Positions 1 through 46,955 of a DNA stretch of 46,955 bases are shown one piece after another. The translations under genes and the position numbers were made by a program. The DNA is from an uncultured Bacteroidia bacterium (GTDB lineage: Bacteria > Bacteroidota > Bacteroidia > Bacteroidales > Prolixibacteraceae), in the NCBI GenBank assembly GCA_903923905.1, contig CAIXZH010000114.1, positions 1 to 46,955 of the forward strand, read 5' to 3'. The notes under the pieces were generated by a model. The model ran no database searches, was not told the origin of the DNA, and saw only the letters and a list, made by a program, of their open reading frames with translations. The number at the start of each line of letters is the position of its first letter. The first letter of the stretch is position 1.

Positions 1-22
1 CCTCTCCAGTACTATAACTTGT

Positions 23-49
23 TGTCATTCTGAGTGTAGCGAAGAATCT
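23..49. repeat. Dispersed imperfect palindromic repeat
   Basis: The stretch reads GTCATTCTGAGTGTAGCGAA followed by GAATCT. It resembles a short dispersed palindromic repeat (GTCATTCTGAG...GAAGAATC) that I recall from intergenic DNA of many bacteria, including Bacteroidota. The outer arms GATTCTTC and GTCATTCTGAG are only partly self-complementary. Assignment rests on memory of the motif, and only one copy lies in this window. Confidence 0.5.
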
Positions 50-203
50 TTGATTTTTCACCGGACACCAATGATTAATATCCACCCAAAAATCGACTAC
101 ATTATATTCATATTTTAAACTAATCATGAAATTATAAAAAAATAATATCGTTATTTTGTCCCCTTCAATTAAACCTTTATACCTGAAAATCAATTTTTAT
201 TGT

Positions 204-1496
204 ATGAATAAATTTCTAAGAGCTTCGTTACTGACTGTAATTCTGTTTGTTTCGTGGCAAATTGTCCACTGTCAGGGTCTTGCCGAGCAGATTAAAAGCT
301 TACCCGGTATTATTTCTGTTGAAAAGATGGAACCTAATCCCTTTTTTAAGGAAGCATTAATTATTATGGTTAAGCAGCCACTCGATCACCTTCATCCTGA
401 GTTGGGTTCTTTTCATCAACGCGTGATCCTCTCCAATCTTGGAATTGATCGTCCGGTTGTTTATATTACCGAAGGATACGGCGGCGATTATGGTGCAAAT
501 ACCAAATACCTCAATGAGCTATGTCCAATTTTGAATGCCAATCAACTATTTGTAGAACACCGATTTTTCGGAAAGTCTGTTCCTGATTCGATCGACTGGA
601 AATATATGACAGTTGAAAATGCTGCGGCTGATCATCACCATATCGTGACCCTTTTTCGACCTCTTTTTACAAAGAAATGGATCAGCACCGGGATAAGTAA
701 AGGGGGTGAAACGGTGCTTTATCACCGGGCACTCTATCCCAACGATGTAGAAATATCTGTTCCCTATGTGGCACCGCTTAATTTCTCAACTGAGGAGAAA
801 CGGCATGATTTATTTATCAGGCATAAAGCCGGAACGGCTTCAGGACGGAGAAAGATTGCACACTGTCAAATTGAATTATTAAAAAGAAAGAAGCAACTAA
901 TGCCGCTTTTTGACAAGTTATGCAAAGAAAAGAAATATGAATTCAGAGCCGATGAAAGCGCAATATATGACTATTGTGTCCTTGAATTTGCATTTTCTTT
1001 CTGGCAATGGGGCCGTTCAGTAAAAGATATTCCCGGAACAACGGCAACTGATCAGGAACTTTTTAATTATTTGGTTAAGATCTGCTCTCCTAACTATTTT
1101 GATATTGAGAGTGGAAAACCGACTTTCCCGTTTTTTGTTCAGGCTTTAAAACAGTTAGGATATTATGGATACAATCCTAAACCATTTCATCGATTAATGG
1201 AATTAAATGATACACATGGGTATCTGCAGAAATTGTTTATGCCGGAAAAGAGTGAATTTACCTATGATCCTGCAATGAGTCTGCTCGTCAAAGAATATCT
1301 TAAAAAAGATGCGCAAAAGATTTTACTGATTTACGGAGGAAGCGACCCCTGGACGGCTTCGGCTGCCAAAACTCGCGGAAATAAAAAGATTCTCAGGATC
1401 ATTCAACCTAATGGAAGCCATCGGACCCGGATCGGGACACTGCCTGAATATCAGCGGAAGAAGGTGATGAAAACCCTGGATGAATGGATGAATTAA
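204..1496 (+). CDS. Secreted S37/PS-10-type serine peptidase
   Basis: Probable exported tripeptidyl-aminopeptidase-like serine peptidase of the S28/S37 (PS-10) group, an alpha/beta-hydrolase that removes short peptides from N termini. I place the start at ATG 204 rather than the upstream TTG at 156, because MNKFLRASLLTVILF begins a clean signal peptide ending near HCQG. The nucleophile motif is GISKGGE (G-x-S-x-G-G), the likely acid is in YGGSDPW near the C terminus, and the likely base is in NGSHRTR. A conserved EHRFFGKS block, typical of the group, lies between strand 1 and the nucleophile elbow. The 430-residue length fits Bacteroidota members. It stands alone, followed by a 396-base gap. 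The substrate is unknown, and S28 versus S37 cannot be separated by eye. Confidence 0.8.
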   Translation: MNKFLRASLLTVILFVSWQIVHCQGLAEQIKSLPGIISVEKMEPNPFFKEALIIMVKQPLDHLHPELGSFHQRVILSNLGIDRPVVYITEGYGGDYGANTKYLNELCPILNANQLFVEHRFFGKSVPDSIDWKYMTVENAAADHHHIVTLFRPLFTKKWISTGISKGGETVLYHRALYPNDVEISVPYVAPLNFSTEEKRHDLFIRHKAGTASGRRKIAHCQIELLKRKKQLMPLFDKLCKEKKYEFRADESAIYDYCVLEFAFSFWQWGRSVKDIPGTTATDQELFNYLVKICSPNYFDIESGKPTFPFFVQALKQLGYYGYNPKPFHRLMELNDTHGYLQKLFMPEKSEFTYDPAMSLLVKEYLKKDAQKILLIYGGSDPWTASAAKTRGNKKILRIIQPNGSHRTRIGTLPEYQRKKVMKTLDEWMN

Positions 1497-1604
1497 TGTG
1501 AAAGGAATAGATTGACACAGATTTCGCGCCATTATGGTGATCCGGTTATAAGAACCCGGATAATTCGGCAGGTTATTTTCTGTCAAGTTAAATATTTGAA
1601 TCTC

Positions 1605-1784
1605 ATGAAAATAGGAAAAGTCTCCTGTCAACGAATATTCCTGATAGTTTTAATAAACTCCTGTCATACTCCTTCATCTCCGGCTAAGCATGAAATCTAT
1701 AAGTCAGAACTTTTTGCTGTTGAGAAGGAGTTTTGTGCGGTGGCTCAGTCGGAAGGAATTCAAAAGGCATTTCTCTATTTGTAA
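1605..1784 (+). pseudogene. Truncated DUF4440/SnoaL-like lipoprotein remnant
   Basis: A 59-codon reading frame starts MKIGKVSCQR, has a lipobox-like LINSC, and runs into EIYKSELFAVEKEFCAVAQSE before stopping at TAA 1782-1784. The segment E-x-E-F-x-A-x-A-x-x-x-G-I-x-x-A-F resembles the first helix of DUF4440/NTF2-like domains, which normally continue for more than 100 residues. Here the frame ends just after that helix, and I see no continuation in the next 100 bases. It is most simply a 3'-deleted gene remnant. It could instead be a genuine short lipoprotein. The rest of the 1497-1892 gap shows nothing I recognise. Confidence 0.45.
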
Positions 1785-1892
1785 CTTTTACATTATTTAT
1801 TTGATTGGTATTAAAGAAATTGGCAAATAACTGTCCAAATGTGTCACTTATGAACTAATTTCGTCCAATTTTTAAATAATGATATTGTATTC

Positions 1893-3023
1893 ATGAAAAT
1901 AGGCTTAAAGCAAAGTATTTATCGCAAATTGTTCAGGTATTTGGGAGTTGGTTTAATCATTGGTTTTGCCCTGATTGGTCTTTTTCTGACTTCTGCCTAT
2001 TTTGCTGTAAAGTTGCATGTGACAGACGATAAAGGGGCAATCGATTATAATGATCGTTATTTTCAGGAACTTAAGGATAAATATGGCAAGTCAGACAAAA
2101 TTGACAGCAGCAAAGTGAATAACCGGGAGGCGTTGTTTCTTCACCAGGTTCTGGTTTTGAATAAATATTATCCTGAAAACTCTCTCTACATTCTTAATGC
2201 CTACCTAAAAAGTCATAATCTGGCCGAAGCTGAACGGATGATTGGTGCTGTTAACCTTTATATGCAGGATAATAAAAATTATAATTCTGAACTACTGGAG
2301 TTTGAAGCGAGAAATTTAATGGATGGCACGCAGCGGAACAGCGGGAGTGTTTTTGGGTGGATGAATATCGCCGAGTGGGCCGATTTCAAAATTGCTGTTG
2401 CAAAGGATAAACCGCTGATCGATTCAGTTGCTAATCTCACCAATGTTGAGCCACGCTTAATTGTTGCTGTGCTTGTAGGAGAGCAGATCCGGCTCTTCAA
2501 TTCTGACCGCGAAGCCTTTAAAAGATGGATTGGTCCACTCAAGATCCTATCTGTCGAATCGACTTTCTCATTGGGTGTAACAGGTATTAAAGTGGCTACA
2601 GCTCAAATAATTGAGCGGAATATGAAAGACAGGGAGTCAACTTTTTATCTGGGCACTAAATACGAACATTTACTTGATTTTAAAACGAATACACCTGATA
2701 TTGAGAGATTTAAAAGGCTTACGGATTTTAAGAACCATTTTTATTCCTATCTGTACGCAGCACTGAATATCAAACAACTTAAAATTCAGTGGGAGAGGGC
2801 AGGCTTCCCGATTGACGACCGTCCTGAGATTCTGGCCACCCTATATAATATCGGTTTTGAAGGATCTATACCCAAGGCAAACCCTGCTGTAGGTGGTTCC
2901 ACGGTCATGATTCATGAAAAACCTTATTCCTTCGGAACTATCGCTTTTGAATATTATTACTCGGGTGAGCTTTATGATCTTTTCCCCTTTAAAAAAGTGA
3001 AATTTGACTGGAGAAATGTTTAA
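1893..3023 (+). CDS. Membrane-anchored lysozyme-like (transglycosylase-like) protein
   Basis: This 376-residue protein has one N-terminal membrane helix (about residues 16-38) and a mostly helical body expected in the periplasm. I do not recognise a characterised family. Three spaced elements recall the lysozyme/SLT fold: a helix ending in a glutamate (LIVAVLVGEQIR), a serine-glycine turn (SFSLGVTGIK) and an aromatic-asparagine motif (LYNIGFEGS) that parallels the AYNxG of lytic transglycosylases. It is also reminiscent of DUF1402 proteins. If the analogy holds, it would cut or bind peptidoglycan glycan strands. Its stop overlaps the start of the next gene by 8 bases, so the two are probably translationally coupled. 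The function is inferred, not shown. Confidence 0.5.
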   Translation: MKIGLKQSIYRKLFRYLGVGLIIGFALIGLFLTSAYFAVKLHVTDDKGAIDYNDRYFQELKDKYGKSDKIDSSKVNNREALFLHQVLVLNKYYPENSLYILNAYLKSHNLAEAERMIGAVNLYMQDNKNYNSELLEFEARNLMDGTQRNSGSVFGWMNIAEWADFKIAVAKDKPLIDSVANLTNVEPRLIVAVLVGEQIRLFNSDREAFKRWIGPLKILSVESTFSLGVTGIKVATAQIIERNMKDRESTFYLGTKYEHLLDFKTNTPDIERFKRLTDFKNHFYSYLYAALNIKQLKIQWERAGFPIDDRPEILATLYNIGFEGSIPKANPAVGGSTVMIHEKPYSFGTIAFEYYYSGELYDLFPFKKVKFDWRNV

Positions 3024-3876
3024 CCGCTATTCCCACACGGGATATTCCATTGGATTATTTCTGTTATATGGTCTTTTGAATATCCCCCTTTTTGCCCGTG
3101 AAAGGCAGGATACCGGTCTCACATGGCATTCCCTGCAAAAGGGGTTATCCTATCTGGAAACCGATGCTCCGGAAAAATCTATTCTAAATGATTCAAAAAT
3201 ATTTATTCTTAAAGCAAATCCAATGCTTTGCGCATTTCAGATAATGAATGCTTCGGAAAATAAAAAGCAAAATAAAGCAGCCGATATTTGGGCAAAGGAA
3301 TTTGGAATGAATGTTGTCGTAAATGCAGGGATGTTTAACATGACTAACCGGAGAACCAATAAGGGTTATCTTAAAAACTATTCCCATCTCAATAACTCTC
3401 ATCTGAACGGAAAATATAATGTGATGATGGCCATGAATCCAAAGCTGGAGTCAGATACGGCAATGATTATAACCGATATGACCTTCAGAAGCTGGAAGTC
3501 TCTGCAGTCAAAGTACCACACTCTGTGCCAGGGAATGAGGATGATCGACGGCAGCGGAAACCCAATGTCCTGGGATAAACGACCTGGACAATCATGCAGC
3601 ATGGTTATCGGAGCTACAGATATTGAAGGCAATCTTTACTTTATATTTGTCAGATCCCCGTATACCCATCAACAAGTTATTGGATTTCTTTTCCGGCTGA
3701 TTCCAAAAATAAGAACCACAGTCTATCTTGAAGGGGGACCTGAAGCGAGTCTTTATATCCAAACAGGAGATACCATAATCTCAAAATTTGGCAGCTACGT
3801 TTCGAAAACCTATTCCAACGACAATAACGATCATTTCTGGAAAATTCCGAATGTCATTGGAATCCGTTCCCGGTAG
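3016..3876 (+). CDS. Phosphodiester glycosidase family (NAGPA-like) protein
   Basis: Likely exported protein of the phosphodiester glycosidase (NAGPA, DUF2233-like) family, whose members hydrolyse sugar-1-phosphodiester bonds in glycopolymers. I take ATG 3016 as start. It is preceded by GGAGA at good spacing and opens with a hydrophobic signal segment (YSIGLFLLYGLLNIPLF). The longer frame would need a TTG. Family hallmarks are VVNAGMFNM in the first third, standing for the usual NGGFF-like motif, and YLEGGPEASLYI near the C terminus, matching the LDGGPS-type motif. It overlaps the upstream lysozyme-like gene, which suggests the pair acts together on envelope glycans. The exact substrate cannot be told from sequence. 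Confidence 0.7.
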   Translation: MFNRYSHTGYSIGLFLLYGLLNIPLFARERQDTGLTWHSLQKGLSYLETDAPEKSILNDSKIFILKANPMLCAFQIMNASENKKQNKAADIWAKEFGMNVVVNAGMFNMTNRRTNKGYLKNYSHLNNSHLNGKYNVMMAMNPKLESDTAMIITDMTFRSWKSLQSKYHTLCQGMRMIDGSGNPMSWDKRPGQSCSMVIGATDIEGNLYFIFVRSPYTHQQVIGFLFRLIPKIRTTVYLEGGPEASLYIQTGDTIISKFGSYVSKTYSNDNNDHFWKIPNVIGIRSR

Positions 3877-3945
3877 ATGATCAAAAATAATCTAAACATT
3901 TTTACATTTTCTTCGTTAATTTGATTGTAATAAATTCACCAGGCT

Positions 3946-4590
3946 ATGAAGAAAATTGGAATAATTGGCTCAGGATCTGTCGGAAAGACCCTTGCCACCG
4001 GATTTTTGAAATATGGTTTTGAGGTAATGATTGGCAGTCGTGATTTGTTGAAACTGGCAGAATGGAAAGCCTCTTCAGGCCAGCATGGCTATGTCGGTTC
4101 CGTTGAAGAGACTGCCCATTTCGGTGAAATCATAGTGCTGGCAACCAAAGGTGCCGCGGCCATTGATGCACTGGTTTTGGCAGGTGAGGCAAATCTTTCG
4201 GGAAAGATTATTATTGATACAACAAATCCAATTTCAGATACAACTCCTGAAAACGGTGTCCTTCAGTTCTTTTCGGAGTTAAATAACGCTCTGATGGAAC
4301 AGCTTCAGAGGAGATTCTCCCGATCCAGGTTCGTTAAAGCCTTTAATAGTATTGGGAGCAGCCTGATGATCAATCCCGATTTTGCAGGGGTTAAACCGAC
4401 CATGTTTATTTGTGGTAACGATCAGGAAGCAAAGGATGAAGTAGCAGAAATTTGTGCTTTATTTGGGTTTGAAGCAGAGGATATGGGATCTGCCGAAGCG
4501 GCAAGGGCCATCGAACCGTTGTGCATACTTTGGTGTATTCCCGGATTCCGTGAGAACCAGTGGAAACATGCCTTCAAATTTTTAAAGTAA
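3946..4590 (+). CDS. NADP-binding F420-reductase-like oxidoreductase
   Basis: Cytoplasmic 214-residue Rossmann-fold protein. It begins KKIGIIGSGSVGKTLATGF, a textbook G-x-G-x-x-G dinucleotide site, and then IGSRD, where the Arg after strand 2 suggests NADP preference. IIDTTNPIS and KAFNSIGS are typical of the family named after F420-dependent NADP reductase (PF03807), many members of which do not use F420 at all. The substrate is therefore open; the usual annotation is NAD(P)-binding domain protein. The gene ends against a cluster of hairpins shared with the convergent ovoA gene. Confidence 0.75.
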   Translation: MKKIGIIGSGSVGKTLATGFLKYGFEVMIGSRDLLKLAEWKASSGQHGYVGSVEETAHFGEIIVLATKGAAAIDALVLAGEANLSGKIIIDTTNPISDTTPENGVLQFFSELNNALMEQLQRRFSRSRFVKAFNSIGSSLMINPDFAGVKPTMFICGNDQEAKDEVAEICALFGFEAEDMGSAEAARAIEPLCILWCIPGFRENQWKHAFKFLK

Positions 4591-4609
4591 TTGACTCATC
4601 CTGATGCTT

Positions 4610-4671
4610 GTTTACTTTTTCTGTAAACCTGTCTTATGACCATAAAGACAGAGGCACTCCTGTGCGTCTCT
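4610..4671. repeat. Three consecutive hairpins between convergent genes
   Basis: Hairpin 1 is GTTTAC (4610-4615) with GTAAAC (4623-4628), a perfect 6-bp stem. Hairpin 2, 4631-4649, pairs GTCTT-ATG with CAT-A-AAGAC with one bulge. Hairpin 3, 4650-4671, pairs AGAG-GCAC with GTGC-GTCTCT, a decayed form of the AGAGACGCAC/GTGCGTCTCT palindrome common in Bacteroidota intergenic DNA. Together they fill the gap between the convergent genes ending at 4590 and 4682 and may act as a bidirectional terminator. None has a strong U-tract. Confidence 0.5.
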
Positions 4672-4681
4672 CCGTTACCTA

Positions 4682-6796
4682 TCATTCCTTCTTTTCCCAG
4701 ATAGTCACTTCGATCGTATTATAGGAATATTTTCGTTTATTAATTCGGGTTACGGATGGAACCAAAATCGGACCCCCTATTTTGGTAAAAGTATCCTGGA
4801 GCAACGTGGACAGGTCATCCTCTCCCCAAATCTGTTCACCTCCTTCACGGTGACCCCCGACCCAGTTTTCTCGTTTGGTGCACACCTCGCTCCAGTCAAA
4901 ACCTGTTGCAACAATAAGTCTTCCTCCCGGATTAATGCGTTTGTGAACCCCTGTCAGGAAGTGACGTGGATTGTACATTTGATCCAGAATATCATTGAGC
5001 AATACAAGATCATACCCCACAAAAATGGTCTTCATATTCGAAGCGTCAGACTGGAGAAATGTGATTTTATCAGCAAGTTGATCAAATCCAAAATCTTTTA
5101 AAGATAATTCATGATAAGAGACGAGTTCTCCCTCTTCAGGAAAGAGATAATTAAAACTGCCACTCTCCTGCAACTGAACGGCTACCCTGATGTTTCTTGC
5201 CGTGAAATCAAGCCCGGTAACATGATCGAACTCTTTTGCTAATTCCCAGGTTGTTCTCCCTGTCCGGCATCCCAAATCCAATACATTCTCTTTGCACTTA
5301 CCCGCATATTGATTAGCAATTTCGGCAATCTGACTGTAATAATTTTTGATGCCCAGAAAATCACCTCCATATTGTGCCTCGCAGTGACGGACGACCTCAG
5401 GATCTGTTTCATAAAGATGCTGAGGAATAACTACCTCATTATCCGATTCAACATAACGGAAACCGGCATGCTGATAAAAATGGCGCCGGAACGCATACCG
5501 TGCATTCGCGATTGCTTCATTTCCTGTTGAAATCCAGGAACCTCCCTTAATCAGATTATGTTTTAAATCAAAGGTTGGGGTCGAGAAATCGTCGTAAATC
5601 GGGTGAATTTTAAATCCTTCAAAACCGCTGATCGGAGTTTCCGTCCATTGCCAGACATTACCGATCAGGTCATAAATCCCGCCAAAACTGAATTTGTCAA
5701 CTGGGCATGGACTTTGAAAATGTTCCATATTGATGTTTCCGGGGGCAGTATCCCATGCAGGTTGATCCGGAATATTCGCCTGTTGGTACAATACATACCA
5801 CTCATCTTCTGTCATAAGCCTGATTGGTAAGCCTGTCTGCTCAGCTTTCCAGTTGCAAAAGGCTTTAGCCTCCAGATAGTTGACTTCAGCAGGCCAGTCC
5901 CATGGCATCCTTATTTCATTAAAAACCAGTCGCAATTTCCAGTTGTCAGCATCTTTTATCCAGAATAAAGGATGCTGAGCCTCTTTGTAGGTTTTCCAGT
6001 TCCAACCCTCCTCGGTCCAGTATTTTTTAAGATCATAACCACCGGCCTCGACAAACTGAAGAAATTCACCATTTGAACATAGAAATTTCGATGCCTTGAA
6101 TGGCTTCACAGTTGCCTTATGAATACCATATTCATTGTCCCAACCGTAGAGTGGGTTATTCAACGATTTTCCAAGTTTAAGCTGTTGACCCTTTACCACA
6201 ATCAGTGAATTCTGAGGAGCAATTGCCGATTCGGAACAAATATTCCAGGTTTGTAAGGACTTAAGAAATTGAAGAGGAACCTGACGGATGAGTACGGAGG
6301 AGGTCTCCAGGTGAATACGTTCATGTTCAATCCCCATCAAAATTATCCAGAATGGATTATCCCATCCAATGGGCATATTCAATGGAAGAGTCTTTATCAG
6401 TTGATCGATCACCTGTCTCACCTTATTACGGTAAGCTAATACTTCATTTATGGCTGGCCAGTTATAATGACTTATATTCAAATCATCCCACGACATCTCA
6501 TCAACGCCAATGGCAAACATCGATTCGAATTGGCTATCTATTCTCTCAGTAATTATTTTACTGATAATTAGTTTGTTGATGTAAAATGTGGCTGTATGTC
6601 CATAATAAAAGATCAGTGGATGACGCAGCGGATCCGCTTTATTGTACATTGCCGACTGATCTGCAAATACTTCATAAAGTTGTTCGTCGATATCAAATGT
6701 TTTATGGAAATAATCAAGTATCTCTCTCCTTTTTTCCTCCGGCGAACCTTCGTTTAGAACCGGCGTTTTTGTATAAAAGAGTGGATTTGCAGTCAT
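4682..6796 (-). CDS. ovoA: Ovothiol synthase OvoA (5-histidylcysteine sulfoxide synthase plus N-methyltransferase)
   Basis: Cytosolic iron enzyme that couples cysteine and histidine with O2 to 5-histidylcysteine sulfoxide and later methylates 4-mercaptohistidine to ovothiol. Domain order matches OvoA: a DinB-like N-terminal domain (about 20-180) with His67 in GHTATF and the H-x3-H-x-E iron motif HERIHLE (158-164), a formylglycine-generating-enzyme-like domain (about 195-450, GNVWQWTE at 389-396 and KGGSW at 417-421), and a C-terminal SAM methyltransferase (VLDLGC from 505). The three-domain length of 704 residues separates it from the shorter EgtB. The C-S lyase OvoB is not in the window. It stands alone behind its own likely promoter and an inverted repeat. 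Confidence 0.92.
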   Translation of the reverse strand: MTANPLFYTKTPVLNEGSPEEKRREILDYFHKTFDIDEQLYEVFADQSAMYNKADPLRHPLIFYYGHTATFYINKLIISKIITERIDSQFESMFAIGVDEMSWDDLNISHYNWPAINEVLAYRNKVRQVIDQLIKTLPLNMPIGWDNPFWIILMGIEHERIHLETSSVLIRQVPLQFLKSLQTWNICSESAIAPQNSLIVVKGQQLKLGKSLNNPLYGWDNEYGIHKATVKPFKASKFLCSNGEFLQFVEAGGYDLKKYWTEEGWNWKTYKEAQHPLFWIKDADNWKLRLVFNEIRMPWDWPAEVNYLEAKAFCNWKAEQTGLPIRLMTEDEWYVLYQQANIPDQPAWDTAPGNINMEHFQSPCPVDKFSFGGIYDLIGNVWQWTETPISGFEGFKIHPIYDDFSTPTFDLKHNLIKGGSWISTGNEAIANARYAFRRHFYQHAGFRYVESDNEVVIPQHLYETDPEVVRHCEAQYGGDFLGIKNYYSQIAEIANQYAGKCKENVLDLGCRTGRTTWELAKEFDHVTGLDFTARNIRVAVQLQESGSFNYLFPEEGELVSYHELSLKDFGFDQLADKITFLQSDASNMKTIFVGYDLVLLNDILDQMYNPRHFLTGVHKRINPGGRLIVATGFDWSEVCTKRENWVGGHREGGEQIWGEDDLSTLLQDTFTKIGGPILVPSVTRINKRKYSYNTIEVTIWEKKE

Positions 6797-6811
6797 TTGA
6801 ATAAAATTAAA

Positions 6812-6844
6812 TTAACGATCAAATATAGGTAATCATATCGTTAA
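6812..6844. promoter_or_regulatory. Perfect inverted repeat around the ovoA promoter
   Basis: TTAACGAT (6812-6819) and ATCGTTAA (6837-6844) are perfect reverse complements with a 17-base spacer. The spacer contains the predicted ovoA -7 box, and the ovoA ATG is at 6796. This geometry fits a dimeric repressor site that would block the promoter. The regulator is unknown. Confidence 0.5.
6820..6827 (-). promoter_or_regulatory. Predicted -7 box for ovoA
   Basis: Read on the minus strand the site is TATATTTG, a full match to the Bacteroidota TAnnTTTG element. It ends 24 bases from the ATG, giving a short leader. A weak ATTG at 6850-6853 could serve as -33. The motif has six fixed bases, so chance matches exist in the window; position is what supports it. 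Confidence 0.45.
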
Positions 6845-6986
6845 CATTTCAATTTGCTTTAAGTTTCGAGATTAAAAGAATCCCCGTCACCCAATTGTAG
6901 CCTGAAGAGTGGAATCAAAATGAATTCTGATAATCCGGCAATTCTGCACTTTTTATGGATATTCATTATCAACATCCAAATTTGCC

Positions 6987-6994
6987 TATATTTG
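6987..6994 (+). promoter_or_regulatory. Possible -7 box for the 7115 gene
   Basis: TATATTTG matches TAnnTTTG but lies about 120 bases before the ATG and has no clear -33 partner. Apart from this box and the ovoA promoter elements, I see nothing else in the 318-base gap 6797-7114. A 73-codon minus-strand frame there (6859-7080) has no recognisable features. Confidence 0.25.
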
Positions 6995-7114
6995 CGATGT
7001 GCAATGGTTGTTTCAAACCGGCAATGAGGACTATAATCATCGGAGTTATAGTTGAAAATTAGCCTATATCGATTTTTCATTTTAATTGGCTTCTAAACCT
7101 TAAATTAATTGGTT

Positions 7115-7729
7115 ATGAAAATTTTAACAGATACCTTTAAATTCGCTTGGCCTGTTTTTCAGGGGTGGGCCGGCAGCATATTTCAAAAGAAGAGGGTGCT
7201 GAAATTTGTTACAATTGTATTGGCTTTTTTAATATTTAATTTGACAATTTGTTGTAAAAGTTATTTCAAAGTAACCACATTGCCTATGGCTTCTTCCGAA
7301 TCAGTGGGTGGTTTGAAGGATGCTGGAAAAACATTCATTATTCATTATGACCAACAAAAATGGGTGTTAAGTAATACTCAGATACAGAACAATTTAGTAA
7401 CGGGGAAGTTGGATGAATATAAAATGCCTCCAACATTTAAACCTGTGCGATCCAACCGGCCTAACCGTTATTTGACCCGGCCATCTTTGAATCAACGGTT
7501 TCTGCTCAATGAAGTGCACCTATACCTTTCTGCTTTACCTTTACATGAAAATAACCAGGTTTCCATTCCATTAAGCTCTATTGTTAAAATTGAGATATAT
7601 GACAAGGATAAAGGGGCTACCACCGGGTCGTATATCTTGGGTTCCGTAGGGATAGCTGCAGGAGTCCTTCTCGTATTATCTGTTGTTGCAGTCTCTATTC
7701 TAATATCGGGTCTGGCAGGATCAGTATAA
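7115..7729 (+). CDS. Hypothetical protein with two membrane segments
   Basis: I do not recognise this 204-residue protein. Start is ATG 7115; the frame can extend 6 bases to a TTG at 7109, which is less likely. A hydrophobic stretch around residues 27-45 ends in LTICCKSYFKV, and a second (about 170-202, rich in G, V, L, I) closes the protein. Between them is a roughly 120-residue soluble region with basic patches (KPVRSNRPNRYLTR) and a strand-rich SSIVKIEIYDKDKG just before the second helix. The Cys pair after the first helix could form a lipobox only weakly. It runs toward the convergent murQ, 6 bases away, and has no obvious link to either neighbour. Confidence 0.5.
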   Translation: MKILTDTFKFAWPVFQGWAGSIFQKKRVLKFVTIVLAFLIFNLTICCKSYFKVTTLPMASSESVGGLKDAGKTFIIHYDQQKWVLSNTQIQNNLVTGKLDEYKMPPTFKPVRSNRPNRYLTRPSLNQRFLLNEVHLYLSALPLHENNQVSIPLSSIVKIEIYDKDKGATTGSYILGSVGIAAGVLLVLSVVAVSILISGLAGSV

Positions 7730-7735
7730 TGAAAA

Positions 7736-8563
7736 TTACGGATGGAAGATTTCGATCACCTTTTTTACAGAACCATGAATTAACAACAATCTGCGGGCTT
7801 CATCATTTGAAATTTGGAGTTCTTCTACGATCATCCTGGTCCCCCGTTCAATCAGCTTTTTATTGGTAAGTTGCATATTTACCATTTTGTTCCCTTTTAC
7901 CCTTCCCAATTTAATCATAAGAGTCGTTGTGATCATATTGAGAATCATCTTTTGAGCAGTTCCAGCCTTTAGCCGGGTACTCCCGGTCACAAATTCTGGA
8001 CCAACAATTGCTTCGACGGGATATTCTGTGACTTGGGCAATTTCGCTAACCGGATTGCAGGTAATACATCCGGTGAGGATGCCATTAGACCGTGCATGTA
8101 TGATTCCGCCGATTACGTAGGGTGTTGTTCCTGAAGCAGCAATACCTATCACCGCATCGTTTTTATTGATATTAAAACCCTGAAGGGTAGCCCACGCTTT
8201 TTCAGGATTATCCTCGGCGGCTTCCACCGATTTACGCAGGGCGGTGTCTCCACCTGCAATTAGCCCAATTACCATATTATCGGGAACACCAAAGGTTGGA
8301 GGAACTTCCGATGCGTCCAAAACCCCAAGCCTGCCGCTTGTTCCGGCTCCGAGGTAGAAAACACGTCCCCCCTTTTTCATTCTTGCTTCAATTTGTTCAA
8401 CCAAATTCCTGATTTGTGGAATTGCCTCTTTGACAGCCAGATGCACTTTTGAGTCTTCTTCATTGATGTGAACAAGTAACTCTTCAACCGTCATTGCATC
8501 AAGATTGTCGAAATTTGATGGTGATTCTGTTACACTGATTTTGGTCCCGGATTTTGACATCAT
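7736..8563 (-). CDS. murQ: N-acetylmuramic acid 6-phosphate etherase
   Basis: Cytosolic lyase that splits MurNAc-6-phosphate into GlcNAc-6-phosphate and D-lactate, the step that feeds cell-wall sugar into amino-sugar metabolism. The SIS-fold signature YLGAGTSGRLGVLDASEVPP is intact. Glu86 (DASEVPP) and Glu117 (EAAEDNP) correspond to catalytic Glu83 and Glu114 of E. coli MurQ with a constant offset of 3. At 275 residues it is slightly shorter than the E. coli enzyme at the C terminus. It follows the sugar kinase gene with 7 bases between them, so the two form an operon in which the kinase makes the substrate for MurQ. Confidence 0.95.
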   Translation of the reverse strand: MMSKSGTKISVTESPSNFDNLDAMTVEELLVHINEEDSKVHLAVKEAIPQIRNLVEQIEARMKKGGRVFYLGAGTSGRLGVLDASEVPPTFGVPDNMVIGLIAGGDTALRKSVEAAEDNPEKAWATLQGFNINKNDAVIGIAASGTTPYVIGGIIHARSNGILTGCITCNPVSEIAQVTEYPVEAIVGPEFVTGSTRLKAGTAQKMILNMITTTLMIKLGRVKGNKMVNMQLTNKKLIERGTRMIVEELQISNDEARRLLLIHGSVKKVIEIFHP

Positions 8564-8570
8564 ACAATAA

Positions 8571-9425
8571 TTAAAAATTTTGACTTTTGATTTTCTTTTG
8601 ATGGTAGGCGATCAACCCGCTCATAGGGGCCTGTTCAATTTTTCCAGGAAGCAGGTTTTGTTCTTTAACTACTTTCGTGAGTTGTAGTTGAAAATGGAAA
8701 GCTATGCTTCCGGTAAAATAAATGGGAGTATAATGGACCTGGGCGTATTGCATCAGGTTACGCGTCACAAAATTCTGAAATCCTGCGATTACAATATTCT
8801 CTATTTCAGGGACTTTTATATACTTAGAGAGAAATTGGGTATATCCGGCAAGATACCTGCTTGGATAGGGCTGTTTATAGACATTTTCCATGATCTCAGC
8901 CGGTGAGGTCTGATAATTTTCAAAAAACTCACGAATCAGCCATTGGGGCAATTGGTTTTTTAAAATGTCGCTGATCAGTTTTTTCCCGAGAACTGCACCG
9001 CTGCCTTCATCCCCTAAAATAAATCCCAGGGGAGAAACGTGATCAATTATTTCAGAGCCATTGTAATAGCATGAATTTGAGCCTGTTCCTAAAATACAGG
9101 CGATGCCGGGATGGTCCTGACATAATGAATGGGCAGCAGCGAGAAGGTCGCTTCCAACAAAGAAATAATTAGCTTCAAAGACTTGTAATAAAGCTTCCTT
9201 TATGATTTCTTCCTTTTCGTGATTGATGCAGCCGGCACCGTAAAAATAAATGGCATCAAATTTTTTCTGACCTAAGGTAAATTCATGCTGTAATTGAAGC
9301 GCAATCTGCCTGGAATCCTGATAAAACGGGTTGATTCCTGAGGTGAAAATCGTTTCCGTAATTCCCTGATCACGGAGGATAACCCATTCGGCTTTGGTAC
9401 TGCCGCTGTCTGCAATAAGGATCAT
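8571..9425 (-). CDS. BadF-type N-acetylmuramate/N-acetylglucosamine kinase
   Basis: Cytosolic ATP-dependent sugar kinase of the BadF/BadG/NagK family (ASKHA fold). The phosphate-1 motif is ILIADSGSTKAEW, followed by YFYGAGC, the ATP-binding ILGTGSNSC and LGDEGSGAVLG, the conserved sugar-site block of this family. Length (284) is normal. MurNAc kinases MurK of Clostridium and Tannerella belong to the same family and phosphorylate MurNAc and GlcNAc at O6. Coupling to murQ downstream makes MurNAc the likely physiological substrate here, though specificity cannot be read from sequence. It is divergent from the big degradative gene set, with 212 bases between them. Confidence 0.85.
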   Translation of the reverse strand: MILIADSGSTKAEWVILRDQGITETIFTSGINPFYQDSRQIALQLQHEFTLGQKKFDAIYFYGAGCINHEKEEIIKEALLQVFEANYFFVGSDLLAAAHSLCQDHPGIACILGTGSNSCYYNGSEIIDHVSPLGFILGDEGSGAVLGKKLISDILKNQLPQWLIREFFENYQTSPAEIMENVYKQPYPSRYLAGYTQFLSKYIKVPEIENIVIAGFQNFVTRNLMQYAQVHYTPIYFTGSIAFHFQLQLTKVVKEQNLLPGKIEQAPMSGLIAYHQKKIKSQNF

Positions 9426-9610
9426 TATTTGTCGAAATTATTTTGTACTCAGCCTTAAAATTTCTATTTTTAACTCCCTTGTTCTGGATTCTTAAATTCC
9501 TGATAATAATGCATAACAAGAATCCAATATTGTTAAACCTTAAAGCTGATTACCCAACATTTTTTGGAAAAACATATTCTGCAAAGTTACTATTATTATA
9601 AAATTAATTC

Positions 9611-9618
9611 TAATTTTG
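9611..9618 (+). promoter_or_regulatory. Predicted -7 box for the plus-strand island operon
   Basis: TAATTTTG is a full match to TAnnTTTG, 19 bases before the ATG of the amidase gene at 9638. This implies a leader of about a dozen bases, short as often in this phylum. No TTTG lies at the expected -33 spacing. Confidence 0.4.
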
Positions 9619-9637
9619 GCCGCCCTTTAATAACTTA

Positions 9638-12622
9638 TTGATGAATAGATCTATTCGGTTATCTTTTGGTATAGTCCTGTTTTTGCTCTTTCTCTTACCA
9701 TTTTTCGGCACTTCTCACCCCTTGAAAAGGTCCAGGTTGAGTGCCAAAGCCGAAAGTCGCCTCCGTGAATTAAAGAATTTTTTACCGGAATGGCAGCATA
9801 TTGGCAGAATAGCCTTCGATTCACTTTCCATATTATCTGATCAAAACCCGATCAGGATCTATTTTACAACCCCGCTTTCTTATGTCCCTGTAAGGGAGTC
9901 AGAGGTAAATTCAATTGAGAAATTGGTTAGAAATACACTCGGACGAAAATTCCGAAAATATCAGATTGCACTGTATACCGATCATCATTTAGTACGGGAA
10001 TTGATTCCAAATCAATTAAGAACAAGTATTCCGGTTGATCAAAGCAGGATCTCAGGTAATCAACCCGGACGGATACCGGTTGTAAATCAGGTTGGAAAAG
10101 AGCAACCGAGTCTCGGACTTTTCAATAATAACATTGCTTTATGGGAGAGCCATGGGTGGTATTATGAATCAAAGCAGGATCGGTGGAAATGGCAGCGTGC
10201 CAGGTTATTCGGTACCATTGAAGATATGTCGCCCATGAGTTTTGTGTTGCCATATCTTGTTCCGATGCTGGAAAACAGTGGCGCAAATGTGTTTCTCCCA
10301 CGCGAACGTGACTGGCAATCAAATGAGGTGGTGGTCGATAATGACCGGTCAACCGCCGGATCTGAAATGATCTTACCTAACGGATTTTCACATCCTGAAT
10401 CTCAACCGGGATTTCTGTTTAAGGATTCACTTTTTACAGGTGAGAATCCGTTTCATATGGGTACTTCCCTCAGAATCAGTAATTTGAATAAAGATCAGGT
10501 TATTCAGTACCTTCCATCTTTTAGGGTGAAAGGGAGATATTCAGTGTCAGTCTGTTATCAATCTGATCCATCGGCAATATCGAACGTCATTTATACCGTT
10601 TATCACTCAGGCGGAAGGACTCAGTTTTTGGTTAATCAGAAAATAGGGGGAGGAACGTGGATCTATCTGGGAACATTTGACTTTCTCCCAGGTAAGAACC
10701 CTGACACGGGCATGGTTACCTTGGGTTGCGATGGAGAAGGGAATGGTACAATTTCGGTTGATGCCGTAAAATTTGGAGGTGGTATGGGAAATGTGGCACG
10801 TCGACCATCCCAGGGAGCTCTTTTTAACTATAAACTTAGCGGCAAGCCACGTTACCTGGAAGGTGCAAGATATTATCTCCAGAGTAGCGGTTTTCCAGAT
10901 ACGCTCACCTATGATCTGAATGGAGATAAGAATGATTATAATGATGATTATCAGTCCCGTGGAGAATGGGTTAATTACCTGATGGGAAAACCTAACGGAC
11001 CTGAAAAAAAGCGAAATACCACAGGCTTAAAGATTCCTGTTGATTTAGCTTTTGCTTTTCATACCGATGCAGGTATTGCCCCAAACGATTCAATCATTGG
11101 AACCCTTGGAATATATAGTACCAAAGCTGATAATGGCGCTTTCCCAAATGGGAATTCTCGCATGGCCAGCAGAGATATATCGGATATTATTCAAACACAG
11201 GTTGTTAATGATATCAGAAAACTCTACAGAGGGGATTGGACTAGACGTGGTCTCTGGGATAAGCAATATTCTGAGGCGTGGCGCCCCAATGTTCCAACGA
11301 TGCTGCTGGAACTTCTTTCACATCAGAATTTGTCAGATATGAGATTTGGCCTTGATCCGCGCTTCCGGTTTTCAGTGAGTAGGGCCATTTATAAAGGGAT
11401 GTTGAGATTTGAATCCTATCAGGAAAACCGTCAGTTTGTGGTTCAACCTCTTCCGATAGATTGCTTTGCAATCACCAAACTGAGTGCAAATTCTGTCAGA
11501 CTAACCTGGAGGGTAGTAATTGATCCTCTTGAACCTTCTGCAAAGCCTGATAAATTTAAGATTTACAGGCGTCTTGGCGACTCAGGTTTCGACAATGGTA
11601 TAGTAGTTGCAGATACCTCTGTTGTTCTTAAGCTTGATCAGATTAACAAAATATATAGCTTTAAAGTTACTGCAATCAATCAGGGAGGTGAGAGTTTCCC
11701 GGGCGAGACCCTTTCTGTTGGAATGAAGAGTAACAGTAAGGGCGATATTCTTGTTGTTAATGGGTTTTACCGGGTTTGTGCTCCTTCAACTTTTGATATT
11801 AACGGGATGGCTGGAGTCGCCTGGTGGAAAGATCAGGGTGTTGCCGACCGCCAGGATATTAGTTTTGTCGGGAATCAGTATGACTTCGATCGCAACTCAA
11901 AATGGCTGGATGACGATAGTCCGGGCTGGGGCGCAAGTTATGGGAACATGGAAGGTAAAGTGATTCCGGGAAATAGTTTTGACTTTTCCAAGGTCCATGG
12001 TGATGCAATTATGGCTGCCGGTTACTCATTTACTGCTGTCAGTAAGGATGCCTTTTGTCGGGCTGATTTTGATCTGTCACCCTACTTTGCAACTGATATT
12101 ATTCTGGGTAAAGAGCGTTCCACACCTGGACTAAAAGATTCTGCCAGAATCGATTTTAAAATATATACTTCTGAATTTATCGCCAAAATCTCCGATATAA
12201 CCAAAAGAAATGGCAGACTTTTCTTATCCGGCTCCTACATCGGATCTGAATTTGGAGAGAGAAATGATTCATTGGTGGCTGGTTTTGCCAAAGAGGTTCT
12301 TCATTTTACCTGGAGAACAGGACATGCCTCCAAAGGCGGAGGATTCTACGCAACCGATTATGCCAGGAAATGGCTTACTGGAAACTGGAATTTTAACGTG
12401 GAATATAATCCGGATATTTACAGCGTGGAAGCGCCAGATGGAATTGAACCTGCAGGAAAAAATGGTATAACTGCATTTCGCTATGGCGAAAATAATGTAA
12501 GTGCAGGTGTTTTATACAATGGAAATTACCGGATTGTCGCCATGGGAATACCCTTCGAAACAATTTTGGGGAGTGCTGAACAATACAATCTGATGGTTCA
12601 AATTATCCGGTTTTTTGAATAA
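9638..12622 (+). CDS. Exported N-acetylmuramoyl-L-alanine amidase with Golvesin-C-like insert and FN3 domain
   Basis: Predicted periplasmic or surface zinc amidase that strips stem peptides from MurNAc. A signal peptide covers residues 1-26. Amidase_3 zinc/catalytic elements are visible but split: His172 in ESHGWYYE and Glu223 in LPRERDW before, His475 in AFHTDAG and Glu558 in LLELLSHQN after, a segment of about 120 residues (roughly 255-380) that resembles the Golvesin C-terminal domain found in many 'xanthan lyase' annotations. A fibronectin type III-like domain follows (about 605-690), then a long beta-rich tail of unknown role. It opens the plus-strand gene set and would make the denuded glycan used by the GHL10 enzyme encoded downstream. 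Confidence 0.78.
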   Translation: MMNRSIRLSFGIVLFLLFLLPFFGTSHPLKRSRLSAKAESRLRELKNFLPEWQHIGRIAFDSLSILSDQNPIRIYFTTPLSYVPVRESEVNSIEKLVRNTLGRKFRKYQIALYTDHHLVRELIPNQLRTSIPVDQSRISGNQPGRIPVVNQVGKEQPSLGLFNNNIALWESHGWYYESKQDRWKWQRARLFGTIEDMSPMSFVLPYLVPMLENSGANVFLPRERDWQSNEVVVDNDRSTAGSEMILPNGFSHPESQPGFLFKDSLFTGENPFHMGTSLRISNLNKDQVIQYLPSFRVKGRYSVSVCYQSDPSAISNVIYTVYHSGGRTQFLVNQKIGGGTWIYLGTFDFLPGKNPDTGMVTLGCDGEGNGTISVDAVKFGGGMGNVARRPSQGALFNYKLSGKPRYLEGARYYLQSSGFPDTLTYDLNGDKNDYNDDYQSRGEWVNYLMGKPNGPEKKRNTTGLKIPVDLAFAFHTDAGIAPNDSIIGTLGIYSTKADNGAFPNGNSRMASRDISDIIQTQVVNDIRKLYRGDWTRRGLWDKQYSEAWRPNVPTMLLELLSHQNLSDMRFGLDPRFRFSVSRAIYKGMLRFESYQENRQFVVQPLPIDCFAITKLSANSVRLTWRVVIDPLEPSAKPDKFKIYRRLGDSGFDNGIVVADTSVVLKLDQINKIYSFKVTAINQGGESFPGETLSVGMKSNSKGDILVVNGFYRVCAPSTFDINGMAGVAWWKDQGVADRQDISFVGNQYDFDRNSKWLDDDSPGWGASYGNMEGKVIPGNSFDFSKVHGDAIMAAGYSFTAVSKDAFCRADFDLSPYFATDIILGKERSTPGLKDSARIDFKIYTSEFIAKISDITKRNGRLFLSGSYIGSEFGERNDSLVAGFAKEVLHFTWRTGHASKGGGFYATDYARKWLTGNWNFNVEYNPDIYSVEAPDGIEPAGKNGITAFRYGENNVSAGVLYNGNYRIVAMGIPFETILGSAEQYNLMVQIIRFFE

Positions 12623-12627
12623 AAATA

Positions 12628-12635
12628 TACCTTTG
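12628..12635 (+). promoter_or_regulatory. Possible internal -7 box before the glycosyltransferase gene
   Basis: TACCTTTG matches TAnnTTTG just 14 bases before the ATG at 12649. A TTTG at 12614-12617 is too close for a standard -33 box. It may allow expression of downstream genes apart from the amidase. Confidence 0.25.
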
Positions 12636-12648
12636 AGAACCAAATAAT

Positions 12649-14118
12649 ATGAATGAACTGATCACATGTGTGTTAGCTTTTGACAATGATACAGAGGTTG
12701 GGAAAATGGTCAAAACTTTTTGCAATTCTGGAGCGATCGCAAAGATTATTCTGGTGGGTGAAGCAGAATTGTCCGGAGAAGGATTGAATAATGCAGTCAT
12801 CATACGCGGGAATCTTGGATGTGCCAAAACTTTGTTTAAGTTGTCAGGATTTATTACTACATCATATACATTGTTATGTACCAAAGCTTTACCATTTGAT
12901 ATGGGGCAGAATGCGTTGCATCGAATGGTCCAGGTATGTACATGCAGCGGAGCCGGAATGGTCTATTCCGATTATTTGGAAGAGAAGGAGGGGGTCACAA
13001 AACTTCATCCCGTTATTGAGTATCAGGAAGGAAGCTTACGCGATGATTTTGATTTCGGGTCGCTGACACTCTTTCGATCTGAAGCTTTAATAGCCGCTTC
13101 GGAAGCTATAGATCAGCAATTTGAATTCGCCGGCTTATATGACCTGAGATTGAAAATTTCACAAAATTATAAACTGGTTCATATTCCTGAATTTCTTTAT
13201 TCCGAAATTGAAATGGATTCGCGCAGGTCAGGCGAAAAGATTTTCGATTATGTCGATCCTAGTAATCGTATTAAACAAACTGAAATGGAGAAAGCCTGCA
13301 CGGCTCATCTTAAAGCAATTGGCGGCTGGCTTCCTCCAAAATTCAGGGAAATCTCATTTTCTGATGGAAATTTCAAAACCGAAGCCTCTGTGATCATTCC
13401 TGTCCGGAACAGGGTTAAAACAATAGGTGACGCCATCAAATCGGTACTAAGTCAGGAAGCGGATTTTAAGTTTAATTTGATTATTGTTGATAATTATTCC
13501 ACAGATGGAACCACCGAATTGATCAGTACCTTTGCAGATACTGATAATCGGATTATTCATATTATTCCCCGGAGGAAGGAGCTCGGAATTGGAGGGTGCT
13601 GGAACGTAGCGATTAACAACCCGGCCTGCGGAAAATTTGCCATCCAGCTTGACAGCGATGATTTATACCTTGACAATACAGTAATCAGGCAGATTGTGGC
13701 CTCATTCTATGAACAACGCTGTGCGATGTTGGTGGGTTCTTATCAGATGGTTAATTTTAACCTGGAGAAAATTCCACCGGGGTTAATCGATCATAAAGAA
13801 TGGACACCTGAGAACGGAAGAAATAATGCATTGAGAATTAATGGATTGGGTGCTCCAAGGGCATTTTATACCCCGATTCTAAGGGAGATTCAGGTTCCAA
13901 ATGTGAGTTATGGTGAAGATTATGCACTCGGATTGTCAATAAGTCGTAATTATCTGATTGGAAGACTTTATAATCCGTTGTATCTTTGTCGCCGCTGGGA
14001 TGAAAATTCGGATTCTTCTCTTGACGTAGCCAGGATGAATACTCATAATTTTTATAAAGATAAAATTCGGACGCTGGAATTGTGGGCGCGTCAGTCGATG
14101 ATCCGTGAGGATCAGTAA
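12649..14118 (+). CDS. Cytosolic tandem GT-A (family 2-like) glycosyltransferase
   Basis: A 489-residue protein without signal peptide or membrane helix. The C-terminal half (about 245-480) is a clear GT2 domain: ASVIIPVRNR, then LIIVDNYSTDGT, the DxD-type LDSDDLY (334-340) and a late YGEDYALGLSIS. The N-terminal half (1-235) looks like a second, decayed GT-A fold, with LITCVLAFDND at the start, MVYSDYLE in the DxD position and FDFGSLTLFRSEAL further on. Donor and acceptor are unknown. Its place between a peptidoglycan amidase and a HIT-type nucleotidyl enzyme, and the lack of export signals, suggest a cytosolic sugar-transfer step tied to recycled wall sugars rather than ordinary cell-surface glycan synthesis. 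That is inference. Confidence 0.75.
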   Translation: MNELITCVLAFDNDTEVGKMVKTFCNSGAIAKIILVGEAELSGEGLNNAVIIRGNLGCAKTLFKLSGFITTSYTLLCTKALPFDMGQNALHRMVQVCTCSGAGMVYSDYLEEKEGVTKLHPVIEYQEGSLRDDFDFGSLTLFRSEALIAASEAIDQQFEFAGLYDLRLKISQNYKLVHIPEFLYSEIEMDSRRSGEKIFDYVDPSNRIKQTEMEKACTAHLKAIGGWLPPKFREISFSDGNFKTEASVIIPVRNRVKTIGDAIKSVLSQEADFKFNLIIVDNYSTDGTTELISTFADTDNRIIHIIPRRKELGIGGCWNVAINNPACGKFAIQLDSDDLYLDNTVIRQIVASFYEQRCAMLVGSYQMVNFNLEKIPPGLIDHKEWTPENGRNNALRINGLGAPRAFYTPILREIQVPNVSYGEDYALGLSISRNYLIGRLYNPLYLCRRWDENSDSSLDVARMNTHNFYKDKIRTLELWARQSMIREDQ

Positions 14119-14166
14119 TATTTGTCAAAATATTTTTTAAATAGGATTTAGCAGAAATACTAAAAA

Positions 14167-15099
14167 ATGGATTTTTCAGAAAAAGCAAGAGCATTAGTCC
14201 AGGAACAAAAGGCCGATTGGGACCTGGTTGGCCGGAACTATGAAGGTTTACGCAATGTAAAAGTAAAAACCTTGGATTTTATTGATTTTAATATCGATGT
14301 TCAGTATAATCCTGAACGAATTGTTTCTTCAATGGCTAAGGTAGATGACCAATCGATAGAGGAACGTTCATGTTTTTTATGCAGGAAAAATCTTCCGTCT
14401 TCACAGCGCTGGATTCCATATGGCATTGATTATGTGATATTAGTGAACCCTTTTCCAATATTTCCGGAGCATCTGACCATTGCAAATATCAATCATACCA
14501 ACCAGCGGATTTTTGAAAATTTTGAAACGATGCTCGACCTGGCCTCTCATTTAAGTAAATTTGTCATTTATTATAATGGACCCAAATGTGGGGCTTCAGC
14601 TCCAGATCATCTTCATTTTCAGGCAGGTATTAAGGGATTTATTCCAATCGAGAATGATTTTTCCAATGAAATTTGTTGCCGCGAAGTTCGCCACATTGAC
14701 GGAATTAAAATATCGCATTGGCCTGAATATCAGAGAGGTATAATTACTTTGACGGGAAACAACAAATCCAATCTGATCGGTTGTTTCAACACCATTTATC
14801 ATCAGTTACAACTGGCCAAGCATGATCAGCCGGAGCCGATGCTTAATATTATTGCATCTTTCGAGCGCAAAACATGGACTGTCCATATTTTTCCCAGAAC
14901 TTCACACCGCCCTCGTCAATACTATGAAACAGGCGAAAGTCAAATTGTATTGAGTCCTGCTTCTGTAGATATGGGTGGATTGCTGGTCACTCCCCGCGAA
15001 GAGGACTTTCTGAAAATAACGGAAGAAGATATTATTGATATTTTTGAACAGGTTTGTTTTGACACCCAATCAGTTCTGACTTTGATCAACAAACTTTAA
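14167..15099 (+). CDS. DUF4922 HIT-superfamily nucleotidyltransferase/phosphorylase-like protein
   Basis: Cytosolic 310-residue protein of the DUF4922 type, related in fold to GalT, Ap4A phosphorylase and GDP-hexose phosphorylase. It has the histidine-triad-like active site GASAPDHLHFQ (142-152) giving H-x-H-x-Q, the strand NPFPIFPEHLTI (94-105) that precedes it in GalT-like enzymes, and a Cys pair CFLC (69-72) that could be half of a metal site. Enzymes of this group move a nucleoside monophosphate between phosphate or sugar phosphate and a covalent histidine. Next to a glycosyltransferase and sugar kinase, a role in making or breaking an NDP-sugar from wall-derived sugar phosphate is plausible. 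No reaction is established to my knowledge. Confidence 0.8.
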   Translation: MDFSEKARALVQEQKADWDLVGRNYEGLRNVKVKTLDFIDFNIDVQYNPERIVSSMAKVDDQSIEERSCFLCRKNLPSSQRWIPYGIDYVILVNPFPIFPEHLTIANINHTNQRIFENFETMLDLASHLSKFVIYYNGPKCGASAPDHLHFQAGIKGFIPIENDFSNEICCREVRHIDGIKISHWPEYQRGIITLTGNNKSNLIGCFNTIYHQLQLAKHDQPEPMLNIIASFERKTWTVHIFPRTSHRPRQYYETGESQIVLSPASVDMGGLLVTPREEDFLKITEEDIIDIFEQVCFDTQSVLTLINKL

Positions 15100-15107
15100 C
15101 CGGACGA

Positions 15108-15115
15108 TATTTTTG
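15108..15115 (+). promoter_or_regulatory. Possible -7 box before the SpoIID-domain gene
   Basis: TATTTTTG matches TAnnTTTG, 15 bases before the ATG at 15131. A TTTG at 15081-15084 lies 23 bases upstream, slightly long for the usual spacing of about 19. Confidence 0.35.
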
Positions 15116-15130
15116 ATTTGTAGTATATAA

Positions 15131-16465
15131 ATGGAAATACCTGTAATCAAAGTTGGGATAATGGCTGAACAGGAAATTTCCTTTACATTTCATGGAAATT
15201 ATCTCATAGAGCATCTGGAAGCTATTATTTCAGGAACATTTAAGGCGGGCAGGTTCGGGACTGAAATTTACATTGATTCAGGAATTCAAAAATGGTTCTT
15301 GCCGGGTACTTTGAATCTGATTCCGATTGATCCAAATACCGGGTATTTCACCCTTCACGCTGTTACAATTGGCATTAATTTCCATTGGGAGCGAAAGGAG
15401 GACCAGGTTTTTAAAGGAAATCTTTGTTTTTTTCCTGAAGGCGACAAAATTCGGGCAATTAATATAGTCAGTATTGAAGATTATTTGCACAGCGTGATCT
15501 CTTCCGAGATGAGTGCAACCTCTTCAATTGAGTTTCTAAAAGCTCATGCGGTCATTTCCCGAAGCTGGCTGCTGGCACAAATCCGGAAAAATAAACGTCT
15601 CCAAACAGATCCTCAAAAATATAAGACCACCTGTCAGACGGAGGATGAATTAGTCAGATGGTACGACAGGGAAGACCACGACCATTTCGATGTATGCGCT
15701 GATGATCATTGCCAGCGATATCAGGGAATGACCCGCGCAACATCCACATTGATTGAATCAGCAGTTCAGGAAACGAACGGCGAGGTACTCACTTATCTTG
15801 GCTTAATCTGTGATGCCCGTTTTTCGAAATGTTGTGGCGGAGTAACCGAACTCTTTGAAAATGTATGGGAGCCTGTGAATCACCCTTATTTACAAAAGGT
15901 TTTTGATAATCGATTGCAGCCTGCAGTATTTAGCGAGGAGCTTACACAGGAACAGGCTGCAAGGCAATGGATAATGAATAAACCAGATGCTTTTTGCAAC
16001 TCTTCCGATAAAAATATTTTGATACAGGTCCTGAACGATTATGATCAGGAAACCAATGATTTTTTTCGCTGGCAAGTGATTTATACACAGTTAGAGTTGA
16101 GCAATCTGGTGAGGACCCGGACCGGAATAGATTTTGGAAAGATTACTGATCTGATCCCGGTTGAAAGAGGGGTATCTGGCCGGCTTATTAAATTAAAAAT
16201 TGTCGGTACTTTACACACGATGACCATTGGTAAGGAGTTGGAAATCCGAACGACATTATCTGAATCCCACCTTTTAAGTTCTGCTTTTATCTCTGAAAAA
16301 CAAGTAATTGATGGAAATTTGAATTTCGTTCTTTTTGGAGCAGGATGGGGCCACGGCGTGGGTTTATGCCAGATTGGTGCGGCAGTGATGGGAGATAAAG
16401 GGTATACCTATTCAGAAATATTATCCCATTATTTCCCAGGGGCAGGATTGGAGAAAATTTATTGA
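15131..16465 (+). CDS. SpoIID/LytB-domain protein without a signal peptide
   Basis: SpoIID-type proteins are lytic transglycosylases that cut denuded glycan and leave 1,6-anhydroMurNAc ends. The catalytic region is present: VISSEMSATSS with Glu126, followed by FLKAHAVISRSW, the usual L-K-A-Q-A-V-x-x-R-T-Y/W helix, and the C-terminal GWGHGVGLCQIGA. A Cys/His-rich stretch (HDHFDVCADDHCQRYQG, about 185-201) resembles the metal-bearing region of SpoIID. Unlike classical members it has no signal peptide: the codon just before ATG 15131 is TAA, so no upstream extension exists, and the N terminus (MEIPVIKVGIM) is not hydrophobic. It should act in the cytoplasm unless exported by an unknown route. 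It lies 31 bases after the DUF4922 gene. Confidence 0.85.
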   Translation: MEIPVIKVGIMAEQEISFTFHGNYLIEHLEAIISGTFKAGRFGTEIYIDSGIQKWFLPGTLNLIPIDPNTGYFTLHAVTIGINFHWERKEDQVFKGNLCFFPEGDKIRAINIVSIEDYLHSVISSEMSATSSIEFLKAHAVISRSWLLAQIRKNKRLQTDPQKYKTTCQTEDELVRWYDREDHDHFDVCADDHCQRYQGMTRATSTLIESAVQETNGEVLTYLGLICDARFSKCCGGVTELFENVWEPVNHPYLQKVFDNRLQPAVFSEELTQEQAARQWIMNKPDAFCNSSDKNILIQVLNDYDQETNDFFRWQVIYTQLELSNLVRTRTGIDFGKITDLIPVERGVSGRLIKLKIVGTLHTMTIGKELEIRTTLSESHLLSSAFISEKQVIDGNLNFVLFGAGWGHGVGLCQIGAAVMGDKGYTYSEILSHYFPGAGLEKIY

Positions 16466-16476
16466 TTTTTGTGTCG

Positions 16477-16497
16477 AGACGCGTTTGAAACCCGTCT
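16477..16497. repeat. Palindromic AGACGcGTTT/AAACcCGTCT element
   Basis: Arms AGACGCGTTT and AAACCCGTCT pair at nine of ten positions with a single-base centre, and outer GT...AC bases extend the symmetry. It resembles the GTAGAGACGCG...CGCGTCTCTAC palindromes I recall from Bacteroidota intergenic DNA. It sits in the 134-base gap between the SpoIID and GH9 genes and could attenuate transcription there. Confidence 0.5.
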
Positions 16498-16599
16498 GTA
16501 CTTAATATAGGATTTTTCATCTGTTAAAAATCCAGGATCAGATTTCGCTGGATTTAATTGAAATCACGAATAGTATAATTCAATTAATAAAGAATCAAC

Positions 16600-19071
16600 A
16601 TGATAAATAAAATTGCATTTGTAGTTATTCTGTTATTTGTTGCAATGGTATCAAGTGGTTCTTCCTGGATCCGGATAAACCAGATGGGTTACCTTCCACA
16701 ATCGGTCAAGGTTGCTGTTTTTATTTCGGATGAAATAGTGGAATTACCCGTTTTTCAGGTTATAGATGCTGAATCAGGCAATGTCGTTTTTGAAAATGTT
16801 CCTGCGATTTGTGACGGGGTAAAATGGGCAATGAAAACTGCCGCACGTCTCAATTTTTCAAGGTTTTCAAAATCGGGTCGTTATTATCTGAAAACCGGAA
16901 ATTCCCGGTCAGGTGAGTTCAGTATTTCAACGGATGTCTTCAATGGTATAGCCGATTATACGCTAAACTACATGCGCCAGCAACGGTGTGGGTTCAACCC
17001 TTATTTGGGCGATTCATGTCACACACACGATGGTTTTATTGTCGACCATCCAACCAAATCGGGTCAGATAATCGATGTTGTTGGGGGTTGGCACGATGCG
17101 ACCGATTATCTTCAATATGTAACCACTTCAGCTAATGCGGTCTATCAAATGCTTTTTGCCTATCTTAAGAATCCGGAAATATTTGGGGACAAATATAATG
17201 CCTCCGGACTTCCGCGAGCTGATGGTGTTCCGGATATCCTGAATGAAATTCGCTGGGGTCTGGACTGGCTGATTAAAATGAATCCGGATAGCGCAGAAAT
17301 GTATAACCAGGTTGCCGATGACCGTGATCATAGAGGATTCCGGTTACCCAATAAAGATACGGCGTCCTACGGGAATGGATCCTACCGGCCTGTATATTTT
17401 GTGACTGGCAAGGTTCAGGGATTGTCAAAATATAAAAACCGGACAACCGGAGTATCGTCTGCTGCAGGAAAGTTCAGTGCGGCATTTGCCTTGGGTGCCA
17501 GCCTATTTCAGAAATCTGATCCTGAATTTGGTAAGCTGCTCGCACTTAAAGCCAGACAAGCCTATGCATTTGGATTAACTGACCTTGGGGTAACCCAGAC
17601 TGTCTGCACGGTCTCTCCGTACTTTTATGAGGAAGACAACTATGTGGACGATCTTGAACTGGCCGCATCCGAACTTTATCGGCTAACAGGAGACAATTAT
17701 TATCAGAAACAAGCAATTTACTGGGGCCAGCTTGAACCGGTAACTCCCTGGATGGAAAAGGGGTGCGCCCGCCATTATCAGTATTATCCTTTCGTGAATT
17801 TAGGGCATGCGAATCTGGCAGATCCGTCTAATCCTGAATCCAGGATGTTTGGCGGATTTATGAAAAGCGGGTTAAAGGACATTCTGGAAAGGGGTAAAGA
17901 CGATCCCTTTCTGAATGGTATCCCCTATATCTGGTGCTCAAATAATCTGACCGTTGCGGCAATAACCCAAGCCAGGCTTTATTTTGAAGAGACTTCCGAT
18001 TCGTCTTACGTGGAGATGGAGGCGGCCTTGCGCGACTGGTTATTCGGATGTAATCCATGGGGGACAAGCATGATTGTCGGTCTACCCTCTGAGGGTATAT
18101 ATCCACACCTGCCTCACTCTTCAATCACCTGGACCACGGGAGAACCCACTTACGGTGGTTTGGTGGATGGACCCGTATACCGCGAAATTTTCAATAATCA
18201 TATCGAAGTCAAGCTTTATAAGGAAGATAAATTTAAGGCTTTCCAAAATGGGATTGCTGTTTACCACGATGATATGGGTGATTATACTTCGAATGAACCC
18301 ACTATGGATGGCACGGCAAGCCTTAGTTTTTATCTTTCGTCACTTGAAAAAGATGGTCTCAGACAATCCAAAATGAAAAATTCCATTGTTGACGAAAATG
18401 GGGCATTGGTAAGATTGGAGAAGGATCGCAAAACCATCTTCCTGATTTTTTCTGCTGATGAATACGGCGAAGGGGCCGATCAGATTCTTTCCACCTTATC
18501 CCTCAATAAAATCAAGGGTTCATTTTTCCTGACGGGAAATTTTTTACGGAACCGCAGGTTCGAGGAGGTTATCAAACGAATAGTATCTGGGCAAAATTTT
18601 GTCGGACCGCATTCTGACGGTCATTTATTGTATGCACCTTGGGAGAACCGTGATTCAATGCTGGTTACCCGGGAACAGTTTAACCGCGATATGACTGCAA
18701 ATCTGAAAGAGCTAATTCGTTTCGGGGTTAAGCCGGAGGAGGTTAATTACTTTTTGGCCCCTTATGAATGGTACAATGCAAAAATCAGTGCATGGAGTGC
18801 AGACCGTAAGATGCAATTGATTAATTTCACGCCGGGTGTCGGCACAAATGCTGATTATACAACTCCTGATATGCCAAAATACAGGTCCTCAAAGGTGCTG
18901 AACGATCAATTGCTTCATTTTGAAGCGAATAATCCGGACCACCTCAACGGGGCCATTATTTTGATACATTTAGGAACCCATCCAAACAGGAGTGATAAAT
19001 TTTACAATTCATTGGATCAGATTATTAAATCGATTAAAAAGAAAGGGTATTCTTTCAGAAGGTTACCTTAA
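16600..19071 (+). CDS. Exported GH9 glycoside hydrolase fused to a polysaccharide deacetylase domain
   Basis: Residues 1-22 are a signal peptide. Residues 22-110 form an Ig-like CelD_N domain (WIRINQMGYLP start). The GH9 barrel runs from about 113 to 585, with the catalytic Asp pair in GGWHDATDY (162-170, usual form DAGD) and the proton donor Glu in YTSNEPTMDG (562-571). The last 215 residues are a NodB-like deacetylase: motif 1 is FSADEYGEG (617-625) instead of TFDDG, motif 2 HSDGH (681-685) is intact, motif 3 is APYEWYN (720-726), and HLGTH (790-794) ends it. GH9 is best known for cellulases but includes glucosaminidases acting on chitin oligomers, so a GlcNAc- or GlcN-containing wall glycan is a reasonable substrate. 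Motif changes may alter activity. Confidence 0.85.
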   Translation: MINKIAFVVILLFVAMVSSGSSWIRINQMGYLPQSVKVAVFISDEIVELPVFQVIDAESGNVVFENVPAICDGVKWAMKTAARLNFSRFSKSGRYYLKTGNSRSGEFSISTDVFNGIADYTLNYMRQQRCGFNPYLGDSCHTHDGFIVDHPTKSGQIIDVVGGWHDATDYLQYVTTSANAVYQMLFAYLKNPEIFGDKYNASGLPRADGVPDILNEIRWGLDWLIKMNPDSAEMYNQVADDRDHRGFRLPNKDTASYGNGSYRPVYFVTGKVQGLSKYKNRTTGVSSAAGKFSAAFALGASLFQKSDPEFGKLLALKARQAYAFGLTDLGVTQTVCTVSPYFYEEDNYVDDLELAASELYRLTGDNYYQKQAIYWGQLEPVTPWMEKGCARHYQYYPFVNLGHANLADPSNPESRMFGGFMKSGLKDILERGKDDPFLNGIPYIWCSNNLTVAAITQARLYFEETSDSSYVEMEAALRDWLFGCNPWGTSMIVGLPSEGIYPHLPHSSITWTTGEPTYGGLVDGPVYREIFNNHIEVKLYKEDKFKAFQNGIAVYHDDMGDYTSNEPTMDGTASLSFYLSSLEKDGLRQSKMKNSIVDENGALVRLEKDRKTIFLIFSADEYGEGADQILSTLSLNKIKGSFFLTGNFLRNRRFEEVIKRIVSGQNFVGPHSDGHLLYAPWENRDSMLVTREQFNRDMTANLKELIRFGVKPEEVNYFLAPYEWYNAKISAWSADRKMQLINFTPGVGTNADYTTPDMPKYRSSKVLNDQLLHFEANNPDHLNGAIILIHLGTHPNRSDKFYNSLDQIIKSIKKKGYSFRRLP

Positions 19072-19149
19072 ATCCATTGAACCAGTTCCCGAATCTGCAT
19101 ATAAATAACCAATAGTTTATTTCATACCAGGCAAACTAACAGACCAATT

Positions 19150-21033
19150 ATGCTCGAAAAAAGCCGGGATGGCAAGACCACAAACCCCTGGACATGGATT
19201 CCAACCTTATATTTTGCCCAGGGTCTTCCTTATGTGGTTGCAATGACGGTTGTTGTTATCATGTACAAGCGACTTGGGATATCAAATACCGACATAACCT
19301 TGTATACGAGTTGGTTATATCTTCCTTGGGTAATCAAACCGTTCTGGAGTCCGTTCGTGGATATGCTGAAAACCAAACGGTGGTGGATTATTACCATGCA
19401 ATTATTGATTGGTGCCGGATTGGGAGGAGTCGCTTTCCTGATTCCATTGCCGTTTTTTTTTCAGTCAACTCTGGCAGTCCTCTGGCTGATTGCCTTCAGC
19501 TCTGCGACTCATGATATTGCCGCCGATGGATTTTATATGCTCGCCCTGGAAAGCGGACAACAATCGTTTTTCGTCGGCATTCGCAGTACCTTTTACCGCC
19601 TGGCAATGATCACCGGTCAAGGTCTTTTAATCATCATTGCCGGTTCTCTTGAGAGTTTCACAGGGCTTGAACCCGTTCACTTCACGGTCGGTTCATCAAA
19701 TTCAGTCCATTCGGAAGTGAAATTACATCCGCAAAAATCGGTGGTGCCCGAAACTTCAAAATTAACGTTTGTGGCTATCCCTTCCGATTTGGTCTTAAAT
19801 GTCAATAATATAAGTCCGGATTCACTCGGTAAAATCAAGGATCTCGCCCTGAAGGAAAACCAGGCCAACGGTTTTCTTCCCAATGAAGAGATTAATTCCC
19901 GAAAGTCAGGGCAAAATGAAGAATCGTGGTGGACTAAATTTGTTTCTTCACCGTTAGGCGCGTTTATAAAGGATAAATTCAGTCAGAAATCACGCCAGAC
20001 TATGGGAAGCAACGGGAAGGTTGGTAATGCAGGTCTCGTGGCTATCCGCCTGACCCGACCACCTCTGCCCGGAGAATCCGTTGTTCTGAACTCCCGATTT
20101 GCTGAAGGAGATAAGAGTATTTCAATAATTTCAGGAGAACGTTTTGTATATACACCGGAGAATTGGGAAAAACCGGCATACATCGTAGTGCAGCTCGACT
20201 TTAAACTGAAAGACCAGGTACGCTCCAAATTCGAAGGGATTTCAGGAAATCTGCGGTTAGCCTGGAGTATAACCTTCTTTATCCTGGCTGGATTTTTCCT
20301 GATGGTTTTCATCTATCACCGGTTTGCTCTGCCATATCCAGGTTCGGACCATGCCACCGAAACAAATTCAGTGGGTGGTATATTCTGTGAATTTGGACAA
20401 ACATTTGCCTCATTCTTTCAAAAGAAAAATGCCGGCTTAGCTATCTCCTTTATGTTGTTTTACCGTTTAGGCGAGGCAATGCTGGTGAAAATATCACCAC
20501 CTTTTTTGCTGGATGCGCGGGAACTGGGCGGATTGGGACTGACTACCGGACAAGTTGGTTTGGTTTATGGAACAGTGGGTGTTATTTCACTTACCATTGG
20601 CGGAATTGTCGGGGGAATTGCCGCCTCTCGTAAAGGGTTGAAATATTGGATCTGGCCCATGGCCCTTTGCATCACTTTTCCCCATCTTTCTTACCTTTAC
20701 CTTTCGTGGTTTACCCCTGAAAATCTGCTTCTAATCAATATTGCTGTGGCTGTTGAACTCTTTGGATATGGATTTGGATTTACGGCTTATATGCTCTTTA
20801 TGATATACTTTGCCGACGGCCAGCATAAAACAGCCCATTACGCGATTTGTACCGGCTTTATGGCTTTGGGAATGATGCTTCCGGGCATGGTCGCCGGCTG
20901 GCTTCAGGAACTACTTGGCTATAACCACTTCTTTATTTGGGTGATGATCTGTGCTATTCCAACCCTTGCTTTAATTCCATTTTTAAAGATAGATCGGGAA
21001 TATGGCATAAAGAAGAATCCTGCCGGTAGTTAA
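19150..21033 (+). CDS. ampG: AmpG-like muropeptide permease with large periplasmic insert
   Basis: Inner-membrane MFS permease of the AmpG type, which imports anhydromuropeptides or GlcNAc-anhMurNAc. TM1 includes YFAQGLPYVVAM and TM4 ends in SSATHDIAADGFY, both hallmarks of AmpG/PAT-family transporters. At 627 residues it is well over the roughly 490 of E. coli AmpG. The excess is an insert of about 200 residues (166-367) between TM5 and the helix beginning LRLAWSITFFIL, which by topology faces the periplasm. Its second half has beta-sandwich-like features (FVYTPENWEKPAYIVVQL) seen in extracellular Calx-beta-like repeats. It lies 78 bases after the GH9 gene and 36 before the GHL10 gene. Confidence 0.88.
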   Translation: MLEKSRDGKTTNPWTWIPTLYFAQGLPYVVAMTVVVIMYKRLGISNTDITLYTSWLYLPWVIKPFWSPFVDMLKTKRWWIITMQLLIGAGLGGVAFLIPLPFFFQSTLAVLWLIAFSSATHDIAADGFYMLALESGQQSFFVGIRSTFYRLAMITGQGLLIIIAGSLESFTGLEPVHFTVGSSNSVHSEVKLHPQKSVVPETSKLTFVAIPSDLVLNVNNISPDSLGKIKDLALKENQANGFLPNEEINSRKSGQNEESWWTKFVSSPLGAFIKDKFSQKSRQTMGSNGKVGNAGLVAIRLTRPPLPGESVVLNSRFAEGDKSISIISGERFVYTPENWEKPAYIVVQLDFKLKDQVRSKFEGISGNLRLAWSITFFILAGFFLMVFIYHRFALPYPGSDHATETNSVGGIFCEFGQTFASFFQKKNAGLAISFMLFYRLGEAMLVKISPPFLLDARELGGLGLTTGQVGLVYGTVGVISLTIGGIVGGIAASRKGLKYWIWPMALCITFPHLSYLYLSWFTPENLLLINIAVAVELFGYGFGFTAYMLFMIYFADGQHKTAHYAICTGFMALGMMLPGMVAGWLQELLGYNHFFIWVMICAIPTLALIPFLKIDREYGIKKNPAGS

Positions 21034-21069
21034 TCGCAGGATGATATGTAGATAATAATAGCGGAAATA

Positions 21070-22581
21070 ATGAATATGAAAAAACTTATTGGATTTGGTG
21101 TTTTGGTGCTGTTAACCTGCAGCTTAATGGCTTCAAGATATCCCAAACGGGAGATGAGAGCGGTCTGGATTGCCACAATTGCCAATATTGACTGGCCATC
21201 ATCTGCCACACTTTCCAGCGGGCAGCAACAAAAGGAATTCATTGAATTGCTTGATTTGTGTAAAATATACAATATGAATACAGTGGTTTTCCAGATCCGG
21301 CCTGCCTCCGATGCCTTTTATGCCTCAGCATTTGAACCATGGTCTCAATGGCTTACCGGCAAACAGGGTAACAGACCCGATCCGTATTACGATCCGCTTA
21401 GGTTTGCAACCACTGAATGTCATAAAAGAGGGATCGATCTTCATGTTTGGATCAACCCTTACCGGGCTGTATCAGATGTAAATGTTAACCGGACTTCGCC
21501 GCAACATATCTCAAATATTCATCCGGAGTGGTTTATTACTTACGGCAAAACAAAGCTGTTTGATCCGGGACTGCCACAAACCCGCGAATATGTTACTAAA
21601 GTCGTCTGCGATATTGTCCGAAGGTATGATATTGATGCCATTCATATGGATGATTATTTTTATCCGTACCGTATTTCAGGTGTGGAGTTTCCCGATGATC
21701 AATCCTTCATAGATTACCCCCGGGGATTTAAAGCCTCGGAACGGGAGGAGTGGCGCCGGCACAATGTGGATTTGATCATTCAACAATTGCATGACAGTAT
21801 TAAAGCCATTAAGCCCTGGGTTGAATTCGGGATTTCTCCGTTTGGCATATGGAGGAATGCTTCCAAAGATCCTGCCGGATCGAATACCAAAGCCGGACAA
21901 ACCAATTACGATGATCTTTATGCAGATATCCTAAAATGGGAGAAGAACCAGTGGATTGATTATGTCACACCGCAGGTTTACTGGGAAATTGGCAAAGAGA
22001 CAGCCGATTATAAAATTATTGCCGATTGGTGGAGTCATAATAACTTTGGTACTCAGCTGTTTATTGGGCATGGACTTTACAAACTTGATCCGGAGGCTAA
22101 GGAGAAATCGTGGCAAAGTGCTGATGAAATTGTCAGCCAGGTTAAACTTAACCGGAAACATCATTCCATCTCGGGAAGCATGTTTTACAGTGCTAAGTTT
22201 CTGCGGAAAAATCCCCTTGATCTTCAGCAAAAATTGCAGGAGCGTCTTTACCGGTATCCCGCACTTGCCCCGGCAAACGACCGGATAACTCCGGTAATTC
22301 CTGAGAGTCCCCAAAATGCCCAAATTACCGTTTCTGACGGACGACTTCGGTTTGCATGGGAAAAAGGGGAAAATACCAAGTCGTTTGTAATTTATCAGTT
22401 CAACAGATGGCAAATGATTAATATTAAAAAACCTGCCCGTATTTTTCTGACAACTTCTAATAATTCAGTTACCTATTTAAATAATGAATTGACAGATCCT
22501 GACCGTTACAGATATGTGGTTACTGCAATAAGTCCTACAAACCAGGAGAGTCATCCAGTGAAATTCTACCAACACAACTAA
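21070..22581 (+). CDS. GHL10 (DUF187) glycosidase, DigH-like
   Basis: Exported glycoside hydrolase of the GHL10/DUF187 group. E. coli DigH (YddW) of this group cleaves glycan strands that amidases have stripped of peptides. A signal segment (KKLIGFGVLVLLTCSLMAS) precedes the hallmark REMRAVWIATIANIDWPS. Further family blocks are VVFQIRPASDAFY, LHVWINPYRA, AIHMDDYFYPY, FGISPFGIWRN and DYVTPQVYWE, giving acidic residues at the expected barrel strands. A fibronectin type III-like domain fills the last 90 residues. Length (503) fits. The pairing with an upstream amidase gene fits the denuded-glycan specificity. Whether it is lipidated is unclear, since LLTC is a poor lipobox. Confidence 0.9.
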   Translation: MNMKKLIGFGVLVLLTCSLMASRYPKREMRAVWIATIANIDWPSSATLSSGQQQKEFIELLDLCKIYNMNTVVFQIRPASDAFYASAFEPWSQWLTGKQGNRPDPYYDPLRFATTECHKRGIDLHVWINPYRAVSDVNVNRTSPQHISNIHPEWFITYGKTKLFDPGLPQTREYVTKVVCDIVRRYDIDAIHMDDYFYPYRISGVEFPDDQSFIDYPRGFKASEREEWRRHNVDLIIQQLHDSIKAIKPWVEFGISPFGIWRNASKDPAGSNTKAGQTNYDDLYADILKWEKNQWIDYVTPQVYWEIGKETADYKIIADWWSHNNFGTQLFIGHGLYKLDPEAKEKSWQSADEIVSQVKLNRKHHSISGSMFYSAKFLRKNPLDLQQKLQERLYRYPALAPANDRITPVIPESPQNAQITVSDGRLRFAWEKGENTKSFVIYQFNRWQMINIKKPARIFLTTSNNSVTYLNNELTDPDRYRYVVTAISPTNQESHPVKFYQHN

Positions 22582-22583
22582 TT

Positions 22584-23696
22584 ATGAATTCATCACAACG
22601 TTATCTCGCCCTTGATGTCCTGAGGGGAATCACTATTGCCACAATGATCACGGTCAATAATCCCGGCACCTGGGAGCATATCTATGCTCCGCTTGAACAT
22701 TCGAAATGGCACGGATGTACTCCGACTGACATGGTTTTTCCATTCTTCCTTTTTGTGGTGGGGGTATCCATGTTCTTCTCATTTTCAAAGTATAACAGCA
22801 CTTTAAATAAAGCATCACTTTTTAAAATCGGGAAACGGACTTTGCTGATTTTTGGGATCGGCTTGTTTCTTAATGCGTTTCCACAGGCTCTAACCGATTT
22901 TTCGAGATTAAGGATAATGGGGGTTCTCCAGCGCATTGCTGTTGCCTATGGAATTGGTTCACTGATTGTTCTTGCTATGCCAAGGAAATACCTTCCTTTA
23001 GTCGGAATATCCATTTTATTGGCTTATTGGGGAATACTGGCCTGGTTTGGGAATGGTGATCCTTATTCACTGGCTGGAAATGCCGGTAATCCGGTTGATC
23101 TGGCGATCCTGGGAGTCAGCCATATGTACAGAGGTTTTGGAATTCCGTTTGAACCGGAAGGGCTCCTGGGTACTATACCAGCAATTGTAACTGTAATCAT
23201 TGGCTACTTGACCGGAGGATTAATCAGGCAGACCATACCGGCCAAGGTTCCGCTAAAACTGGTTGTTTATGGAATAGCGGGAGTAATAACCGGTTACCTT
23301 TGGGGACTTTTGTTCCCCATAAATAAACCACTTTGGACCAGTTCCTATGTAATTTATACGGCAGGCTGGGCGTTGCTTGTACTGGCACTGCTCATATGGG
23401 TAATCGACCTGAAAGGTTGGTCCAAATGGACGCCGTTTTTTGTGGTTTTTGGGATGAACCCCTTATTTATCTTTGCATTGTCTGGCATCTATGTGAAATC
23501 GATTATCTATCTGATTCATATTCAAGAAACTGATGGAACCATATCAAATGGATATTCCTGGCTCTATCATCACCTCTTCCAGCCGCTGTGTTCCGATCCG
23601 AAAATATCTTCTTTGCTCTTCGCCCTTGCCCACATCCTGATCTTTTGGGCAATTGGGTTTATCCTTTATAAAAAGAAGATCTATATTAAAGTATAA
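22584..23696 (+). CDS. DUF5009/NagX-like multi-pass membrane protein (HGSNAT family), possible MurNAc/GlcNAc transporter
   Basis: A 370-residue inner-membrane protein with about ten hydrophobic helices, of the COG4299 family that includes heparan-alpha-glucosaminide acetyltransferase. It opens RYLALDVLRGITIATMI and carries the conserved HSKWHGCTPTDMVFPFFLFV. Bacterial NagX proteins occur with amino-sugar genes. The T. forsythia MurNAc transporter MurT, encoded beside a MurNAc kinase and murQ, is as I recall from this or a neighbouring family, which I cannot verify here. Either transport of amino sugar or transmembrane acetylation is possible; gene context favours handling of MurNAc/GlcNAc. 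It starts 2 bases after the GHL10 gene. Confidence 0.82.
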   Translation: MNSSQRYLALDVLRGITIATMITVNNPGTWEHIYAPLEHSKWHGCTPTDMVFPFFLFVVGVSMFFSFSKYNSTLNKASLFKIGKRTLLIFGIGLFLNAFPQALTDFSRLRIMGVLQRIAVAYGIGSLIVLAMPRKYLPLVGISILLAYWGILAWFGNGDPYSLAGNAGNPVDLAILGVSHMYRGFGIPFEPEGLLGTIPAIVTVIIGYLTGGLIRQTIPAKVPLKLVVYGIAGVITGYLWGLLFPINKPLWTSSYVIYTAGWALLVLALLIWVIDLKGWSKWTPFFVVFGMNPLFIFALSGIYVKSIIYLIHIQETDGTISNGYSWLYHHLFQPLCSDPKISSLLFALAHILIFWAIGFILYKKKIYIKV

Positions 23697-23718
23697 ATAA
23701 GTTTTCAAAACATAAAAA

Positions 23719-26700
23719 ATGCAGAAAATTAAGCTGTTATATTTATTTGTTCTGTCCTTTCTGGTTTTTCAGGCAAAGTCTCAATCACAATTTAGCCTGG
23801 ATAAATATTTAAATCATCCCTGGGTTGATTCGATCTTTAATTCCCTGTCGCCGGATGAGAGGATCGCTCAGCTGATTTGGATTGACGCCAATAGTGGCGA
23901 GGACCTGCAGAAACAATTTCAGGTGGGTGAATTGGTTCGTAAATATAATTTTGGAGGGTTGATTTTCTTTGCCGGGAAAGCGGTCAAACAGGCAGAACTG
24001 GTCAATTATTATCAGTCGATCTCCAGAATCCCCCTTATCGTAGCCATGGATGCCGAATGGGGACCGGGGATGAGACTGGATGACGTTGAGCCGTTTCCCT
24101 ATAATCTGACAATGGGTGCTGTTTCAGATGAGAAATTGATCACAAATTGTGCTATGTCAATGGCACAACAGTTGAAAATGGTTGGTGTCCAAATTAGTCT
24201 TGGGCCGGTTGCTGACATCAATACAGAACCACAGAATCCGATAATTGGGATCCGTTCCTTTGGGGAATCACGGGACCTGGTAACTCAAAAATGTGTGGCT
24301 TATATGAAGGGTCTGCAGGAGAATGGAATCCTGGCAATCGCCAAACACTATCCGGGACACGGCAATACCCGGATTGATTCACACGTTGCCTTGCCGCTTT
24401 TGTCCGTTTCGCGTCAGCAACTGGACAGCATGGAGCTTTATCCGTTCAGAAGTCTCGCTGCCGAAGGTATCGGAGGAATTATGACTGCCCATTTGAGGGT
24501 TCCCGCGCTGGATGCTAAAAACGAATCTCCATCCAGCTTATCCGAAAGTGCCGTTGAAGGGGTGATCCGAAAGGAATGGAATTTTCAGGGGCTGGTTATC
24601 ACAGATGCTATGAATATGGGTGGGGTCACCGGATTTGGAGAGCCCGGAAAGAACGAGATTCTTGCCCTGAAGGCAGGGAACGATGTGATCGAATTTCCCG
24701 TTGACGGAGCACTCACACTTAAAGCAGTAAAAGAGGCAATATTGGTTAATAAGCTTACCTGGAATGATATAAATTATAAGTGTCGCAGGGTATTGGCAGC
24801 CAAATATCTAACCGGACTTAATCACCGCAGACCATTGGCAGTGGCAAACCTGGTGGAAAATCTGAATTCTTCATCGGTGCAATTTGCACAGCGGCAACTC
24901 ATGGAATCGGCACTTACCCTGCTTGAAAACAGAAATCAATTGATCCCGATACAGGGATTGGACACTCTTCGGATTGCATCACTCTCTGTCGGTTCTTCGG
25001 CCATTACCCCTTTTCAGAAGATGCTTGGCAACTATACCCGGATTGATCATTTTAACCTTCCGGATAGTTTTACCGAAACTGAAGCCAATGAAATGATCAA
25101 AAAATTAGGCGGCTACAATCTGGTAATAACAGGGGTCCATTCTCTTTATGAATGCAGGGACCGTCGATCATTTACCGGGAATAAAGTAATTTTGAATAAT
25201 TCCATTCAGCCTTACGGTGTTTCGGAAAATCTCCGGAACCTCCTTTCCCGGATCTCAATGACCAGAAATTCAATTGTTGTTTTGTTTGCAAACCCTTATG
25301 CGATCAATGAGATCAAAGAGTTTAGCCATCCGGACGGATTGGTGGTTGCTTATCAGAATACAACATTGGCCCAGGAATTGGCGGCTCAATTACTGTTTGG
25401 AGGAGTTTGTGCCAGAGGTAAACTTCCGGTTTCAATAGGATCACGTTATCCGCTGAATACAGGATTAACGACCGGACCACCTGTCCGGCTAAAATATACG
25501 CAACCTGAAGAATTCGGATTGAATTCCTTTCAGTTTAATGAATCGGTTGATTCAATTGTGAATAATGCATTGAAAAATAAGGCTTTCCCAGGTTGTAATG
25601 TTTTAATTGCAAAGGACGGTAAGGTGATCTTTCGGAAGGCCTATGGGTTTCATACTTTCGAAGAGCGGGTTCCTGCCCAACTGGATGATATTTATGATCT
25701 GGCTTCAGTCACTAAAGTTTCAGGAGCCCTGCCTGCATTTCTGAAACTATATGAAGAGGGGAAATACCAGCTGGATCTACCGTTCTCAACCTATTGGCCC
25801 GATTGGCGGAAGGGGTTTTTGCACCCTTCAAATAAAAGTGATCTCACCGCCCGGGAATTGTTGGCACACCAGGCGGGATTAATTCCGGATGTGCTTTTCT
25901 GGAAGGAGACCGTAAATGACAAAGGCTTGATGAATAAATGGTACAGATCAGAAGAAGATGAGCGGTTTAATCTGGAAGTGGCTCCGGGATTATATCTGGA
26001 TAAAGGGTTTAATAAATATGTATACAAAGCGATCCGGAAATCACCGCTCAATTCACGCGGAAAATATGTCTACAGCGATCTGTTCTTTGTGATGGCACCG
26101 GCTGTGATTACCCGTCTGTCAGGCATGAATTATACCGATTATCTTGATCAGAACTTTTACTGGCCGTTGGGTGCCACTACGGTCACATACAGGCCATCCC
26201 GGAAATTCTCAGACGACCAAATTGTTCCAACCGAACATGATAATTATTATCGTAAACGATTAATCCATGGCAGTGTACATGACGAATCCTCTGCTATTCT
26301 GGGTGGAATTTCGGGAAACGCAGGATTATTTGCCTCTGCAAATGATTTGGCAAAGATTGTTCAGATGTATGTTCAGTTTGGAACGTATGGAGGCAGGAAA
26401 TATTTGAATCATTCCACGATGGAAGAATTTACCAGGATTCAGTTTCCTCAGAATAAAAACAGGAGAGCGCTGGGTTTTGACAAACCATTGATTGACAATC
26501 AGAAGTTTGACAGGGAAAATTCCTATCCTTGCCCGGCTGTTTCACCGCAGAGTTTCGGCCACTCAGGCTTTACAGGCACCTTTTTCTGGGCCGATCCATC
26601 CAATGGATTGATTTATATATTCTTATCTAACCGGGTATACCCAACTCGCGAAAACAATAAAATCAGCGAAATGAATGTAAGAACAGATATTCTGCAATTG

Positions 26701-26733
26701 GTATATGAGCAATTAAATAGAATAAAACACTGA
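23719..26733 (+). CDS. nagZ: NagZ-type GH3 beta-N-acetylglucosaminidase fused to a serine beta-lactamase/AmiE-like domain
   Basis: Exported two-enzyme fusion of 1,004 residues with signal peptide 1-22. The GH3 domain (about 35-370) has the NagZ Asp-His loop AKHYPGHGNTRIDSH (208-222) and the nucleophile in ITDAMNMGGV. A GH3 C-terminal-like domain follows to about 590. The rest is a class C beta-lactamase-like serine hydrolase with SVTK (663-666), YSD (785-787) and HSGFTG near the end. In Bacillus subtilis NagZ and the beta-lactamase-fold amidase AmiE are encoded side by side and act in turn to remove GlcNAc and then peptide. This fusion could do both, releasing GlcNAc, MurNAc and peptide in the periplasm. 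The amidase activity is inference. Confidence 0.9.
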   Translation: MQKIKLLYLFVLSFLVFQAKSQSQFSLDKYLNHPWVDSIFNSLSPDERIAQLIWIDANSGEDLQKQFQVGELVRKYNFGGLIFFAGKAVKQAELVNYYQSISRIPLIVAMDAEWGPGMRLDDVEPFPYNLTMGAVSDEKLITNCAMSMAQQLKMVGVQISLGPVADINTEPQNPIIGIRSFGESRDLVTQKCVAYMKGLQENGILAIAKHYPGHGNTRIDSHVALPLLSVSRQQLDSMELYPFRSLAAEGIGGIMTAHLRVPALDAKNESPSSLSESAVEGVIRKEWNFQGLVITDAMNMGGVTGFGEPGKNEILALKAGNDVIEFPVDGALTLKAVKEAILVNKLTWNDINYKCRRVLAAKYLTGLNHRRPLAVANLVENLNSSSVQFAQRQLMESALTLLENRNQLIPIQGLDTLRIASLSVGSSAITPFQKMLGNYTRIDHFNLPDSFTETEANEMIKKLGGYNLVITGVHSLYECRDRRSFTGNKVILNNSIQPYGVSENLRNLLSRISMTRNSIVVLFANPYAINEIKEFSHPDGLVVAYQNTTLAQELAAQLLFGGVCARGKLPVSIGSRYPLNTGLTTGPPVRLKYTQPEEFGLNSFQFNESVDSIVNNALKNKAFPGCNVLIAKDGKVIFRKAYGFHTFEERVPAQLDDIYDLASVTKVSGALPAFLKLYEEGKYQLDLPFSTYWPDWRKGFLHPSNKSDLTARELLAHQAGLIPDVLFWKETVNDKGLMNKWYRSEEDERFNLEVAPGLYLDKGFNKYVYKAIRKSPLNSRGKYVYSDLFFVMAPAVITRLSGMNYTDYLDQNFYWPLGATTVTYRPSRKFSDDQIVPTEHDNYYRKRLIHGSVHDESSAILGGISGNAGLFASANDLAKIVQMYVQFGTYGGRKYLNHSTMEEFTRIQFPQNKNRRALGFDKPLIDNQKFDRENSYPCPAVSPQSFGHSGFTGTFFWADPSNGLIYIFLSNRVYPTRENNKISEMNVRTDILQLVYEQLNRIKH

Positions 26734-26766
26734 AAACAGATTTTAGTAATCTACAGTTAAATACTC

Positions 26767-26814
26767 CAGGGCAACTTTCTCATTAGGCTATTGCAGCCAT
26801 TAAAGGTTGCCCTG
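26767..26814. terminator. Nested inverted repeat between convergent genes
   Basis: CAGGGCAAC (26767-26775) and GTTGCCCTG (26806-26814) form a perfect 9-bp stem. Three more pairs are possible past a bulged base, and an inner GGCT-ATTGC-AGCC hairpin fills the loop. It sits between the stops of the NagZ-fusion gene (+) and a beta-barrel gene (-). It probably ends transcription from one or both sides, though neither side has a clean U-tract. Confidence 0.55.
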
Positions 26815-26883
26815 AAGCGTAATTTATAGCACAATATGTGGTTTTATTTTTATTTTAATCGCCAGAAATTTGTTAATTGACTC

Positions 26884-27474
26884 TTAAAAAGCAAACCCAA
26901 ATCCTATATTAGCGATAGGCCCTCCACCCTTGATAGGTGAATTAAAACTTTCATTCTGAGTAACTCCATTTTTTACAGCTGTAACTTCAAAAACCGGATT
27001 ATTCATGGCTAAACTCCAGCCAAGCTCCCATCTGAAGAAAAATAATTTACCATATTTCCCGCCAACTTTTAGATTTAAAGAATTAATGCCGATGTTAGCT
27101 GCCCCTTTTTGGGTTGTACCGTCAGACGTGAAAGTTACATTTTTTGTAACATCAAGACCCATTCTGCTGTATCCAAAACCACCATAAAAGCCTCGTCCTT
27201 CCTTAAAAAAATAGTAATCTGCAAAAAAACCAAAATTGGAATATGTCACTGTAGCAGAATTCGAACTTAAAGGAAGATAGCTAAAATCTATATCAGCAGC
27301 TAGTCTTTTACTCATCAGCGGAGTAACATATTCAAGATTTAATCCGACTACCTGGGGATAACCAATCTTTAAACCAATACTAACCGGGCGTTCCTGACCT
27401 GATACATTCGAATTCATAGCAAGAATTAACAGCAAAATGCCAATTAGGCTAAACTTCAAAAATAGATTTCTCAT
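26884..27474 (-). CDS. Outer-membrane beta-barrel protein
   Basis: A 196-residue OmpW/OMP_b-brl-like protein with a signal peptide (MRNLFLKFSLIGILLLILA...SGQ). The mature part alternates hydrophobic and polar residues with many Gly/aromatic pairs (GFFADYYFF, GGFGYSRMG) and ends IANIGFGFAF, with the terminal Phe typical of barrels recognised by BamA. The specific role is unknown. It interrupts the otherwise plus-strand peptidoglycan gene set and is probably a separate transcription unit. Repeated motifs lie directly upstream of its start. Confidence 0.75.
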   Translation of the reverse strand: MRNLFLKFSLIGILLLILAMNSNVSGQERPVSIGLKIGYPQVVGLNLEYVTPLMSKRLAADIDFSYLPLSSNSATVTYSNFGFFADYYFFKEGRGFYGGFGYSRMGLDVTKNVTFTSDGTTQKGAANIGINSLNLKVGGKYGKLFFFRWELGWSLAMNNPVFEVTAVKNGVTQNESFNSPIKGGGPIANIGFGFAF

Positions 27475-27493
27475 GAGTATAAATTTAAGATTT

Positions 27494-27552
27494 TCCTACT
27501 CGTTGGTTTTTCGGAAACGACCTCCTACTCTATTATATGGATTTTCGGAAAA
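27494..27552. promoter_or_regulatory. Repeated TCCTACTC and TTTTCGGAAA motifs upstream of the beta-barrel gene
   Basis: TCCTACTC occurs at 27494-27501 and 27523-27530. The near-palindrome TTTTCGGAAA occurs at 27508-27517 and again, as TTTTCGGAAAA, at 27542-27552. All four lie within 80 bases upstream of the minus-strand start at 27474. Paired sites at similar spacing suggest binding of a regulator. The rest of the 457-base gap 27475-27931 is AT-rich with nothing recognisable except a promoter near its right end. Confidence 0.4.
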
Positions 27553-27865
27553 CTCCAATATAATTATATTTTAAAGCAAATATCGGACTAAAACAGCTTA
27601 GTTATTTTTATTTAGATTAAAAACAAATAATAGCCGTGTTTTGTTCTGAATTTTTCTGAAAATATGTGGTCAATTTCTGATATTAAAGAATATTATTTAA
27701 ATTTTAATTAGATAGAACATAATTGGTGAGTTTTGGACTTCCCTATCAAAAATAGAATCCTTTAAGATTAAGATTACCAGCTTACCTAACAATAAGGTCA
27801 GTTAATCCTGAATATTTCTAAATGATTCAATTTGACTAAAACAATGATTTCTCAAGTATTGTGAT

Positions 27866-27895
27866 TTTGCAATTCATTTGAAATGTCTACTTTTA
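27866..27895 (+). promoter_or_regulatory. Predicted promoter for the peptide-processing genes
   Basis: TTTG (27866-27869), an 18-base spacer and TACTTTTA (27888-27895, one mismatch to TAnnTTTG) give the best two-box match seen in the window. It would start transcription about 30 bases before the ATG at 27932. Confidence 0.5.
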
Positions 27896-27931
27896 GATTT
27901 TCAACCCGAATATTTGTTAAAAAAGTGATAA

Positions 27932-29365
27932 ATGAAAGCTATCCAATCCATTTTACTCTTCACTATATTTATTTGCATTATAGGTTGTTATCAGCCTCCT
28001 GACGCACATAGGTCAATTAAAGATATTGAAAAGGCTTTCCAAAATGGCTATTTTAGCCAGACAATTAAATGGTCCGATTCCATTTTAAGATGCAGCAATA
28101 CTGATTCTTTAACCATTTTCCGGCTGAATTCGATATTAGACATGGCCAGACGGATTAAAGCCGACTTTACTATGACTGCTGAGGAAACGGACACCCTTTT
28201 AAAGAATGAAGCAGTAGAGTTTACGCCATCTGAAAGAGAGCTATGGGAGCGAAATAACTGGCTTGAATACCGGATGATCGATGGAGAAAAGCGCTATTTC
28301 AAAAGAGCTGTTTCCAATCTGATTTTAATTCTCAAAAGCAAACAGCCGGCCCGGGAAGGTGAGCAGATTTTGGATTCGCAATCGCGGTTTTGCCTGGAAC
28401 GTTCCCGTAAGGTAATCATGGCGGCCGGATCTTCCGGGAAACCGGTCATTCCAGTTAAACTCAAAATTAATTATCAGTTAACCGTCAAAGCGGATGCCGT
28501 TCCTGCAGGAGAAATTGTCCGCTGCTGGCTTCCATGGCCACAAGAGAATCATTCGCGTCAGACCAATGTTAAACTCCTTAAAATGGTTCCTGAGTCTTAC
28601 CGGATTGCACCTGATTCGGTTGAGCAGCGATCGGTATATTGCGAACAAAAGGCGTTTAAAGGGAAACCTGTAGTGTTCAATCTTCAGTTTGAGTATGTAT
28701 CAATGGCACAGTATTTTGAACTGAATAAAATGAAAGCTCTTCCAGCCGTTACATCCAAAGCCATATCTGAAAGGTATACAGCCGAGCAATATCCGCAGAT
28801 CGTATTTAGCGCTGAGATCAGGAGATTGTCAGACAGTATAGTCGCAGGCACTTCCAATCAGGCAGAAAAGGTTCGGAAAATTTATTACTGGATCAATGAC
28901 CATATTATATGGACAGGTGCTTTGGAGTATTCGATCATACCCTTTATTCCCGGCTATGTATTGGCCAACAGACGTGGTGATTGCGGTATGCAGACCATGC
29001 TCTTCATGGCGATGGCACGATACCAGCACATCCCTGTAAAATGGCAAAGCGGATGGATGATGCATCCCCATGAGGTAAATCTACACGATTGGTGTGAAGT
29101 GTTTTACGATGGAATCGGGTGGATACCACTCGACATGTCCTTTAATCTTCAGCAGTCAGATAACCTTAGCGAGAAAGAGTTTTATATCAGTGGAATCGAT
29201 TCATACCGGTTGATAATCAATGACGGAATCGGAAGCAGACTGGTCCCGGGTAAGAAATTCCCAAGAAGTGAACCTTTTGATTTTCAGCGTGGAGAAGTTG
29301 AATGGCGGGGAGGCAACCTCTATTTTGATCAATGGGATTATCATATGAACGTAGAGTATTTGTAA
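27932..29365 (+). CDS. Transglutaminase-like lipoprotein
   Basis: Predicted lipoprotein (lipobox CIIGC, Cys19) with a C-terminal transglutaminase-like cysteine-protease fold. The triad is visible: Cys351 in RRGDCGMQTM, His385 in NLHDWCEV and Asp401 in WIPLDMS. The first 170 residues are helical and unassigned; about 175-300 is a beta-rich domain (KLKINYQLTV). Bacterial proteins of this fold are often peptidases or amidases rather than cross-linkers. With NlpC/P60 and dipeptide epimerase genes next in line, trimming of wall stem peptides is a reasonable guess. It begins a three-gene run 27932-31891. Confidence 0.82.
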   Translation: MKAIQSILLFTIFICIIGCYQPPDAHRSIKDIEKAFQNGYFSQTIKWSDSILRCSNTDSLTIFRLNSILDMARRIKADFTMTAEETDTLLKNEAVEFTPSERELWERNNWLEYRMIDGEKRYFKRAVSNLILILKSKQPAREGEQILDSQSRFCLERSRKVIMAAGSSGKPVIPVKLKINYQLTVKADAVPAGEIVRCWLPWPQENHSRQTNVKLLKMVPESYRIAPDSVEQRSVYCEQKAFKGKPVVFNLQFEYVSMAQYFELNKMKALPAVTSKAISERYTAEQYPQIVFSAEIRRLSDSIVAGTSNQAEKVRKIYYWINDHIIWTGALEYSIIPFIPGYVLANRRGDCGMQTMLFMAMARYQHIPVKWQSGWMMHPHEVNLHDWCEVFYDGIGWIPLDMSFNLQQSDNLSEKEFYISGIDSYRLIINDGIGSRLVPGKKFPRSEPFDFQRGEVEWRGGNLYFDQWDYHMNVEYL

Positions 29366-29412
29366 TTGGAAGTAAAACTGATCTGCATTCCCATACCCCG
29401 GCTGAAAAATAC

Positions 29413-29420
29413 TATTTTTG
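29413..29420 (+). promoter_or_regulatory. Possible -7 box for the NlpC/P60 gene
   Basis: TATTTTTG is a full match to TAnnTTTG, 37 bases before ATG 29458. No -33 element at normal spacing. It also supports choosing ATG 29458 over the frame's TTG at 29332. Confidence 0.35.
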
Positions 29421-29457
29421 TATAAATCGTAGATGTATATCCGTAAACGAATTTCTT

Positions 29458-30624
29458 ATGAAATCTATTTTTTCCCTTTCCGTTTCTATGCTCACCCTGC
29501 TGCTGAGCTGTCAATCAAATCCTGTGGCACCCTTGCAGACTGAAATTGACAGTATTTCCAAACATTGGGCACCCGACAAAAGGACAGGAATCTGTAACAT
29601 AGCCTTAAGCAATGGGAGAGGAGCTGAGCTGATTTTAAAAGGAGAAACCATGTTTGCCGGCGCCAGGACCAAGGTTTTACAATTGTTAAGCAGCAAAGGT
29701 TTTTCGGTGATTGACAGCGTGACCATTCTTCCGGATACACTTCATCTTGAAAAAAACTGGGGCCTGATTACTTTAAGTGTTGCCAATATGCGAAGTAAAC
29801 CAGCCCATTCGTCTGAGATGGTTTCACAGACGATTATGGGTACTCCGGTCCGTATTTTGAAGGATGGGGATGGATGGGTGTTGATTCAGACTCCTGACCA
29901 GTATATTGGCTGGACCAATAAATCGGCAGTCCAACTGATGAGCCGTTCTGAAATTCTACAATGGCGGAAGGCGGAACGGCTGATCTTTGAAGGAAATGAG
30001 GGTATTATCTTTGGTGATCGTCAAAGAACTACGATAATGAGTGACCTGGTTGCCGGAGCCATCCTCGTTAAAACATCTGAAGGCCTGGATTATGTCGCGG
30101 TTGGTTTACCCGATGGACGTTCCGGTTATGTTTCAAAACAGAACTGGTTCAGCTTTAAACGGTGGAAAGATACGGTTTCTTTGAATGCAAACCGTATGAT
30201 TGTCAGCGGAAAACGACTGATGGGCTTTCCGTACCTTTGGGGAGGTACATCCTCGAAAGGGATGGATTGTAGCGGGTTTGTGAAGACTGTATGCTTTTTA
30301 AATGGTGTCGTTCTGGAGCGTGATGCATCGCAACAATTTTGTCACGGAAAAGAAGTTGATCTTACTGCAGGATGGGAAAAACTGCAAAAGGGTGATTTGC
30401 TCTTTTTCGGGTCCAAAGAGCCTTTCCGGGTGACACATGTAGGCATGTATATCGGTGACAGTGAATTAATTCATGAATCGGGAAGTGTGCATATAAATAG
30501 TCTCGATCGCACAAAGGCCAATTACAATGATGAGCTAAAGGAAAATCTGGTTGGAGCGAGAAGGATCATCGGATTTTCTTCTGAGCAGGGATTATGGCCC
30601 ATTCGGAATCACCCTTGGTATTAA
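29458..30624 (+). CDS. NlpC/P60 lipoprotein, gamma-D-Glu-diamino acid endopeptidase (YkfC-like)
   Basis: Probable periplasmic lipoprotein that cuts the D-gamma-Glu-diaminopimelate bond of stem peptides. Start ATG 29458 gives a lipoprotein signal ending LTLLLSC (Cys18); the TTG at 29332 would overlap the previous gene and hide it. About residues 95-160 are an SH3b domain (LSVANMRSKPAHSSEM), a second SH3-like region follows, and the NlpC/P60 domain has Cys271 (GMDCSGF), His327 (VTHVGMYIG) and His339 (LIHESG). The SH3b-NlpC layout matches YkfC, an enzyme that needs a free N-terminal L-Ala. YkfC and the epimerase YkfB are neighbours in Bacillus, and here too the next gene is the epimerase. Confidence 0.92.
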   Translation: MKSIFSLSVSMLTLLLSCQSNPVAPLQTEIDSISKHWAPDKRTGICNIALSNGRGAELILKGETMFAGARTKVLQLLSSKGFSVIDSVTILPDTLHLEKNWGLITLSVANMRSKPAHSSEMVSQTIMGTPVRILKDGDGWVLIQTPDQYIGWTNKSAVQLMSRSEILQWRKAERLIFEGNEGIIFGDRQRTTIMSDLVAGAILVKTSEGLDYVAVGLPDGRSGYVSKQNWFSFKRWKDTVSLNANRMIVSGKRLMGFPYLWGGTSSKGMDCSGFVKTVCFLNGVVLERDASQQFCHGKEVDLTAGWEKLQKGDLLFFGSKEPFRVTHVGMYIGDSELIHESGSVHINSLDRTKANYNDELKENLVGARRIIGFSSEQGLWPIRNHPWY

Positions 30625-30682
30625 TTTTTGATCAATTTTAAAACTAACTTTCAGTATCTCTCGATCTAAAGCATTAGCCTAC

Positions 30683-30695
30683 AGACTAAAAGTCT
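30683..30695. repeat. Small hairpin in a CTAAAAG-rich leader
   Basis: AGACT-AAA-AGTCT is a perfect 5-bp hairpin, followed by a run of similar words (CCTAAAAGCCTAAACC). It lies in the 121-base gap between the NlpC/P60 and epimerase genes. Such ACTAAAAGTC-like runs recur in Bacteroidota spacers; no function is clear. Confidence 0.3.
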
Positions 30696-30745
30696 CCAAC
30701 CTAAAAGCCTAAACCCCTGAAACAATTAAATCAAATTTTAATCCT

Positions 30746-31891
30746 ATGAGTAACAGACGCAATTTTTTAAAATATAGCGGTTTAGCTGCCGGTTCACTAC
30801 TCTTGCCCGCTCCAATGCCGGCAGCAAAAGGTTGTCCTTCTGTCTTTAAAAAATCAGGGAAATCAACCATGATGAAATTGAGGTTCCGTCCTTACGAATT
30901 GCAGCTCAGACATGTCTTCACGATTGCCAATAATTCAAGAACCACTACTCCCGTCATGCTTACTGAGGTAGAGTTTGACGGAATAATTGGATACGGCGAA
31001 GCCAGCATGCCCCCTTATCTTGGCGAAAGCCATAAAACGGCCACTGAGTTCCTATCTAAAGTTGATCTCTCCTCATTTAACGATCCTTTTGAGCTTGAAG
31101 ATATTATACAATACATCGATAGCCTAGCTGCCGGAAATTATGCGGCCAAAGCCTCGGTGGATATTGCCTTGCACGATTTAATCGGGAAAATATTGGGACA
31201 ACCCTGGCATAAACTCTGGGGATTAAATCCTTCGAAAACGCCGAATACCAGTTTTACCATTGGAATGGATACTCCGGATGTGGTCAGGGAGAAAGTTCAT
31301 GAGGCAGATATTTATAAAATTTTAAAAGTCAAACTGGGACGTGACAACGATAGGGAGATGATCCAAACGATCCGCTCAGTAACAGATAAACCAATCTGCG
31401 TGGATGTCAATCAGGGTTGGAAAGACAAGCATATGGCCCTCGATATGATCCATTGGCTGGCTACTCAGGGGGTGGTCTTCGTGGAACAACCCATGAGCAG
31501 ACTGGCGGTCGATGATATGGCCTGGCTGACGGAAAACAGCCCGTTACCTACCATGGCAGACGAGGCCGTGCAGACTGTTTACGATGTGCTTTCTGTTCAT
31601 AAAGTATATTCGGGAATCAATATCAAATTAATGAAATGCGGAGGCATGCGCAACGCCCATAAAATGGCCGATATGGCTAAGATTTTGGGAATGAAGGTAA
31701 TGATTGGTTGTATGACCGAGACTTCCTGTGCCGTCTCTGCTGCTGCTCAGCTGTCTCCTATAGCCGATTGGGCAGATCTTGATGGCAATCTATTGATTAG
31801 CAATGATATTTACGATGGAGTCAACGTGGTCGATGGGAAAATGACACTTTCACAACTCCCGGGAATAGGGATTCGTATGAAATCCAAATAA
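30746..31891 (+). CDS. L-Ala-D/L-Glu dipeptide epimerase with twin-arginine signal
   Basis: Enolase-superfamily epimerase that converts L-Ala-D-Glu from peptidoglycan to L-Ala-L-Glu. Catalytic lysines are in KILKVKLG (Lys194 and Lys196, K-x-K) and KLMKCGG (Lys294/Lys297). Metal ligands are Asp220 (VDVNQGW), Glu247 (VEQPM) and Asp272 (ADEAV). The N terminus is a twin-arginine signal: SNRRNFLKYSG then a hydrophobic core ending near PAAKG, giving about 40 residues more than cytosolic homologues. It should therefore be exported folded, with its Mg2+, to the periplasm. Upstream is the endopeptidase that would produce its substrate. A dipeptide importer is not in the window. Confidence 0.92.
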   Translation: MSNRRNFLKYSGLAAGSLLLPAPMPAAKGCPSVFKKSGKSTMMKLRFRPYELQLRHVFTIANNSRTTTPVMLTEVEFDGIIGYGEASMPPYLGESHKTATEFLSKVDLSSFNDPFELEDIIQYIDSLAAGNYAAKASVDIALHDLIGKILGQPWHKLWGLNPSKTPNTSFTIGMDTPDVVREKVHEADIYKILKVKLGRDNDREMIQTIRSVTDKPICVDVNQGWKDKHMALDMIHWLATQGVVFVEQPMSRLAVDDMAWLTENSPLPTMADEAVQTVYDVLSVHKVYSGINIKLMKCGGMRNAHKMADMAKILGMKVMIGCMTETSCAVSAAAQLSPIADWADLDGNLLISNDIYDGVNVVDGKMTLSQLPGIGIRMKSK

Positions 31892-31985
31892 GCTATTGTA
31901 CGTAAAACAGAATATACCTGATAATTCTTCACTATCAAATGTCAGGTTATTAGATAACGAATAAAGCAGGACCCCGGTTGAAGGC

Positions 31986-32651
31986 TCAATGGATATACTC
32001 TTTGGGAGGGAATGTTAAATGTTTAAGTGATTCCGGGTCATCCTGAAGACTTTTGGAAGCAGCCTCATGTACGATCTCCATTAACCTAAAGAGCTCTTTC
32101 ATGTTGTTCTGGTATGTCCTGTTTCTATTCTCTTTTTTCTGGACATATTTAAGAAGCTCTTCGTGTAGGTTATTGATCTGATTGGATAAACTTATTATCT
32201 CCTCCAATGTTGAATCAGGACAATTGGCTACTTTTAAAAAAAGTCTTTTATCATTGATCAGGTTTACTGTTTTTTCCAGAAATACCCTTAATTCAGGATA
32301 ATTGTATTTTACCTTTTCCATTGCCACATATCCAAATGTCTCGCATAAATCTGAATCATAGGGAAATGCTTTTTGAAGGTAGAAACGGAAAATCAGAAAG
32401 AAGTTCATGATTTGCTCTGTCAGCGTATCCAGGTCGAGTTTATACTTATAAGTAATGCTGTCTGTCTCCGGTTCCCATGGATGGGCCTGAACTTCATAGA
32501 ATAATGCTTTAAATTTGTAAATAAATCCCTGATCCATACCCGTACTACTACTTCTCATGGCCGGAAACTTATCTTTTAAATGCTTTTTAAAATCGGATGC
32601 TATTTTGAGCAGTTCACGTTCGGGGTATGATGAGATATTCATAATATTCAA
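31986..32651 (-). CDS. Hypothetical all-helical cytosolic protein
   Basis: I do not recognise this 221-residue protein. It has no signal peptide or membrane segment, is rich in Leu, Glu and Lys, and is predicted mostly helical, with a possible coiled coil near residues 150-185 (ISLSNQINNLHEELLKYV). Convergent with the epimerase gene, 94 bases away. The gap before it (32652-32959, 308 bases) has a direct repeat AAACCAG at 32735-32741 and 32745-32751 but no convincing promoter box. Confidence 0.55.
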   Translation of the reverse strand: MNIMNISSYPERELLKIASDFKKHLKDKFPAMRSSSTGMDQGFIYKFKALFYEVQAHPWEPETDSITYKYKLDLDTLTEQIMNFFLIFRFYLQKAFPYDSDLCETFGYVAMEKVKYNYPELRVFLEKTVNLINDKRLFLKVANCPDSTLEEIISLSNQINNLHEELLKYVQKKENRNRTYQNNMKELFRLMEIVHEAASKSLQDDPESLKHLTFPPKEYIH

Positions 32652-32959
32652 TTTAAGAATTTATGACTACAACCTAATAATGAAATAACAACTGTATTGC
32701 AATTATCACCGGTAAACAATCCATTGGAAGATTTAAACCAGTTCAAACCAGGATCATAATTATTCTTCAGGAAAGTATCACCTTTTAGAATCGTTATAAA
32801 GATACTATGAAAATGACGATTTTATTTGCTTTGAATCAAATATTTTCGATCATTTTAACGGGTATTAAAACTTTTTAGGGATATTTTATTCTAAAACCAG
32901 GGTTGGAACTGAAGGGAATACACTATCCAAAATGCTTCAAATAGTTCTGCATTCTGCGA

Positions 32960-33889
32960 CTATTGAAGGATAAAATGATAGGTGATCGTTCCTTTCTGAA
33001 AGGCAGGAGCTTTCTGTTCGGTGTTAAAGCTTGCAGCCACGGCAGCTTTTCTTGCCGCTTCAAGCAGATCGGGATTGACGGTATTTGATCCTTTAACACC
33101 GGGTAATGCCTTGGTCACTTTACCAAATTTATCCACCGTGACTTCAACAACAACAACTCCGGCCTCATTGCCCGGGAATGCAGGCTTAGGAAGAGAACGG
33201 GCATTACGACCTGAAAGGTTAAAGGAAATGCCTTTGCCTTCGCCACCCCCAAGACCATACTGATTTGCCCCGGGGGTACCATTGGGGCTCCCTTGATTTC
33301 CACTTCCATAGGTATTTCCCTGACTGGTACTTAATGAACCGTTATCTGTCTTTCCACCTCCAAAAGCATTCTTAGCCCTGGAGTTTATGGCTCCTATTTT
33401 TTTCTCCTGATCCTGCCTTACACGATTTTCTTCAGCCTCCTGTTTTTGCTTTTCATAGGCATCATCTCTCTGTTGCTTCTCCTTCCGTGCCTTTTCTTTC
33501 CGATCTTCATCAAATTTTAATTTTTTCTCGATGACCATTTTTTTCCGGGCATTGGCCGCAATGGAAACTGTTTTTTCGTACTCCTGGGTAAGTAAATCCT
33601 CATCGCCTTTATCCTGGGATTTGGATGATGGGAGTGGCCGGCTGACCGGATGCAAAGCAGGTGCAATTTTTTTCGTTGCAGCACCGGCGTCAGGAGCATT
33701 TGCAGCTGAAGGCTCTTCCAGACCTAGACCGGTGTCCGAATTACCAAAATCGACCAGAAAGCCCTCCTCCTGTTTTGGCGGATAAGGCAATACCAATCTT
33801 ATATATAACAGAAACAGCAATAATACAGTATGAATCAAAACTGTTGCAATTACTCCGGATTTCTGGTTATTGGTAAATGTCATATCCAT
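32960..33889 (-). CDS. TonB-family energy transducer
   Basis: Inner-membrane protein that passes proton-motive energy to outer-membrane receptors. One N-terminal helix (about 10-32, SGVIATVLIHTVLLLFLLY) is followed by a periplasmic linker rich in K, E, D and Q (roughly 110-170), then a Gly/Asn/Ser-rich stretch, and a TonB C-terminal domain (about 225-309) with PKPAFPGNEAGVVVVEVTVD and ending TITYHFILQ. Length (309) is normal. No exbB, exbD or receptor gene is nearby, so the partners are elsewhere. A second in-frame ATG two codons in is an equal start candidate. Confidence 0.85.
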   Translation of the reverse strand: MDMTFTNNQKSGVIATVLIHTVLLLFLLYIRLVLPYPPKQEEGFLVDFGNSDTGLGLEEPSAANAPDAGAATKKIAPALHPVSRPLPSSKSQDKGDEDLLTQEYEKTVSIAANARKKMVIEKKLKFDEDRKEKARKEKQQRDDAYEKQKQEAEENRVRQDQEKKIGAINSRAKNAFGGGKTDNGSLSTSQGNTYGSGNQGSPNGTPGANQYGLGGGEGKGISFNLSGRNARSLPKPAFPGNEAGVVVVEVTVDKFGKVTKALPGVKGSNTVNPDLLEAARKAAVAASFNTEQKAPAFQKGTITYHFILQ

Positions 33890-33908
33890 TTTAATGGTTT
33901 AATAAGGG

Positions 33909-33916
33909 CAAAAATA
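33909..33916 (-). promoter_or_regulatory. Predicted -7 box for the TonB gene
   Basis: The minus strand reads TATTTTTG, a full match to TAnnTTTG, 19 bases before the start codon. No -33 match is evident. Confidence 0.4.
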
Positions 33917-34143
33917 AGAATTTCATCTGTAAATAATTTATTTTTTAAGATCAGATAGAATCCGTCAGCTGACCTTGGTGATATTTTAATTTTCGGTTTG
34001 GGATTTCTCAACCGTCGTTATTACATTTGGGATTATTAGTTTTAAATTGGCCGATGGTGCAGGTGTGGATTAAATTAAATATCAATTGTGTTTCTGAATT
34101 CCATTTCCGAGTCATTTAAAATGAATATTCAACAAGTGATTAA

Positions 34144-37100
34144 TTATTGGGTAGTTGAATTATTCACAGGATCGGCTCTCATAGGAACTTTAACTTTCAA
34201 TCTCTTTGAACGGTAATGTTTAAATAAATCGCTCAGTGTATTGAATTCTTCTTTATAGGAAAGTCCAATACCTTGTTTATACAGAGAGGTATCATAAATT
34301 AAATCGTCGTTTGTCCGATTGTAGGCTTTCAATTGCAATTTCCCTGATTTGTTTAGTTTTACAAATACTTCCACCTCGCCAATCACCGGATTTGTAGCGT
34401 TTGACTGCAAATTGCTGTTATTGCCTATATTGCCGTTAATCGTTACCCGGTCGTTAAGGATTTGAGTACTTAGAGCTACCTCCATTTGGTTGGCATTAAC
34501 CTGATCACCCGGACGGTAATTAAATCCAATATCGAAGTCATTGCTTATTTGAGATAGCCAGTTGGAAAGTTGATTGGATAGAATATCTGAGGTAGTTGAA
34601 CCGACTACACTTGTGCTACTTGACTGAAAATCCTGTCTTCCCCGGAGGTATTCAGGAGTAAAGAACTGTCCCATAACTAATAAGGATACCATTTGTCGGT
34701 TGATATCGTCCTGTGTACTTATAAACTGATCCAGCTGATCTTTGGTTCTTTCATCGGCAGTTGGAAAGTCAATTGCAAATTTAACGGCCGGATTAAGCAA
34801 CTTTTTAGATAAGTTGATCTTACATTGTACAGGAATCCGGCGGGAATTATCATTTTGATTGTAATTAATCAAAAGATAATTAATTGGAGCTTTCAGTGTA
34901 TAAAGCGCATCGAGGTCAACAATTGCACCATAAGGATCACCATTCCATGAAATAAGTCCCCCAGGAACGATATGAAACTTTCTGACGAGCACATTCTGCA
35001 GCGTAAACATATAATCTCCCTTCTCGATTTTGTAATCGCCATAGATCAAAAAATTACCCTCTTTATCATACTTAAACCGCAGGTCACCAGATCCATATCC
35101 ATTGATTGCATCACCTACTGTTGAACGGAAAAGCAACTGTACCTTTGCATCAGGAGTGGCCGCAATATCAAGGTTTATTTCCAGACCGCCGGAATCGAAA
35201 GTTCGGGCAGTAGGCGAATTCTTTTGCTGAAGGGTATCTGCACTTACAAACCGGATAAAATCGTATTCATTAACTGATTCCGGATTCTCAAACGGTACAT
35301 TTATCTGGGTTCCAGGTTTTGATTTTAACAAAATATCCAGACGGATATCAGCTATCTTTCCATAAATTTTGATAGACCCTGCACCATGAGCGAGGCCATA
35401 AAAATAATTGTTGTCTGCCGGAGCCGTATTCAGGACCATTATATTTTCTGTCACAGCAGTCATATCGTAAGTCATGTGGTTGAATAAATTATGAGTAATT
35501 ACACCATTGAACCTGGCTTTGTTTTTTTCGGCATCGAAAATCTGAATATTTTTAAAATTTATGGAGTCTCCCGAAAACCTGACTGTATCATTCAGTGAAT
35601 AAATCACTTTTGTATAATCAATACCAATTTTTGCATTTGTCACTGCAACATTACCGTTGAATTTAGGCTCTGAAAGTTTCCCGGTAATGTTAACCATTCC
35701 ATTCCCTCTTCCTTCAACTTTGTTAGCAAAACTACTTAAAATTGGAAGCAATGATTCGAGCGGATAATCGGTCAATGAGGTATGATAGTTAATACTGTCA
35801 CTCTTTGGCTGGTAATATCCCTTCAAATCAAATCCTATTTTTGAATCTTTAACAAGTTTCAGTGTAGTATTTAACTTCGAATGCTCCTGATCCCAACTGT
35901 TATCAAGCAAGATATCGCCAAAGTTTTTTTCCAGGTAGGTAAAGTCTGAAACTTTCATTCGACTTGTCAGATAAAGGGAGTGATAAGGGTCTGCAATAGA
36001 TGTGGTTCCATCTAATTCGCCAAAGATCCCAACCTCTTCTCCGAGTAATAAGTCGAGATTGCTTAATTTGACTTTCGTGAATTCAATATTGATTTGATCG
36101 GAGGAATTATCGGCAACTTTCCCGAAAATTCTGAACCGTTCCTGCTTATGGTGTATATTAAAATTGTCGATTGCAACTGAAGTTGAATCAAGGTGGAGGT
36201 GACTTCTTTCGATTTGCCATAAGGAGTCGGCAAGCCAGATCTTTGACGGATTGAGATAGAAGTCAGCCAGGTTATCTCCCCGCTTATCTTTAGTGAAAAT
36301 ACCCAGAAAATCTATTTTCCCGGAGTAGGTGGGTACTGCAGTATTATTCCATGTAATCGTAGTATTTAGACTGTCATTCACCAGTTTGTTATTTATGGAG
36401 AAATTTTCAACAGCAACAGCTCCTCCCATCAACGCATCCTTAGTCCCAATTCTGAAAAGCCAGTTATTCCCGATATTCCGCGAATTGATCGAAAGCCCTT
36501 TTGCCTGATGCTTATAAAACTGCAATTCATTAACCATACCATCCAGATTGAGATTTTTTTTGTCTGAATCTATGCTCCCGGTAAGAACTACAGGTGATTT
36601 AACAACCAGTCCCGGCATTAAAAAACTACCCAGTTCTTCCGCTTTCTTTATCCGGATATCGAATTTAAATGCATTTTTACCCGTTGAAGCTCTGTCAGAA
36701 AAAGGTAATTTTGCCGAAGGAAGATAATGATGGAGATAATCCCGGAAAGTCAGATCAAATTCTCCAAAATGATATTTCCCGTCAATGGTAACATCAGCAA
36801 TATCAGATTGTAGCGTTATATTATTTTTTTCATCACTATTTTCGGTCTTAAGAAGGAAATCATGAATCTCTAGGGTTTTATTATCCCTGACAAATTTGAA
36901 ATCCTGAAGATTGATTTTCCCGTTAATGTTGTCAATCCTATTCCCGGTAAAATTTGCACTTACCTTAAATGAGAGATCTGCAATCTTCCTCTCCTTCTCC
37001 AGACCAAGAATCACAAGATTAGCTTTCTCCACGGTGGAAGCAAAATTGAATTCAGGAATTATCCCCTCAAAATCAGCTTTACCTGAAAAAGTCATTTTCA

Positions 37101-38565
37101 AATTATTATCTTTAACATTCAACTCACCTTCAAAACTTCGGTCACGTGCCTGTCCGTTAACATATATCGAATCTATTCTGTAATTATTGAAATAGAGACT
37201 GTCGATATTTCCGTCAATCAGCGCATTAAACTTTTTATTCCCTGAACGGGATCCATTTATTTTTACCTCCATAGTGACCGGTCCAAGGGGGGAATAATCC
37301 AGTAATTTGCCGGCCTGGAAGGATGTGGCTTTTACACTTCCCTGAAAATCAATTACTCCTGATTCTTTTGGACGAATGGCCATATCAGTGGATAATTTGC
37401 CCAAACTCCCATCTAATGTTCCATATGCAACAAAATCTGAGGGAAAGCCGCTGAAATTTCCCTGGTAGGTGAGCCTGCCCCCGGAAAGTAACTCCTGAGG
37501 GATTTTAATGTACCTTTTGGGTGAGCTATCTGGCATGCGAATTGTGGATAAATCATTGAAATCAAATGTGTTATCATACATTTTAAAGAAAATAAATGTA
37601 TTTCTCCAATCCGGTAAACCTCGAAGTTCAAGATCTGCATTTATCTGAGTCCCTTTGCCGACTTTAAAATTAATCTTCTTAAATTTCAAATTGGATAAGG
37701 AACCTTTCAATCCTCCCGAGAATTGTATTGGCTCATTCATTCCCCAAAGCTCTGGAATAACATACGATAAATCGGTGAGTGAAATGGTCGACTCCCTAAA
37801 ATCACTGTCGATAACCCAGCGGTTTGTTAAAGTCTGACTCTTTTCTGAATAGAGCGAATCAACTCCGAATAACTTGTTTCTGGAAATCTTAATTTTACTT
37901 GCCTCAATATGTGAATGGTTCGAAACTAAGGTCATATCGGAAAGTTCAAATCCATTCGAATCAATGCGGCCAGCAAACCTGAGATCTCCAATTGCAAGCC
38001 CGGACTTCTCATAAACAGAGGCATTATCGAGAAAGAAGGTAGTAACCGAATCAGTGAAATGCACATTTACGATTGAAAGGTTTAGTTTTTTGATTTCCAG
38101 ATCGTTAAAGTTTACCCCCTTGACCAGTGTATCATTTACTGTAAGATCTTTGTATTTGATTCTTGAATTGAGCAAATAAAGGTTGTTAAAAGTTATTTGC
38201 CAGGGATGAATTGTATCAGCTTTTGAATTTTCAGATCCTAACAAAAACTGATAATTATACCCCTTTGTAGCTTTTAAAATATTTATATTGGAATTTTCGA
38301 AATACAGATCACCAAAATGAACTTTCTTTTCTAATAGCTTTAAACTGTCAATACGCAGTTTTACATTACCGATTGAAAAAAGAGTATTCTTTTCCTGATC
38401 TTCAATGATCACTTTTTCGAGAACAATGCTCTTAAAGAGGGAAATATTAACTCCACCTACACTAATTCTGGCTTTAAAGGTAATGGATAATTGATCTGTA
38501 AACCATTGAGCAACAATTGTCTGAATCCTGGTTGACCGAAAAAGAGAATAAACTCCACCGAACAT
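34144..38565 (-). CDS. tamB: Translocation and assembly module protein TamB (DUF490)
   Basis: Very large envelope protein (1,473 residues from the first ATG) that spans the periplasm as a beta-taco and helps lipid transport or outer-membrane protein assembly. The AsmA-like N terminus, repeated short amphipathic strands and the C-terminal DUF490 block (GSGDLRFKYDKEGNFLIYGD, then YMFTLQNVLVRKF and IVDLDALYTLKAP) identify it. The membrane anchor lies upstream of this ATG: the open frame runs 24 more codons to 38637 and encodes KKRFKILLIIILILT, but contains no ATG, GTG or TTG. The true start is thus either non-canonical or hidden by an indel in the A7 run at about 38610. It is divergent from tsaD. 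Confidence 0.88.
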   Translation of the reverse strand: MFGGVYSLFRSTRIQTIVAQWFTDQLSITFKARISVGGVNISLFKSIVLEKVIIEDQEKNTLFSIGNVKLRIDSLKLLEKKVHFGDLYFENSNINILKATKGYNYQFLLGSENSKADTIHPWQITFNNLYLLNSRIKYKDLTVNDTLVKGVNFNDLEIKKLNLSIVNVHFTDSVTTFFLDNASVYEKSGLAIGDLRFAGRIDSNGFELSDMTLVSNHSHIEASKIKISRNKLFGVDSLYSEKSQTLTNRWVIDSDFRESTISLTDLSYVIPELWGMNEPIQFSGGLKGSLSNLKFKKINFKVGKGTQINADLELRGLPDWRNTFIFFKMYDNTFDFNDLSTIRMPDSSPKRYIKIPQELLSGGRLTYQGNFSGFPSDFVAYGTLDGSLGKLSTDMAIRPKESGVIDFQGSVKATSFQAGKLLDYSPLGPVTMEVKINGSRSGNKKFNALIDGNIDSLYFNNYRIDSIYVNGQARDRSFEGELNVKDNNLKMTFSGKADFEGIIPEFNFASTVEKANLVILGLEKERKIADLSFKVSANFTGNRIDNINGKINLQDFKFVRDNKTLEIHDFLLKTENSDEKNNITLQSDIADVTIDGKYHFGEFDLTFRDYLHHYLPSAKLPFSDRASTGKNAFKFDIRIKKAEELGSFLMPGLVVKSPVVLTGSIDSDKKNLNLDGMVNELQFYKHQAKGLSINSRNIGNNWLFRIGTKDALMGGAVAVENFSINNKLVNDSLNTTITWNNTAVPTYSGKIDFLGIFTKDKRGDNLADFYLNPSKIWLADSLWQIERSHLHLDSTSVAIDNFNIHHKQERFRIFGKVADNSSDQINIEFTKVKLSNLDLLLGEEVGIFGELDGTTSIADPYHSLYLTSRMKVSDFTYLEKNFGDILLDNSWDQEHSKLNTTLKLVKDSKIGFDLKGYYQPKSDSINYHTSLTDYPLESLLPILSSFANKVEGRGNGMVNITGKLSEPKFNGNVAVTNAKIGIDYTKVIYSLNDTVRFSGDSINFKNIQIFDAEKNKARFNGVITHNLFNHMTYDMTAVTENIMVLNTAPADNNYFYGLAHGAGSIKIYGKIADIRLDILLKSKPGTQINVPFENPESVNEYDFIRFVSADTLQQKNSPTARTFDSGGLEINLDIAATPDAKVQLLFRSTVGDAINGYGSGDLRFKYDKEGNFLIYGDYKIEKGDYMFTLQNVLVRKFHIVPGGLISWNGDPYGAIVDLDALYTLKAPINYLLINYNQNDNSRRIPVQCKINLSKKLLNPAVKFAIDFPTADERTKDQLDQFISTQDDINRQMVSLLVMGQFFTPEYLRGRQDFQSSSTSVVGSTTSDILSNQLSNWLSQISNDFDIGFNYRPGDQVNANQMEVALSTQILNDRVTINGNIGNNSNLQSNATNPVIGEVEVFVKLNKSGKLQLKAYNRTNDDLIYDTSLYKQGIGLSYKEEFNTLSDLFKHYRSKRLKVKVPMRADPVNNSTTQ

Positions 38566-38651
38566 GCAAGTGAGTATAAGGATGATGATAAGTAATATTT
38601 TAAACCTTTTTTTGATACTTTTGAGTTTTAATTTTAATCAACAATAAATTT

Positions 38652-38661
38652 GTACGCGTAC
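38652..38661. promoter_or_regulatory. Perfect 10-bp palindrome between divergent tamB and tsaD
   Basis: GTACGCGTAC is a perfect palindrome in the roughly 105-base intergenic region. It could be a protein-binding site, but it is short enough to be chance. Confidence 0.2.
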
Positions 38662-38745
38662 TTCTGTTTTGATGTTTTAAAAATAGCACTTTTTGAAGTC
38701 TGTTTAAAGGGGTAATCATACAAATTGATCAAAACTGGATAAATA

Positions 38746-39786
38746 ATGGCAAAGGGAAAAAACAACGACGTTATAATTCTGGGAATCGAATCGTCATGTG
38801 ATGATACTGCAGCAGCAATAATTTGTAATAATTTGATTATTAGCAATGAAGTAGCTAGTCAGGCAGTTCATATGGCTTATGGTGGTGTCGTGCCGGAACT
38901 AGCCTCGAGAGCCCATCAACAAAATATTATACCGGTTGTTGATCTGGCAATCAGGAATGCTGGAATTTCGATTGACCAGATTTCGGCAGTCGCTTTTACC
39001 AGAGGTCCCGGATTGCTGGGATCTTTACTTGTAGGTACCTCGTTTGCGAAAGGCTTTGCCCTGGCCAGAAATATTCCATTAATTGAGGTGAATCATTTAC
39101 AGGGACACGTTCTTGCACATTTTATTCAGGAACGATCAGTGGATTCGAGGAAACCTGGATTCCCTTTTTTATGTTTGTTGGTTTCAGGTGGTAATTCGCA
39201 GATCATCATTGTAAGGGATTACCTCGATATGGAGGTTATCGGACAAACTATAGATGATGCCGCAGGCGAAGCGTTCGATAAATGTGCAAAAGTTATGGGA
39301 TTACCCTATCCTGGTGGTCCATTGATTGACAAATTAGCGAAAGAGGGTAATTCAAGGGCATTTGTATTTGCCAAACCACGTATACCCGGATTAGACTACA
39401 GTTTTAGCGGTTTAAAAACTTCTTTTCTCTATTTTATTCGTGACAGGATCACAGAAAATCCCGATTTTATTAATGAGAATAAGGCTGACATTTGTGCCTC
39501 TTTGCAGGAAACTATTATTCAGGTGTTGATGACAAAAGTTATTCAGGCAGCAAAAGAAACAGGAATCCGGACAATAGCAGTTGCCGGCGGTGTCTCTGCA
39601 AATTCCGGATTGAGGGAGGCCTTACTTAATGCTGCAGTGAAATACAACTGGGAGATGCATATTCCGCCTTTCAAATTTACAACGGATAATGCAGCAATGA
39701 TTGCAATTACCGGCTATTATAAATTTCTGAAAGGTGAATTTTCATCTCACGATGCAGTACCTTATTCCAGAGTATCTTTAAAGTAG
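38746..39786 (+). CDS. tsaD: tRNA N6-adenosine threonylcarbamoyltransferase
   Basis: Cytosolic enzyme that, with TsaB and TsaE, transfers threonylcarbamoyl to A37 of ANN-decoding tRNAs. The start ILGIESSCDDTAAAI is the family signature. The metal site is in ELASRAHQQN and NHLQGHVLAH; the nucleotide site includes LLVSGGNSQ, DDAAGEAFDKCAK and VAGGVSANSGLR. Length (346) is standard. It is a single plus-strand gene ending at a strong hairpin shared with glyA. Confidence 0.97.
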   Translation: MAKGKNNDVIILGIESSCDDTAAAIICNNLIISNEVASQAVHMAYGGVVPELASRAHQQNIIPVVDLAIRNAGISIDQISAVAFTRGPGLLGSLLVGTSFAKGFALARNIPLIEVNHLQGHVLAHFIQERSVDSRKPGFPFLCLLVSGGNSQIIIVRDYLDMEVIGQTIDDAAGEAFDKCAKVMGLPYPGGPLIDKLAKEGNSRAFVFAKPRIPGLDYSFSGLKTSFLYFIRDRITENPDFINENKADICASLQETIIQVLMTKVIQAAKETGIRTIAVAGGVSANSGLREALLNAAVKYNWEMHIPPFKFTTDNAAMIAITGYYKFLKGEFSSHDAVPYSRVSLK

Positions 39787-39837
39787 AAGATTTAAAAACA
39801 TGTTGTAATCTCCATAAATACTGTGTTGTATGATAAA

Positions 39838-39880
39838 ATAAAGAATCCGGAATCAAAAAATATGACTCCGGATTCTTTAT
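39838..39880. terminator. Bidirectional terminator between tsaD and glyA
   Basis: ATAAAGAATCCGGA (39838-39851) and TCCGGATTCTTTAT (39867-39880) are perfect 14-bp arms with a 15-base loop. The arms end in A/T runs on both sides, so the structure can stop transcription from tsaD (+) and glyA (-). Confidence 0.85.
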
Positions 39881-39899
39881 AAATTATTAGTTAACGAGA

Positions 39900-41180
39900 T
39901 TACCAGGCAAACATTGGGTAACCTTCCATCATTTGATTCACCCGGCCTCGAACGTCTGCAATTACGCTTTCGTCCTCCGGATTCTGAAGAACCTCATCAA
40001 TCAGATCAACGATTAGTGCCATATGCTCTTCTTGCATCCCTCGTGTAGTGATTGCCGGAGTACCGACGCGTAAACCGGAGGTAAGAAATGGAGAGCGTGA
40101 ATCAAAAGGAACCATATTTTTATTGATCGTTATATCGGCTAAAACCAATGCATTTTCAGCTTTTTTCCCGGTAAGATCAGGGAATTTGGTTCTCAGATCG
40201 ATAAGCATGGAATGGTTGTCTGTGCCACCGGAAATCACCTTGTATCCCTTGTCGATAAAGGCTTTGGCCATAACTCTGGCATTTTTCTGTACCAGAATCT
40301 GATAATCCTTGTACTCTGGTTCCAATGCTTCGCCGAAAGCAACTGCCTTAGAGGCAATTACATGTTCAAGAGGCCCACCCTGAATCCCCGGGAAAATAGC
40401 AGAATCAAGTAGAGAAGACATCATCTTTAATTCACCTTTTTTTGTGGTTAGTCCCCAGGGATTTTCAAAATCTTTGCCCAAGAGAATTATTCCGCCACGC
40501 GGACCACGTAAAGTTTTATGAGTTGTAGAGGTAACGATGTGTGCATAATTAACCGGATTGTCCAATAACCCGGCTGCTATCAATCCTGCCGGATGGGCCA
40601 TATCAACCATGAAAATGGCTCCGATTTTATCAGCAAGGTTTCGCATCCGCTGATAATCCCATTCGCGCGAATAGGCTGATGCCCCTGCAATGATCAATTT
40701 AGGCCTTTCCTTTATGGCAACTTCTTCCATCATGTCATAATCCACCAAACCAGTATCTTCTTTTACTGAATATGCTATCGGATGATATAATAAACCCGAA
40801 GAGTTAACCGGTGAACCATGTGAAAGGTGACCTCCATGGGACAAATCTAGCCCCATAAATGTATCTCCTGGTTTGAGTACAGTCATCAAAACAGCCATAT
40901 TAGCCTGTGCACCTGAGTGTGGCTGAACATTCGCATACTCCGCTCCAAAAAGCTTTTTTAAACGATCGATTGCAAGCTGCTCTGCTTCATCAATAAACTG
41001 ACAACCACCATAATAGCGATGACCTGGGTAGCCTTCAGCATATTTATTAGTCAGGCAGGAGCCCATAGCTGCCATCACCTGGTCCGAGACGAAATTTTCA
41101 GAGGCGATCAGTTCAATGCCATGAAGCTGTCGTTGTCTCTCTTTTTCAATGATTTCAAAAATCTGTGTATCCTTTTTCAT
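39900..41180 (-). CDS. glyA: Serine hydroxymethyltransferase
   Basis: Cytosolic PLP enzyme interconverting serine and glycine with tetrahydrofolate, supplying one-carbon units. The PLP lysine lies in the canonical [14 protein letters not shown]. Other hallmarks are ELIASENF at the N terminus, [13 protein letters not shown], and [14 protein letters not shown] before the lysine. Length (426) is normal for bacteria. It lies 38 bases downstream of the chloride-channel gene on the same strand and has its own candidate promoter in that spacer. Confidence 0.97.
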
Positions 41181-41207
41181 TCTTTAAACTTTGGATAAAT
41201 TTAAGTG

Positions 41208-41215
41208 CAAATTTA
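41208..41215 (-). promoter_or_regulatory. Predicted -7 box for glyA
   Basis: Minus strand TAAATTTG matches TAnnTTTG fully, 27 bases before the glyA ATG. It lies in the 38-base gap after the channel gene, so glyA can be transcribed on its own. Confidence 0.4.
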
Positions 41216-41218
41216 CTG

Positions 41219-42994
41219 TTATTCTTCCGAAAACCGAACTAGTTCTGTTCGATAGGCATTAAAAATAGTTGACTTTGATATAAAACCGATGTATTTCCTG
41301 TTGTTGACAACCGGCAGATTCCATACCCCACTCTCATTGAATTTTTTCATCACATTCTCCATTTTCTCATCCGGTGCAATAATTTCAGGAGGCATGATCA
41401 TCAAATCTCTAACCAGTGTTGTTGCATATCGGTCCTTATCAAACATGAACTCTCTGATATCATCCAGAAGAACAACACCGCAGAAATTTCCCTCCTGATC
41501 GATAACCGGAAATAAATTACGTTTTGATTTGGAAACAATTTTAACTAATTCTCCAAGGGTACTTTCGACATTCACTGTCAGGTGATCGGTTTCAATCACA
41601 TTTTTTAATTTCATTAGGGTGAGTACTGCCTTATCCTTATTGTGAGTGATCAGTTCGCCACGTTGTGCCAGTCGTAAGTGATACAGTGAATGCGGCAGTA
41701 ACGGTTTGATGGTGAGGTAGGCAGTGGCTGAAGTGACCATTAATGGAATCAACAGTCCAAACCCGCCGGTAATTTCCGCGATCAGAAAAATTGCTGTCAT
41801 AGGCGATTGCATTACTCCGGCCATCATGCCGGCCATTCCGGCAAGAGCAAAATTCCGGGCTGGTACCAGATTGCCATCCAGATTTAATATGGACGAAACA
41901 AAAAATCCTGCCATACTTCCTAAGAATAGGGAAGGGGCAAAAATACCGCCGCTTCCGCCGGCCCCGGTTGTTGTGGCAGATGCGACAATCTTTACGAGCA
42001 TGATTAAAAAGATCATTCCAATTAAAATAAACTTGTCGTCCTTAAACCCTACAAAAAGTGAATTATTCAGAATATTCGACCCACTGTCCGTAAGAATCTG
42101 ATCAATGCTAAAATAACCTTCTCCCCAAAGCGAAGGGAATAAAAAAATAAACACCCCCAGCAATATTCCCCCAATAAGTACTTTGAGATAAGGATTGTTT
42201 ATCTTCCGGAAACGACCTTCAACCAATAAATTCCCCTGAGTGAAGAGATATGAAAATAGACCACAGAAGATCCCTAACACAATGTACCATGGAATATTTG
42301 CTACATTGAATGCTTTATCTATCTGAAAATCAAAATGGTGAGCACTTCCCATCAAGAAATAGGCCAGGGAGGCTGACATCGATGCAGAGATCATCAAAGG
42401 AAGCAAAGAGGCCATTGACATATCGAGCATCAATACCTCGATGGCAAATAACATTCCGGCAATGGGCGCCTTGAAGATTCCGGCAATTGCTCCGGCAGCT
42501 CCACAACCAATTAGTACGGTCATGGTATGGTAACTGAGATTAAACCGCCGGGCAATATTAGAGCCAATTGATGAACCGGTGAGTACTACTGGTGCTTCGG
42601 CTCCGACCGATCCGCCAAACCCAATGGTTATTGTGCTTGAAATAATCGAGGTGAACATATTATGCGCACGCATCCGACCTCTCTTGTTGGCTATGGAGTC
42701 AAGAACTTTTGTCACGCCATGGCCAATATCGTCCTTAACAAAATACCTGACATACAATACAGTAATAAGTATGCCGATTCCGGGATACGCCAAATACCGA
42801 TAACTCTCAGAATAGGAGGTGAAGTTCTGGGTTAAAAATTTTCCAAGATGGTAGATCAGATTTTTTAGAATAATTGCGGCAAAACCACTCAATAAACCAA
42901 CAACAAAACTTAAAATCAATAATATTTCGCGTTCATTGAGGTGCTTCAAGCGCCACGAGTTGATATATGTGGTTATTGCGACTAATTTTTTCAT
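41219..42994 (-). CDS. CLC-family chloride channel/antiporter with CBS pair
   Basis: Inner-membrane CLC protein of 591 residues. Anion-selectivity motifs are GFGGSVGAEAPVV (125-137), whose Glu133 fits the gating glutamate of G-x-E-x-P, and GAGGSGGIFAPSLFLG in the second half. About ten to twelve membrane helices end near residue 440, followed by two CBS domains (about 460-515 and 525-585, e.g. NRKYIGFISKSTIF) that probably bind adenine nucleotides. The proton-coupling glutamate that separates antiporters from channels cannot be placed with certainty by eye. The gene is preceded by its own -7 box and a group of palindromes. Confidence 0.92.
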   Translation of the reverse strand: MKKLVAITTYINSWRLKHLNEREILLILSFVVGLLSGFAAIILKNLIYHLGKFLTQNFTSYSESYRYLAYPGIGILITVLYVRYFVKDDIGHGVTKVLDSIANKRGRMRAHNMFTSIISSTITIGFGGSVGAEAPVVLTGSSIGSNIARRFNLSYHTMTVLIGCGAAGAIAGIFKAPIAGMLFAIEVLMLDMSMASLLPLMISASMSASLAYFLMGSAHHFDFQIDKAFNVANIPWYIVLGIFCGLFSYLFTQGNLLVEGRFRKINNPYLKVLIGGILLGVFIFLFPSLWGEGYFSIDQILTDSGSNILNNSLFVGFKDDKFILIGMIFLIMLVKIVASATTTGAGGSGGIFAPSLFLGSMAGFFVSSILNLDGNLVPARNFALAGMAGMMAGVMQSPMTAIFLIAEITGGFGLLIPLMVTSATAYLTIKPLLPHSLYHLRLAQRGELITHNKDKAVLTLMKLKNVIETDHLTVNVESTLGELVKIVSKSKRNLFPVIDQEGNFCGVVLLDDIREFMFDKDRYATTLVRDLMIMPPEIIAPDEKMENVMKKFNESGVWNLPVVNNRKYIGFISKSTIFNAYRTELVRFSEE

Positions 42995-43001
42995 TGCCCC
43001 G

Positions 43002-43009
43002 CAAATTTA
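43002..43009 (-). promoter_or_regulatory. Predicted -7 box for the CLC gene
   Basis: Minus strand TAAATTTG is a full match and ends only 8 bases from the ATG at 42994. The transcript would have almost no leader. Confidence 0.4.
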
Positions 43010-43030
43010 GCTTTATTTTCAAAATAATGC

Positions 43031-43061
43031 AGTCCGGACTATATCAATATAGGTGCATGCA
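43031..43061. promoter_or_regulatory. Three adjoining palindromes upstream of the CLC gene
   Basis: AGTCCGGACT (43031-43040), CTATAT-CA-ATATAG (43039-43052) and TGCATGCA (43054-43061) are each perfect palindromes lying end to end. They cover where a -33 box and upstream operator would sit for the minus-strand CLC promoter. Confidence 0.35.
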
Positions 43062-43194
43062 AAAGTCAATCTTTGAATATTGCACATTCCCTGTTGTAGA
43101 TTCTTAGTTTTCATTTTCAGCCCTCACTTTATCTATAAAATACCAGCAAATTACTCATATGATTGAGACTACTATTTTGATACCTATTTAAAAT

Positions 43195-43229
43195 AAAAAG
43201 AGGATCACATTTTCGGGTGTCCTCTTTTT
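43195..43229 (-). terminator. Rho-independent terminator of the 43266 gene
   Basis: AAAAAGAGGA (43195-43204) pairs with TCCTCTTTTT (43220-43229); inner CAC/GTG pairs extend the stem past one bulged T. On the minus strand the stem ends in TTTTTATTTT, a good U-tract, just after the stop of the low-complexity protein gene. Confidence 0.85.
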
Positions 43230-43265
43230 AGCTGCATTACAAAATTTTAGGAATTCTGTGCTTCG

Positions 43266-44603
43266 TTATTTTCCATTCTCTTTTTTCTGTGGACCCTTGT
43301 TAGGCTTTGCAGCAGGTGCAGCTTTAGGTGCTTGCTGTCTGGAGGCAGCAGGATTAACTGCTTGTCGCGACTGACCCTGGTTATTTGCAGGTCTGCTCTG
43401 TTGTTGTTGAGTGGCTGCGGGTCTGTTATATTGAGGGGTTGCAGCAGCTCTGTTCTGCTGCTGAGTGGCTGCCGGACGGGCAAATGTTCTGGCATTATTT
43501 TGATTAACTGAAGGTGCTGCTTGTCTGGCTGCCGGTGTTCTGGCATTACCTTGATTAAATGAAGGTCTTGGCTGTGTAGCTGCCTGCCTGGAAGCCGGGA
43601 GTGATTTGTTTTGATTAACAGCTGGTCTTGAATTAAATGTTCCTGGTCTGTTCCCTTCCTGAGGATGCACAGGTCTGTTTCCAATCTGCCTTGATGCCGG
43701 AAGTGAACCACGCTGCTGAATTCCAGGTCTGTTTTCCTGCCGGTTCAAATTTGCAGGATGCTGCCTGTTGTATTGAGCAGCCCCTTCTTTCCGTAATTCA
43801 GGATGGGAGTAAGTATTTTTATAAAATCCTGCGTTTCTGTGTTGAATTACCGAGGGAGCAACATGTCGTCCCGCATAATAATGATCACGAAAATGATTGT
43901 CATGATATACAGCTGTACGACGGAAATTTCCTTCATAATAATGATTCATATTGGAATGATAGCCGTAATAAGAGTGCCAAAACACAGGATGCCATGGTCT
44001 CCAATAATTTGGATAGTAGCCATAATAGTAGGGAGAATGCCAAACGACATAGGATGGGAGAAATAACAATCCGAGTAACGGCCAGGCGCTGGCTTCCATT
44101 ACTACAGGCTGCTCAACAACTACCTCCCTATTTCCTGAATATCCGGGATTTGCAGTTTGTCCGGCATTAACGTTTCCGCCAATATTGGGCTCGATAATAT
44201 AGTCTTTACCATATAATGCTTCATCACCAATTAATTGAACCTGAACATGATGATTGGCGTCTTTCCCAATATAAAAAACAGCAACATCCTGACTCTCATT
44301 GGCATTAATTGCATCTTTCAGAACAATGGTGTGTACCTTTCCATCGAAATTGTCAACAACGCTGATGTAATCTATCTGACCGTCTCCATTAAGATCAAGG
44401 TTATTTATCCTTGAGTTCTCGTCATTCAGATTTTTCTCAAATAGCTCCAGGGTCTTCGATTCCTGAAATAACTTCATCACAGCATATAAATTCAGATTAT
44501 CCCCAGGTAAGCCAAGTGATCCGGCCATATTATCCTGGGATTGGGCTATGGCACAAAATTGCAGCATAAAAAAGCAGCAAACGAGTAGTACTAGATTTTT
44601 CAT
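43266..44603 (-). CDS. Exported protein with EF-hand-like loop and Q/N/P-rich C-terminal tail
   Basis: I do not recognise a named family. Start is ATG 44603 (MKNLVLLVCCFFMLQFCAIAQ, a signal peptide) rather than the frame's earlier Met at 44717, which would bury that signal. After it a compact domain (about 30-140) carries DLNGDGQIDYIS, an EF-hand/dockerin-like D-x-N-x-D loop likely to bind calcium, and FYIGKDANHHVQVQLIGDE. A Trp/Tyr/His-rich middle (HSPYYYGYYPNYWRPWHP) follows. The last 170 residues are low-complexity, rich in Q, N, R, P and A, with repeated words such as RPAATQQQ and SLPASRQ. It may be an envelope or matrix protein. Confidence 0.65.
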   Translation of the reverse strand: MKNLVLLVCCFFMLQFCAIAQSQDNMAGSLGLPGDNLNLYAVMKLFQESKTLELFEKNLNDENSRINNLDLNGDGQIDYISVVDNFDGKVHTIVLKDAINANESQDVAVFYIGKDANHHVQVQLIGDEALYGKDYIIEPNIGGNVNAGQTANPGYSGNREVVVEQPVVMEASAWPLLGLLFLPSYVVWHSPYYYGYYPNYWRPWHPVFWHSYYGYHSNMNHYYEGNFRRTAVYHDNHFRDHYYAGRHVAPSVIQHRNAGFYKNTYSHPELRKEGAAQYNRQHPANLNRQENRPGIQQRGSLPASRQIGNRPVHPQEGNRPGTFNSRPAVNQNKSLPASRQAATQPRPSFNQGNARTPAARQAAPSVNQNNARTFARPAATQQQNRAAATPQYNRPAATQQQQSRPANNQGQSRQAVNPAASRQQAPKAAPAAKPNKGPQKKENGK

Positions 44604-44698
44604 ATTCGTATTTTTAGTAGTGGAGGTAAAGTTAAGGATTTTTTTGAAACATAATCGGGGATTATTCCTGTTTTTTAACCAACTTTCAATTAATTTGC

Positions 44699-44706
44699 TA
44701 ATTTTG
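44699..44706 (+). promoter_or_regulatory. Predicted -7 box for the YbjQ-like gene
   Basis: TAATTTTG is a full match to TAnnTTTG. The implied transcript start near 44713 leaves only 7 bases before the ATG at 44720, which favours the later in-frame ATG at 44744 or 44750. Confidence 0.4.
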
Positions 44707-44749
44707 TTTTGAAACAAAAATGAGAATCCCCAATTTAATTTTTATGATT

Positions 44750-45085
44750 ATGAAAAACAATACTTTGATTACAACCAGTACTTTCCTTGACGGATATAAA
44801 GTTACAAGGCAACTTGGACTGGTTCGTGGAATTACAGTTCGTTCACGAAGTATTATCGGAAATATGGCTGGAGGATTTATGACAATTTTTGGAGGTAAAA
44901 GTGCAATTTATACCGAGCTATGCGAGAACGCTCGTGAAGAAGCTCTGCAATTAATGATCAATCATGCCAGCGAATTAGGGGCCAATGCAATTATCAGTAT
45001 GCGTTATGATGCCAATGAAGTAATGAACGGTCTGACTGAAGTACTCGCGTACGGGACAGCTGTGGTTGTGGAGAAAATTAATTAG
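44750..45085 (+). CDS. YbjQ/UPF0145 family protein
   Basis: Small cytosolic protein (111 residues) of the UPF0145/YbjQ group, once called heavy-metal-binding and pentameric in known structures; the function is not established. It begins ITTSTFLDGYKVTRQLGLV and continues with RGITVRSRSIIGNM and ANAIISMRYD, all typical of the family. I prefer ATG 44750, because family proteins start just before this strand and the promoter box lies close upstream. ATG 44720 or 44744 would add 10 or 2 residues. Confidence 0.9.
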   Translation: MKNNTLITTSTFLDGYKVTRQLGLVRGITVRSRSIIGNMAGGFMTIFGGKSAIYTELCENAREEALQLMINHASELGANAIISMRYDANEVMNGLTEVLAYGTAVVVEKIN

Positions 45086-45097
45086 TTTCCATTTATT

Positions 45098-46216
45098 TCA
45101 CAGGATGATATAAAAAGTCGTCCCTTCAGCTTCTGAAGTGGTGAAATCAACAGTTCCACCCAGATGTTGTTCCCCAAGAATTTTCATGCTGTAAGTTCCC
45201 AGGCCTCTTTGGGTGCCCTTTGTAGAAAAAGACCTCATAAATACTTGCATTTCAATTTCTCTTGGGATAAATTTAGGATTATGAACTGAAAATTTCACTT
45301 TATTACCGACCTGAACTACGGAAATTGTGATGGTTTGCCCTTCAGTACTTGCCTCCAGTGCATTCTTTACCATATTGTTCAGGATACGACGTAAAAGCAC
45401 AGGATCGCTATTAATACGAATGTCAGGAGAGCTCTTATCAACGACTATTTTTTTACCATGGGCAACCGAAAGAAACCTTAAATCTAAGGCAATTTGTTGT
45501 ATAAAATTTAAACAATCAATAGGTTGAAGGCTTATAATTAATTCCTTTGTTTCAGCTTGAGCAAGCAATCTTTGAGTGCCTATTTCATCAATAATTTGCT
45601 GACAAAGGGACGCTCCCATTTGAATAAATTCCTGTTGTTCCTTTTCATCAATAGAATCAAAGATCTCAAAAAACCCTTGCAGGCCTGAAGCAACATTCAT
45701 AATATCGTGAAAGAATATTTTCTCAATAATTGCCCTTCGTTTACGGTCCGTTATATCAATTAGTGAGAAGATGGTATAATTTGAGTTTTCATGAGTAAAT
45801 GGCGTTGCCGTCACTTCAACATCAAGGAAATTTTCGGCTCCCTTCACTATTCTCCGAATTCGGCACTCTTTTGTTGTCTTAAGACCGGTTGTCTGGGATT
45901 GCAACATTGCATTAACTGCTCCGCAATACCTGCAATGTTCTGATGTTCCGCATCCTCCCTTTTCTTCAAATGAAAACCGGCAATGGATAGCTTCTCCGAA
46001 TCGTTGCCCTAAGACTTCTTCAATATTTTCAACTTCAAGAGTTTTCATCAGCACATCGTTGGTATAAACGATCTGTCTGTTCTCATTCAGAATACAAAAA
46101 ATAAAGGAGAGAGAACAGAAAATGTCATTCAGGTAGGTGATCTTTTCTAGTGCCAGATTACTTTGCAAAACATTATAAAAAGTGCTTCTCTCTGCGGGGG
46201 CGTATTTTGTTTCCAT
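45098..46216 (-). CDS. PAS-domain sensor histidine kinase with cysteine-rich PAS insert
   Basis: Probable cytosolic sensor kinase of 372 residues with no membrane helix. Start is ATG 46216 (METKYAPAER); the frame reaches a TTG at 46255 that lies next to the neighbouring terminator. The PAS domain (about 30-160) has a cysteine-rich loop, Cys79 (IHCRF), Cys89, Cys95 and Cys98 (GGCGTSEHCRYCGA), plus Cys118, which could bind metal, an Fe-S cluster or sense redox. The phospho-acceptor His170 is in FFHDIMN; N-box NNMVKNALEAS and G-box GLGTYSMKIL complete a HATPase domain. The G1 box is not obvious. No response regulator is adjacent, so it is an orphan. Confidence 0.88.
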   Translation of the reverse strand: METKYAPAERSTFYNVLQSNLALEKITYLNDIFCSLSFIFCILNENRQIVYTNDVLMKTLEVENIEEVLGQRFGEAIHCRFSFEEKGGCGTSEHCRYCGAVNAMLQSQTTGLKTTKECRIRRIVKGAENFLDVEVTATPFTHENSNYTIFSLIDITDRKRRAIIEKIFFHDIMNVASGLQGFFEIFDSIDEKEQQEFIQMGASLCQQIIDEIGTQRLLAQAETKELIISLQPIDCLNFIQQIALDLRFLSVAHGKKIVVDKSSPDIRINSDPVLLRRILNNMVKNALEASTEGQTITISVVQVGNKVKFSVHNPKFIPREIEMQVFMRSFSTKGTQRGLGTYSMKILGEQHLGGTVDFTTSEAEGTTFYIIL

Positions 46217-46261
46217 CGTATTAATTAGTTTTCCATTTTTTTTGTGAATATACAAAAAAAA

Positions 46262-46292
46262 GTGAAGCCTTCATTTTCAATGAAAGCTTCAC
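46262..46292 (-). terminator. Rho-independent terminator downstream of the broken beta-barrel gene
   Basis: GTGAAGCCTTCAT (46262-46274) pairs with ATGAAAGCTTCAC (46280-46292) at 12 of 13 positions around a 5-base loop. On the minus strand it is followed by a run of nine Ts, so it would stop the beta-barrel transcript just before the kinase gene. Confidence 0.85.
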
Positions 46293-46369
46293 CTGCAACT
46301 ATTTGGATTATATGCGTATACTGTTCCCAAAAAAATGTATTTAGGCCTTATATTAGTTAGTCAATTTTT

Positions 46370-46801
46370 CTATTTTGAACTACCAAACATATATGCTAAC
46401 GAAATCTGAAACACTTTATTTTTAACCTTATAACTTGAGTCATCAATAATATTTGAAAGCCCAAGTTCGTAATTTGCACTTAATATTATCGAACCTAATT
46501 CAATACCAGCTCCAAATCCCAAACCAAAATCAAGTCTTTTCATTCCACCTGGTTCTCCGAATGTGATATCTGTACTTTCACCACTATATTTATCTTTTCC
46601 ACTTAATGCATATCCAAGATAGGGTCCGGCCTGAATTAGGAATTTCGAATTTTCGTTGATTGGAAATTTGTATGCCAGATTTAAAGGAACTTCCAGATAA
46701 TTGACAGTTATCGTTTCTCCATCAACTCCCTCAGTTTTGGTCCCTTTTATTGAAATGTAGGCTATTTCATAACAGCTGTACCTATTATTATAATAAGTGT
46801 A
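46370..46801 (-). pseudogene. 5'-truncated outer-membrane beta-barrel gene (PorT/OMP_b-brl type)
   Basis: The minus strand is open for 143 codons up to a TAA at 46802-46804, with no usable start codon near its 5' end. The translated C-terminal part is a clear beta-barrel: NYLEVPLNLAYKF, FLIQAGPYLGYALSG, LDFGLGFGAGIEL, ILSANYELGLSNI and a final FQISLAYMFG. These match the second half of PorT-like outer-membrane proteins of Bacteroidota. The signal peptide and first strands are missing, and the frame breaks within about 20 bases of a likely insertion-sequence end. It was probably disrupted by insertion; the 5' part may lie beyond the window. Confidence 0.7.
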
Positions 46802-46820
46802 TTATATATTTTGATCCACT

Positions 46821-46955
46821 AGTGTCCGGTTAAGATTTTTTTAATTGTTGTAATATATTAATATATAGTTATTTGCAAGGTTTTTGCGATTTTACGACTT
46901 GAATTTATATTTTCGCTTATTACCTATTTTGAGCGATATGTATTCCGGAACAACA
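46821..46955. mobile_element. Probable left end of an insertion sequence (IS4-like), cut by window edge
   Basis: AGTGTCCGGTTAAGATTTTT resembles the terminal repeats I recall for IS4-type elements in Bacteroidota. It lies where the beta-barrel frame is broken. An AT-rich leader follows and then an ATG at 46938 opening MYSGTT, which could start a transposase with the DUF4372-type N terminus (M-x-x-G-x-T). Only six codons are visible, the other end is outside the window, and the target duplication cannot be checked. Confidence 0.45.

Follow-up and report, generated by a model that had tools for sequence, protein, structure and literature searches.

The locus considered here raises the question of how a bacterium divides the salvage of peptidoglycan between its periplasm and its cytosol. 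The window, a stretch of 46,955 nucleotides from an uncultured Bacteroidia bacterium (Prolixibacteraceae), carries at positions 7736-31891 a gene run that an earlier note described as a wall disassembly and recycling island with most of its steps in the periplasm. The coordinates and gene order given there are correct, and its gaps of 2-134 bases on the plus strand from the amidase to NagZ match the measured values exactly (26, 48, 31, 134, 78, 36, 2 and 22 bases), but a recount from murQ to the epimerase gives 15 open reading frames (ORFs) rather than 14. These run murQ, murK, amidase, glycosyltransferase (GT), DUF4922, SpoIID, GH9-CE4, AmpG, GHL10, NagX-like protein, NagZ fusion, a small minus-strand ORF, transglutaminase-like protein, NlpC/P60 and epimerase, with murK and murQ divergent from the remainder. 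The proposition that thirteen of fourteen genes are tied to wall processing, or lie unassigned among those that are, holds in graded form: nine ORFs are linked to wall or amino-sugar salvage by family (murQ, murK, amidase, SpoIID, AmpG, GHL10, NagZ, NlpC/P60 and epimerase), five by position or general family only (GT, DUF4922, GH9-CE4, NagX-like and transglutaminase-like), and the ORF at 26884-27474 (minus strand), a small exported protein for which no family was found, is probably outside the pathway.

On balance, and judging from sequence, we consider it probable that this is a two-branch salvage island, combining periplasmic disassembly with AmpG import and a hitherto undescribed cytosolic step. 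In the periplasmic branch, for which enzyme families and leaders were found and the order of steps is our own proposal, the amidase would strip stem peptides, GHL10 would cut the denuded glycan and the NagZ fusion would release GlcNAc; GH9-CE4 would give a second way of removing amino sugar, and NlpC/P60 with the Tat-type epimerase would convert stem peptides into L-Ala-Glu dipeptide. AmpG would then import glycan pieces for processing by the cytosolic trio of GT, DUF4922 and SpoIID. Within this trio SpoIID would cut the oligomers brought in, as a muramidase or a lytic enzyme, and the other two would handle a nucleotide sugar around the cut. MurK, MurQ and AnmK, the last encoded elsewhere in the genome, would feed the sugars to GlcNAc-6-phosphate.

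Conservation in relatives argues that the genes belong together: the same arrangement recurs in other Bacteroidota, and the island is therefore no chance grouping, in keeping with the earlier note's expectation of conserved clustering. Across 20 same-order DUF4922 loci, sampled from 36 DUF4922-matching genomes (our own included), GT is found in 17, AmpG in 16, SpoIID in 15, NamZ and murK in 11 each, and murQ and the amidase in seven each; five of nine named loci (L032-L036) keep the window order over all that each covers. Across the phylum 31 genomes, the window's own among them, have a DUF4922 match; of the others all but G136 were taken (29), and G027 and G160 (weak partial matches) were left out. 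The 27 out-of-class loci thus counted include GT in 21, SpoIID in nine, AmpG in six and murK or murQ in none within the stretch. As these stretches span 4-40 kb and some reach contig ends, absences in them are no proof. Four relatives (G350-G353, assembly completeness unstated) yielded no AmpG, SpoIID or GH9-CE4 genome-wide, yet DUF4922-GHL10-NagZ stays in all four loci. Each of these loci also retains murK, three retain murQ (L038 stops within murK), and the NlpC-epimerase pair is present in the two that are long enough (L038 and L040). DUF4922-GHL10-NagZ is therefore a separable periplasmic arm. DUF4922 persists even though these relatives have lost SpoIID, AmpG and, at the locus, GT, and so must serve some purpose independent of all three. 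A link between AnmK and SpoIID was sought in 30 good-quality DUF4922 genomes and the four relatives, and none was found: AnmK occurs in 5/30 of the former and in 4/4 relatives that lack SpoIID and AmpG, and so does not track SpoIID. This result, the persistence of DUF4922 and the scarcity of SpoIID and AmpG in out-of-class loci count against the two-branch reading, as does the low Amidase_3 score given below.

NagZ, GHL10, GH9-CE4, the amidase, NlpC/P60 and the epimerase are predicted to be exported. Judged by hydropathy and by eye, the window has the hydrophobic leaders that had been called Sec-type on the amidase, GH9-CE4, GHL10 and NagZ, as well as the lipobox-like IIGC and LLSC of the two lipoproteins and the RRNFLK of the Tat signal on the epimerase. 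Among homologous ORFs, signal-like leaders recur on NagZ (12/12), GH9-CE4 (7/7), GHL10 (11/13) and the amidase (9/13), and RR-type motifs on the epimerase (5/5), which speaks against a cytoplasmic NagZ fusion or epimerase, the finding that the earlier note had named as fatal to its scheme. The amidase (9638-12622, plus strand), a secreted Amidase_3-like protein that is interrupted by a golvesin domain and also has fn3, scores 18 bits against a Pfam cut-off of 27, passed by one of five homologues (L136, 28.5 bits) and missed by four; His172, Glu195, His475 and Glu558, which we take to be the Amidase_3 zinc ligands, are kept as His, Glu, His, Glu in all 13 covering sequences (a 14th is partial), and the structure prediction of the core from five sequences gave no usable model (mean pLDDT 35.2). 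GHL10 (21070-22581, plus), a secreted glycan cleaver, shares 36% identity over 374 residues with E. coli DigH and matches C. difficile Cwp19 at 1.1e-100. The secreted fusion of GH3 NagZ with a PBP4B/beta-lactamase-like serine hydrolase (23719-26733, plus) has both KH-x-PGHG and DSH, presumably the GH3 NagZ motifs; it scores 143.7 bits against NCBIfam PRK05337 (below the cut-off of 207), and among solved structures it comes nearest to B. subtilis YbbD/NagZ. The peptide arm comprises a lipoprotein with a transglutaminase-like domain (27932-29365, plus; Cys-His-Asp motifs present), a YkfC-type NlpC/P60 lipoprotein with SH3b (29458-30624, plus), whose start is most likely 29458 and not 29332 as previously given, and a dipeptide epimerase-like enzyme of the enolase superfamily (30746-31891, plus), for which the closest solved chain is 3iji (6e-150) and the NCBIfam score is higher for DgcA (206.5 bits) than for the epimerase (144.7), both below cut-off.

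The secreted GH9-CE4 polysaccharide deacetylase fusion (16600-19071, plus) may act on chitin- or cellulose-like food and not on peptidoglycan, its position in the island being incidental. GH9 is mostly a cellulase family; the fusion is rare (8/149 same-order genomes, some with part only) and absent from G350-G353, and in G216 split GH9 and CE4 genes lie beside GH20, ROK and NagX-family genes (L176). Against this, GH9-CE4 in G306 comes after NamZ and a sodium symporter (L177), a lone CE4 follows the amidase in G269 (L182), and five of the seven other genomes with GH9-CE4, the query being excluded, have DUF4922 (p 0.008, kinship ignored). We regard the food reading as possible, somewhat short of probable. 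An archaeal chitin route, in which a deacetylase acts before an exo-glucosaminidase (PMC6566704, which also cites a GH9 exo-glucosaminidase), may share with GH9-CE4 the logic of taking the acetyl group off and then cutting, with other families and another substrate. A search of the open literature, which leaves out most subscription papers, turned up neither an account of the complete island nor one of wall salvage that uses GH9-CE4.

The NagX/HGSNAT-family transmembrane protein (22584-23696, plus), placed by literature in the MurT family, matches NCBIfam NagX at 2.8e-44 (151.7 bits, below the 480-bit equivalog cut-off), and its Asn25, His39 and Asp49 align with human HGSNAT N286, H297 and D307, so that the catalytic His-Asp pair is kept. 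It had been assigned to DUF5009; no Pfam family, DUF5009 included, matches it at E up to 1, though a 48% identical homologue at L176 passes HGSNAT_cat and comes near DUF5009 (22.2 bits, cut-off 25). The family, with nine matches in the query genome, is multi-copy and therefore weaker as a marker. G350 and G352 have no orthologue (their best matches reach 37-39% identity), but in G351 and G353 one lies elsewhere (60%), and its loss therefore does not strictly track AmpG. The family is also tied to TfMurT, a MurNAc transporter (PMC9007349), so that the role here may be acetylation or transport.

On the import side, the AmpG-family permease (19150-21033, plus), which carries an insert roughly 200 residues long (~165-365), matches TIGR00901 at 1.2e-50, its 172.4 bits falling short of the cut-off of 350. 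The murK-type kinase of BadF/ASKHA fold (8571-9425, minus) has the S-P-L patch of T. forsythia MurK at 131-133, with Ser at the second specificity position (T94 there), and murQ, a MurNAc-6-phosphate etherase (7736-8563, minus), passes TIGR00274 (309.5 bits, cut-off 302). Since murK and murQ lead to catabolism and T. forsythia scavenges with a related operon (PMC7670621, PMC5388701), the island could serve the eating of other bacteria's walls and not recycling of the cell's own; no SusC/SusD or TonB-dependent receptor was seen among its family hits, however, and its families also fit turnover, so that we give this reading appreciable weight, below an even chance.

The cytosolic branch rests on three proteins that look cytosolic. 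Signal-like leaders occur on none of 30 SpoIID-bearing ORFs, bearing out the earlier remark that SpoIID lacks a signal, none of 43 GT ORFs and one of 56 DUF4922 ORFs; spore SpoIID has a membrane or export signal. A mostly periplasmic scheme is thus unsupported as a whole, standing for the six predicted exported enzymes, since this trio is without leaders and murK, murQ and the cargo of AmpG act inside. The two-part GT (12649-14118, plus), described before as tandem, has one full, C-terminal GT2 domain, and its N-terminal half resembles GT2 weakly (hhalign probability 7%, P 0.0014). DUF4922 (14167-15099, plus; conserved HLHFQ; Pfam 205.6 bits, cut-off 23.6) is distantly related to Ap4A phosphorylase and GalT, and its structure prediction from ten sequences gave no usable model (mean pLDDT 36.9). 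In the SpoIID/LytB-type enzyme (15131-16465, plus; TIGR02669 176.8 bits, cut-off 83.3), Glu126, which we take to be the catalytic Glu, is present in 30/30 sequences and is invariant, as are Cys189, His193 and Cys194. DUF4922 is fused to SpoIID in G205 and to GT in G332, G256 and G336, all three are fused in G323, and by coordinates DUF4922 and SpoIID share one open frame in G222 and G308. A long SpoIID form, defined as a match of at least 327 bases (a threshold chosen after viewing the match table, with the longer of two matches taken for G226), occurs in 36/36 DUF4922 genomes and 1/113 others of the order, the query being included and kinship uncorrected. That the trio serves another glycan, a surface polysaccharide or glycoprotein, and merely shares the neighbourhood would suit the out-of-class loci, with their frequent GT, scarce AmpG and lack of murK and murQ, but is unlikely given the fusions with SpoIID, the long SpoIID form and AmpG in 16/20 same-order loci. 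The fullest version of the two-branch proposal, that a cytosolic SpoIID muramidase or lytic enzyme, acting as a unit with a GalT/GDP-sugar-phosphorylase-type DUF4922 and the two-part GT, turns AmpG-imported oligomers into or around nucleotide sugar, and that in this lineage CE4, GH9 and the NagX-like protein add a periplasmic shunt of deacetylation, cutting and reacetylation, is tentative and on the doubtful side.

Should the two-branch reading be true, many Bacteroidota, in contrast to E. coli, would divide wall salvage between exported disassembly and a cytosolic branch that includes a lytic enzyme; DUF4922 would gain a candidate pathway for testing, and the question whether MurT is a transporter or an acetyltransferase would be put into testable form.

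Extracellular salvage by NagZ and an amidase is known from B. subtilis, whose extracellular mur operon reportedly runs murQ-murR-murP-amiE-nagZ-namZ-amlB. Both systems bring together a secreted NagZ, an amidase, a serine hydrolase and murQ; the window differs in having a kinase instead of PTS import, AmpG, GHL10 and a NagZ fused to its hydrolase, and, compared with DigH and Cwp19, its GHL10 lies within a salvage island. Closer still is the ampG-murTKQ operon of T. forsythia (Tanf_08345-08385), given in PMC5388701 as a single transcript, xanthan lyase-gtf-gtf-lytB-ampG-ybbC-murT-murK-murQ. Common to both are the golvesin-type 'xanthan lyase', which the comparison suggests may be an amidase, a gtf, LytB/SpoIID, AmpG, MurK, MurQ and, probably, a protein of the MurT family; the second 'gtf' is equated with DUF4922 by position only. 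In the window, by contrast, murK and murQ are divergent, with no single transcript ending in murQ, the MurT-like gene is not beside murK, and NamZ/YbbC is absent from the island's family matches, sitting instead at G000:C116 of the query genome, whereas relatives G290, G306 and G330 have T. forsythia-type genes with NamZ. The window adds GHL10, GH9-CE4, the NagZ-serine hydrolase fusion and the peptide arm. The suggestion of a distinct scheme was therefore too strong, the backbone being that of the T. forsythia operon and salvage outside the cell being known from B. subtilis, and the island is an extended variant of the known Bacteroidota ampG-murTKQ operon.

The wall-salvage island running from murQ to the dipeptide epimerase (7736-31891) is conserved and real, an enlarged form of an already known salvage operon, and its most interesting part is a predicted cytosolic trio formed by the adjacent two-part glycosyltransferase (GT), DUF4922 and SpoIID proteins. 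The ORFs and gaps described in the earlier note agree with those found here, its count of 14 genes rising to 15 ORFs. The draft genome (G000) comprises 5.4 Mb at 97.8% completeness, and its nearest named records, with DUF4922 identities of 69-88% across nine loci, are MAGs labelled Bacteroidia, or Prolixibacteraceae for locus L036. Adjoining murQ, here as in loci L033 and L040, lies an OvoA gene (4682-6796, minus strand; TIGR04344, 3.5e-209) for an ovothiol-type 5-histidylcysteine sulfoxide synthase with methyltransferase.

Neighbourhoods were counted as genes inside fetched stretches, 20 from the same order (Bacteroidales) and 27 from outside the class (Bacteroidia). Within the order, the counts were GT (17), AmpG (16), SpoIID (15), NamZ (11), murK (11), murQ (7), amidase (7), GHL10 (4) and NagX-like genes (3), while NagZ, NlpC/P60, epimerase, transglutaminase-like and GH9-CE4 each occurred in a single stretch. 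Outside the class, GT (21), SpoIID (9), AmpG (6), NagZ (3) and NamZ (2) recurred, with single cases of NagX-like, GHL10, NlpC/P60 and epimerase; the remaining genes counted (murK, murQ, amidase, transglutaminase-like, GH9-CE4) were found in 0/27 stretches. The core is therefore widespread and the complete window set rare. Sugar and peptide arms occur together in two loci: 1) that of G235 (murQ, murK, amidase, GT, DUF4922, SpoIID, AmpG, NamZ, transglutaminase-like, NlpC/P60, epimerase); 2) that of G014, outside the class (GHL10, NlpC/P60, epimerase, NagX-like, AmpG, GT, DUF4922, NagZ, NamZ). DUF4922 also gave matches in three control genomes, of which two lie outside Bacteroidota, and so extends beyond the phylum.

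Leaders were scored by simple hydropathy (a mean of at least 1.8 over 12 residues within the N-terminal 30) and found in NagZ (12/12), GH9-CE4 (7/7), GHL10 (11/13) and amidase (9/13) ORFs, at least some leaderless amidases having an over-long or cut start; the same test gave 0/30 for SpoIID, 0/43 for GT and 1/56 for DUF4922. SpoIID keeps Glu126 and its Cys-His-Cys set in 30/30. Members of the trio are fused elsewhere: DUF4922-SpoIID in G205, DUF4922-GT in G332, G256 and G336, all three in G323 (where the contig end cuts the ORF) and, judged by coordinates and frame, DUF4922 with SpoIID in G222 and G308. Across 149 same-order genomes, any SpoIID occurred in 36/36 with DUF4922 against 50/113 without (p 9e-11), and the long form, a match of 327 bases or more under a limit set after inspecting the data, in 36/36 against 1/113 (p 8e-34), both uncorrected for kinship. 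DUF4922 shows weak similarity to Ap4A phosphorylase (8.3e-5) and hits a GalT model (3.3e-5), its HLHFQ is invariant in 20 aligned sequences, and GDP-sugar phosphorylases are assigned to its superfamily in two plant papers (PMC11047344, PMC9871823); a putative nucleotide-sugar role is the natural guess.

In four relatives (G350-G353, completeness not stated) AmpG, SpoIID and GH9-CE4 were not found, against their presence in 5/5 other genomes searched; AnmK and NamZ are present in all four. At their loci (L037-L040) GT is absent and DUF4922 is followed directly by GHL10 and NagZ, then by NlpC and epimerase in L038 and L040, the L037 and L039 stretches stopping within NagZ. This set would constitute a separable periplasmic arm.

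Individual enzymes are mostly recognisable. The murQ product scores above the TIGR00274 cut-off. The NlpC/P60 protein matches solved Bacteroides-type dipeptidyl-peptidase VI chains and the epimerase (30746-31891) solved chain 3iji; in NCBIfam the latter stays below both cut-offs, with DgcA (N-acetyl-D-Glu racemase) outscoring L-Ala-D/L-Glu epimerase. In the NagZ fusion (23719-26733), the GH3 half is closest to B. subtilis NagZ and the serine-hydrolase half to PBP4B; yfeW sits with murQP in E. coli. Pfam detects golvesin, fn3 and, weakly, Amidase_3 in the amidase, of which homologue L136 clears the Amidase_3 cut-off; four residues that we take to be zinc ligands are kept in all 13 sequences spanning them, and the window protein is read as a putative amidase carrying a golvesin insert. 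The kinase, whose closest solved structures are BadF-type kinases from Bacteroidota, carries a Ser-Pro-Leu patch linked to MurNAc specificity (PMC10465942) and kept in 15/21 murK-labelled ORFs across loci; a second specificity position is Ser, against T94 in the kinase of that paper. GHL10 shares 36% identity over 374 residues with E. coli DigH, described as denuded-glycan specific (PMC12288456), and is also close to Cwp19, a lytic transglycosylase (PMC6016235). The window AmpG (627 residues) has an insert of ~200 residues (19640-20240), which from usual MFS topology would face the periplasm; among 29 AmpG ORFs in the loci, 16 share it and reach at least 597 residues, the others measuring 425-541.

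GH9 Asp166, Asp169 and Glu566 and CE4 His671 and His675, presumably functional, are kept in 9/9 sequences, and CE4 Asp620, presumably functional too, in 7/9 (one gap, one Ala). GH20, GH9, CE4 and two NagX-family genes adjoin, with ROK and SIS genes, in G216 (L176 3799-13058), an amino-sugar locus that may reveal the GH9-CE4 role; NamZ, a sodium symporter and GH9-CE4 are neighbours in G306, and an amidase lies beside CE4 in G269. Since an archaeal chitin route proceeds by deacetylation and exo-glucosaminidase cleavage (PMC6566704, which cites a GH9 exo-glucosaminidase) and NagX is proposed to acetylate periplasmic glucosamine (PMC9007349), these neighbourhoods make a shunt possible in which GH9-CE4 would deacetylate and cut, and the NagX-like protein reacetylate. 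Against it, GH9-CE4 is rare (8/149 genomes), the NagX family is multi-copy, and G306 has no NagX-like gene alongside. The His-Asp pair of the NagX-like protein is also kept in MurT-like copies adjoining murK (G290, G306, G330) and so cannot separate transporter from acetyltransferase. NagX-like orthologues lie away from the island in G351 (L183 9231-10370) and G353 (L184 9049-10188), adjoining, by eye, apparent efflux genes.

The closest known system is that of T. forsythia, where a single transcript carries xanthan lyase, gtf, gtf, lytB, ampG, ybbC, murT, murK and murQ (PMC5388701), the 'xanthan lyase' label probably deriving from the golvesin insert; NagX is distantly related to TfMurT (PMC9007349). 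This gene set is shared by relatives such as G290 (GT-DUF4922-SpoIID-AmpG-NamZ-NagX/MurT-like-murK-murQ-amidase), and the window island is therefore a rearranged, extended form of the known T. forsythia-type operon.
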